From Membranipora membranacea (Eukaryota; Bryozoa; Gymnolaemata; Cheilostomatida; Membraniporidae), in NCBI GenBank assembly GCA_914767715.1, contig OU612075.1, positions 14,012,001 to 14,076,000 on the forward strand: DNA of 64,000 nt, written 5' to 3'. Below the pieces are notes generated by a model that was given only the letters and a program-made list of their open reading frames with translations, did no database searches and was not told the origin of the DNA. This document shows, one piece after another, positions 1 to 64,000 of this stretch. The number at the start of each line of letters is the position of its first letter. Position 1 is the first letter of the stretch. A program made the translations under genes and the position numbers.

Positions 1-1913
1 TACAACCCCCTATCAGGGGAGAGTTTTCTATTAATTGGATTGAGCTTGAGCTTATTGGATATCCGGGTATCCTGAGATCAGTTACAATACAATAGTGTAA
101 GCCTGCACTGCCATCAACTATTTTGCCTGCGAGTTATCTTATAATGTACAGAGAGCAGATAACTACAGAAAAGTAATCATTAATCCAGCCAAATTCTGTG
201 ACAATTTCAGTGCTTCTTTGTACAAATGCACCAATTTGATTAAATTGAGAAATAATGAGAGCATCATATCCACCCTTCAAGGCTGTCATCTCACAGGCTT
301 ATCAGTTCTGATGTACAATGACCTTCATAGCTAGATTTCAATCAATAGGCAAATAGTTATTATGTAACAGGAATGTATATGACGCAGCCAATACCCAGGA
401 TCCACTCCGTCCCTTCTAACCGCGTATGTGGTAGGCCCAAGCCCACAGCCAACTGTGATAAAGCAAAGCTCTCAGCAACCTATGAAGGTTATCAATACTC
501 AACACAATGGTTTTCTCAAGGTCGGCAAATGTTGAATACGCGCAAACATCACGAGCATTTTCGGTAATGTTATGTCATAGAACGTCTCTTTTCGAGTGGA
601 CAACTTGGCCGTAATTCGCAATTTGGAAGTTTTCCATCACCATCATGCGCGCCATGCATGATATTTGTTATGGACTCATGACCGCAAAGTGGATGGCGAA
701 CACGAGGTCAACTATGATGCAGAGTTATTTTTTCGTTGACTGCTGATGTTTTAATTTCTGCTGTAAAATTAAATTTTATTTTACCCCACCACTAAATGAA
801 AAGAATTAGGGTTCAAACCCATTATGAATCTTGAAATTCAGCGTGAAACCTCAGGGCAAAACGCTTGAGGACTTGGATAAACACTGGGTTCGGCGCTGTA
901 AGCTCTTCCAAAAGCCTCTATAACAAACAGAAGTGCCAAATGAGTTGATACTGACATGCAATTTAGGCGAGGCAGGGAGGCAGTGCAACAGACCTATGCC
1001 TTTCTTGCGGATTTAGCAGCATTAGACGAATTATTTGGACAGGCAGCATGAGTACATGTTGAAATTAAGAAACATAGCTAAGGTATGTATTTTATGACAT
1101 CAAATTAAAATCTGATACTTATCTGTCTGTTTCTGAACAAAAATTTTGTGCGAGATATTTATTTAATCTGAACCTTTCTGTATTTTTTCGCCCCATCTTA
1201 GAATCACAAGTGACACAAAAGTCTTGCTTTATATAAAACAGCTGATATCAATTAACTTCTAAAAACTAATCTAAAGATGCTAAAATGGGGATAATAGCAC
1301 CCACACTTCCTTTTTCTTCTTCTGTTTAACAGTGATACTGAGCACAGCTGTCTCTACTTTCTCTCTAGTCTTGTCCTTCTTCTCATCAAGCTTAGACGGG
1401 TATCCAAACAGTGAAGGTCGGGCGTTACTTGTCACCTCCAACTCTGGCATGTATAATATGCAACAAACTTTGTTAGTGTTATGTTAAGGTAAATACCAGA
1501 TAGAAGCTAATTACATATCACTACTCATATCACCGCAATGCCCATAAAATCACAGTTGTGCTCTCTGCCCGATTTCTAACCATGACCCTGTTACTACCAT
1601 CATATGTTGATGATAAGCTACCGTGATGTGATACGGGTAGCCTTACACAACTATCAAACCATCAAATCTCCGTATGTCGCTAACTGATATTCCATCATGG
1701 TGTGAAGACAACTATCCTATCATTAAAGGTCATGTCAAAGAAGAAAGCGACATAACTCCCAGCACCCTAGTAACCATCAAATCAGCCCTGAACAATCAGA
1801 TGAATCGGAATATCTTATCACCTCATCACACAAGAAGTTAACATTAAACACAAACAGCCATACCCTGAAAGTGTAATGAATAAAAACGTCATCATGAAGT
1901 ACCTACAAGTAAC
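1..1913. other. Intergenic, no gene seen
   Basis: AT-rich sequence with only short random open frames. I see no exon with convincing splice sites or family similarity and no clear repeat. The fold-back element begins at its right edge. Confidence 0.5.
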
Positions 1914-1995
1914 AGAGCAGTTACAGCTAGGCTGCTTCTGGCCTATATAGCAATCCATCCTATTAGGCCAGAAGCAGCCTAGCTGTAACTGCTCT
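1914..1995. repeat. Perfect inverted repeat, 32-bp arms, 18-bp loop
   Basis: Positions 1914-1945 and 1964-1995 are exact reverse complements, starting AGAGCAGTTACAGCTAGG. The inner part matches the outer terminus of the right arm near 3920-3945, so this looks like two element ends placed head to head. Confidence 0.9.
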
Positions 1996-2619
1996 ATAAA
2001 ATAATGGCACGGACAATTTTTGATGGCAGGAAACTGATCGCAATTTTATACTTCATTGATGTTTCTTCTGTAAAATTCACCGGGTGTAACCAGTTGTAGT
2101 GGTCATATTTAGAAATTAAAACGTGTTTTGTTTTTGCATAATATGTGTGGGGACATAAATCCTATTCTGTGTAATCTCACTAATCTAATCTTCAGGGAAT
2201 TCCAGGTTGAAACTGCATTGTGGGGATTTTGTTGACATGCCAATTTATTTACCAAGTAAACTTGCAGAACCTGCTCGTGTTAGATCAGGAAAAATTTAAA
2301 ATTTTCAATAAGTATAATGTCAGATCTTTATGAGGTTAGTATGATACTGTCTTGCGGCAGCATATCCGCAATATTTCTCAAAATTGCATATAATAAGTGA
2401 AAAGATAAGAATTCAATAAAAGGTGTTTCTAGGGTGGAACAACGTGGTGAATCCAAACTTAAGGTTGTATGCAGTTGTAGCGATCATGTCAGCGGCAGCG
2501 CGACAGCATATCCTCATTTCTTCTAAAAATTGCTTTTAATGAGTGAAATATTAAGAGTTTAAATAAAAGGTGTTTTAAGGGTATAACAACGTGCTAATAT
2601 AAAGAAATAGGGTGTAACC

Positions 2620-2743
2620 TAGAACAAGTTTTATCCAATTGCCTGCATGCCTATTGCTCCCAATCCACTGGTCACGCCGCGGCGTGACCAGTGGATCGGG
2701 AGCCACGGCTCGGAATGCAGGCAAATGGACCAAACTTGGTCTA
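2620..2743. mobile_element. Palindromic MITE, copy 1 (nested)
   Basis: About 124 bp forming one long hairpin. The centre is a perfect palindrome, CCACTGGTCACGCCG followed by its complement. The ends are inverted repeats of the form TAGAACAAG...CTTGGTCTA. The flanks GTGTAACC and GTGTACCC may be a target duplication. It interrupts a tandem unit of the fold-back element and so is younger than it. Other copies are at 21298-21417 and 49390-49497. Confidence 0.8.
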
Positions 2744-3945
2744 GTGTACCCAGTCGTAGCAATCATGTCAGCAGAAGATCGGCAGCGCGGCAGCTTATCG
2801 CAATTTTTCTCAAAATCGCCAATAATAAGTGAAATGTTACGAGTTTAAAACAAGGGTATATCTAGGGTAGAACAACGCGCTGAATCCAAAACTGAGAGTG
2901 TACCCGGTTGTAGCAATCATGTCAGCGGCAGCATACCTGCAATTTTCTTCACAATCGGTTAGGTAAGTGAAATGTCAAGTGATTAATATGGTCAGCAAGA
3001 AACACGACTATATGTATGATTTTAACAAGATATTATATCACATCATTTTAAAATGTGGTCAGTGACAGCACTACATCTCAACGAGAACAAGACAAAAAGC
3101 AGCCTAGACATAAGACTGCTCAAAACATGACAGCGTGAGACAAATTTGATGTAGTTGAAGAGGTCAGCCGCAGCACTACTGCATATCCCAAATATTCACA
3201 CTATCGATATGTGATTAGTGGGAAGTCAAGAGTTTGATGCAGTTGGCACAAGTCAAGACTATAGTACTGGGTTCTTCATTGTATATGTTTTATCATTGCA
3301 TGAGATGGTTGATGAGAGACAGCGCTACCGCATATCCCCATATCATGTCATTAGCATGTTAGGAAAGTGTGCAAAGCTGGCATATCTAAGTTTTTCAGAC
3401 TCAGACTCAGACTCTGCTCATGTGTTATGCAAAAGATATCCAGCCAAAAAATGACATAAGAGGCAATTGAAACGTCAAAAATGTTGTTTGTAATTGCCCC
3501 AAGACAGTAATTGCCCCATACAATATCATACTAGTATCAAGTATCCTGCCATCAAGTATTTATAATCTTTGATACTAGTCCCATAAGAAGTATGACATAA
3601 TTCAATTGAAATTTTTCAATTTGTGCTGGTCTGATACGAGCAGCCTTCTCTCCAAGTTTACTTGGTGAATTAATTGCCATGTCGACAAAATCCCACAATG
3701 CAATTTCAACCTGGAATTCCCTGGTGATTAGATTACTTAGAATACACTGAGTAGGAGTTATTTCCCACACATATAATGCCCAAACAAAACACCTTTTAAT
3801 TTCTAAATATGACCACTACAACTGGGTACACCCGGTGAATTTTACAGAACATACACCAATGAAGTAAAAAACGTGATCAGTATCCTGCCATTAAATATTG
3901 TCCGTGCCATAACAACTTATGCTATAGCTGCTTCTGGCCTATATG

Positions 3946-4604
3946 ATCTGTTGGCTGGTGAGACGACCTGATTGGAACGCGACAATTGATTTTTTCATTT
4001 AATGTCATGAATGGACACGCTCCACTGCTATAAAATAGTTAGAGATTCTTGTGCTTGCTGGCATGGATAATATACTACAACCAACACCTATCATATTTCT
4101 CGTTTTGTTTATTCACTAAATGCACTGTGCAACTTGCAGTTTATTCAGTCAACATCTAGCTCAACATGGATAGGGATTAAAGAGAGCCAAGCAAAGCATA
4201 AGGGATTGTTTTGTGAGAGCGTCCATCAGGCGTTTCCGCAACAAGTCAGTCAAGTTCATCATTAGCTAACTAACCCTCAGCAATCCAAGTTGGCTGTGGA
4301 TCAACTCTGCGTGGCACATATTTTGTGGTTTCCGAAAGGGGTTGCTTATAGGCCTACTCTGCTTTATTTTCGGATCTGACAACAATGTAAACAGCTCGAC
4401 ACATCACCAGATTGTCATGTGCCCTTATCAGTAACCAACTGGGTCACATCACAACTCAAGTGGGTCTGTAGGTGATAACAAAGCTTCTAACCTAACCTTA
4501 CTGGAACTGTTTAACTCAGATAAGGCAGGACGTGTTTTGCATGTGCTAAGTTCAGTTGTCAAAATTATCAGCTGCGAACTGTTATTACAAAACAAAAAGT
4601 CAAA
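3946..4604. other. Upstream region of PAR-bZIP exon 1a
   Basis: No gene or repeat recognised. It should contain the promoter and 5' UTR of the distal first exon, but I see no clear TATA box or initiator. Confidence 0.35.
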
Positions 4605-4791
4605 ATGACACTGGATACTATGTCGACAGTTACTGCTCAGCAGCAGAGACAAGCCCAGGCCTATGTGGCACAGCAGCAGGCCTTCCAGAACTGGAGGAAC
4701 GATCAGACAGTTAAGAGGTCAGCGGCCTACTGGAGAAGTTTCCTGGCTGACAACGGACCTCAGCAAGGGCAACCAGCAGCAGATCAGAGTG
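4605..4791 (+). CDS. Putative alternative first exon (1a) of the PAR-bZIP gene
   Basis: An open frame starting ATG at 4605 runs 62 codons plus one base and ends at a consensus donor (AGTG|GTAAGT). It is rich in Gln and Ala, with the motif KRSAAYWRSFLADN. The donor leaves phase 1, the same as proximal exon 1b, so both can splice in frame to the exon at 10644 and complete an Asp codon. Vertebrate PAR-bZIP genes are known to use alternative promoters and first exons. With this exon the protein would be 345 residues. It could instead be the first exon of an unrelated gene, but no other partner exon was found before 10164. Confidence 0.5.
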
Positions 4792-6084
4792 GTAAGTGAA
4801 CACAGCTAATTAATATCGAATATGGTCTGTAAAATCACACCCTCAAATTCTGAGAACAAAATTAACTTCTGTGTGTTATCCCACACTGTTAATGTTATTA
4901 AAGATTTTAACACTAAACTTATTTGCTTTTTTGCTAACATAGAGGCACTTCGTTTCTGTTGATTTCGAGCTCAGATAAAAATATTTAGTTTGCGCAGCAC
5001 TGCTGAACTGAACTCGATGACTGAGCTGATCACAGCACAAGCCCACCTGGAACGACCTGTGTGTTTAAACATGCACAATTTTTTCTTTATTTGAAATGAA
5101 AAAACAAATACATATAAACCGGCCGGCACTCATTGCTGAGCTGAGAGAGCAGCCAAGAGCTGCGTAGTTTTGCTTTTATTTATTTCGTAGCCAGGCCTTG
5201 GGAAGGTGTGTAAAAAATAAATCATGGGGAATTTTCTGATTTTAACCGACTGTTACAGAGGAGTTTCCCTGGTCTAATATCATGCTATCATGTCAATAGA
5301 TGGTAGTTGAACTTTACCTTCATCACAACATTTTTGCTTCAGCCATTGACAAGGCTGCTATAACCCATTCCAAAATAAACTCTAGATATTATTTTAGCAA
5401 CCTGACATTGAGAATTACCGCAAATCATCACAGTGGTCTAGTCAAGTAAAATATCTGGTATAATTTATGCAAAAAACCCAACGGAATTGGTCCATCCATT
5501 CTGTTGGTGCCAGCCTAAGGAGATAATGTGAAGTATGTGGGAGGATTTTAAGCCACAGTATAATGAGAATCCAATAATCTCAAGGTCACATTATCTGTCA
5601 AATTCAAGCTGTGGCGAAACTAGGCCTGGCAGTCTCTCTTATCTGCTTAGAACTACACAGCATCCCATAGTGAGGCTTATCTTTACTCACACCCTACAAA
5701 CCAAACATGCATACTGATTATTTACTGTGAATACATCAAGTATAAGGAAAAGAGTTATTTGTACCACGTCTCACTCTCAAAGCAGTCATTTTAATTCCAC
5801 CCATTTTGTAGTTGATCGAGTAAAATAGATATATAGTAGCAGTGTATATTTTGTATAGTCTGGATTTTTTGCACAGTCTGACCGTCAAAATTAAATCAAT
5901 AAATAATAGATTTACGGTATAGATAGGTTGACTGATGCATAGACAATATTTTTGTCTGCTTATTGTCACCTCATGAAATATGAATGTTATACATGTCAGG
6001 TAGTATATTAGGTGGTGTGTTTTCCTGTATGCAGTATGATATCCACATGACATAGTTTTCCCTGGTCTTAGCATGCATCCTTAC

Positions 6085-6109
6085 CAGAGACCATAGATAA
6101 TAGTCTCTG
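6085..6109. mobile_element. Miniature palindromic insertion, family B, 25 bp
   Basis: Reads CAGAGACCATAGAT and returns as ATAGTCTCTG. Flanks are TCCTTAC (6078-6084) and TCCCTAC (6110-6116), a 7-bp direct repeat with one mismatch. It resembles the copy at 19305-19334. Confidence 0.65.
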
Positions 6110-8880
6110 TCCCTACCGCGGAGAGCCCTGGTACAATTAGACTGAGAACTACCAATCACAAATAAGCTGCTTTGGAAGAGTAAATTACAGCGTCCACAGC
6201 AGGCTTCAGGCAGCTAATTAATAAACATGAGTTTCAGATACAATGAAATTGCACTCTTCTCGACAATGATATCTGGTAGAAAGTTTTTCACCAAAGTAGG
6301 CCTATACTTCTTGCAACTAGTATTCCTGTCAAAATTTCCCACCAATTTTATTCAGAACTTTAGCAGTATTAGATCGTAATTGTGATCTAAAAATCAAGCT
6401 GATACAAAATATTAATCTCTTGTGGAGGGCAATGGATTGATTGACGCAGATAAATCACTTTGAATGATAGAAAACAAAATCAGGTTTTCTTTTGAGTTGC
6501 AAGCTCTTTTTACATCCCGGAAAAAATCTTCACAAAACTTTTATTGCATACAAAGAATAGACCCACAACAATTACAGTATTTATAATCTTTGCCCACAAT
6601 ATGCCACAGTCAAAGATCATAAACCTCATTGCTATAGTACAATGACAATGACAGTATTTATGATCTTCGAAATTATTATATATTGAGATGGCCTTATTTT
6701 CATTCAAAGCCATTTGTTATGACCTCACTAATTGCTGTGTCATTCAATAAGAATTTAGTTTATCCTGCTTCTCTGCTTGTTGCGTTTAGACATCTCTGTC
6801 AAAGCCAAGAGTACGCTCAGAGAAAGTCCACTCAATACCACAAATTAGGTCTCACAGATCTGTACCCAAAGTCACCAGTTTTAACTGCAGCAATCACCTT
6901 ATAATGATCTCTCCTGTTCTGCTGGCATCTAGTATTGAATATATCAACTCTCTCACAGCGTAGACAAGAACGACGCTTGAACGTCTTTAGCAAATACCAC
7001 CACAACAACCCTGCTGTGCTCAAAAAATATATCAGCCGTGCCACCCACTCATCTGTGCGCAGACACTCTGAGCAATACTTTATCCACCAGTCTAACATTG
7101 TATCACCACCACGCTCATTCTTTATGCGAACTGCAAAGGATTGGAATTTACTTGCCCTTGATCACCTGCTCCTCAAACCTCCTAGCATTTAGCATTGGCT
7201 GTTCTGTTCCTATGAAATACTGATATTTTGACCTGGAACGATAAGCCGATTTTTGAGAATCCGGTTTCTAAAGTCACAGCTAAGTGCAGGACAAACAAGA
7301 GAGACTATGTTTTTTTTTAAAGTTATACGAGATTTTTAAAAGAATCTCTATTTTTTTAACGTATTTTGTAATATTGCCTAGATTTTAGTGTCATCAACTT
7401 AGCAAGTAGGATGGAAATTTAGAAATTACAATAATCAAATTAGTAATTAACTTATAATAAACTAAATCAAATTCTAGTTAGTTATGACTGTAATAAAGGC
7501 TGATCATCAAAAGATCAAAGATTTCTATTGGCTTATTGACTGTCAAGCTTACTACAACTTGTATTTTACGGTTTTAGTTCAATAAGAACAGCCTTGAACT
7601 TGACATTGTTCTAATAATCGCTTAAAATCCATTACTTTACTTCCCAGAATGTCATCTGGTCGCGGCGATCATTCATTTTGATGAATTTCCAGCCATTTTG
7701 TACAGATTATACATCCACCCCAATACATTACCACTTTAATTTCATATTGTTAAAATTTTAATCCTTCCATCATTCCAAAACTTTCTAAACCTCGTGATGA
7801 TTTTAATGCATCATTCAGTTAAAGGGAATCTAATTTTGGCTCAGAGCAATGAAAATTTTTTAAAATAACTACAAACAAGGGAACTAATAATATAATTGCA
7901 ATCTTGCTGGTTCATATTTTCAAACAGCCTGTCAAGCCCCTGAGAAACTTGATGCCACAAAACATAGATTGGCTAAAGATGGGTTACATCTAGTTATGTT
8001 TAGATTCACGGTCTATCAAGTTAATTTTCCTGCAAAATAATAAGGCCTCATATAGGAAACGATGAGTCTCTAAATTTGACCTTGTGTACCAGAATTGTCA
8101 ACAAATAGGCATACATAGTGACACCAATAAGGTGAAGAGATAGTGGAATATGGTGGTACCACGGACTGATATGATTGGATACAGCCAGTTTGTCACCTGT
8201 TCGGGGAGTGATGCTGCATTTTCTTGTCGTAATAAGAAGAATGAGGTATTCTACTACCTACAGGTTGCGACCAGAAACTGAGGTCACATTTCTAAGAAAA
8301 ACAAAATCATTGCATGAGAGGTAGAAAGTCATAACTGCCTGTTTGATTGATGAGGAGGTTTCATACGTGAATGACACTCAGGTGAACTCTTCTACCAGCA
8401 TAGATTTTAGGTTTCTAAGAAATATTCTGGGATTTTTGGGTTGTTTTCAGATGTCACGTAAAGTCATATATGAAAGGTGCAAAAGTCACCAACCTGAAAT
8501 GAGCAATGACTTGGACTCAAGCTTCTGTATATTAAAAAATATAATAGAATATAAAAGAGATGATAAAACTGGCAGAACTGATACAGTATAGAACTGACAA
8601 TGGCAAACAGTCCAAGCAGATCGTAATATGGCAACATCGAGATTCTGAAAATTTAGCGAGTGTATAAGGGAGACATCAAAATTGCTGAATGTGATTGAAA
8701 AGTAACAAATTGCAATTCTACAAATACTCAAATATTGCAAGTTATTTGACTACCCAGTCACCCCACAGCAATAACAGGCAAAGTAACAGATAAGAGCGCA
8801 ATAGTAGCTCAGTACCCAGCATATGGACAGAACTTTGATGATAATCATAGAAAGAGCTAATGGTAGCAAAAAGCGTCTTC

Positions 8881-8937
8881 TATGATTTGATGGTAGAATA
8901 AAAATTTACAGTTTATTATGTCTACCATCATATCATA
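8881..8937. repeat. Imperfect inverted repeat, 17-bp arms
   Basis: TATGATTTGATGGTAGA is answered by its near complement ending ATCATA, with a 23-bp loop. There is no obvious target duplication. It may be a decayed MITE or a chance hairpin. Confidence 0.5.
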
Positions 8938-9568
8938 ATCAGGAAGCGGAGTAGGTTTGACCAAAGAGTTAGAGGTTTGACACAGCTTCCTCCATCACAA
9001 GCATATATCGGGTTGTGTCTTAATTATCCTCCTTCCTGTAGTGAATGGTGAACTGAAAATTAGGCAGAGGCAAGCAGTGCCTGACATGTAGAGCTTAGCT
9101 TCATTCGTTTGGGTATATATACATGTATCCCCCTTTTAACAGGCCACTATAACCTACCATTGTCTGCCGCTGGCTATTTTTTAGAGTGGAGAGTGGAGTA
9201 GAGTGGGATTTTTATTGCTGCGTTTAGGGTTGTACAAACACACAGTAAATTTTGATTGATTGATTTATTGCATATCACAGACAATAATACATGTTGCAAA
9301 ATTCGGCGTAAATACTGGCCTCAAAAGTAGACATGAACAAACACGGAAAAAAAATCAGAACTCTGTAGGATTAGTTAAAACAAAATATCATTTAAAGTAT
9401 GTACAAGGTGACGTAAGCAAAACTGAGCACAGCGCAGTTCAAAGTACAAATCTCCCAATCAGAAACAGATCTGGTCGTCTGCATGAATGCAATGGCTGGA
9501 GGCCACCGGCATCAATTATTGGACTTCCTTGATTGAGCCAAAAAACTCCCTCAGTTCATCGATTCAAC

Positions 9569-9584
9569 CAAGGAGTACTCCTTG
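9569..9584. mobile_element. Miniature palindromic insertion, 16 bp
   Basis: Perfect palindrome CAAGGAGTACTCCTTG. Flanks are ATTCAAC (9562-9568) and ATTCAAT (9585-9591), a 7-bp direct repeat with one mismatch. It is the shortest of the class seen here. Confidence 0.55.
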
Positions 9585-9864
9585 ATTCAATAAACAAAGT
9601 TGATCCTTTTTTGATTGATAGTGCGTTTAACGGCGGCACTAGGTAACTAGGCAAGTTTTCTATAGTGCGGCACCGAGAGGTCTCTACTCTCAACTCCTTG
9701 ATGGCACCACTTATTGCAAGAAATTTGGTGAAATAATGTCAAATGAGAACAAATCCATTTGTTCCATTCCAGTTTTAGTCCCACTCCTGTGTAATCTTAC
9801 TTGGCTTATAATCTCATGTTCACATAGGACCACATAGCTATCAATTAGAACAGCCCATATTTGG

Positions 9865-10163
9865 CCCAATCACGTGAATGTACTTTACTCAGTACAGCGT
9901 GTACTAACAATGTACCAAATGCGAAGCTATAAACACGTTATCAAGGCACGTGATAGTCGTGATAATTTATGCGAATTATGGAAACCCATTGGCTTAGGCT
10001 AAATAGGTCATGATTACCTACACTGTGACGTCAGTTGCACGAGCCAATGTGCTTGCAAATCAGATTGTGACTGAACCGCAGAGCCAAAACAAGTACTAGG
10101 CAGAAAATTTCCTGCACTTTTGAACTTATCCACGATTCGATTTGTTATCCAGCCAACAAAACC
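9865..10163 (+). promoter_or_regulatory. Proximal PAR-bZIP promoter: two E-boxes, a CRE, CCAAT
   Basis: CACGTG E-boxes lie at 9871-9876 and 9947-9952. A full CRE, TGACGTCA, is at 10026-10033 and CCAAT at 10044-10048, just ahead of the exon 1b ATG at 10164. TTATGCGAA at 9968-9976 is close to a PAR-bZIP D-box. No TATA box is evident. Vertebrate PAR-bZIP genes are clock outputs driven through E-boxes; applying that here is inference. Confidence 0.5.
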
Positions 10164-13100
10164 ATGTCAGGATACAGACTAAGAGCTTTATTAGAAGACC
10201 AGGAGTTCTGTAACAACTTAGCCAATGGAGGAAATGCCCAGCTTGGTCTGCTTGGTCTTGGAGCAAAAGAAGAAGGTGTGTATTATTTTACCAACATGTG
10301 TTTGTTGTCACTTGATTTGTTGGTAAGTTGCTGCAGACACTTTGCTGTCCATTCTTCATTCTGAATAATTGTAAGTCTACTCAATTAAGGACCATGTGTG
10401 TTTCTCCAGTGATAACCAGGGGTAGGAATGGGAGTATATGAGGTAGATAAATTGAGTAAATGATAGGAAAGATAGATATAACACCATTTCTTTTTCAGTG
10501 AGAATCTCACTCAGTCAAGTGTTAGAACATGTCACAGGTTCCCATCCCGGTCCATTCAATCAATGAGAAGAGAGATTAGAGCTCTATCAAAAGGTGACCG
10601 TTCGACAAGATTTTAATACCTTGCCCATACTCTATTCTAATAGATAAAAAGAATAATAAGCTCTCCAGTGGAGTGTACAACCCAACCTCCGCAAGTCTAT
10701 TGAGAAACAACAATATATGGGATGATGCTGGACCCGAAGATGACTTCAATCTTGAGTATATGGACTTGGATGAATTCCTATCAGAGACAGGACTAGTCGA
10801 CGATCAGCACTTTGCTAGTCTACTCGGACCAAATTCAGCCATAACTGCTCCCTCACCTCAAAATCAACCGCAGCAGGACGAAGAAGATAAATCTCCAAAA
10901 CATCAGGTGAGGCAGCAGATTCAAAATTATAGTTTATATAGTATTCATTATTACATTATATGGTGATCGGTCGAACAGTTGAATATGAATCTTGTACAGC
11001 CTTGAGTGTGTAGTAAGTGCGGCCAATTTTCGATATTACTACACAAAAGCTGCTTCAGTTGTGATTAACACATTGTTGAAGTAGATTCATCGACTTCAGG
11101 CCTTCTCCAGCTGAATGCTTACTTGACATCCTCTTTGAACCAATCCAAATAAATCATCTTGTCAGATAAAATAACCAGCGATTTAAATTCCTAAACTTGT
11201 AGGGCTTTCAGTGGTCACAAGGGTTTCTGATGGAATCATGAGCAATAACTGTTATTTATTAATACCCGCTTGTGCTAGAACTTGACCTTTGGTTATAAAT
11301 TTTGCATGAGCAGGCGTATAATACACGTTATCAATTGTGTGGCTTAGTTTTGTTGATTCAGTCCAGTGAGCACGTGATTTGTTTCACTGTATTGAATTTT
11401 CAAGCTGAAAGTAAATAGCTTACAAGATACCTGCCATTACATTGACATGGCCGGTCAAGAAATAGCCGTGAATAGGCAATGTCACAGCAGTAGACTGTGC
11501 ATGGCACGTCACGGCAAATTTTTAATCGGCTGCGCAAGCAAAGAAGAAAAGCTCCTATGAAGTGTCCCATAAAACCAATTATCACCATTAGCTTGTACAG
11601 TATATATTTATAATAAAAATCTTACAATTATGACCATTATGTTCGCTCACATGAAATTTGTAATTTTAGCTTGATGCTCAAAAAGTCAGCTCATTGGAGA
11701 AGCTGTTATTAGAGGGTGGAGATTCCAGCGTCCCACCAGCTGACTCACCAGCATCCTCAGAGGCTGGAGTGGTCTCGGTAGCTGAGGCTACACAACAGAT
11801 ATTACCTACTACAGTCGTCGAAGACTCCGATACAGACTCGCCTGTCAAGAGTAGGTTTTAATACTACATCTTTATGATACTATTTTACAATTTCTAGTAT
11901 CATTATTTAGTCACTTAAGGGAAGTTATCTACTACATTCAAGGAACTGGGTATCATTGTGGCCTATGTGTAATAGTGAGAACATGATCAACAACTGGAAT
12001 TAAACCGTCTTAGTTACTCAGTGGAAGTGACTGGTCAACAACAGCAATATAAGCTTCCAGGCTGTCTCCTATACCTCCACATCAGATCACAAAGTAGTAT
12101 GGTACTGATATGCCCGATACAGAATATTGATTGATCACTCATAAAGGCTAAAACTGATGGTTAGAAACTGAAATAATCACACTTGATACACATCAATATG
12201 AGGTGTGAATATTTCATTTCTCACCTCAATGATAGGAACGTTCACTTAGTAACATTAAGCAGAGGGTATGGGATGGGATGTTGTTATTGGTGGTCAGTTC
12301 ATCCACCTGGCTATCTGATATGACCTTCATGTCTGTCATTTACTGGCAGGTACCTGTCACTGCGTTAGGCAACTTTTCTATTGAATTGAGTTTCACAATG
12401 TACACTTATCGTCTTGCAAAATATCGATTTACTGATAGTCTCGCGGCAGCCCCTTCCTATCGTCGTTATGATGGGATTATGAGTATTTCAGTAAAACTAC
12501 ATGACAAAACCATGCGAACCATTTTGAATTTATACCTTACAATCCTGGTTATTCCTTCTGGACCAATTTACACTATATTATTATTTCAATGATTTACTAT
12601 GAAATTTACACCATGTTGTAACTCCGAGCACAGGTTCGGTCAGCTAAGTGGTCAGTTAGTGATTAAGTTGGTGGGAGATGGGGTGTTATGATACGCTGGG
12701 ATAGGATGAGAATTTTGCTGATGCCTAGTTACTAACTTGGATTGTTCTTCTTTCAGAAAATACAGTGAAGCTTACAGCCGATCAGATTGTTAAGAAGAGG
12801 AAGTATTCAGAGGATGGGGAAGGGCTCACTGAGACATCAGTAGTCGTTGTTCCAGGTAGGTTTGTGACTATTATGGGTATTTGTTTATAAGTCACATTGT
12901 TCCAGTCTGTAATGTAGCTGATATAACATAGAATATAGATGGAAGGCAGCAATAGTGTGTACCGTGGTATTGGTCTTCTTATGAACTGATCAAGCTTTCT
13001 GTAAATATTCTGGCTTTATCAACGTTTTTATAGTATTCTCTGTTTTTTTTCCAGGCTCAGAGGGATTTGATCCATCAGCAGCCAAGTTTGCTCCAGAAGA

Positions 13101-13994
13101 ATTACAGCCACAGCCTATTATCAAAAAATCAAAAAAGGTAAGCGGCAGAGTAGTAGCTGATGTTACCTTGTATGAGAACGGCACCACTAACCTTGTTGAT
13201 TAATTACTTTGAGTGTATGTTTATGTGTGTGGGGGTGTGTACTAAACTGCATTAGAGTGTAATTTAAATTTTTCATGTTCAGTACCTGGAAACTAAAGAT
13301 TACAATTCTGGTTTTGCTACCTGTCCAGCCTCTTCGAAAGTGCCAGAAACTCAGAAAAAGCAAAATAGTATTTTATAAAGCTTTCATCTGAGTGGGCTGT
13401 GTTAGTAGTATTTCATATGGAGTGGCGAGTAAATTGAGATTACAACTGCCACCTTATCTGTACCCTGACTCAGGCGCATGCAGTTCCCATCTCTCACAGG
13501 CCGTCGTCCACTTTGTAAACGTTTAAAAGGAATTTCATCACTCGTTGCTGATAAGACCTATCATTATCTGTAGCCTGATGTGTTGGTGCAGTTGTACCTA
13601 GAATGGTTTTATAACCATCAATTTACTCATAACTGACCGATGTCCATCCTGACCAGCACCTGCACATCCAGGCCTATTGTCTCTGTGAGCTTATATACAT
13701 ATTTGTGTGCACAGATACTTGGGATAACTCCAAACATCCAGACTCACTGTTTTCTTTTTCTGTTTGTAGCAATTTGTCTTGGAGGCAAATAAAGACGAGA
13801 AATACTGGAAGCGAAGGAATAAAAATAACGTGGCAGCAAAGCGATCTCGAGAAGCGAGGCGTGCCAAGGAGAATCAGATCATAATGAGGGCCGGATTCCT
13901 CGAGTCGGAGAACGAGAGACTCACAGAGGAGAACGAAGATCTGCTCTCTGAGAACGCAAAGCTAAGGAAGATCATAGAAGATATGGGCCACTGA
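10164..13994 (+). CDS. PAR-domain bZIP transcription factor (HLF/TEF/DBP type)
   Basis: Six coding exons with exon 1b: 10164-10275, 10644-10906, 11670-11850, 12757-12855, 13055-13137 and 13770-13994, giving 963 nt and 320 residues with all phases consistent. Exon 2 carries the acidic PAR signature [14 protein letters not shown]. Exon 5 carries the extended PAR segment, with [15 protein letters not shown] close to the HLF form. Exon 6 encodes the bZIP: basic region [20 protein letters not shown], then a leucine zipper ending at MGH. Vertebrate relatives bind D-box sites as dimers and act in circadian output and metabolism. The acidic, Pro/Ser-rich middle is a likely activation region. An alternative first exon may lie at 4605. 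The single gene could stand for the whole HLF/TEF/DBP group, so I give no paralogue symbol. Confidence 0.93.
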
Positions 13995-16900
13995 TTCACT
14001 ACTAGGATTAAAAATCACTTTGTCATGTAGATTGTACTTACAGTGTGAGCTGAAATGTCATTCTCTGAAAAAAAGTGATTAGATGGCCTCTTAGAGGGAA
14101 GTTGGCGATTATTGATGCGAAATCAATGGTATTAATGATGATTGAAAAGCTATTGTGTGTGGATAAAAAAGTCATAAATATAGTAGATGTTTAGACTCAT
14201 CCAATGTACTTCTCTGTATTGTATTTCAAATGTATTATTTTGTCCTGTACATTCCTGCAATATCTGTAAATATGGATATGTGTTAACATACCAACATTAG
14301 ACGGGGTGTCCTTGTTATACCAGCAGGGATTGCTTGCTAGAAATAGCTGGCTAGTTGTAGGAAAATATCTAGCCTCAGGCTCATCAGCTCTGTATGATGA
14401 TATTTGTCATTTTCACGACGACGACCCGTATTTCTTTGATTCGGTTGCACATTTATTATTATTCTACTTTTGTTGTACCAGTTACAAATTATCAGCTGTG
14501 TGCACACTCCCATAACCTTCGCATTTCATGTCAAACTAGACCGTCACAACCACGGAAATTATGTCAACACATTTTCAATATCATATCATACTTCTAATAT
14601 CTTGAGTCTCATGAACCACATAGTTGATATGTGGCCTAACTTTTACGAGACAAGCCAATGGTCTGATTGTTTCATGATTTGGTATGTTGATGTTTTTTTG
14701 CACTTATGCCTTTGAGGGCTCTGATATAATAATTGAACTTCTTTGAATATTCTGACGTAACGATTTTTTTTCTCTCAATTTTTTAAATTACAAATTGTGA
14801 ATTATCATTCAGCCATAAATCAATAACCTGCAGTGTACTTGAGACTCATAATAATATATTTTACATATACATGTATTTTTTTACAACATACATAAGAATA
14901 TAATAAAATTACCATTTATTGAAATGCTTTGCTTCACACGCAACATTTTCTATAAGATCCAGGTACTACTGTTATGGCTAGTTGCACAGTTATGCTGCTG
15001 ACAGTCCGCTCCAACCATTTCCTTTGCATATTGTGAACGAGGCGTGGCCTTATCAAATAGAGATTGGTTTTATACATTCAAGTTGAACGATAAGAAGACA
15101 AACCACACACAGGGTGATTGTACTGAAGGAAATAGGCTCTGGTATGAATAGGCCTGTGTAACATACTGACCAAGCTGTAGCCTTTCTGACAGATACATCC
15201 ATCCATATTCATTACAGGGGTGTAGCCACAGCCTATCACCCAGAAGGGATCAGCCCATCTTGGGGGTTTCAAACTATAACGGCTGAAATATTTATCTGAT
15301 CAATGTATCCTGATGTTGTGAGTCCCTTTGTTGGCGGCCTTCACAAATTAAACATCCGATCAGTTGGAATCTGAAATTGATTTGGTTTATCTGAAAGACC
15401 CGACTACAAGCATTTCCAGAAAACTAAGGTTGTAATGGAATATCTCTAGATTGTTATAATTTGATGACCCAAAGACTTTCTCGTAAACGTCAGACAATCA
15501 TATCGCAAATCAGCAATATATACCGTGAATGACTAAGTTGTAGAAACACTTGTTTTCGAGCGCTGTGCAGGTGCAGACCATCCAGCACCAACCCAAACTT
15601 CTCGCTTCTGTCATCCAAATGTGTTTTGTTTACGCATTGAACTCATTCCCAGACGGAGACGTATAGTTGCATAGAAACATTCCAATGAGCTTTTATGGAT
15701 TCCACTTTTGGAGTTGGTGGCCTAAATACATCAAATGCTAGTTAAAGTTAGTTAAATTTAGTAAAATTAAACTCAAAGTTTGTACCTTAAATGTGATCAA
15801 ATGTGGGAAATTCCATAGACCTTGATGGTCTCCGTAACAGGGAGGCACAGACCAAATATAAAATACCAAATATAAATGACAATAACAATTCTAGGCTTTC
15901 AATACGCGTTCCAGAATAGGTCATGGACACTTTACAGATATGATAGCTGGACATGATCCAAATTCTTGACTGAAGGCAACCCAAAGTCTCTATCAGGTGT
16001 TAGGGAGAGGGAGACGCGAAATGGCAACATCAATATTGACAGTTGACATGACTAGCAATAGAACCCCAGAGAAGTAAATATTACCTAGAGTTTATTTGGG
16101 CTAGTTTTAGGGCGACTCAATATTAGGTAGCAGTAGCACTGAAGTAATCAGGTAACAATGTTATGTAGCCACCAATATTTTTTAACTATTTCTAGACAGT
16201 GCAACATGGCAAACTTTTCCTCCAAATTCGTTACTTTCGAATTGTTTTTAAAAGTGTGACAGATAAGGATTTATTTAGAACTCATTATTTATGCTTGATC
16301 ATCCAGATAAAGGGCCATAGAGAGGTGGTTGATCAGGTCTCTTTTCAAGTCTGTGGTTCCTCGGTCACCAGTTGTTAACTGATAGCAGGTTACAAAGTCG
16401 TTTTGAGAATTCTTTGCAATTTCTAGATCAAATTATGAAGAAATATGGATCTGTAATAGTATGATTGATATCTGGTCAAAAGACACAGCTTCACACTGTT
16501 TTTGCGCAGAATTCAGTGGGAACTGTGTTCTAAAGGTTCCCCTTCTATATTTTTTGTTGGAACTTAGTTCCCACCAGTTCCCACTCACTCAGAACACTGA
16601 GTATATCTTTTTCAGAGTCTATGAGATTCTATGGAAGCCTGGACGGACAAATGAGTTATTTACAAATGTGTTGCTTGCTATCAATAACATACTTGTAGTG
16701 AGTTGAGTTTGAGAGACGGCGGAATGACAACTTGGTAACATTTGCGACCTATTTTTTATCTTTGTACTTTCGTTAACCGAGACTTAATACCAATAAGCGC
16801 TTTTATGCCTTCAATATGAACCATTAGCTCTGTTGTTGATTAAGAAGTCCGATAGCACATCCAACTTGTGATAATCAAATCCCTGCCATGCTTAGCAATT

Positions 16901-17321
16901 AATTGATCTTCGTAGTGGGATCTATATCATGTCATGTCATCTTAATGGAGTCACGTACACACAATCACACATTTATCATGGGGTCAACTCAAGCTCACAG
17001 GTGACAGGTTAAAAAATGAAGTTTATCGAAAGAATTACATCTGCATCAACTTTTTTAGGATCAGTTTTAGCGTCCTTCCGGGCATATGGTAACAATCTTG
17101 TATTAACATATAGCGGGATATCATGTGCATGGTCACGTGTCTCCCAGTTACACCTGCTACGCTAAACCACGAACTTTACCCAGATAATCATTTCACTTTC
17201 TAATTGTTTATCATTTTCCAGGAACATTTGAAAATTCATCACCAATTTTTGTAGTTAGTAATCAGGATAGGACAACTCTATTCAATTTTATTGGTATATT
17301 ATTTTACCATAACGGTGCCAG
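13995..17321. other. Intergenic region between convergent genes
   Basis: Contains the PAR-bZIP 3' UTR, without a clearly recognisable polyadenylation signal, then AT-rich sequence with no supported gene. A 62-bp dispersed repeat is at 16079-16140. Near 16512-16600 there is an imperfect inverted repeat around GTGGGAAC / GTTCCCAC. Confidence 0.45.
16079..16140. repeat. Dispersed repeat, copy 1
   Basis: Shares TATTACCTAGAGTTTA..., ...TTAGGG..ACT and ATTAGGTAGCA with 63424-63490 in the same order and spacing. The ends form a short inverted repeat (TACCTA / TAGGTA), which suggests a small MITE. Confidence 0.55.
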
Positions 17322-17351
17322 CAGGGAGTTTGGGACATCCCATATTCCCTG
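17322..17351. mobile_element. Miniature palindromic insertion, family C, 30 bp
   Basis: Starts CAGGGAGTTTGGGA and ends TCCCATATTCCCTG. Flanks are GTGCCAG (17315-17321) and GTGTCAG (17352-17358), one mismatch. The first half is identical to that of the copy at 40740. Confidence 0.6.
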
Positions 17352-18073
17352 GTGTCAGCATATTTAATTTCAGTTGCACAAAAACAAATTGAACAGGGAG
17401 AATTAAGACAGGGTGCAGTTGTAAGATATTGGATTGTTTACAATGAAATTCATCATGGACGGAAAATACAGAAATGAAATAAAATTAAGTCAAAAGACCG
17501 GATAATACTTTATGGACAGCTTCAACTCAGAACGATGGGATAGCGCTTTCTATATTTCTAAAACTTTGCTACTCATCTATCTATCAGCAAGATAAAAGAA
17601 TGTCAAAACCCAACCTCATTTAAATAACAAATTAGGCTACTAGCGTTATCGCTTCGCTTGACTGAAAAAAAGTGTTATACAACCAAATTTTTTCTTAGCC
17701 ATGGGATGAGGACACGTGACGATGATAACACTTTATCTATTAACAAGGTTATAAAGAGACGGCGGCGGCGATACTTGACATAAACTGTGTGGTTTATATT
17801 TTGTCATATTTTGTTGCCAAACGAGACAGCCATATCTCCGATTCGTCACGCCGCATTGAAACGTGACCATGTGCATCACCAAAAGTAACAAAAAGGTTTA
17901 AGAGTCCTCAGCGTTCACTATTGATCAAGGTTATTCTCTTTGTGCGTCAAGAAGTTACCAGAACGATAATCATGCCGCCATATTTGGTTATGGTTTTAGA
18001 GAGAGGCGCCTTTTTTACGATTGGAAATCATAGAGAGAGAGAGACTTAGTTGTAGCTTCCTTATATGGTTTTC

Positions 18074-21000
18074 TCACTCTGAGCTTGTGTTTAAGTACTT
18101 GTTGATATCTTGTACTCTGACTATATCACCTGATGACACCTTCTCTGAGCACATGGGGCACACAGGATCCTCGCCATTCTGAAACCTACAATACATTGAG
18201 TCTGTTAAGAACAAACGCATGAGCATGTACACATTTTAAGTTTTTTTAATACACATTCATAATAATTATATGATATGACTTTATTTTTACAATGACCTGT
18301 AGCTTGACAGAGTTTTTTGTAACACAGTGTTCTCTTTACAGATCCGAGACAGTTTTCTGTCAAATAGTAGTTATGTTACAATCTAACACCTGGTCACAGA
18401 GTAAGGATATATCCTTACTCTGTGTCCTGGTCTAAAATGCTCTATTGCCATTAATTTGGCATACATCTGTAACATTCTTCCCTTGAGGGAGGGGGCTACA
18501 GGACCCCTCCCTCCCTCACTTGACACTACTACTTGTAAACACAGGGGTACGACTCTGACTGGAGTAAATCTACTGTCTAATCGATAATGATAGAAGATAT
18601 TTTAATGACGCTAAGCAGTAATAGCAAAGCTACCACTTTATCATTTGTGTCAAACATGATTGTCAAGAATTCAGTGCAATATATTTGTGCTGCTTCCAGG
18701 CAAGGCCAATTGTTGAAGGTCAGATCAGAAAATCTGTTTTGAATACTTGTTTACACATGTATGTGGACGATGTAAATGCTTAATTTATACTTACTTAGTA
18801 AATTCCTCATACAAGGCAGGGAAATCACATTTGGGGCAAGCTCCGAGATCTGTTTTAGTCAGATGGACACCCTGTGGTTATAAATAAATAAATACTTTAA
18901 ATTGAAATATTAGTGAATAACTCTGCTCAAGATTAGGTTGTCAGGGTGTTGCAGTTCTATGTCTTGTTGTTTTTAAGAATTAATTGTTACATGTAATAAA
19001 TAAAGGTAACTTCCTTGGTGCAAAGGGATACAATGTCTCAAAGCAGACCAAACATTAAAAAGTTTATTTTTTGCTACAAAGGATTTGGTTAACTAATTTT
19101 CAAACTATTAGCTGATAGATGAAATACTGTCAGTAAACGCTATAGGGGATAAATACTTAAATGTGAAAACTTTATTACCTATCAATTTACTGGGTGGTGG
19201 GGGAGGGAGTAGCGCCTCCACAACATTTTGATTACTTGGAAACCTACTAATAAACTATAAAGCCTGTATCAAAACACATTACTGGTTTGGCGTTGAAGTT
19301 GAAGCAGAGACTATAGATCTATCTATAGTCTCTGGTTGAAGTCTGATTATGCAAGGTTGACTAGCAACTTCCCTTTGGAATCTAGCCAACCCAGCTCACA
19401 ATAACAGAATTTAAAACAGTCAGCAAAATTTATTTGCATTTTCTGCACATTACTACCAGGAAGGTGACTTGACAGATTCTCTGATAAACTTTTGTGATGT
19501 ATTTTGATAATCGAAACCCTCAGATAATCTCTCTTGCAATTTGGCGCCAACTTTTTCCAGGAAACCTTTGGCTGATCACAAGAACAGCATGTAGATGATT
19601 GCATGTTTTCCACTACCTGTGAAGAATTTCCCTTATGATGCCAGTCATCAGTTATTTTTTGGAACAATGACAGTTGACAGCACCTTGTTGATATTGCACA
19701 AAGCCCTAGGACGCTGCTGCTGCTGCTTATATTGAGCTTACCGTAGCTATGCAGTATGGTATGTGGTTTTTACATTCAGGACAGCTAAGCTCCATATCAG
19801 TTAGCTCAAAGTTACAGTATGGACACGCTGATGCATTCTCCTCTTCCTCTGTCTTATCTGGCCTCCTACATCCGAGAGCAAAGAGACAAATAAAACAGCA
19901 ACATACAGACAAGTGCAGAAAACATGAAATCTTGTTCTGTAATGGTAATGGTAATGTCAATATGTTCTGTAATGGATATATGCAGGTATATGCATGACTC
20001 AAGTTATAAATTGTGTTGAGTCTGAATAGAAGAAATTAAAACTAGTCAAAACATGAGACATAATGGATAATTTCAGACATGAACATTGGATGATGTAAAT
20101 TTAGGGTGTGTCATCTATCTGTCATCGCAAAATTTTCCAACAATAAAATTGAAAACTATTAAAATTATGGTTTGACGCAGGTACCATGTGACATCGACTA
20201 TTGAGCTCACCTGAACTTAACTTGACCATAAACACTCGATGTGCTTGCCAATAAAAAGTAGCTGTTTTTCCAGAAAGTCCTTGACACATATTTTCAAACT
20301 GAAGGTCACATTTTGCATGGAATGTTTTGTATAATGAGAAGATATATTATAGATATAAGATTTTTCATATCTATGTCATATTTTTGACAATTTTTGTCAT
20401 TTATTATTGTAACATTGGGCTGTAAACAGCTATTTTGGGTATTTTTCGGCCTACAAAAAAATTTGGGCTACAAGAGTGCAAATCCGATATAAGGTTTGCG
20501 TTGGTTAAACATTTTTTTACAGTGACATATTGTTTTGTTGTCAAATCCCTCAATGCCAAGAAAGATGAATTTAGACAAAAAATGACCTAAAATGCAGGCT
20601 CAAAAATTCATAGCGACACTTTTTCTTGCTGCATTTCGTTAAAACGATCCAACAATTGGTTTTATTTTCCCAGAATTTTAGACTTGAACTCTCCAAAGAT
20701 CGTAAAGATTCATGGCATGCAATTTATTAATCCAAGTCATTTTTTAAATCAAACTTTTTTTTTGACAATATTGTTATCCGATGAACTGAGAAATATATCT
20801 GCCGATTGTCAGCAGATGAATGCTTTTTAATTCTACCATCGTTCCCTGTTGTCAGCATATAACTAATCCTTTAATCCCCTCACTTAGTAGAAAAAATGAT
20901 AAATCACCTTGAATATATTTACAAAATGAGCTAGTATCATGGAAATATTTTGGATGACCAATAGTCAGATGCCCATTTTATTTGAAAGACCCAATAAAGT

Positions 21001-24000
21001 TGAATGATCCATCATGATAACATCTTTCCGATTTATTTGTTGTTTTCCTGTTCCAACATTGTTGGTTAGGAAATAAAATGCTTTATTGGCTAATGGCAAT
21101 CCACATAAAATAACAAAATAATAAGGAGCACTGTTTATAGAGTTCTGCTCAAGTTCGGAATAAATTTAGCGCACAAAGTTAAGCTGTGGCAGGCAGGTAA
21201 ATGAGGAAGGATGGAAGTGGGGGGTGGGGAATTTGACAACAAGGTATATGCACTGGTAGGAAATATTATCATCGGCAGCTGCCCATACATATCGAGTTAG
21301 ATCAAGTTTAATCCAGTAGCCTGCATTCCAGTTGCTCCCTTCCACTGGTCACGTCGCAGTGTGACAAGTGGATCGGGAGCAACTTCGATTGCAGGCAAAT
21401 GGACCAAACTTGGTCTAGGTTTGAGTAGATTTCATATAACCAGGATAGTTGGGGACAGCATCGTATAATTATTGGGTGGGGAGGGACTCACCTGACTATT
21501 GCTTCTATTTTCTTCTTGTACTTCAGGTCGAGCTGGTTTTTATACTCAGGACGGAGTAACATGGTAGCGTAGCTAAACGCAGAAGTCTTCAATCCAGCTT
21601 TCTGACATTCTATTACGGTCGAGGTCAATATGGGCACAATGTCTGTAAAAGTGATAACAGGTGAACTTTTGAGTCGGTTATCGTTTGTACAAACTTGTTA
21701 AATGATTCTGAGTTTCCATATGATAACCAGATGCTGTTAGCTTACACTGTTCAAGCACTGGTAAAACTGTACTTTGCTATCTGTTTCTCCATTATATTAG
21801 CACAGAGTAAGGATATATCCTTACTCTGTGATATTAGTATCAAAATAAAAGCACATTCATGATCAATTATCAGCAATCTTGCCCAACCATATATTTTGTA
21901 TGACAAGCTTACACCGCTAAGATTTTCGTAAAAACCCATGAGCTCAAAGATAGGACTAATGCTCTAGTATTAGTGTAGTGGTCCCTTTTCATTATCTACT
22001 TCACACTTTGATTTCTATACAGATCCCGCTTAGCTGGGAGAAAAATTTGTGTTACAGCATATGAGCAAAAAAAATGGTTCCCTTTGTAAAAACACAGGGC
22101 ATGTTCTTTTATGCAGGAGTGTGCTGTAAAAATATTGTCAATTTTAGCTATGGATAATAAACCTCATCATCCAGTTACAGTTGGGGGTGGGTCCGCGTAC
22201 TCCGTCAAGCGCAATATTTTTCAGAAATTGCTGAACTTTGTTTACAAAAACAAGCAGGTACTTTGTTGTTAGTAGCCAAAAATGTAATTAGCATTTATGA
22301 ACAAACCAGGCCAACCTTTGATATTTATATCTGAGTACTTCTAGAGGGTAAAGTGTCTGGTTGATGCAAAGTTTAATTGAAGTGCAACATCTTGGTAATC
22401 AGTCAATGATAAAAATGCTGTGCTCAACCAATACAAGGAGTTAGATGTAAACGTTTCCCTCAAATTTAGAGGATGGATTTTTTCTGTAGTCATGACACGA
22501 GGTAAAACTGTTTTTTTAATAATAAGGAACCGAGTCCTCACTGGAGGCAGGAGAAAACACATAACATTTTATCGTAAATTAGTAATAAATCAATCGCTGC
22601 GGTTTCATCACAAGAAGATATGGGTTGGTTAACGAAGCAAGGGTCAAAGTTAGGTTTCCTTATAAACAGAGCCTTGACATAATAATTTTCCTAGCTCATT
22701 ATTATCTATTCATCACAAAACTTTTTTGAGTCATGATGGCAAATTTGGTTCACAAAAATAATTTCAATCCAAAAGTAAGGGAGTACTCAACCTCACATAA
22801 TATCATGTTTAATCTTCGGAAAAGTGCCAAGTGAATGGATTGACCCTAACAAGAAGACCATGTTGGTCCCGCTAAAATGTAATTTTGGCATTGACCTTTT
22901 ATCAATGGTAACTCTTAGTTTAGATGCACAAAATTAAATAGATAAAACCCTGATGTTTCCAGTCTGAACCTCCGATTTCCTTTAATAGTGCATATCGATC
23001 GAACAAAAGTTCAAATGGCTTGGTTTTAAACCACGCAAAAATTTCTCTTGGTAGTAAGACTATGATGGAGATAGTGAGAAAGAATGCCTAGATCTCAGCC
23101 TTTTTTTGCATGTATATAAGCGCAGGTTTTACATACAAACGGGGCTACTCTTACATTGGCAGGCTGATGTCCAGCTAATATCCCCATAGCACACTATTCT
23201 GAATTTGACTAGCTATTTATCTCTTAAATGTTTGTAACACTTACGTGACGGGAACTTGCTGATGTTATTAGCCACTCGGATGAGTAGGCGGGCAGCTTTT
23301 AGGTGCTGACCTTTCCTGGCATGTTGCTAAAACAGTATAAATAAGCGTACAGAAATTACGTACAAACATCATATTCTTTGTGACACTGAAACAAAATGAT
23401 TTTTCCTGCTGGGCTGAGTAGATCATAAAATTTAAGCTGTGACCAGAGACTGTAGTTATCTATAGTCTTTGCTCTTACTTGGGGTGACAGGGGCACATGT
23501 GAAAACTTTCTCTGTAATCAAATATTGGGCTGAACCAGCTTTGTCCTCAAACCAGTGCGTATGTCCAACAGATGTCACAGAACTGGCACGGCAGTGGTCT
23601 ACAGATATCCGGAAGATATCCGGCTTGGCATACCAGGAATAAGAACATAATTTCGATTTATAGGCATTTGATACCATGGGGCCCCCATCATTACCCACGA
23701 TTTTACCACCAAATACCTCTGTTCATCGTTCTTGTTCTGACTATCAAATCAAAATTCATCAAATAAAAAACAATTAATACGCTTGATGGGAGCATGCTGG
23801 TAGGTACACTTCCATGCTTGGTGATACCAGATGATTCTGACATGAATCAATAAGGGTATGTCATATTATATTTATATGGCGGTAGGCCTATGTCAAATTG
23901 TTTTCATACCTTGACAAGCATGTAGGAATGTAGAATCATCAGATTATTCTGCATGTCGACGGGTATTTTTATACTTTCTTTTCTCAGCTCTTGGTACATA

Positions 24001-27000
24001 TTGAACAGCACGTCATGAGCATTCCTGTACTGGCCGGCATTCTGCTCTTCCCGTGCGATGATAATAGCAGTCCTAGCAGCCTCTGGGTACTGCTTCAAGG
24101 CCATATACAACCGGAACAGGTACTTAGCGTCCTACAAACAGATAATAGTAACAACTTATAATCAATATACACAGAACCAGAAACATAAGAACGAGAGGTT
24201 TTAGAAACTGAGGTGAGCGAGGTCAGCAATTTAATGGCTTTGAAGACAAATCTGAAAAGTTTTCTGACTATACACTGAATGGCAATGGGACTTATGGTTA
24301 CCATTCCACAATATGTTTGATACTTTTTCTGAAACACTGTGGCTTAATATTTGAAAAGGAGTGAATGTGAATGCCTGGTAAGTTTACTGTGGTAACAATG
24401 GTTGTTTTTATGAGTCAAATAAATTATTCCCTTATAAAAAAAAAAACTTTTTACCTGCAGTTGAATTTATAGGTCAATCACAGGTACCATAATTATTATT
24501 TATTTTAAAAAAACAGTACTTGTCTCAGTACAGACTCTACATGTCAGCCATGGAGGTTTCTATGACCCAAGGAAATTAGAATTTGCAGTTTCTTGCATGA
24601 AAAATTAAAATAACCAGATAGACAGAGTGATTTCGTTTTCATTCCAGGGGTAAACTTCAGGTTAAGTGACAGCATACTCCAATCATTATAGGCTGCAAAA
24701 GGGAAATAATTTTTTCCTCAAAACGGCTGGGAGGAATTTGACAGAGAGTATAGTCACGATTTTATTGAAAATCTCGAAATGAATGTTGCAGGGATTTTCA
24801 TTTTATTTGAGAAATGCAGATTTTGCTCGTCTACAGTTGATTGTCCTGGGTTAGAGTGGATTACTGCTGATGCTTATCCATACTTATTATTATCACTGAC
24901 AAAAAACATCATAATAATTAAAAATCATTATTATATTAATTAATCAATAATATTTCTAATACTTTTATTTTAATCTGGTATGCGATTATTTAGAGAATTA
25001 AACATAGAAAAAACATGGAATTAAACCAGGTCAGAGTTTTGAAAGGTTTGTTGATAAAATTTGTCATTGGAAAACATCCTCGGTAGACACATGATAACAC
25101 CCGTTTGAGAATTACTTGAGACTACATTTACCGCTGAGCCTATCATATCATGTGACTTATATTTTTTTCAAATTAGCTGCTAACTGAATGATCAAAATAT
25201 ACAAAGAGAAAAAGGCGGTAACCGGGAGGACAATATAGGAACTTAATAAAAAGCCCCCTGATACGATCTATCAAAAAGTTAGTACATGTATAATGAGATG
25301 TTTGGCTTCATCAACAAGGAATAGTCAGTTAGTCAGTTAGACAGCCCTCCAAATTGTGCAATCTCACAAATCCATTAAGCAGCTTATGAAAGCGTGACGG
25401 AGAAGCTACCGTACCACAAGGAAATAGTATAAACTCACATTGGGCTGGTTAATTCTTTGAAAACACAAAATGAGAAATAAATTGGCAGATAAACCCTATC
25501 CGATGACAAAGATAACTAACTATAGTAAATCAGGAAAACCTAATCCATAGTTATTGCATCAGAGCCGGCCTAATTTAACACCTTGGTCGATTTATTGGAT
25601 GACTGAAATTTGCTATTTTAGTCCATCCATGATGGTGATTTAGGCACCATTGATGTATATGCCCGTCATCATGCGTCCATTATATTATTATAATGATTGT
25701 AGGAAACTTGGCTTTGGTTGGTTAGAAGTGTTTCATCATTGGCCTGATTGGCAGCCAGTCAAATTGCGCCATTTGACTTCCAAGAGTCACACTAATATGA
25801 TATTAGATCGTGAGAGTTTTATACATAGACAAAACTTTGGTTTTATACCTGACAGCTGCTATGGGAAGATTCCCTTTACTTTCAATCTTACAACTTCTGT
25901 TGTTGATCTTTAGTAGTTTGTATGTTGAAATATTAAAGTAGGAAATACAGCAGATCAAGACATATTTGTGGTTTAAAACCTGCAAAGAGTTATTATCCGG
26001 TCACATTTATCATCTTTGCGCTAGAAAAGTCTAGGATGTGATGTGAGCCTGGCTGTTAACAATTTACTCCTGCATGAAACAAAAAATTGGTGTACAGGTA
26101 AACCCTCTGCAGTAGCAGAAGATGCACTCAATCCAAATCAACCTGCAGGCTGTTGTACAACTTTGCCTTCACTGCTGCTTCAGTATTAACGAATTCATGT
26201 AGTCCTGGATCCTTCCCATAACATAAATACAATACTACACTAAATATCTGCTTACTGCAAAAATTTCAGATGAATGAAAAACATTTTGGTCCCTGTCTCC
26301 AAGGGTATGGCAGAATTTTCTGTTTAGGACCGTTCAAATTAATTTGCCCTACAATTAGCATCAATATTCTTTTGTTTTTTTATGATCTACTTGCGCAAAC
26401 AAATTGGCTTAAAAAGTAAAGCTAGATTTTGCTATTACTAGACATATCCCATAGATTAATATGGTGTAATTTGATACAAGGTTACACCCATCTGCCTTTT
26501 TACATGAAAAAATAGGGAGATGACTCCTGAATGTCAGCCTCTAACTTCTGTAGCCGACCAATGTTTTGAGCAGGAGGTTTCAGGTTGACCAGTGCATCAT
26601 TGGTCATGTCTTGATTGCTGATTATTTATTTTATCTGCCCACCTTGTTGAGTTTTTCTTAGTCAAAAGGAATTTTTTGGAAAAGGAATTACTCAAGGCAC
26701 GTTCTACGATATAACAGATTGCAGCCCTATGCCTCACATGCAAAATAACATCAGGAACTAGCCATGTAATTAATAAGAATAAAGGACAGCAAAGCATCTA
26801 AAACACAACTAAATTGTCCGTCCCTTATATGTCTGCAAAAAAGTCCAGCAGATTTGGCCAATTCTTAAGGTGATTTCTTTAGATATAAATATTTCTTAGG
26901 CATTCAAAGGGTAAACATCCTTGTGTGTCACTACCAGTACCAAGCATGTAGTTTTCTCTAATACAAACAGAACAACATTTAATGATGTTAAAATCGATTT

Positions 27001-30000
27001 GTAGGTAGAAAATATCTGCAAAGTTTTACTCTATAAAGCCTAGCTCCACAATCAGCTGTGTAGTGCAGAGTGTTAAACGTTTTTGGTTCTATCATTTGAA
27101 ATGGATTCTTGTGCTGTGTGCATTATAGACCATCATAAAGGTCAGAGGTACGGTAATACCTCTTTTAGTACTAATGAGATCATAGATGTCTATCTATGGT
27201 CTGAAGCATCGTACATTGAACTTTTTGACAGCAATTTATGATGCTTGTAATTGATTCCCAATGTCATGCCCAGTGGCTATTTCTTTTTTGCGTCATAAGG
27301 AAATATCGCATTACAACACCTGACAGCTAATAGCAGAGCCTAATGTCCGATTTATATCTACTCATGTTTTCCGATATATTGACTAGAGTATGAGGCGTAT
27401 CAATGCTGACAGTTTGACCCATGACAATGACCCAGACAAACAACACCAGGTAGGCAAGATGAGATATACCCCCGCCTCTATAATAGAGGGGTTTCAAATC
27501 TATCTATCCTACGGCAGCCATTAGTATATCATCCACTTCAGGTGTGTGAGGGTATGGGAGGGCCTACATTAAATGCTATATATTGTATAGATACATTTCT
27601 GATGCTTGTGCAACTGCATATATTTTCAAGCTGTTATCTTGTGTGGTGTTATTATTCACTGTGATAAGGTCAAATTTGCCCATTTATAAGACAGTTAAGG
27701 CCCTCCGTCGCAGACAAAAATTTTCATGAACTACTATCAGCCAATTTTAGCGATAAACAACGATAGTGGATGACATAGAATCTCCATGTTATATCTGTGC
27801 CCTTACTGTTACTCATCAGCAAATTTATAGTCTACTCTAGTTTATCAATATCTAATTCTACAAAATTATTCTGAGGATGTATTTAAGCTTAGTTTTAATT
27901 AAATCAGATCTGATATAATTTTTTTTTCCACGAAAACCATGATAGTACTTATCCCTAACGCCCTCTTTGACAAAATTCAAAAAACTTTTTATAATGCTCA
28001 TCAATAATCTGAGGGTACAAGGTCTTTGAGGATGTTGTTCTCAGTGGTTAAGGTAGAATTTTCCTCATGTAAGACCCAAACAGTGAGTAATTTTATTGGG
28101 TGGCTTTGTCATGCGGCCTCAAAAGAAAGAAGTTTGCCCGTTACCATGCTAATGGGCGGGGGTATTGACGCAACAAGTCAAGCTCATTTTTAAAGAGAAA
28201 CAACATTCTAGCTTTGTTTTGAAATAGTTCAATTGTAAATCTATTCAACCTCCTTCCCAGATTTTCAATATGCCACCGAAGAGAGATATCTTCAATTATT
28301 TTGTGGTAAACTTGCTAATTATTTTTCAGAATAATCTGAATTGCTAATAGTTTGAATGTTTTCATACTGATAACCCAAGATTTGCAAGCATCACTGCCTG
28401 CATGCCTACTACTTTTCCAGACCTTTTTTTATAGATGTTTCCGAGCACGTAATTGTGTACACCAAATCATTGCTCAACTTTTTAACAAAATAGCTTATGA
28501 TCTACTCTTTCCACATCATAGCCGTGATCAAAAACACTCAAGTAAGATTTGATATTGGCAAAAAATACTACACAGAGTAGTGTAGTTTTTGTTCCTTTTT
28601 TGTATGACCTCTATCAGTAATTTCTAACACAGGTAAGTAGGTAGTAGTAAGTATAGTCTGTTTTTAGTCTCAACTGATCCATTTGAAATTTTAGTGAGCA
28701 AAGTTTTTATATTTTCCAATATTGAATTTCCAAAAAACTTAACCGCTCAAGAAGATAAAATATTCCAAAATAGATAAAATACTGTCCATACAGCTTTGTT
28801 TGGGGTGGTGGAGGGAGGGGGGGGCAATTCTTTGACCCAAAAATAATTCCCGTGGTTGGCTTACCTTGGGCATACCGTCTGTTTCTCCCATTAGGAAATC
28901 TATTAGCTGATGAGTGAGAGTATCATCATTAGCCTGTCCCACTGTCTCTATAGCTAACTCAATACTCTGAGTATCCTCAATACTCTGTACCCTCAGGAAG
29001 TGCTTCAAAGCCTGTCATACAATAAATAATGTTAGAAGGTAAGCCAGTGCATCCAGAGAGAGATTAGAAAAAAAAGCTGAGAAAAAAAGACAAGTAACGT
29101 AACCACACCCAACATGGATAGAAAAAATGGATAAGGAATTTTCAGGCATCTCATCTCATTCATACACCATTCAGCTAAATCAGCATTCAATGTGTGTCAT
29201 TGTATGCTGATGCCATGAATGGTCATGGTGTACGACTTATGTCATACCGAGAACCCTTCATGGCATCATGCCAGAATTGACAGCAAAATATCATGCTTCG
29301 GAAGTACCGCTGACGCCTTATAACAGCATGTGTCACTGCGGGAGAGCATAATTTCCTGTTACAACACTTCATGAAAAGCAAGGCTTACATCATAAATACC
29401 AAATAAGGTGTCAAGAAGGTGTGCTTATGTAACTTAATATTCAACAAAACATGTTAATTGAAAATTTCATAAACAACAACACCTTTGTAAATGACTCCCT
29501 TGTTTGATGATGAAATGTACTGTTAGCCCAAGGAGGTGGAGTAGTCCATCCATACAGTAATCTCCATGAGGTCTGATGCTATCGGCCATCGAGGAAGGTC
29601 GATTGCATAAAAATCTAGTTTTGGATAGATTACACCTACCTTTGAGTAGCGTGGGATAGTCTAAGTACCTACCCTGGAGTAGTGGGGTTATACTGAGTAC
29701 CTACCCGGGAGTAGTGGGTTAGACTGAGTACCTACCATTGAGTAGCGTGGGATGGTCTAAGTACCTACCCTGGAATAGAGGGAATAGACTGAGTACCTAC
29801 CCTGGAGTACTGTTGACAGAATAAGAAGAATTTTCCTGCCATAAAATGATTCTTCTCATTCTCAAAGTGAAGCGCGATACTCTGGTAATCTTCTGGAGTT
29901 GCGTCTGAACCTGTAAACATGGAAAATTGATCATGATGAGCTCAACAGTTTGACTTCATAGGATATAATTTTTGTGCAGCACACACAATTTCTTTTATTT

Positions 30001-33000
30001 ATTCATTTGAAACTGTTGAATGACACTACATCTCATTCAGACCTGCCGTTATAACCAATTGCTTGAGACCAGGTCTAAATAATAGGGACAGTTGGATTGT
30101 GGTTCTGTCATTCCAACCATCCATCAACCACCATCTCTCCTTGAGATGGCTGATAATAAAATTTCAAGACCACCAACAACCTTCAACTGCTACATCTGCA
30201 CATTAATGAAATCATTGTTCTAACATTATGGTCATCAACCACCAAGTCATCAACAATGCAAACCTACCTAATAGTTTGTGATAAAATAAAATCTGGCAAA
30301 ACGGTTGGCGTTATAAACTTTGAATGACAAACTTACCGATGATTTCAGCGTAAGTCTCCATCTGACCATGCTGCTGAGCCAGCTGGAAAGCCTCATCGTT
30401 ACACTTACTCATCACAAGGAACTGTATAGCTGTGCCAAAATCATTCAGCTTGATGAAGAATTTAGCGACCATCTTTGCGCCGTCGACAGATTCGGACTCG
30501 CGTACAACTCGTACAGCTTCGTCTGGGTTCTGCAGGTGATCCAGCTGAATTCTAAGGAAATTATTGAAAAATTATTAATAAATATATATTGGTGCTCATC
30601 AGGATTATACTATTACAATTGTCATGAGTTGAAATATGTCAATACCAACATATTGTATATTCTTCATTGCCTTGAGTAGAGTATGCCACAAGCAAATAAT
30701 CATAGATATAACCAGTAAAATATTAAATCTAAGTAAGAGTTGTCAGACAGACAGAGAACCACCAATGTAATAGCTATTAGATTATTGATGCTTGTTCTCT
30801 GATTCAGTTCGAATATCACAGAGTTGAGAAACTAGCGTAGAAGGTGCAGCAGGGCCATTAATGTCAAATATTTTGATGCAAGGGGTCTGCCCCAACCCCC
30901 CTTCCTTAAAAAAAGGTGTGAACCACCCACCTGATAACATTATCCCAGTCTTTGGCTGAAGCATAAGCAGCAGCCGCTTCTTTGTATTTCCCATCTTGTT
31001 CCTTAGCTTTAGCATACTGTGAGTGAATCTTTGGTGACGAAACCTGGGGCAACAACTCTCCAACCTTATTCCTGTGAATAGAACAAAATTTGTCATATTG
31101 AAGGTATATTATTCACCAGGAACATTGTACAAGGAAGTCTAGTGTTATTCATGAAGGACAATCCATAAATTAATTTACGTTTGGTTATGCCACTAAAAAT
31201 TTGCTAAATTTTGTTACACATATTTGATAATATTTTCACTTTTGTGAGCATCTGATCTGCTTATCTTATGCCCCTCACACTGTATAGAATGGAAAAGTCA
31301 GATATGGGCATTGCACGCCACAAAACTGTAGGTAGAAATCAATGAGGAACCTGAATAGAAAAAAAAAGTCAACCTCCGGCGGGACTCGAACCCGCAATCC
31401 CCTGCTTAGGAGGCAGATGCCTTATCCATTAGGCCACGGAGGCTGGTCTGTCACGTGGGAAAATTTATCTGATGTAGTATCATACAGACAATACTTGTTC
31501 TATTCTATATTGTGATTGGTCGACGGTAAACACTTTTGCTGTGATTTATACTTTTAAAGCATGGGATTGGCTAGAAAGCCTCACCAGTTTTTAACACGCA
31601 TGGTGCCACAGCTCTTAAAGTAAGGGGGATAACTCTATCACTTGAAATAAATGTCAGGAGAAGGGATTATCTTCAGCAATGAACTCCCTCGGAGTTCAGT
31701 GTATACAGCAACTAATGTATCTTTATTCTTTATCACTACGCCACACATACAGGAGTGCTAGAAAAATGTAATGTAGTTTGTTTGTCTCATAATTATTGAC
31801 TCTCACATACCAGTTTTTACTTCTAATATAGACAGAGGCAGCCTTATCCCAGTATTCTCCCTTCTCATATAGCAGTGCTGCCTCTGACCACTGCTTCATC
31901 GTCTCCAGTATCCCTGCACATTCCTTCTTTAGTACTCTACTTGGCATCTTCAAGGCCATATTTACTCCTCTGAAATTACAGGAAACCGAGTGAGGGAAAA
32001 TGAGAAAATACCTTCCGACTATCAATCATCACCTTAACTAATAATAACTAGCTGTCAGTCAATCTCTACAACTTTTTTGGTACATAGTTTGTTCCAATAC
32101 TTTTATGTAATGTATGCAGCTCAGTAGGTAAAAGATATCGAACCTTCTGATATCACCAGTCCTGATACTCATTCTGGCCACTCCGGCTGCGCAGGCCTCA
32201 TCATGATCTCTCCTAGCCTCCTCTCTAGTGATGCCTGACTCGTAATGTTTGAGGGCGTTAGATGAGTCACCCGTAAACTCGAGTTGCTGCGCATACTCTT
32301 TACTGATGTAAGGTATCTGATCTGGGGCTAATCGGCGAGCCAGACTGAGAGCGCTATCCCAGTGCATCAAATCTCGTCTCATCTAAAATATACGGTACAA
32401 ATGGTGGTTATACATGGAGATGACGCCATAGTCTGTAGTTTACATGCACTGCTGGGTTGAAAAAATGTCAAGCTCCACATCATTTCTAATTTAAGTGATA
32501 AATGCCATATTGTATATAACTTTTGTATTAGTTTGTTGTCAAGAATTTTATTTGATTAAACATGCTGTTTTTGTTATGAGTTTGTTTGGTGCTTTTTTGA
32601 GGCAAAAGGCTGTAATTATGTTGGCTTGCTATCATCCCAGTATGATGCCTAGATAATTAAATTGCTATTTAAGACTATTTAAGAATGGGAAGGTTACATA
32701 GCAACAGTGGTACACTATCAGCTTGATGAGTTGATCTTGAGTGTTGCTACCGGCTATATGATATTGTAATGCTGCTGCTGACAGCGACCCATCTCAAATG
32801 TCAACCACTTAGACTAGCAGGAGAAAAGATACAAATCTTACATCTAGGGCTGCCAGTGGGTGACTCGACTCCATAAAGGCTGACTGGGCAGCATCAAACT
32901 CAGCTAGAAACATGGCTATATATCCTGACAATAGCTTGTGATCCTCAAGATTACGTATCTTGTGTAGGGACATCACCATACCCACATCACCTACATGTCT

Positions 33001-36000
33001 GTACACCCGCAGAGCTATCAATATAATAATAGCGATTATACACTTTAATTACAGTGTTACATCAGGTAAAAATAAAGGATTATAATTAAACGAGAGTGGC
33101 TTTAAAATGAGGAACTCTAAATACAGTTTGAAGTCCAATCCAACCTGGGCTTATTCATTTCTCCTTGCCAACATCATGTTTTACAAAGTCTATTTAGATA
33201 GTAATAATTGAGAACAGCTTACCAAAATCAATATCCAAAGCTCGCATCGCAGCTTTTCCCATCTGCTGCCACGCCTCCATAGAATTAAGGTGCTTACAGA
33301 AATTCCAGGCATCCTTAAACCTCTTTAGTCTGATACATTGCTCCAATGCTTTACTCAACTACAAGGGAAATGGAATTTCATGGTAGGTTAGCAAATAATT
33401 AGGAAGCGCGCATGGTGACCGCAGAAGGAATTTTAGGTGGATTGGCAGTAAGAATGTCCCATGGGATTCAATTTCAGCAGCATTTATATCACGGAGTCCT
33501 CTGTGCACTTAACTGAGACCGATATGTATGAAGTATTACAAAGAATAGGGCAAGTACTCATGACCCCAATCCAGTCTACCTTCAGAATCATTATTGGAAT
33601 GAAATTGATCTAGGAAACTTGGTCTATGGGTTGTTTGAACTTAAAACAGCCAACAATATCAAGTTTCCATTCCCTAACTACATGATCTTTTTCTAGGACT
33701 TTCATCGATATGTAGTAATTTTTACACTGATATATCAAGTTTCTCATATAGAACATGAAGTTAGAATTGTCCTTCCTAAATATCAGTACGAAGGAAGTTG
33801 ATTAATGGAGGCTGGACTGGCCAAAATTTATTCTAACCTAGTCAATAAAGCTGTTGGGATGTACAGCGCATGTCACCATGTCAAGTCATGACAGTCAATA
33901 GAATATACCTGTTGTGTCACTTCCCACTATCAAAATGATTTTGAAAATTACTGCTCTTTTGAGAGCCTCACATTTTGTTATCACATGTTGGGCGCTTCTA
34001 AGCGACGCTAAATGGCCACAATAATAGAATGCATGGCTGACTATGCATAAAATGTGCTAAAAAATAATGGAAAACCTGTAAACCAGTAACACTATAATAT
34101 CTTACATCAGTTTGCGTGAGATCTTGGGCCCTGCTTCTAGTGTGAGATTCCAGCACAATGTTCATCACCTTACCACTAGGGGTCTGAAGTGTGACCTCCC
34201 CACAATTCAGTAATATAGGCACTGTACCAAACGGGAGCTTAGTCTTTCCGGCCAGGGTACACTCATTACCTGAAGAGGAAAACAAGTACTTTATTTATTG
34301 AGGATCTTATATCTTTCATCTCCAATTGAGAAAAACGAGTCACCATATCCATCGTCACCTCAACCAGACCCAACTAAAATCATCAGCACCATACAACCAA
34401 GTCATCATTTATAAGCGCAGAGTACCATACTGTGTGATGTATAATAGCAACATTGAATTTTGTTGTATATTTGTGTATATTTTGTCTCATGGACATGTTA
34501 CATTCATGAGTTGAAGACACGAAGCACTACTTGATGGCTGTTGTAAAAGTGCATGCAGACTTACACTACCGGTAGATCATTCAAAGTATTGCAAAATTAG
34601 GATTTACTTGTTATAACCCTCCACCTTGCCCAGCATAGAGGAAGACAGCATTAGCTAGTATATTCATCATTACCTGGCCTCAAGCTGGTTGTCATGAACT
34701 CATTAATACTTCCCATGCATTGTGATCATATTGTCTATTTTCAGTGATAAAAGGGGTAACAGTTCACTGCTTGTACTTTGGTCCAGGGTGCTGTTGGTGG
34801 CATTACGCTAACCACCCCTTGTGTGCTGCTGACGCTGTTAATGGAATTCCACCAACGGCAACCTGGACAAAAGTTCAACCGCGTAGATTATGGATGTATC
34901 AATAGAACAGCAAGGGTTTGGCATGCATTATCGGGATAAAAGGTTATCATTGCTTGTCGTGCTCCTAGCTGCTTCTTGCATTCACTAAGTATGAAAATGC
35001 ATGCTTTATCGTGTAGGCCTACCACTATACCACAAATCAAGGATAACCGATGTGCATTATGGACTGGATAATGATGAAAATAAACTGCCCCTTATCTGTT
35101 GAAAGTCTAGCGGTAATATAAACGATCTTTGCGCCTAAATATTACTTACAGAAACCTTTATGTCCATCTTCGGCTGTTTAAAATAATAATGTATTAACAA
35201 ATCAGAGATGAAGTCTTGCAAAAAAATAAACAGCTTCCCCTCACAAATCAGGAAGTTATCAATCAAAGGCGGTCATAATATAACCTGGCTTCCATACTAT
35301 AATATAATATGGAAGCCAAGTTTTCATCACAGGCTGAGGAAGAGTCCACCTATACTACCTATACGCTTTCCTTTGTAAGATACAAACACAATATTATACT
35401 CTAAAATGTGTCACTGTGACATATGACATGGAGGCAGAGAGATCTAGGAAACATTCATCATCATTATCATTGCCTACAGGAAAACTTTGTTGTCCCCGTG
35501 TGTTGACCTATGTACTTCATAAAAGTCAGGTAGATGTTTTTTTAAAGACTTTTTCAATAGTGGACTAAGATCAAACAGACCTTTCATGGTGTGTTTGGAG
35601 TAGATGAACGAATATATGATCTCGTTATCGTAAGCTAAGAATATTCCTCTGTCATCATGACTATTCTCCCATAGAATACCTCGAGCCTGATGAGGGAATT
35701 CCTGTATCTCAACAAGCTCATCATTCACCTGTACAATGTGGATACCAAGAGAAGGTAGGATTAACATTCAGACAGTTGTAAGTGTGAAGAAGGTCGCGCA
35801 TTCACAAAATGTAGAACTTGTCATAGGCCAGATTCATAATACATAGTGTAAAAAGTGAATAAATTTGAAATTGAGGCAGGATTTGGAAATAAAACTGTAG
35901 AGCGTATTTTGATGATCTTTTAGTTTACTTGTCACCAACAAGCTTCGTCAATGGGCAATTGGCATAGTCCTTATTGGTCTCTCAAGATACTAAGATCGGA

Positions 36001-39000
36001 CATGTTTCTCCATCAAATGATTAATCCATTATTATCTCTTACACTTAGCTCAAATGGTTTGATACAAATCCCTTAGTCAACTCACCGGGTTATACACATA
36101 CCCATCCATTTTATCATCGACAAATATGAGCCTGGTACCCGAGTGATCCGGATAGAGTTGTCTTATCCCTGCTAGATGTCTGAACTCGTTAACATACGCC
36201 CAATCCTCTATAAAGAAGTACTTAATATCTCCATTCTGTAAAGAAAGTAGAATAATGTTAGCATATGTTCTGTGTGTCTTCTAAATATTGGAGATATTTC
36301 TAGGATGATAAAATCAACTTGGCTGCAGCACAATGCCTCAAAAAATGTCTTGACAACAGTATGGTACTTAGCATGGTGTTATGCCATAGCATAAGTTTTC
36401 TATTGGATCAATTATTGTACAATTTGATGATATATTATTTCTCAGGAGAATTCACAATAATATACAGAAACAAGAGACTGCAGCTCATCAATAAATTTAC
36501 TGGCTGGCAAAACCACTATTTATAAACGTTAGTGCACAGTATAGACTATAAAGACCATGTCATTGTTCCAACTAAAGAGATCTCCTTGGGAGTGGACGAG
36601 AGGACTTAGACATGTACATGAGCCTATCAAAGCTTTTATCTTTCAATCATCGAATGGAATAAGGATTTACAGCCTCTTCACATCAGTTCTAAACTAACTT
36701 ACATCAGTGCCGTATATGAGGAACTCATTAGTCATATCATGACATAAGATACGTGTATCACTATTAGGCTCAGGGAATAGTCTCCCCTCCCTCTCCTCAT
36801 CCACGCCGCTGTTCTCTGAATCAATCTATAACATACATTAATATGCATCATGTTATCAATCACGAGGTGGACATTTTGCATATGGCGTCAGGGCACTGAA
36901 ACAAACTATACTTTAACCGTAAATCAGGCTATCGGAGCAAGTCTTGTTAAACACTAGCTCAATTATCGATTGAATATATATTCTCAGCAGCGATCGCTTC
37001 AGATAACAGCCTTGACGCTTTTGTGACAGTCATCCAATTAAAAAACTCTCAGGCACCATGTCAACCCATATATGACATATTCTACAGGAACGTCATCTTA
37101 GTTTTGATAATTTCGATGCTACTACCGACCATATGGTCATCGATGTACATGCTGACTCACTGTATGAAGTTGGAGCTTGCCATCGAATCTGACAGCAGCA
37201 TAGTCTTCATTTAGCTTGATGGCCTGAACTGTACCCAGATATTCTCTGTCCCTCAGCTTAACAGGACCTGAAAATAAACAGTTACATCTTAGATAACAAA
37301 TATACATCAGCATCATTTACATAAATAAATATAGTATAGAGAGTAATCCCCTCATTCCTCCCGGTCCCCCCCCCCCCCACCAATCAACAGTGGGAGGATA
37401 ACTTCTTGCAATCTATATGTTGATAAGTGATCTCACCACTTAATTTACATCAAGGCAAGAATTGTGTTTTAGAGAGCAGTCAAAGTGAGAGTGTAATGAG
37501 AGTGACATGTTACAAGGCAATAAATTTCCTACTGATAGGTTCGTTTTTAACATATTAGACAAATACAATGTTCATCGACAATCCAAACTGCATCAACATG
37601 GACACTAAAACATGCAATGGTAATATATTGTCTAGTAAGATTCAGTCACTGCAAACAAAAACTCATAGGGATCAGTAATTAAGGGCTAAAATCATCATAG
37701 AATTTGGACAGATAGCGATACCATGGGCACTAATACAACGCCACAGTACAAAAACAAAGTTGAAAGATCTGTTGAACTGGGATTCCACGTAAATTTCTTC
37801 AAAATTGGTTTTGTAGATGGCTGCTTTTGTTTTAATTACAACATTCACAAGTTGACAGTCACAAACTTGTAGCCCTTAGACAAAAGACCACATGATAACA
37901 ACCGAGAATTACCCATCTGTGACATGGCGTGACGCAGCTCAGATGGTGTCATGTACTTCAAACTGAACACTTTGTAATCATCAAATTTTGAAATGAGTAA
38001 ATGTTTTAGAGCAGCAATACCAACAACAAGAAGAGTGTCCGGAAGATTTCAAGCCTGACGCCCATATAAGGCGGCAACACAACGCTAATACATTTTTGAA
38101 AGGTTAGTTAGTTTTCTCTTCAAATTAGAACAGCCAGCCAATTGTCAAAAGTGGAGACCTCTCAACAACAAAACATTGTCTACCAGAAGAGAAACCGAAC
38201 TAGTCAAGAATAAAAGTATAGGAGAGTGTTGTAGCGTTGTTGCCACAAAGAGGGCCAAGCCAATAAACACAATACATCTATGTAAAAGAGAAAATTAATA
38301 AGGTGTTGGAAGAATGAGCTAGGTGCACTAAAGCATCTACTTAACTTACCACCGAATAAATGCATTCGGCCTTGGAGTGATCTAATGTTTGTCAACTCTC
38401 GTGCTATAAAACATCAGTACGAAAAGTCTGACACTGTTCATGGCGCTTACACACAATCAACAAAATGATGTTTTTCAAATTTCCATTAAGCCCAATCAGG
38501 CGCCCTATTAGAGCTATATTAAGAGAGGGAAATTGGTGGAGCCAATTAGAGTTTAAAATCCCATTGCAGACAGCAAGACGAGGGTGCTGCAAATTGATCA
38601 AGATAATGAACATTGTAATCATCCAATCCATGTGACTGACATTACACTGGGGACCATGCAGCTTTTAGTGGTGAAAAGATGAAGACAGTGAGAAGTTACA
38701 CTGACATGTACTGGTTCACACTGGAAACAGATTTACCATAAGAATTACCAGAGTGATAATACATCGACCCTAATAATAGTAGAATAAATACAACACTAAA
38801 AAGATGAAAATTACAAGGATGCCAAAACCTTATTTCTGATGTCTTATAAGCTTTGTTGCCAATGAATTAGGCATCAGGAGAGGGGAAAGAGTATATTGAG
38901 ACAAACGCTCTGCAAAAGTTGCCGTCACCCTCAACCTAACGTGAACTGGTCTAGGGTGGTTTCTAACAGGGTTGTGAATATGACGATGTCGTGCAAGTGA

Positions 39001-42000
39001 TACAAGCATATACTTCCTCTAAGCCAAAGTATGCATGCCATCAAGTTCAATCATTCTGATCAATAACTAAAAGGTCTGGAGTATATCAATCACTCATACT
39101 AAGAAGTAGAATCAATGAGTCGACCATGCGATGAAATCTGAGTCAATAGGTCAAAAATCTAACCAATTGTAGGAATCGGGTCACAAGATAAAATAGAATG
39201 AGACTAACCACCAGGAGCTAGCACATAGAACCACACTCTGTTATTCATCCCAGTAGCTAGATGATATGGACCCAAGGCTACAAACGAAGGCTCCACGTCT
39301 ATCGGTACCGTGATCGGCTGCTCGCCATTTACTGAATCCTGGATAGTTACCTGTATAATACAAATAGGAAAAACATGTGCAGGTCAAAAACTAACGCAGA
39401 CAAAGTATAAACTAAAAAAAGATAATCGCTCTCCATATGAGAGTAAAACAGAAACCAGAACTTATATTGGGAAGTATGAGACTGCTAGGTTATTGCTAGG
39501 TTATATGCAAAGCCAATCAATCTGTAGGTGTTTTTGTCCTGTGTTAAATATTGTCCTTTGTTACCAGGATAGCAGTTGATTTTTTTACTATAGGACAGAA
39601 TTGATGTAAATATTGAAGCACCAAATGTTTTAGATAATTGAAAGTAATTTTGTTTTTCCAGTTGTGGTCAAAACCTTAGTCTGCCCAAATTTTAATCCAC
39701 ACAATTTTTATATGACTAGCCCGATACAGACGAGAGATTCTTACCTCGAGTAGAGATGTGAGGTACGCTATTCTTGTGTTGAATGAGTCACCGAGTATCG
39801 GTAGTCTCGTCAGGTAGACATGCAGGTTACCTCTAGGTGTGGAGATAGCTATAAGCTGACCATCGTCTGTCCATGAGATCTGATCTATAGATCTCTCCTC
39901 GTCTAGAGTTATGATAGACGTTACCTCCTTCATATCACTGGCCATGTGTATACGTACACTGTGCAAAAATCAATATACACCATAAACCTATCGACCTAGC
40001 CAAATCAGTAGTAACGTGGATATAACAAGAGGTGCATGTTACTTGAATCAACTACAAATATGGATGAACTTTATATGTCATATTAACAGCTTGTAAATTT
40101 TAATAAAAAAAATATCATGCTTATTATAATTCACAAGGTTGCGTGACCTGCACCGACGGAGTAACAAGGACTCAGCCTTAATATTACTACGCAGTCACAG
40201 TAATACATTTAGTAAATTTATCAGCGAATATGAGAAACTGTAATACATCCTCTGCTCCGATAACTGAAGGGTATGCCTCAAAAATTCAGTTGCTCATGTA
40301 CAACACACCTGTTATCTCCAGCAGAGGCAGCCATATCGATACTTGTATTGATATCTATAGAAGTGAGCCTATCCTTGTGATCTCTAGACTGATATAACTC
40401 CTGACCTATCTCCTTTATGTGAGTGGATATCACCACAAAATGTCCATGCGAAAAACCGATCAAAATATATCCATCACCGAACCTACAAACATTAAAACAC
40501 ACTGTAGATTCAAATGAGAAGGGGAAAAATGAAAGGCTGCTTTCAAGAGAAATCATACTATATTGATACATGGTTTTCTTATTTTGGAATTTACTTCATT
40601 TTCTGAATTGTGTTAATTACTTGGGAGTTACTCTCTCCTTGACATGTCATGTCAATAAGTGGGCAACTCCAAATTGCATAAATTGCCAATAGTATTCAGC
40701 CAGGGAGGTCTCCCACCCTCCCTGATTCAGCTAACAGACCAGGGAGTTTGGGACAAACTCCTTGCACAGACTGTACAACTGCAAATGTTGAATGGTAAAC
40801 TCACCACTTATAGTCCACGATATTTCCATACTTCTGCTGGAATGCAAGTTCTATTGGGTTATCTGGATCACTCATGTTAAAGAGAAACAGTGACTTTTTG
40901 CCCAGTACCAGACTCACCTGCAAACCAACAAATGTTTATTAAAGACACGGGAGTCTGGATTGAATGTGAATATCAACACTTAATTATATTCAAAAATGAA
41001 AATGATGATGTGATTGGTGGCGATCCCTGAGTTATTTTTGCAACACACGTAGGCAGTAAGCTGATGATCTGCATTTTGGGAATTAATTTATTACTGAGTT
41101 TGGTTACTCTGTGACACACATCCGCTTGACAGGGTGGTGTTAATTTTGCTCTTTGTCTAACATCATATTGTGTGTAAACTCACAGTATCTTCGCCGATCC
41201 TACTTCTCTCATCCATCTTCATCTCACTGAAGTGCACATCACTGGGTGTATCTCTCAGACTAGATTGTCGTATCGTGTCTCCGTCAGCGTTACTCACACT
41301 TATCGTTCTGTCATCACTGCCCAGAGCCAGTAACCCTCCCTTACTCCACGCACCGCAGGTTATACGCTTTGTGTGCTTACCGAGGATTGGGATTTTCCTG
41401 GATATAAAAGGAATGAATGATGATCTAAGTTTTTTCATTGATGGCTTCAAAAGATTCTTACTTATCTTTATCTGGTTAGTGATTCATCCAGAAGAACAAA
41501 CCTTTCAATGAGTACAAAACTATCTCAAAATGTCCCATTGTGTAGCATTTAAAATTCACACTTATTAGTTGATTAACCAAGAAACGTCTTCAGTCATGGA
41601 AGAATATCAAAAACTATTTAAATCCTATGGTGTATTTTATTATCTAGACCTGTTTAATAACCAAATTTATTTCCATGTGAGGCCATCTGTATGTGTCCGG
41701 TCTTGTAACTTTTTCACATTTATGTTATAATATATGACAAACTATACCTTGAAGTACTATGGTTATATATGAGTAGATTTCCTTTACCAGTACCAATAGC
41801 TAACAGCGATCCAGTCTTTGACCATGATAGAAATGTCAAAGGGTCTCTGATAAAAAACAACAACATTGAATATGAAGTTGAAGAGACTGCATCACATGAG
41901 TTTATGTGCCAACCAAAAGCATTCAACCATTATAAATAATAAATTTTTATCAAAGGAAATATGTTTCATTGAATGCCTCATCAGGTTATATTGGAGCAGC

Positions 42001-43472
42001 CAATCTATCGGAGGGTAAAAGGAAGGAGGTGAAACAACTTAGTTGCATTAGTTTCAAGGAGAAGTTCACTAGCAGCACATATAGCCATAAGCATGCTCCT
42101 CATTAACCGTCTCTTTTAGCCTACTTAGTAAGTTTATTCTCTCACAGATGGAAAGAAATTATGAGCAATCACCCACACAGCTCCTCTGTGTATACACCAT
42201 AATGGGTAAAATGTGTGTACTACATAATCAAGTACTATTTGACTGAATTTTGAGGGAGGGGAATCTCCTTACCTGAGACTGCTATCCACTTGGAATGTTC
42301 GCTGTGTATTTGCGTCCCACATAAATATGATGTGACTTTTATCTGTGATAACAGCGAGAATATCTCCATCTTTATCCCACCCAAGTCCCGTCACAGCTCT
42401 GAAAAGTGAAGTCAAGTGTATCAACAGAGGGTAGTGTAGTAGATAGATTTAAGCACAAACAAATTATTCATGCGGTAAGGATGTGGACAAGACTGGATAA
42501 TTCAGAAGCTTTGTTGATAGTCCACCAAAAAATAAAGATTGAGCTGATGCTCTTGACACACAGCATGAGCTTACCCTGGCAGATCTATGTCTCTTACAAG
42601 AGATCCATGTCTATCATAAACATTCACTTTGTTATCACCGCTGAAAAAAATAGAATAGATGTCTCATTATGACTCATTCCCTATGCGCACTGATTGATTG
42701 GCTATAATTGGAGAACACAATAAACTCGCCATATCACACATGGACATAAACTTATGTCAATTCATAGTACACAGACGGTTATTGTTGGGTATCAGAAGTG
42801 GGCTTTAACGCTGTGACATTTGTAAAACAAACTAGACAATGATCATAATTGGTGCGATTCACAATCAGACACATTGACAAATTTTTGGACTTACCTGGTC
42901 GATGCCAGATAGTTGCCTAATGTCTTTTGCCAGCTGAACAATGAGTGACTGCCTGCTGATCCTTGAAGTGAGAACAACCTCTGCAAGTAATAAAATGTCA
43001 TTAATAATATGAGATGAATCATTTGGTTTGGATGGCTTGATGCTACCGTGTAGGTTTAATTTGCAGGATAGGCATTTGTCTTGAAGAGGGTAGCTTAATC
43101 TTAGAGAATGTTACATGAGAATACAGTTACTTAGACTAACTAAGACGTAAGAGCACTTGGATAAAGTTCAATACATATCTCAGTTCATCCACTCCAGGCC
43201 ATAACTAGCTATTATACTTTACTTTTTCTGTTATTCTTTTGATTTCCAATTATTACATATACCAAGGAGTAACATTTACCCCTTGTACATACATAAATAA
43301 AGTACAGTAAAAGAATTTACATACATTCCAACAGGGAGAATGGAATCCATTCTCCCTGATTCCAATGAATTAATTATTCAATTAAAATAAATAAAGAATT
43401 TTACACTTGTCTTATTTTATTATCTATTATTAGTACATGCAATGTCTTGAAAGTTACCTTCATTCCAGACAT
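18074..43472 (-). CDS. WDR19: WDR19 / IFT144, intraflagellar transport complex A subunit
   Basis: Complete gene of 29 coding exons, 4029 nt, 1342 residues, the same length as I recall for human WDR19. Exons in transcription order: 43472-43458, 42980-42895, 42640-42575, 42398-42273, 41846-41748, 41397-41184, 40917-40805, 40482-40309, 39958-39745, 39350-39209, 37267-37161, 36825-36703, 36235-36086, 35728-35581, 34269-34106, 33358-33223, 33014-32842, 32382-32144, 31969-31811, 31071-30931, 30551-30337, 29910-29801, 29011-28865, 24131-23910, 23326-23245, 21642-21492, 19865-19742, 18871-18795, 18185-18074. Family motifs include [47 protein letters not shown] and LAPDQIP. Residues about 1-650 form WD40 propellers, 650-1230 the TPR-like solenoid, and the tail has four CPxC pairs (about 1253-1317) for zinc binding. 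The IFT-A complex drives retrograde ciliary transport. The start could also be the second ATG at 43463. Exon 29 needs the upstream of two tandem acceptors (TGTAG|GTTTCAG) to keep frame. Confidence 0.96.
18395..18424. mobile_element. Miniature palindromic insertion, family A, 30 bp
   Basis: CACAGAGTAAGGATA followed by its exact reverse complement. Flanks are ACCTGGT (18388-18394) and TCCTGGT (18425-18431), one mismatch. Identical to the copy at 21801-21830. It lies in WDR19 intron 28. Confidence 0.75.
18485..18517. repeat. G-rich hairpin GAGGGAGGGG / CCCCTCCCTC
   Basis: Short inverted repeat with strong GC content in an AT-rich intron. The lower strand has three consecutive G runs. Confidence 0.5.
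19305..19334. mobile_element. Miniature palindromic insertion, family B, 30 bp
   Basis: CAGAGACTATAGATC followed by its near-exact complement ending ATAGTCTCTG. Flanked by perfect 7-bp repeats GTTGAAG (19298-19304 and 19335-19341). It lies in WDR19 intron 27. Confidence 0.8.
21298..21417. mobile_element. Palindromic MITE, copy 2
   Basis: About 120 bp. Ends are TAGATCAAGTTTAATCC and, inverted, TAGACCAAGTTTGGTCC. The interior CACTGGTCACG / TGTGACAAGTG forms the hairpin centre. It lies in WDR19 intron 26, about 75 bp past the exon 26 donor. Confidence 0.8.
21801..21830. mobile_element. Miniature palindromic insertion, family A, 30 bp
   Basis: Same 30-bp palindrome as at 18395, flanked by perfect 7-bp repeats ATATTAG (21794-21800 and 21831-21837). 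It lies in WDR19 intron 25. Confidence 0.85.
23444..23471. mobile_element. Miniature palindromic insertion, family B, diverged
   Basis: CAGAGACTGTAGTTA then TCTATAGTCTTTG. Flanks CTGTGAC and CTCTTAC agree at five of seven positions, so this looks like an older copy. It lies in WDR19 intron 24. Confidence 0.5.
24132..28864 (-). other. WDR19 intron 23, the largest (4.7 kb)
   Basis: No coding exon or complete repeat recognised. A decayed family-B-like palindrome is near 27178-27201, and an inverted repeat AGAGGTA...TACCTCT lies at 27144-27163. Confidence 0.5.
29633..29810 (-). repeat. Minisatellite of 31-33 bp units built from the exon 22 donor
   Basis: On the lower strand the WDR19 exon 22 junction reads TACTCCAGG|GTAGGTACT. 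The following intron repeats this about five more times at 31-33-bp spacing, each unit with GTAGGT preceded by CAGG, AATG, CCGG, CAGG or AAAG. The first unit includes the exon end, so the repeat appears to have grown from the splice junction. Adjacent units alternate between ACTCAG and ACTTAG forms. Confidence 0.9.
31371..31443 (-). tRNA. tRNA-Arg (CCT)
   Basis: 73 nt on the lower strand, beginning GCCTCCGTGGCCTAATGGAT. The acceptor stem pairs GCCTCCG with CGGAGGT, including a G1-U72 wobble. The anticodon loop CTCCTAA gives CCT. A box TGGCCTAATGG and B box GGTTCGAGTCC are intact, and there is no tRNA intron. A run of nine T follows on that strand (31367-31359), a standard Pol III terminator. 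It lies in WDR19 intron 19 in the same orientation as the host gene. It closely resembles metazoan tRNA-Arg(CCT) and is very likely functional. Confidence 0.95.
38072..38243. mobile_element. Possible decayed MITE with GGCAACA termini
   Basis: GGCAACACAACGCTA near 38073 is answered by an inverted GGCAACAACGCTA near 38243. There is no clear target duplication. It lies in the 1.9-kb WDR19 intron 10. Confidence 0.4.
40701..40724. mobile_element. Miniature palindromic insertion, family C, 24 bp
   Basis: Starts CAGGGAGGTCTCCC and ends CCTCCCTG. Perfect 7-bp flanking repeats ATTCAGC (40694-40700 and 40725-40731). It lies in WDR19 intron 7, 16 bp from a second copy. Confidence 0.8.
40740..40764. mobile_element. 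Miniature palindromic insertion, family C, 25 bp
   Basis: CAGGGAGTTTGGGA then CAAACTCCTTG. Flanks are AACAGAC (40733-40739) and CACAGAC (40765-40771), one mismatch. Confidence 0.7.
43332..43358. mobile_element. Miniature palindromic insertion, family C, 27 bp
   Basis: CAGGGAGAATGGA, a central A, then the exact complement ending CTCCCTG. Perfect 7-bp flanking repeats ATTCCAA (43325-43331 and 43359-43365). It lies in WDR19 intron 1. Confidence 0.85.
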
Positions 43473-43867
43473 ACTGAGGGTAAGTTCAGTATCCTTTTTG
43501 GTTAGCTTAACTTGGTGATGCCTCTAGCACTTTCTCATCAAAGTCATATGGATTTGTCTGGGCCAAAATGAAAAGGGCACATGAAAAATGATTTTGTGTA
43601 GCAACAGGAATGCCACACATGCGCAGTCTCATCCTCCTATTTATGCACAGTTTCGCTCACAATAATTATTTTGTTGTTGTTTTTCATTGTCGCAACTGTT
43701 AATAGAAAGACCTTTATATAAGTTGCTTCCGTCCCAAAATTACAACCTCTGGGTTTTCCATACAAGACACAATCTGAATGTAATTCTGAATAACCATGGA
43801 TATTTGTATGGACAGTGATATACCCCTTTATGAAATATCTTAAAATTGGACACAAATTGTGCTGTAG
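43473..43867. promoter_or_regulatory. Divergent promoter of WDR19 and B3GALNT2
   Basis: 395 bp separate the two start codons, which face away from each other. No TATA box is obvious. ATGCGCAG at 43619-43626 resembles an NRF1 half site. AGCAAC at 43600-43605 fits half of an RFX X-box, the usual control site of ciliary genes, but the other half is not convincing. Confidence 0.6.
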
Positions 43868-46800
43868 ATGGAGGGCCATGGACTGATTATTACTGGAGCT
43901 GTTATAGCTGTATCAGTTCTGTGCATACATTATTATGGTGAGGTTAATCTTTTTTTCAGACAAGTTGTCATCAACATCTTGTTACTGTGGTATTTGTTTA
44001 TGAGTGTATGTAATCAATAACTATGCTACTAGCTGATATAGGCATGTGTTAGCTCACACCAGGGCCACACAATGCTGAGATCAGACTCTTACTATGTGTA
44101 TGTATCTCATCTCCAGTAGAGTCAAGTAGAGACAGCTTTTTAAGACATCTCATACATACACTTAATAATATACTATTCTAAAAAACTTTTTATACAACAG
44201 AGATCTGATTTTTCCATGTTTTTCTTTCTTGTCAGTATTAACAACGTATTTCGTGAAAAATTTTTGTCTATGATAGTAATAAATCCATCCATCCATCCAT
44301 CCATGGGTCCTGGTTCATCTGGACTCAAGACAAGAAGGGAAGTTGACAATTTCATTGAGTCAAGAGGGGTTGCAGTCAAGTCAAATTGAAAAAAAATAAA
44401 ATGCAATGCTTGTCTTTTTGGAATACCACTGCAGCCTTGAGCTAATGAGCCCACATTAATCATGCCAGCCAATGTTTACCAACAGCATGGAATGAAATGT
44501 GACTTTTAGAAATTTGCAAGCTTCAAGGGCAGAGAATGGTTGAACTTTATATGACCTTATATACCTTATACACAATTATATATATTACCTATTGAAATCT
44601 TAATTATTGTCAAACCTGTATACAAAAGTGACTTTTTGATGCAAAAATGTACTCATGGATTTCCAGCTTGTCTCGTTAATCAATTCTTTTATTGTAGGTA
44701 GACTGTATTACGACAAAGCTGATGTAGTCATACTTGTCCTCTCATCCAGAGAACACTACAATGAGAGACAGGCCATTCGTGATACATGGATGAATACCAA
44801 TCAGTCTATCAAGTATGTCACTTTAATAGACATATTATGTTTAACCTAGTCTGAGCCCACAAAACCCACGCCCACCGTTCGACGCCCCCGCAGTAAAACC
44901 CCTTAGTGCAGGCATAGAGTTTCTGATGATTCTACACCAAGATTAGCCCCAACACTGTGCCAGAGTTGTCTATAAGACAGTTTTGGTTATGAGGGCAAAG
45001 GAACCAGATGTTGAGATGTGAAAATATAACCGGTGTTCATGAATATATGATACCAATGCTTGCACGCCGTATCAAGAGTATTCTATCTGTCTAGACAAAA
45101 TAAGCCCGGCCACAACTTGATAATAATAATGGTCAAAACGTAGGGCTTCTTTTACGCATCAAGAATGCTGATTATCTGATATCAGGTTTTAATTTTAGTG
45201 GGCTTTCGGTAAGAGACGGTAACGATAAGTGACAAAATTTTGTACACTATTCGAATTCTTATCCATCATTACAGCATTGAAGTTCTCTTCGTATTAGGAC
45301 AGCCTTGCTTTTTACATCCAAATGACAGAACAAATCAATGGAGCTGTCAATATTGGAATGTCACTCGAAATGGTAGGATTGTATACCTATATGATAAGAA
45401 CATGTGGTTGTTTACCTTTAATATATAATAGTTCTTCCATGTATTACTGAGCTACATCCTTGAGCAACTAATGGAGTAGAATTGTAAACTTATCATTAGA
45501 CAATCTGGTTTTCTATCCGCAAAAGAAGAACTCTCTGTTGTTAAACGATACTGTGTTGAATCCATTTTTCGCCGAAAATTGTCAGCATAGCTTAGATGCA
45601 GAGACTGAGTTTATATTACCTTTTTTTTGGTTGGCAGACTTGGAGAAGGAAAAGCTGTCATTTACTATCAAGCATTCGTATTCTTCAGTATCACATCTGA
45701 GCAATGAGTTCAGATTTACAGTAAGTTACAAGATCATAAATATATGATTAGAATTCTGATTTCATAACAGTAACAATAACAGAATATATCCATAGGTATC
45801 ACAATACTTTGCATTAATTGTACTATTATATTGATTATATGAAAATTGTACAACGTCAATGAGAGGAAACAACCCACTGCATGTGTCATTCAGAGATGCT
45901 TAAACTGCTCATATGAAGCTAATATGAATCGATGTGGTTTCAGACCTAACTGTTGATCTACATGTTGTAGGTTTTACATCCTATTCTGATGACGTCACTA
46001 TCATTCAATGGTCTAATTAAGGATGTGAACCTGAAAACAGTATCACTCATCGATAGAAGATCTGAGGTAGGATATTTCTATAATCTAGTTCCACAGTAAA
46101 ATTTCAATTGGGGGAGATTTTGAAAAGTTTTCATATGACATGTTAATGGGAAAATTGGGATTAAATCAGAACTCAAAGGCTTGAAATCAACTTTTATACT
46201 CAGTAATCTTGGATAAAGACAAGAGTAAATGATTCTCATACTTCAATTTTCGACCGTTATGGTGTTGTATGTGGTTGATCCACGTACATTATTCACAGCA
46301 GGAGTTTTGTCTGTGTTTGCTTTGAACAAACAACTCCAAAATGATTTTTCAGGAAGAAGTTTTAGCCGTCAATCTGACCGACCGAGGGAGAGAAACTGAT
46401 CCTTTTACAGCAATTACTTTGGAAAAGGTAACCATATCTGTGGTGAAGCCCAATACATGTACTTAGAAAGCGTAGCATGAACTTGTATGCCAGACAGTAG
46501 TAAAGCTCTTGTGTGTACAGATTTACTTTCAAAAGTACCCTGAATTGAAAACATTTGTGTCAATTGGAAGCCCCTGTTTGATGAGGTTAACTTGTTTATC
46601 ATAGCAAATGGTGTTAAATTATGATGCCGTATCTCGGCTGAAGTGTGTTCTGAATATTTTCTTGTTCCAGGGCTTTGAAGGAGTACTTGTTGTAGATGGT
46701 GAATTTGAAGGACAGTCTGTCTTAACTCAAACAGCAGTTTGCTCTCCGCTCATAAATTGTGTAAGGTTTACAGTGGTCAACTCTTGATAAGCAAGTAATA

Positions 46801-49403
46801 GAAAATGAACAAATATTATACAGGCCAACCTATACCTCCATTGTGTATGCTCTTATTGTTGTCTTCCCCACGTAACTTATACCAAGCTCAGGGTTCTAAT
46901 AAACAATGTACTTTTTAATCGTCAGTCTATGCTGATGCAAGATCACTGGCTGTGCCATTGTTGATATATGCTCTATCGACTTGCTTTTAGGATGACAAAG
47001 AGAGAATTCCGATTGTCGGATTTACATACCAGGCTTTAGGTAAGTAGCTATTTGATCTGCCTTATTCGTGTTGTTGCATTTCCTAACTATATAAAACGCA
47101 ATAGTCCTATGACTTTTCTCTTACCATTATTATGTATAGATTGAAGTTGGTGCCTCTCGCGGATTTTAGAGAAATATTTTAAGATTCTTTAGAGATAATC
47201 TTTGAACAAGGACTAGATTTATGCTGGAAGATAAAACCAATATGTATTTGTGTAAATAGAATTATGGAGATACCTTAACACTCAGAACAGTTGTATTACT
47301 CAGGCAGCTTTGAACGTATTATATGTTAGGGACATAGGGAAATCGTTAGAACGTGTAATTTCTCTTCTGCTTTCACATAATAAACACCGGTCAATTCTTT
47401 ACAGAAAAAGATGAACTTGAGGCTCATATTACTAATATAGGCGGTAGAGAAGCATCATGGCAGAAGTTTCAAAATCGTCATGAGGCTGAACTAGATAAGG
47501 AAATAGATAACTATGAAGATATTATACTACTTGATGATGTTATAGATGTATATAGAAATCTGCCGTCCAAACTGCTCGGTGGCATTCGCAGGTATTTGAA
47601 ATTCTATCAAGCATGTGTTGCAGGTTAAATTGACATTAACAATGCAACATTGTGAGTGTTTCAAAAAGGTCAAATATGATTACATAGGGCAAGCAACAGA
47701 TTATTCATAGATATCTGATATTACCCCATTGATTTGTTCTGGGCGCATATCGTTCTCAATATCTTCTTCTGTGGCGACATATCAACGTAAGATATCAAAT
47801 TATTCAGCTAACTTTTAAGCTGATTCTCTGTTATAGAATAAGAGATATGTACGATACTCGGTATATTATGAAGACAGATGATGATTCTTATATAAATACA
47901 GATAATTTAGTATTGTATCTACAGATGTTGTCTAGTCATGGTGTAGGTCAGAGGTCGGTTTGGATGGGAAAGTAAGTTGTTCTCCAGTGCCTGATAAAAC
48001 TCTATGATAAATACTCAATCAGTTGATGTTTGCGGATATTCTGTGTAAGAGTATTAATCACTGTCCCATAATTCACATATTGTATGCGGTTCCCTTAAAG
48101 TGTTTACAAATACAAAAAATAAGCCTTTTTTCATTTGAAACACCTTTGGGAGGATTGAAAGAGGAGGAGAAAGAGGATTTTTAAGAGTTGTCATCCCAAA
48201 ATTATGCAAGGAAGTTTTATCAATTTGAAGCAGCAAATTCCATGGTGCAGAAGGGTCTAGCTAGAGTATGTTGTCCCCCCCCCCTTGGTGGGGCTTGACA
48301 CAGCTTAAATACTAACAAAGTAATTAAAACCTGCTGTAAGAAACAGGTAAAGTGACAAACAGCTTGAAGCTCATCTCAGACGAACCTCTATACATAGTGA
48401 CCATGTTTACTTCTCATACAGTTTCAGGTCTAATTGGAAGGTTTATGACACTGGGAAGTGGGCTGAATTCTCTTATCAGTCCCTCACCTACCCTCCCTTT
48501 GCTTGTGGGTCGGGTTATATCATAACAGAAGATGTAGTGAACTATCTCTCAGACAATGAAAAATCTCTACAAGTGTTCCAGGTATTGTATTATAGGCTTT
48601 TGTATACCATGTGAAGTTAATTGTACAACAAACCATTGCGACATAATTTGTGAAATTACTCTTATGTTATGACTTGGGTACGATTGTGATCGGCAAAGTA
48701 TTGAGCCAACTTTATTTTTGAAAAAGTTGTTCTTACCTACACTCCATTGTCCTTGTCGCGACGGACTAGTCAGTGGCGCCTCAGAAATATATATATTTAT
48801 TTCGGATTTTGTAGACCAAGATAAATATTGTGACATGCTGAGTGATATTAGCCACTGACTAATCTTTCCTATGCAGTAAGGTCATTTCAGTGATAATTAT
48901 AGTCCTTGTGAATTATCTCGGCTATGGAATAGCTTAAGTGTTGTTTGCTTGAGAATTCTCAAGAAGATACCTGAACTTCCCATTACAGCCTTGCTCTCTG
49001 ATCAGCGGGTTCTCAGGCTTTATAATCTGTACTGTATTTTTAGGGTGAGGATATATCTATGGGCATTTGGTTAGCCGCGTTGCAGACTCGTGTAATGGAC
49101 TCTAAATTATTCAGCTGTGATTATCTCACACCTGAAAAAGCTCAAGATTTTATTAGCATTCCGGACATCAGCCAACCAGCACAAAATCTACACAAATATC
49201 ACAAATTTAAACTTAAAACAGGCAGTTCCATATCTACGCTTGAGTCAATGATAAACAAATTCTCGCGTGGCCTTCACGTGGCCTTAGTTATGATTATATT
49301 TTTTGGAGTAATTTTGTTTTGTTTTGTGGTTTCTCTCGTAACAATCTTTAGATGCATCAGGGGGGCCTTAGCTCGCATCAGGGGAGCCTTAGATCGAGTC
49401 TAA
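43868..49403 (+). CDS. B3GALNT2: UDP-GalNAc:beta-1,3-N-acetylgalactosaminyltransferase 2
   Basis: Twelve exons, 1518 nt, 505 residues (human about 500): 43868-43937, 44698-44812, 45275-45372, 45638-45720, 45971-46066, 46353-46427, 46671-46760, 46991-47039, 47405-47591, 47837-47971, 48422-48581, 49044-49403. An N-terminal signal anchor covers residues 5-22, as in type II Golgi/ER enzymes. GT31 motifs follow: LSSREHYNERQAIRDTW (39-54), the metal-binding TDDD (301-304), FACGSGYIIT and GEDISMGIW (387-395). The SCQYWNVTRN and FEGVLV segments place it with B3GALNT2, which adds GalNAc to O-mannosyl glycans such as those of alpha-dystroglycan. Odd features: the recalled Cys-rich tail of the family is replaced by a second strongly hydrophobic segment (about 463-488), and the last codons come from a MITE. 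Exon 4 could start at 45500 instead, but 45638 has the better acceptor and fits the family spacing. Confidence 0.92.
44281..44305. repeat. (CATC)n microsatellite
   Basis: About six ATCC/CATC units in B3GALNT2 intron 1. Confidence 0.85.
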
Positions 49404-49497
49404 TCCAATTGCCTGCATTCCAGTTGCTCCCTTCCAGTGGTCACGCTGTAGGCGGTGTGACCAGTAGATCGGGAGCAACTCCGACCAAACATGGTCT
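49390..49497. mobile_element. Palindromic MITE, copy 3, overlapping the B3GALNT2 stop
   Basis: Begins TAGATCGAGTCTAATCC, matching the left end of copy 2, and carries the same interior (GCCTGCATTCCAGTTGCTCC, CAGTGGTCACG, GGGAGCAACT). Part of the right arm is deleted before ACCAAACATGGTCT. The last B3GALNT2 codons (GAT CGA GTC) and stop TAA lie inside its left terminal repeat. Confidence 0.85.
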
Positions 49498-52400
49498 TGG
49501 GTAGCCTTTTCACGCACCTTCTCTTTTTGTTTTGGCGCTAAAAAAAATTTGATCGTGTGACAAGACTAGTATCATGCAAAATCAACAAAAATAAGCGCAA
49601 GCCAGTTTGTAGTTATTAATAAATCGTAAACCTGAAAACTGAAACTGATTTCACACACATTAGTTATTGGGAACAATCTGGAAATATTTTGTCTTTTCAT
49701 CACCATTTTTTACCAATCAATTTCTCAATGAATTGCTCAGTTGAACTTGCTGCCCAAACGATGATTTCAAGTCAAACAGATATGTGTGTCAAAAAATGTG
49801 ACAAGTCTGACAGCCATCTGTAAAAATTGCACTACGTCTGATGCGCATGATTTAAGATGTTTTGTATGATATTTTTTATTATCATTTTTATATATATATG
49901 GACAAAATATATATGTATGTAATATTGAGAGATTTGGTTGCGATGTTGATTTACTTAAAGTGTCAGCAGCGATTTGATCATCAAAGTAAAACTATCGGCG
50001 GTCACCTCGACGTATCAGCATAGAGACAGCTGTACACGTCAACTGATTAAAGCAGCAGATGCTCTCAATGACTATCAATGAGCGTAAACTAAAGATATTA
50101 CAGTAAATTCAGCGGTTACTGCCTCCGAATGGCGTCGCTCCTGACACCGATATTATATCATTGCTACTCTATCCATTCAGTGATGTCCATCTGAGCAAAA
50201 GAAGGAATTCATCATGTCACAGAAAGTTTGCGCTCGTGATCAAAACTGAGTTTTTGATGAAACAGATATTCTACATACTGATCTGTTATGTATGGTCTGT
50301 TCATTGCTGTCCATATTTTTCAAATACTACACTTTATATTATATATGTGTACACAATTATTCAGACAGTTTCTGAGCATGTTCGAAACATCCACTTGCTA
50401 TACTATGTCTGTGGACAGAGCCTATTAAATCATAGAGACTCTTTGTAGAGATGTTTCTATTTTTTATATCCAGGCCTGTTCTATGCAAATAATATAATAC
50501 CAAAGTACCAAAGAGTCCGGTTTTACAATAGCTTTGAAACATAAAGTGTAGAGGTAGTTGATGTATTTTTATAAAAATTTACAAAAGGCTTTGTTACTAC
50601 AGGAAGGCAGTTCATTAAGCCGCTCTAGAAATAGCTCAATGTCTTTATAACATTTGCTTGTTTTTCACAGTTTGCTTAAAATATAACAATTACTCATCAA
50701 TATAAATGCCCGGAATCATACCTGACACATTTAATTTTCTCAGAGATTTTGGTAGTCAGTTGTCTTTATTTTCAAGTAGCAGGAAGCTGGCTTTGTGACA
50801 GATCAGTCATCAGCTAGGGCCATAAAATGAGAAACAATTAAACCTAATAAATGATAATAATATACCATCATAATCATCGACTAAAACCCTGAGTGACTCA
50901 TGGCATTATATAACTAGTATGAATATTCTGACAAGATCCGAAATTATTTCATGCTTAATCCAGAATTCCTGCGAAGTATCCATGGTGAGTTTGAGAGAAT
51001 CTCCATAGATGACAGTATTAATTCTTATTGCAGATTTGGTAATAATGATTGATGACCTTGTTGACAAAAATTCACTACAGAATCTTCTCATTTTAGCCCA
51101 GGATTAGTTCTATTAAATTAGCAGATGATTTGTTGGGCCTGTGTCACACTAGTCGGTACCTACAGACAATGACTTATACGTTATATGTTAACTTCCTGTT
51201 TGGTTAGTTACTCTATGTGTAAGCAACTCTTAAAAAAATTACAAAACTAGTGTTTCGTCGGGTTAGAGAGGCTCAAGGAACAACCAATAGTAGCTCTCAT
51301 CAAAAAGTACAATAATATAAATATTTCTAAGGTACAGACAGTGAATGAAATAGCTATTTATACATGGTGCGGTTATGAAAGATGAATAAAGTTTTTAAAT
51401 AACATGCAGAGTAACAGAAATAGTCAAACTTCCGCACAGTGCCAAACTCTCAGCGTAATGAAAACAGTACAATGTGCCCGGAATTAAAAATTGTAGCCTA
51501 TACTAACTATTGCTTGGTGGAAAATAGTGAAATCCTTGACAAGCTGTGTTCTCCCTAGCCTTGTCATGTAGGCAAAGTTGCTATGCTTTCTGTGCAAATT
51601 AAACAATATAATTTTGGAAGTCTCAAAGGTAGAAAGGATAAATGTTATAATATGTTGGATTTCACTGGGATAAAAAACAAATTGTATCCCCGACTTTCTC
51701 CCCTCTGGATGTAAAAATCCGACAGAAAATTGTATGTTTTGGGAAGACAGTTTCAATTTTGTTGTGTAGAAGTGAGCCATTTACGGACCTCGAATATTTA
51801 CGTATGTATTCCCTATTTATCTAACATTTAAGAGTAAATCTATGGTGGCTCATTAAATTTCCCACTGGTACAAAGTTATGATTATGATTATTTTGATATT
51901 TTATTAATAATGTATATCAAGTCATCCTAACTATTTTTATAGCCTATTGTTGTGTCTCAGTTAGGAGCCATAATTAGTCATTAGTATTGTTCAAAGGTGA
52001 CGTCTCAAGTACGGCACGGGCCAGTGTGTCTACCAAGTATCATTGACTCTTAGAATATTCAGCAGGCTCTCAAAGAGGTCTACACTAGTGCTTGCCCACA
52101 ACCAACTTATCGGTATGCAGTTTAGTTTGACAGAAGTTTACCTTGTGTTACATAACAAGTGAAGTGAGATTTGGTGGGGAAGGCAAAGGACCTGTTGATC
52201 GCCTGCGTATTTATCTAACTGGACCCTTTGCTCCGTTTTGTTTTTGGGACTGGTACGTCTTCAGAGGTGCTCGTTTCAAATATATCACCGATATCACTTT
52301 ACCTGAAAAAAATAAAGGCGCAGCACTAGTCATTTTGAGAATCAAAAATTAATTTTGCTCTCCTGGATCCCATGGTGAGAAGTTAGAATGTAGCCAAAGT

Positions 52401-54529
52401 GACGCCTCTTGTTTACTTTACTGTTGCTGTCGATGTGCTTGGTTTTAGAATGATTAAATCCTGTTTTGCTAGCTTACCACATCCAAAAACCATGGGTTAA
52501 TATTTATTTTAATTTTCAGAATTATACTATCAGAGACAGCTTGGTTTTTGGAAATGTTAATTTGGTCTTAATGCGTAAACAAAATTGCTGTATGTTTAAA
52601 ACTTGTTTAAAAAATTTACATTGAAATATTTGCAGTCCTAAAAATATTTCAATAAAAATATTTTGAAATAAGTTCTAAAGATACAGTAATTATATTTATG
52701 CATAGTCTCTGACTTGGTGCCGCGATTCAGCTTTCGGTATGTAGCAGCTGATGCAGCCTGCTGTGATTCTGAGCAAATTATTATTTGATGGAGCTTAGAT
52801 ACTCAAGCAATCACTCACTAGCTAAACTTACGGTGAGTTTAGATTGATATTTAGATCAAGTCAAACATGTGAAGTTTCGACCAAAGCTTGATCTACTTGT
52901 TTGTCACATACAACAGTGGAATAGTTTTTTGTATCCAGACTCGCAAGCGATTGGGAGAGGAGGATTCAACTGATTCAACAGATTCAAACCACATGATGAC
53001 TCTTTCTTCAACCATTCAACTCAGGTACCTTTGATTTTCTAATATGTATTGTAATTTAATACAGTTTACAAATGTAGATAAAACTTCCCAGGAATATTGT
53101 TTACTTTACAATCTCTTTCACATTGGATTGGCCTAAGAATATAACAATAAATTCGTCAAGTTGTTTTATTATCTTGTTTAGAAGCCATACCACCCAAACT
53201 TGTCAAATTGTGTAAATATCGGACAAGATAATTACACCATTCATCAAAAAAGACATTTTTGAAATGGTTGGACAGTGTAAGAGATAATAATTTTTAGTTC
53301 CTTGCTGACAATGCAGGCGCATGACTGTGCGATGCTGCCCTGTCGAACTTTTAATATTTAACTCAAAATATTACATTGCAGGCTTATCAATTCGAAACTT
53401 CCATATAATTCACAGGCCAAGCAAGTTTCAATGTATTAGGCATTATGTAAAGCTCCAGCCTGATTCTGGTCTTGTGCCAGTCCTCGCTCCGCACAAAAGT
53501 GTGTCTGCTTTTGTCTCGACTGAATGTCACTTCAATCTTCACAACTTATTATTTATTCTTCAACACCTTCTTCACAAGGAATTTCATAATCAAATTTCTT
53601 TAGAAATAATTTTAATCAGATTTCGATACATATTCAAGAGCGGCAAAGTCAAAGGAATCAATTTTCAAGTAACATCACATTAATAGCTCATAGACTAAAT
53701 TAATCTGTCAGATTAAAGAGTGGTCCTATATAACTAAGAGGAGCTTCCCTTCAACCGCACACTGATAATTGAGCAATGATTTACTTTTTTGATGAATCTC
53801 AATAATGAATCTTCGACATAATTGACCCATCGTTGGTTAGAAAGTTTGAATGGCTCAAAACCATATAATGTCCAAAATTAATGCTTCATACACAAAGTTG
53901 ATATTTATAAAAATCAAATTTTGTTCTTCTATTTTTCCAGCTCGAAAGTTCAATTTTCTAAAGACTTTGCAATTATATATTGAACTTGGAGCGCTTTATT
54001 GTTACAGGAGGAAATGTTTCCCCAACTAGTGCCAGGAAACCTAAATGAAGTTTGATGCTCCCGGATTTTGTGAGGTATTTTGTTATATAAACTAAGTTGA
54101 AGAATATTGTAGTAACAATAAATAAATTCAACATCAACAACGTATAATGTGAAGGCACTGCATCAGTCGACTAACAAAAAATACACTAAAAGGAAGATCA
54201 GGCCAAAGCGAACTCCCATTTCCCTCGCCCCAAATGGAGAAATTGACATGTGAGTGTTGCAGAAAATATCCTCCGATCTCCCTTACACAATAGGAAATAA
54301 TTGTCTTGCTTTTCCATGTTGCTACTTGACCGATGTCCAAATTGGTGAACCTCTTCATGAATGTTACTGTTACATTCTTCAGACAGGATAGTCGTAGAAC
54401 TGACGCCTGACGTGAGAAGTGTGCTGGCAATTATTATTCTAATGTGATTGGATTTATGTGTGAATAAAGCCAGTGTCACCGGCTTCATCGCTTAGATGTT
54501 CAAAAGAGCAGTTATGTAATAGGGATCGG
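49498..54529. other. Intergenic, no gene seen
   Basis: Holds the B3GALNT2 3' region and AT-rich DNA. Several open frames of 60-120 codons occur (for example 53321-53683) but lack splice context, composition or similarity that would support a gene. No complete repeat recognised. Confidence 0.5.
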
Positions 54530-54669
54530 TATATAACTGTAAATACAGTACGATCACAGATCAATTATAGCTATTGAGCATCGTCAGTGTGACCGCTGTA
54601 TTTTATCTCTCTGCCTCGCTGTAATACAGAAGACACCGAAGGAGAGACCACGGAGCTCTTATATTTAAT
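54530..54669 (+). promoter_or_regulatory. Candidate TATA box and non-coding first exon of the bHLH gene
   Basis: TATATAA at 54530-54536 precedes a stretch ending in a strong donor, TTTAAT|GTAAGTG, at 54669/54670. The coding exon starts after an acceptor (CATTTTAG at 55534-55541) 12 bp before its ATG, so an upstream untranslated exon is needed. This stretch fits that role; the transcription start near 54560 is inferred. Confidence 0.45.
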
Positions 54670-54823
54670 GTAAGTGAATTCTACTTACCCCTGCCAATGT
54701 TCAAAACTTGTACGATTTAATGCTGGGATTATGATATTGCTGTTGAGGTGGGTTATCCTGGTTTTGTGTAACAAAAAATATTTTCATATCTCCTTCTGTT
54801 AGAATTATTTCTATGATAATTAT

Positions 54824-54838
54824 CACAGAGTAAGGATG
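54824..54838. mobile_element. Half copy of family A palindrome with 16-bp flanking repeat
   Basis: CACAGAGTAAGGATG equals one arm of the family A palindrome. It lies between TTTCTATGATAATTAT (54808-54823) and TTTCTATGATAACTAC (54839-54854), two mismatches in 16. Confidence 0.6.
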
Positions 54839-55541
54839 TTTCTATGATAACTACCCCTGTATTATGCTAACTCGTCTGATGAGCTCTGGGACTGTTATCA
54901 CCTATTCAAAAATGTTACATTTCCCATTCATATCTTATTGTGAGTGCATGTCAAATTAAAAAAATTACCCAACTTAATACCATGTATGTATTTTTGTAAA
55001 TTTTTCGCAGTGTGATAATGTTACTGCTAAAGAATAAAATGTGAAAGTATTCAAATATACAGTCACAAAAAGGTGCAGGGTGTTTGTTTATGTAAAATTT
55101 TTCAGCAGATTAAATGATTTTGAGAAGATATATAAGATATTTGCCTGTCATTTGTTTTGCGCTCAATGACAGGTTGACAAAATTGCAACTGAAATTTGTA
55201 TCTTCAGGTAACTGTACTACACAATAATGACATAACAAGGAAAATAATCTTGTATTCTTCAAGTCTGAAATAGCATATTCATTTATCAGAGAGACATTAA
55301 AGGCTGCTTTTGAAAATTAAAAGTGAAAATGTGACTAATTGACCTGTTGGTAGATTTTGAGGACGGGCAGGTTTCAAATTGTCACCTCTCACACGGCAGC
55401 GTAGACCCGATTATTGTGTAGGCTAGTGTGTAAAGAATGCAATGTAAAAAATATAATTTTTTTTTAAATCCTGCTTGACAACTGCTGTAGCTTGTCTCAA
55501 TTATTTTGTGGCTGCTACTACTTTATTGCGTGTCATTTTAG

Positions 55542-58500
55542 GTCCTGTGTATTATGAGTTACAACACCTCAGCAATGACTATAGGAAGCGCAGGTGAAGA
55601 TCTCACTACATCTGGATTAGGATATTCTGCTGCGTGCTGTCAGCCTACCCCAGACTATGAGCCAGGTTACAGTTCCTCCACAGTATTTACAGGTTATGAG
55701 CAATGCTGTACTGATGCGTACTGGAGAAGTCCTAACATGTACTATAACCATACACAAGGTGAGCTGTGAATACCGTCAAAAATATTTTTGAGGTGCAATT
55801 GTGATTTGAGAATGTTGTTGTATGATTTTTTTCATCTCTTAGTTTACTTGTGATTAAGACTATTTGATCACTGTTTTACAAAATAAGAATTGGATTCAGG
55901 TATAAAATGGTCGTATAATAATTATTTTGGTGGTGAAGTTTGAAACTGTAGCTAGGTCAGCAAATTTATATGTTCCCTATGTGTTTTGTTTGTAAAATTG
56001 TTGTTAAGTGTTCAATAGTGTTTGCCAAAATAACAGATGGTGAGATTTCCCTAGGACTGCATATCTACTCTAGTTTACAATGTGGTAGTTTATACTTATG
56101 AACTTATGAACTTATTTATAAACTTATGAAATTTGGTCATTTTAATGATAAATATGCTTCAATGTGCAGGGGTTAACTCCCACTCCACTCTCAATTTTCT
56201 AATTATATGTTCACCTTTCACCGCCATGTCCTGACCGCATATTGTGATAAAAACAGTGAATTCTTATGTAGTACTCTTCTGTCATCTCTATTAGAACAAA
56301 CATAATTCTTGCTACTCTTATTATGGAAGAGGCCGTGAGGATCATTTGCATTAGGGTGTGAAAAAAACATAGGTCCCATTCCACAAGCACCACTGGTTAG
56401 GATGAACAGTATCAAACCAGAAATAACTACCATCGCCGGGTTAGTACCTGGACCTTACAGAGCACAAGTTTGCATCATGAGGCCACTCCCATTCCCTATT
56501 TCTATCATGTTAAAAATCACCGCATATTTTGTTACGCTAAACAGACAGATTCCAGCATTTCATAGAATTTATATAGTATCAAGTGTCGCGCAACAATTCT
56601 TCTTAGAAGTTGTTTCGCCTTGTTACATTGTCAGAATTGTCTCATTTGCCCTCAACGACGTTGATCGGATTCAAAAAGTAGCTTACTATTTGCCTACTGA
56701 TCTGTTACAGACGATTACTCACAGCCATACATGTCCTCAGGCTATCCTCATCAGCCCCCGACTCTGATGCCTGATCACCGGGGATCTGACTCTCGATCAG
56801 CCAATCAGAAGTCTTCTAAGCCTAAGCGACGCAGGGTCACGACCCCTGTACAGCGTAAAGCAGCAAATGTGAGAGAGAGGAAAAGAATGTTCAGTCTCAA
56901 TGACGCCTTCGATAGACTAAGAAAAGTAAGTCAAGACTGATCTCATTGCAATCAACATGGAATGATTGATGTCTTTCATAATCTCAGAATTCAATTGTTG
57001 ACTCTATATTTCCCATGTGAGCTCCTCCAATTTTTTGACTGGCTGTCATTGTCTTATTGAGACATAGGACCTAAACTGTGCTAAATTTCAATCAGGTCAT
57101 ATAAAATTCAATACTACAAATGCAGCAACTTGATACAAAAAATATTCAGCTGGAATAATCATCTTACCCATCTATATAAGACAATTATTGCGTCGGCGAT
57201 CTATTTGTTGCTCTGATATCTGGCAAAATTAATGTGATAATAAATTATATAATTTGCTAAGCAGCGAGAGTTGTCTGTAATGATCAAAAGAGAAAATAAC
57301 TCCCAACATTTTTTTTTCTCATGGCGTTGTATTTGACACAATTTGGATTTTTCCTTTTATAATATTGTTGCTTATTTGGGAATATTGGTTATCTATATTT
57401 TCAGTTGTAATCGTGGACACCAGCTATATTATAAGGCTCAATCTTCATTGATGCAGGATCTAAATCTAGATGTTGAAGTTGACTGCATTATTATCTCTCT
57501 TATAGTTTTGTGCCAAAACGTTGTACAAATTTGTGATAAATGTTTAAATAAAGACAAATTTCTCCATTTCACAGAGAGTTCCTACATTTACGTTTGAGAA
57601 GCGATTATCCAGAATAGAGACCCTGAGACTAGCGATAGGATATATCGGATTTATGACAGACTTACTGATAGAGAAGGGAGCTGCCCCAGAGTATATAAAA
57701 CAGGTAATGTGACAATCAGCAGGTGGTTATATTGTGAACAGTAATCATGAGGAGTGGTAGCTAAGAGTTAACGATACTTTCCCACCACGATAATGCAAAT
57801 GGAGCATCACTGAGAACACTATATATGACGCACACAGTTCAATGCTTTTTTTAAAGGGGGATCAACTAAATTTCTTGAACAATATTTGATTATTGAAAGA
57901 AACTAGGATTTTTGTATCACGAATTGACCAAAATTAATTACATTGGGATGTGGGATACAACAACGATTATAAGCTGACTGAGTGATATTTTCTCAAATTA
58001 TTGAACTAGACTGAATGCTGAGCGTATCTTAGTATCTGAGCCGTAAGCCTTGCCAGAATTGAATCGAGAGTGCGAACAGCAGGTAACATGCTAACACCCC
58101 AGCATGTTTTATTTATCTCATCTTTATATATACAGTTAACCATTTTCCTGTGTTTATTTCAGGCTATTCTGCGTCGTACTGAAGGTCAGTACTTCTTGTC
58201 AGCATCCCCAGTCAGCGATGACGGTTCAGCTGATTACATACCTCCACACAGTACAGCAATACAGCAAACATATATACACCCTGCTGAATCAATGCAGAAC
58301 ATGTATGCAGATTACACCTTAGCCTCTAACCACCACGCAGCAGGCCAAGAACTTCACCATCAAACATATGAGGACTATTCAGTGCAGCCTATGCCTCACA
58401 GACTATCCAATATAAACTTTGAAAGTACTCCTCATCAACAGCCACCTATGTTGATAAACCGCAGTAATGATGACCAATACAGTAGTAATGACCTTTCACC

Positions 58501-58555
58501 TGGAAGTGACTGCTCATCAGAAAACTCCCCGTCCTCTCCAAAATCTGACCAATGA
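55542..58555 (+). CDS. Fer3-like bHLH transcription factor
   Basis: Four coding exons: 55542-55758 (ATG at 55554), 56711-56925, 57575-57703 and 58163-58555, giving 942 nt and 313 residues. The bHLH spans about residues 115-172: basic region and helix 1 in exon 2 ([20 protein letters not shown]), loop and helix 2 in exon 3 ([20 protein letters not shown]), with the intron falling in the loop. RRRV before the basic region and [19 protein letters not shown] fit the Fer3/FERD3L group (Nato3 in vertebrates), which acts in neural and floor-plate development; PTF1A is the nearest alternative. The N-terminus is rich in Tyr, Ser and Gly and the C-terminus in His, Gln and Ser, likely activation regions much longer than in vertebrate FERD3L. 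ATTAAA at 58902-58907 is a possible polyadenylation signal. Confidence 0.88.
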
Positions 58556-59070
58556 GAACATATTTAGCCTATTCACGATAACCTTTCTATCTGCATAGTA
58601 TGGCTGGTGTTGTGACTTAGCTGCCAATGTCAAACAGCAGAGCATAACCTTATAGGCAGCAGGCCTGCATGAGAAGAAGGTCATCTTGTTCCCTGGCCAC
58701 CCATATTCTGTCTAGATGTTATCAATACCTACACCATAAATTCACAATTCAAATTTACACCCTGATATGCCTTCTCTTCTATCTCTTATATATTAACTTG
58801 AAGTAGGGTGTAGTATTTTTCTTCTTTTTATTATATGATCTCTGGTTTCCTCTGTATAAAGTTAAAGTATTTTACCAACTATTTACAGCTCAGACTATTA
58901 GATTAAATTAAAGTGTTGATGTTTGAACAATGTCTTTCTTGATATTATTCTACTATTCTAACACAAAAAATTTAGGGAAAATTGGAAGGTAGTTTTCCCA
59001 ACATACAAAACTCAAAAGGGTAAAGCCATAAGAATGGCTAACTGAATGTGAGCCACATTTGGTTACACTA
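58556..59070. other. Convergent 3' regions of the bHLH and SLC22 genes
   Basis: 515 bp between the two stop codons. It must hold both 3' UTR ends; ATTAAA at 58902 could serve the upper strand. Nothing else recognised. Confidence 0.5.
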
Positions 59071-62000
59071 CTATAAACCTGGAGAAGCCGGTTGAATGAA
59101 TTCCATCTCATCTCCATTATCATGGTCACCACTGATATCATCATCTTGCAATAAAGGCTTTGCATCCTCATTAGCTTGAGGCCCATAGATTTCACCTGGA
59201 TGGTTGGGAAGTCTTCGCCCTCGTGTTTCAGGAAGAAACAAAGTGGCAAGTCCTGAAGCTATACCAATTATACCAAATGCTATGAAGTGCCCGTTGTGGA
59301 CAATATTATCTAGATTTACTATTTGTGGAGCTAGTATTCCACCGATTCTATTAAAAACTAACAGCAATCCACAAGCTGCATTTCTACAAAGAAAAAAGCA
59401 CTATATTAGAGCAAAAAAGAATTCATGAGCAAAGATAGTACCTGAGAATCGGTTATCTCTATCTTTGGCCCTATATATAATGATGAGAATTTACTGATCC
59501 GACGGAAGGTCCTATTTAGGTGGGACCCCCCAGATTTCCACACCCACTTTTGCCCACTTCCCACCTTTTGTAATTCTCACTATTTCCTCCAGATTTAAGA
59601 ATAAACAGCTCTATCGCAATCTTTTAGTGACTTTCTAAGCACTTGTTGATAAGTCCCATGTGTTGATGGCAGGTGTTTAAAGTGTATTTCACCTCAGTTT
59701 GATATTTTTAGTACTTGTACAAAGTACAAACAATTATTTGGGATCAAATATGCGTGTTTAGCCCTTCCTAGTGGGTAGAAACGCGCTCAGAGCATCAGCG
59801 GCCGGGGCTCTATCAGTTCCCATTGGGGGCACACACCGCCCCCAAACCCCTAGGTGGATAGGCCGGGTGCTTTGCACCCTTGAAGCACCGCGATGCCGTG
59901 CAGTATTGCTGTAATTTGGAATCTCCCACTTTTGAATTTAGATTACTTGGCAAGTATGAGTGAATAATGTCAACAACTCGGATTGTTATTTGGATCTGTT
60001 TGCGCTTGCAGATTTAGAGCATCTGAGAATCAGTGATCTGTTATGCTTTGTGTCTGTATATAAATATTGATGATTTACCAAACCAAGGGTGCAAGAGAGT
60101 GTGACAATGAACTGTGTTAAAACCTACAAGATTTGTCTGCTCTTGCAAATTGAGAGGACAAATCGTTTATTGATTATAGGAGGCCACTCGACAAGGGAGG
60201 GTGGGATCCCCCCATCCCACCCATCCCCAGTGTCTTGTTAAGTATTGGTACTTGCCTTAAATTTGTCGGAAACAACTCATTGGACTGTAGGTGAACTCCA
60301 CAGTAGCCTATAACATTAAAGAATTTACCTGCACAGGCTAGGCCTATGATTATAGATGTGTTTTCTGTAAATATAAATAAAGATATTATTTTCATAATGC
60401 ATGTTATTCAATTCCAGCAATGAGCCATGTAAGGCCAATAACCCTAACACGTACGCTGTGTTTCATGGGGTGGCAATGGTGGATTGGAATGTGCTGTGAG
60501 ATGAGAGAACACAACTCCGGGTAGTGAAAAGCGGTCTATCTAATTATAGCGCCACCGACCCTTTCTTTTTTGGGGATGGTGAGATGGTGCAATCGGTTAG
60601 CGCGCTTGCTATTCACTGCCAGACAATTAGTGCCGCAGGAGTTGTGGGTTCGAGTCCCACTGGGGGAGCTTTAATTGTTGATTGTTCCAGCCCCCAGCAC
60701 CCTTGGGTGTATACCTCTCCTGTGTACTCGTCAACTGACTGACTCATGGAAAGACAAGTGACAGCATGGAAAGACATGCTGACAAGCTGGAAAGACAGCT
60801 AAACCTACTACAAGGGGTCCCAGCAATGGGCCATGTAAGGCCAATAACCCTAACACGTACGCTGTGTTTCATGGGGTGGCAATGGTGGATTGGAATGTGC
60901 TGTGAGATGAGAGAACACAACTCCGAGTAGTGAATAGCGGTCTATCTAATTAGCGCCATCGACCCATTCTTTTTTGGGGATGTGAGATGGCGCAATCGGT
61001 TAGCGTGCTTGCTATTCACTGCCAGGCAATTAGTGCCGCAGGAGTTGTGGGTTCGAGTCCCACTGGGGGAGCTTTCATTGTTGATTGTTCCAGCCCCCAG
61101 CACCCTTGGGTGTATACCTCTCCTCAAGATATTATTTTTATAATGCATGTTATTCAATTCCTAGTACCAAAGCAAATATACTTGCATGAGATTACATCGA
61201 AAAATGTGGTTATCCTTTTTCTGTTGATTCAAAATAATATACCGGCAAATTTGAAGCAATCATACTACTATTGCTTTGCAGTTTGAAGACAGAATACAAA
61301 TGGGTGCAAACTGCCGGCTGTCACAACCGTAATGTTGTCTCATGAGTCAAACTATAATCCGATAACATGATATCATCTACCGTTATCCAGGGGCGTATCC
61401 TTGAACAAATATATTGGTAGGGCTTTGCACCAGCTGAGTTGATCTCTATAATCACTGCTGTTGTATATATGCCAAAATTGGTAGGGCTCGGCCCAACCAG
61501 CTCTCATTGACGATACCCCCCTGCCGTTATCCTATTCTAAAATATCTTTGAAAAAATGCACAAAATAATGACAAATAGTAGTTAAAGAAAAAGAAAAACA
61601 GTACTAACCATCAGCTATAAACCAGACTGAGCCACAGAAGAGACCACCTAGGATGAGGCCTATTGACCCAGTTAATCTTCTTCCTATTCTACAACAGTAA
61701 TAAAATATGCCATTGCTTACAACAATCTAATTTAGGGAAGCTACTGTTAGATAACTTAATAGATCACACACATAAGCAAGATGATGGGAAACATGACAAC
61801 CAAAAGCAGAAAGGCATAAGTTTGAGGGAATCAGCTGGTACATCAGTAGACCTGCGTAGCGCAGAATGATTCTTGAATACGGTAGGTTCACAATGCTGTT
61901 TATACTTGATATTATGATAATATGACCTCTGCTTGTTGTACTATATAAAATTAAAGTACTTACCTTTTATGCTCTACAGTATATAGAGCTACAAAGTAAC

Positions 62001-63962
62001 ATGGGATATCTGTGAGGGAGCTGAGTATTAGTGATATATATCTACTGCTACCCATCTCTCCCATAGCTATAGTCAGACCATAATATACATTACTCAAAGC
62101 TAACCTGTAATAAAATGAAAATACCAGACCTGGGTCCAAGTCATCGCAAGTCAAGTCAAGTCAAGTCATTGTCGATGCTAAGTCAAGTCAAGTCAAGTCA
62201 CATTTACACCAAGTCAAGTCAATTGGTGTCTATTTTTTTCGCCGTCAAGTCAAGTCAAGTCATGATTTTTGTAAGTCAAGTCAAGTCAAAGATGGGTGAC
62301 TTACAAGTCATGGCAAAGTCACGCTCATTAACCGTGAAAATCAACTCGGAATTTATTTCAATCCCGGGTGACTCCAAATCGTGGAGGATTTAGTTAGGTC
62401 CTCAGGAGTTGCTCTACTAATCGGGATTTGCTCCCCTCCCCACAAACGAAAGAAGGTATGGGTGTGTACGCAATTCAGCATTGTTACTTCATTGTATATA
62501 TGTACCTTTATTGTGTCCCATCCTAAGCATTGGTGACAACAACAATGAACATCATCATCATACATGGAGGATCATGTGCTGTTTTGAAACCTCTACATCC
62601 CTTGACTGATGGAATAGAGCACCCAGAGAATGCAATCATTATCAAACAATACATTTTGTGCAATCCATAAACTAATTTCAGTTCACGATGGGTGGTGTAT
62701 GCTATGGAATTGCTTGGAAGTGAATTTCAAAAAAAGAAAGTCCATTGTGAGAAGCACAAAAAGAAAAAGTGTGAAACATCCTTAGACGAGAAGGATTTCT
62801 GTCTGATGATTATGATGATGTTGATGATGATACAAGCAGTCTTCTGAATAAACCTGCACTGTATGATCAGACTATATTAATATTGCATCATGGGATACAT
62901 TTTTCATTTTACTGATTACAAGACAACAAGAGAAGACAACTAATATGTAAGGCAGAAACTCTGACTACTTACCCATAGCTGAGAAGTTGGGTTTTCTATT
63001 TCGGAGTTGGGGTTTCAGAGTTGGGGTTTCAGAGTTGGGGTTTCAGAGTTGGGGTTTCAGAGTTGGGGTTTCAGAGTTGGGGTTCTCAGTTATGATTATC
63101 CTTCCTATATCTCTTTCTACATTATGTTATAAAATTTCACACATTGACTTATGTTGACTTGACCAAAGTCAGGACAGCTCCAAAGTCAAGTCAAGTCAAA
63201 GTCAATTTTTCGTTAAGTCAAGTCAAGTATTGTCTATTTGTTTTCGACAACAAGTCAAGTCAAGTCATAATTTTGTTAAGTCAAGTCAAGTCGTGACTTT
63301 GACTTGACGATGACTTGACTTACCATGGCTTGGACCCAGGTCTGGAAAATACTATATAATATGATTAGTTTGGCTCAAATTGTTGTGTTTTTCAAAACTT
63401 TCCATTCATCCTAGAGGAGTATATATTATCTAGAGTTTAATTTAGCTTGTTTCAGGGTCACTTAATTTTAGGTAGCACCAATTGTCACTAGCTAAGGTGC
63501 AAGTATGTATAACGAAATGTATAATATAAATAATTGCTTTTTTCAAGTCTGCGCAAAGAAGGTGAACAATTCATCCAATTGCTTACTACTCTACGGTGCG
63601 GTGCGTGAATTTGATTGATAGTCACGAGTTGTAATGGTGATACTGTCATGACTATCTTTAGTTGTTACTCACCATGACAAAGCCTGAATAAGAGTAATTT
63701 TGATGAGAACCCGATGCCTGAATAGCGCTGACATGCCCAGTGAAGCACTTTCTGCATCCTGCAAAAATAATAATAGTGAGAGTTATAATTACGTGACACA
63801 GCACCAGGTAATCAGAGCCAGCTGAATAGAATAATAACCCTTACCTGAATGAGTGGGGTTTTTGGTAGCTGGTGTCCATTCACTTTAGCTATCCTTCCCA
63901 GTACTTCTCTACACTTAGCTGGGTCTACATTCAGTAGCCATCTGGGGCTTTCTTCACTCCAA
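59071..63962 (-). CDS. SLC22-like organic ion transporter (MFS), C-terminal half, partial
   Basis: Six exons are visible and the 5' part lies past the right edge: 63962-63845, 63758-63673, 62104-61964, 61688-61609, 60364-60256 and 59383-59071. Phases are consistent, giving about 281 residues to the stop. Family marks are ESPRWLL in the central loop, YYGLT in TM7, EHKRIGRR (the conserved R-x-GRR loop between TM8 and TM9), NELFPTNLRNAACG, RIGGILAP and LPETRGRRLPNHPGEI after TM12. The cytoplasmic tail is acidic. Relatives move organic cations, anions or carnitine across the plasma membrane; the substrate here cannot be told. One intron has a GC donor (TTTAAG|GCAAGT at 60256/60255). Introns carry several transposable elements close to splice acceptors. 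Confidence 0.85.
59755..59900. other. GC-rich patch with short inverted repeats
   Basis: Noticeably richer in G and C than its surroundings, with TTGGGGGC / GCCCCCAA and GGGTGCTTTGCACCC. It lies in the last SLC22 intron and may be a fragment of a mobile element; no boundaries are clear. Confidence 0.35.
60416..61125 (+). mobile_element. Tandem dimer of a tRNA-derived SINE
   Basis: Unit 1 (60416 to about 60826) and unit 2 (about 60827-61125, 3' truncated) are nearly identical over about 300 bp. Each has a tRNA-like segment: A box TGGTGCAATCGG (60585-60596) or TGGCGCAATCGG in unit 2, and B box GGTTCGAGTCC (60647-60657). The D-arm sequence CAATCGGTTAGCGCG resembles tRNA-Asn. The pair is flanked by a 36-bp direct repeat with one mismatch (60380-60415 and 61126-61161). 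The anticodon region does not fold as a normal tRNA, so I do not call these functional tRNAs. Confidence 0.8.
61388..61523. mobile_element. hAT-type MITE, 136 bp
   Basis: Ends are CAGGGGCGTATCC and, inverted, CAGGGGGGTATCG. Perfect 8-bp target duplication CCGTTATC (61380-61387 and 61524-61531). Both features are typical of hAT elements. It lies in an SLC22 intron, past the donor of the exon at 61609-61688. Confidence 0.88.
62125..63344. mobile_element. hAT-type non-autonomous transposon, 1.2 kb, (CAAGT)n subterminal repeats
   Basis: Terminal inverted repeats start CAGACCTGGGTCCAAG. A perfect 8-bp target duplication, GAAAATAC, is at 62117-62124 and 63345-63352. Inside each end are many CAAGT/TCAAG tandem repeats in opposite orientation (62148-62310 and 63160-63330). 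No transposase frame is present. The middle contains a 14-bp tandem array (63003-63092). Ends and duplication length place it in the hAT superfamily. Confidence 0.92.
63003..63092 (+). repeat. 14-bp tandem array, unit GAGTTGGGGTTTCA
   Basis: About six near-perfect units inside the hAT element. The regular GGGG runs could form a G-quadruplex on the upper strand. Confidence 0.9.
63424..63490. repeat. Dispersed repeat, copy 2
   Basis: Matches 16079-16140: TATTATCTAGAGTTTA at the left, TTTAGGTAGCA toward the right, with similar spacing. It lies in an SLC22 intron. Confidence 0.55.
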
Positions 63963-64000
63963 CTTACAACACAAAACACAAGTTTGATAAGATTGTGATA

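Follow-up and report, generated by a model that had tools for sequence, protein, structure and literature searches.

Short palindromes in the genome of the bryozoan Membranipora membranacea are probably excision footprints of P-superfamily transposons

Introduction

Excision of the Drosophila P element is known to involve cleavage of the nontransferred strand 17 nt inside the transposon end, a stagger described as atypical among transposons. In the P{wa} assay of Drosophila melanogaster (PMC2895639), 66 isolates were tabulated, of which 44 kept both target duplications and 22 had lost part of one. In these joins, a duplication is followed by no more than 17 nt of the terminal repeat, then by microhomology or added nucleotides, the reverse-complement end, and the second duplication; the modal length is 30 bp. 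A single 30-bp palindrome, present in 14 of the 44 isolates keeping both duplications, was the commonest such join. The sites of Membranipora membranacea described here share this anatomy, but they are natural, occur at hundreds of places, and combine a 7-bp duplication with other end sequences, whereas the fly joins were recovered at one engineered locus in Rad51-deficient flies and carry an 8-bp duplication.

Three other members of the P superfamily are close enough to be compared. According to the available part of its description (PMC4168063), Galileo of Drosophila resembles the present elements in having mostly 7-bp duplications (8 bp in three copies; consensus GTATTAC), long inverted repeats, and nonautonomous copies, but it has a different end sequence, and that part of the paper describes no short footprints. 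Zebrafish Pdre2/THAP9 (PMC10983969) is likewise a P-superfamily system outside insects, with ends beginning with CA and a THAP9 transposase, but it differs by an 8-bp duplication and a 13-bp terminal repeat; larger flanking deletions have been reported when zfTHAP9 excises fly P elements (PMC10983969). The P-MITEs of Anopheles gambiae (PMC1562414) are also nonautonomous with P ends, but their duplications are 8 bp long and their central sequence is unrelated, in contrast to the fold-back element of ~700 bp reported below. In the open-licence PMC literature, we found neither the exact end sequences of the M. membranacea sites nor an account of such sites. The alternate haplotype is listed as GCA_914767555.1 (PMC10290214).

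Results

A preliminary description of the 64-kb stretch of DNA analyzed here (the window) had reported ten palindromes belonging to several families and flanked by 7-bp direct repeats. Each palindrome was found where it had been placed, the flanks matched as described (perfectly at four sites, with one mismatch at five, and with two at one; Table 1), and several families were indeed present. The statement that the palindromes are almost entirely inverted repeat was loose for the one at 40701, in which 4 of 12 pairs were mismatched, and for those at 6085, 17322, and 23444, with three mismatched pairs each. A strict scan (CA..TG termini, 16 to 40 bp, at most one mismatch in the outer 7 pairs and at most one in the 7-bp flank) detected 9 sites in the window versus a mean of 0.095 and a maximum of 3 in 1,000 dinucleotide shuffles, in agreement with the reported excess over chance. 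Restriction to perfect flanks left 4 sites versus a mean of 0.005 and a maximum of 1 (1,000 shuffles). Flanks of 4, 5, 6, 8, 9, 10, or 11 bp showed no clear enrichment in the window relative to 1,000 shuffles, the nearest being 6 bp with one mismatch (2 sites versus a mean of 0.36, a count reached by 55 of the 1,000 shuffles). When any terminus was allowed, 9 of the 13 hits started with CA (shuffle mean, 1.32; maximum, 5; 100 shuffles).

Table 1. Palindromes and putative footprints in the window
Feature	Family	Length	Core	Extent with flanks	Flanks	Flank mismatches	Remark
Putative footprint	CAGAGAC	25 bp	6085-6109	6078-6116	tccttac/tccctac	1	Read as 15+10 nt
Palindrome	CAAGGAG	16 bp	9569-9584	9562-9591	attcaac/attcaat	1	
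Putative footprint	CAGGGAG	30 bp	17322-17351	17315-17358	gtgccag/gtgtcag	1	
30-mer	CACAGAG	30 bp	18395-18424	18388-18431	acctggt/tcctggt	1	Among 309 exact genomic copies
Putative footprint	CAGAGAC	30 bp	19305-19334	19298-19341	gttgaag	0	
30-mer	CACAGAG	30 bp	21801-21830	21794-21837	atattag	0	
Putative footprint	CAGAGAC	28 bp	23444-23471	23437-23478		2	
Possible footprint	CAATGAAC	25 bp	31677-31701	31670-31708		2	
Putative footprint	CAGGGAG	24 bp	40701-40724	40694-40731	attcagc	0	
Putative footprint	CAGGGAG	25 bp	40740-40764	40733-40771	aacagac/cacagac	1	Read as 15+10 nt
Probable extra footprint	CAAGGAG	23 bp	43263-43285	43256-43292		2	
Putative footprint	CAGGGAG	27 bp	43332-43358	43325-43365	attccaa	0	
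One-ended scar, CACAGAGTAAGGATG		15 nt	54824-54838	54808-54854	Two 16-bp copies	2	

The sequence at 19305-19334 was one base off the commonest CAGAGAC-family join among the sites listed. Two further cases with two flank mismatches were seen at 31677-31701 and 43263-43285, and an end resembling the former is present at L017:3958-3979. A 15-bp case with one mismatch (271-285) may be due to chance. For the one-ended scar at 54824-54838, we infer end joining with the flank copied again. Larger elements bearing the ends of the palindrome families were not seen within the window: one scan returned weak long candidates with 7-bp flanks (17700-19851, 42143-49119, and 63164-63301) and one with an 8-bp flank, and a second scan for large elements returned two candidates at 7 bp and two at 8 bp, all with other ends.

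Genome-wide, the commonest 30-mer, of the CACAGAG family, was present in 309 exact copies, and the second family, CAGAGAC, at 510 sites; the reversed-pattern control gave 0 in both cases. Two patterns searched in viral contigs gave 0 matches. A flush duplication of their own, with at most one mismatch, bordered 14 of 20 exact 30-mers examined, and 4 of the 20 had no clear duplication; flush duplications were absent from 7 of 19 variant sites in one set and from 9 of 20 in another. The flanks were inverted at L105, and L026 and L099 contained nested runs with one flank in common.

Two-ended CACAGAG sites, defined by exact outer 10 nt and a length of at most 60 bp, numbered 64 distinct sites of 26 to 41 bp. 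Duplications of 7 bp with at most one mismatch, resembling the target motif ATAATAT, surrounded 50 of them, and 13 distinct inserts occurred among these 50 joins. The end retained in the 64 sites did not exceed 17 nt, a maximum reached at L097. The first 50 of the 510 CAGAGAC sites were 25 to 52 bp long with a mode of 30 bp (11 of 50), and the 27 sites listed for this family contained 12 distinct inserts rather than the one common internal structure of a MITE. Junctions displayed microhomology, no overlap, or insertions, some of the latter being long and repeat-like, and one-ended sites occurred as well.

The preliminary description had envisaged larger elements that share the palindrome ends and duplicate 7 bp of target; such elements were found and checked for the CACAGAG family, which is the only one, among CACAGAG, CAGAGAC, and CAGGGAG, with identified parents. 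The seven elements of ~700 bp that were fetched all had perfect 7-bp target duplications, shared one structure with pairwise identities of 97.9 to 99.1%, and had ends extending beyond the palindrome half. This longer end had 145 exact matches genome-wide. Both ends of L088 were identical over 60 nt, and L086, an element of ~700 bp, folds back on itself with 81% identity over 716 aligned positions. The parents combine CA..TG ends with a 7-bp duplication, as found in the P superfamily (7 or 8 bp). The CACAGAG remnants sit between two copies of the parental target duplication (50 of 64 sites; 7 of 7 parents) and, at sites of up to 60 bp, retain no more than the outer ~17 nt of a terminal repeat that is longer.

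The P transposase family PF21787 had 134 matches in the assembly and was found in 0 of 14 control genomes. Open reading frames matched the P transposase of PDB entry 6p5a with E values of 3.2e-38 and 5.9e-13. In a complete element of 4933 bp flanked by 8-bp duplications, one open frame encodes the THAP, HTH, RNase H N, and GTP-binding domains, and a second frame encodes RNase H C. A footprint of the ends of this element (L015:1354-1401) keeps 22 nt exactly, or 26 nt if one changed base is allowed; this single footprint of the 8-bp family does not fit a 17-nt ceiling. We found no element that combines CACAGAG ends with a transposase; of the PF21787 places listed (150 of 211 candidates were scored), none fell within either of the two longer pairs of CACAGAG ends on C5. 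Candidates for such an element include C5:4585403-4588423 and C5:5703208-5712222, of which the latter may represent one element or two. The stretch shared by the transposase pair L018/L019 (762 aa) is longer than the piece fetched, and elements L082 to L085 are not bounded on both sides.

Discussion

The palindromes are very probably excision footprints, and P-superfamily transposons are their most likely source. A transposon bearing ends like CACAGAGTAAGGATAAGCAGAGG would insert with duplication of a 7-bp target, as seen for the seven elements of ~700 bp, and would later be excised by a P-type transposase. The ceiling on retained sequence suggests that the nontransferred strand would be cut ~15 to 17 nt inside each end, so that each donor end would keep one target copy and ~15 to 17 nt of transposon as a 3' overhang. 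The two donor ends would then be sealed by host end joining. Joining without overlap would give 15+15 = 30, joining at self-complementary dinucleotides would give 13+2+13 = 28 or 12+2+12 = 26, and other joins may contain insertions of templated appearance. As a counterpoint, the commonest 30-mer would require a no-overlap 15+15 join from the usual ATAA ends; alternatively, ATAT ends, which are less frequent (5 of 100 among those listed), may be its source.

End-joining relics were one option of the preliminary description, and this option fits the junction variation, which is typical of end-joining products. Its reading of the palindromes as reduced transposons holds insofar as two transposon ends are abutted within a target duplication; a class of ultra-short insertions, as transposons in their own right, is not supported, because full-length CACAGAG parents with the same ends exist and the junctions vary.

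The palindromes might themselves be mobile, as the smallest MITEs, made of two abutted ends, mobilized in trans by a P-type transposase and duplicating 7 bp at each insertion. Such mobility would account for the abundance of the exact 30-mer, its frequent flush duplications, and the nested runs with a common flank, but we consider it improbable. The junction spectrum, on account of which this proposal was relegated to a rival, the long repeat-like insertions, the one-ended sites, and the existence of full-length parents with a similar target motif all argue against it. Inward of the 31-bp terminal repeat, fly P elements carry subterminal repeats and sites bound by the transposase, and these are needed. 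The 30-mer has none of them, and mobility of the bare 30-mer is unlikely. Little credence is also given to a combination in which a perfect 30-bp palindrome arose as a footprint and was then mobilized by a P-type transposase, part of the 309 copies being insertions.

Gap repair of P-type elements, with short copying from the sister template followed by joining, could produce extreme internal deletions, and repair after P excision in flies often involves partial copying and then end joining. The 22 to 26 nt kept by the 8-bp-family footprint would agree with such an origin, which we nevertheless regard as quite unlikely for the palindromes: random copying is expected to generate a continuous range of lengths, whereas the 64 two-ended CACAGAG sites of up to 60 bp keep at most 17 nt even though the two L088 ends do not diverge within 60 nt.

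Parents from another superfamily with 7-bp duplications, for example hAT, are similarly doubtful. CAGGG and CAGAG ends are also known in hAT elements, the hAT target is NTNNNNAN, and the autonomous partner of the ends studied here was not found. However, hAT target duplications are 8 bp rather than 7 bp, P transposase matches abound in this assembly, and hAT excision hairpins form on flanking DNA and would not leave 15 to 17 nt of the element, for which reason hAT was rejected as the best reading.

The window abounds in short AT-rich palindromes (72 CA..TG cases when flanks are disregarded), but an origin as regulatory dyads or by chance has virtually no probability, since none of the 1,000 shuffles reached 9 sites and the reversed patterns were absent genome-wide, the shuffle comparisons ruling out chance.

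If the palindromes are rejoined scars of P-type elements that were cut out, the genome retains a natural archive of how DNA breaks were mended, in which every footprint would mark an earlier double-strand break in the germline whose ends and outcome are both known. Compared with the 66 fly isolates, a single assembly would supply natural repair junctions by the hundred (in one family the 309 exact 30-mers together with other joins, in another 510 sites), and both the joining of P-type breaks and the depth of the transposase cut would become testable in a bryozoan from sequence alone. A class of repeats otherwise liable to be filed as ultra-short MITEs would thereby gain an explanation, and the counts would suggest that one transposon family can leave scars outnumbering its copies.

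Palindromes of the window

The preliminary description had read ten CA..TG palindromes in the window as ultra-short insertions between 7-bp direct repeats. All ten were recovered as described, with perfect flanks in four cases, one mismatch in five and two mismatches in one. The contention that they are too numerous for chance also held. Nine palindromes of 16 to 40 bp with 7-bp flanks at ≤1 mismatch were counted in the window versus a mean of 0.095 and a maximum of 3 in 1000 dinucleotide-preserving shuffles, and four had perfect flanks versus a shuffle mean of 0.005. Clear enrichment was absent at flank lengths of 4 to 6 and 8 to 11 in the comparison with these shuffles. A somewhat looser scan outside the window, covering 130 kb in 13 stretches of 10 kb placed at round-number coordinates, returned four more palindromes, indicating that such sites are concentrated in the window but also occur elsewhere. 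The window sequence is of animal origin and carries genes, with Pfam matches in 4 of the 10 open frames tested (bZIP, HLH, WDR19 propeller and galactosyltransferase, the last scoring just below the Pfam cut-off).

Features of the window and of other pieces of the genome (L numbers, fetched pieces; C1 and C2, chromosomes or contigs)
Feature	Location	Strand	Description
CAGAGAC-family palindromes	window 6085, 19305, 23444		
tRNA-Arg (CCT) gene	window 31370-31444	minus	
Duplicated unit	window 60380-61161		unit of ~400 bp; tRNA-like match at 60987-61064, just over the Rfam threshold
136-bp element	window 61388-61523		perfect 8-bp flanks ccgttatc; ends CAGGGGCGTATCC (2/13 differ); looks like a hAT-like MITE
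1220-bp element	window 62125-63344		perfect 13-nt inverted ends CAGACCTGGGTCC; perfect 8-bp flanks gaaaatac; AAGTC-repeat arrays inside
22-bp palindrome	L006:2233-2254		CATAGACTTATATAAGTCCATG; 8-bp flanks with one mismatch; possible further 8-bp family
Joined ends of the 4933-bp element	L015:1354-1401		
Row of nested CACAGAG/CACAGCG footprints	L099 (C2:122380-122700)		common 7-mer aagggat; orientation and flanks partly inverted
28-bp footprint	L105 (C1:22116446-22116513)		flanks look inverted, not direct (catctat / atagata)

The CACAGAG family and its full-length parents

In the genome (339,339,785 bases, 18 contigs), the 30-mer CACAGAGTAAGGATATATCCTTACTCTGTG was found at 309 exact places and its reversed control at none. 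Twenty chromosome 1 copies were sampled in list order, skipping one already examined. Flush 7-bp repeats at ≤1 mismatch flanked 14 of them and were perfect in 11, two had a perfect flanking 7-mer that was 1 or 2 bases out of register, and the remaining four were devoid of a flanking 7-bp duplication. The flanking 7-mers varied between places.

Larger elements with matching ends and a 7-bp duplication, for which the preliminary description had proposed a search, exist for this family. The CACAGAG end carrying a base other than A at position 17 occurs at 359 forward and 340 reverse places (control, 0), and the listed matches include inverted pairs about 700 bp apart. The seven pairs that were fetched are 696 to 703 bp long and 97.9 to 99.1% identical, have ends starting CACAGAGTAAGGATAAGCAGAGGGGACACTTCAA, and are all bordered by a perfect 7-bp duplication. 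The two ends of one element (L088) agree for 60 nt, and another (L086) folds back on itself with 81% agreement over 716 aligned positions. The longer end of these elements is matched exactly at 145 places in the genome (76 + 69), so that, for exact copies only, the 30-mers alone outnumber the full-length ends. Among 100 matches listed, 29 longer-end pairs were 679 to 705 bp apart, and two wider spacings, of 3.0 and 9.0 kb, were present.

Spectrum of junctions

The CACAGAG end followed directly by a non-A base occurs at 126 places on the forward and 118 on the reverse strand (7 and 0 for the control). We examined one nested site together with unpaired places: 19 of the 20 on chromosome 1 and the first 20 on chromosome 2. 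Flush 7-bp flanks at ≤1 mismatch were present at 12/19 and 11/20 variant sites on chromosomes 1 and 2, respectively, and missing at 7/19 and 9/20. The same ends were joined in inserts of 27, 29, 31, 34, 36 and 40 bp, and one 18-bp join keeps just four nucleotides of the second end. The variant sites also comprise point-mutated 30-mers, one-ended sites, a true element end (L024), and two palindromes surrounded by three copies of one 7-mer (L026). Flush 7-bp flanks at ≤1 mismatch bordered 9 of 10 exact 28-mers on chromosome 1 among the matches listed (8 perfect) and 8 of 9 fetched 26-mers (5 perfect).

Pooling all fetched pieces and the window gave 64 distinct two-ended sites that are ≤60 bp long and have the outermost 10 nt exact at each end, 50 of them with flanks at ≤1 mismatch. 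Their lengths were 26 (n = 10), 27 (n = 1), 28 (n = 12), 29 (n = 2), 30 (n = 32), 31 (n = 1), 32 (n = 2), and 34, 36, 40 and 41 bp (n = 1 each). The pool is not random, since 30-, 28- and 26-mers were picked from lists of matches; it excludes sites with changed or missing ends, such as L038. Two copies of the end CACAGAGTAAGGATAAG give 26 bp if joined at the AT of nt 13-14, 28 bp if joined at the TA of nt 14-15, and 30 bp (15+15) or 32 bp (16+16) without overlap. Parental ends with ATAT, not ATAA, at nt 13-16 numbered 5 among 100 matches listed; such ends would yield the 30-mer through an overlap of two bases. None of the 64 pooled inserts retained more than 17 nt of the end, though the parental repeat is longer, and 16 nt is the safer figure because the sole 17-nt case (L097) sits in a repeat-like insertion.

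The row of nested footprints in L099 may reflect a single site that was used more than once, or a rearrangement in place. Mobility of the palindrome itself would also fit such nested runs, as well as the dominance of one 30-mer, and appears to us unlikely. We favor excision scars, most likely of the P superfamily. The 30-mers and variant sites that have no flush duplication weigh against this reading, as do the inverted flanks of L105 and of part of L099, which it leaves unexplained.

Other 7-bp families

The pattern CAGAGACTATAG..CTATAGTCTCTG with 0 to 30 intervening bases, defining the CAGAGAC family, matched 510 sites (control, 0). The first 50 of these by position were 25 to 52 bp long (mode, 30 bp in 11/50; median, 31 bp), the pattern itself allowing at most 54 bp. 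Twelve distinct inserts were present in the 27 sequences examined; five are perfect palindromes and others hold repeats such as TAATAAATAATAGATAATAG. The member at 19305 is one base off the commonest join among the 27. The 7-bp duplications of this family are based on the window sites, and the CAGGGAG and CAAGGAG families on the window plus a few sites in other stretches.

P transposases and comparison with P excision

The TNP-like RNase H domain (PF21787) has at least 134 genomic matches at an E value of ≤0.001 (150 of 211 candidates scored; best, 6.5e-42), and no match was found in any of 14 control genomes. A 762-aa open frame matched the solved P transposase 6p5a (E = 3.2e-38). Two pieces, L018 and L019, are 99.4% identical over >6.3 kb around a 762-aa P transposase frame. 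Two complete copies of an element of 4933 bp, 99.86% identical to each other, are present (L080 and L081); the element has ends CATAGACCTACTAATAATAAACCTAG, inverted repeats of ~510 bp (91% alike) and 8-bp duplications. One of its open frames encodes THAP, HTH, RNase H N and GTP-binding domains, and another frame encodes RNase H C. In L015, a stretch chosen without regard to this element, its ends meet in a palindrome of 48 bp that has a single mismatched pair and is bordered by perfect 8-bp repeats, an example of such a scar from a genuine P-type element. This join keeps 22 nt exactly per side, or 26 with one changed base allowed, which calls for either a cut further inside the element or a short bout of copying.

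According to PMC7776569 and PMC10983969, fly P transposase cuts 17 bp within the 31-bp inverted repeat, generating 17-nt 3' extensions. In Table 1 of PMC2895639 (flies without Rad51), junctions run from one duplication through a stretch of the 17-nt tail, microhomology or an insert, and tail sequence again to the second duplication. Counting from that table, we retained 44 of 66 isolates and dropped 22 with a partly lost duplication, 14 of which share one long microhomology; a single 30-bp palindrome accounts for 14 of the 44, within a range of 7 to 44 bp. Templated insertions are frequent products of alternative end joining in flies, according to the same article (PMC2895639). For Galileo of Drosophila willistoni, a member of the P superfamily, PMC4168063 gives duplications of mostly 7 bp with the consensus GTATTAC. 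Of the 41 perfect footprint flanks here, 39 carry A at position 1, 32 carry T at position 2, 35 carry A at position 6 and 30 carry T at position 7; the corresponding counts for the seven ~700-bp elements are 6, 5, 6 and 3 of 7.

The analysis documents the sites with their duplications, the spectrum of junctions, the parents of the CACAGAG family and a wealth of P transposase matches, none of which could be linked to an element with CACAGAG ends. Excision may be pictured as follows. A P-type transposase would cut out elements of the 7-bp families, probably 15 to 17 nt inside the element end, and the broken ends would be sealed by microhomology-type end joining.
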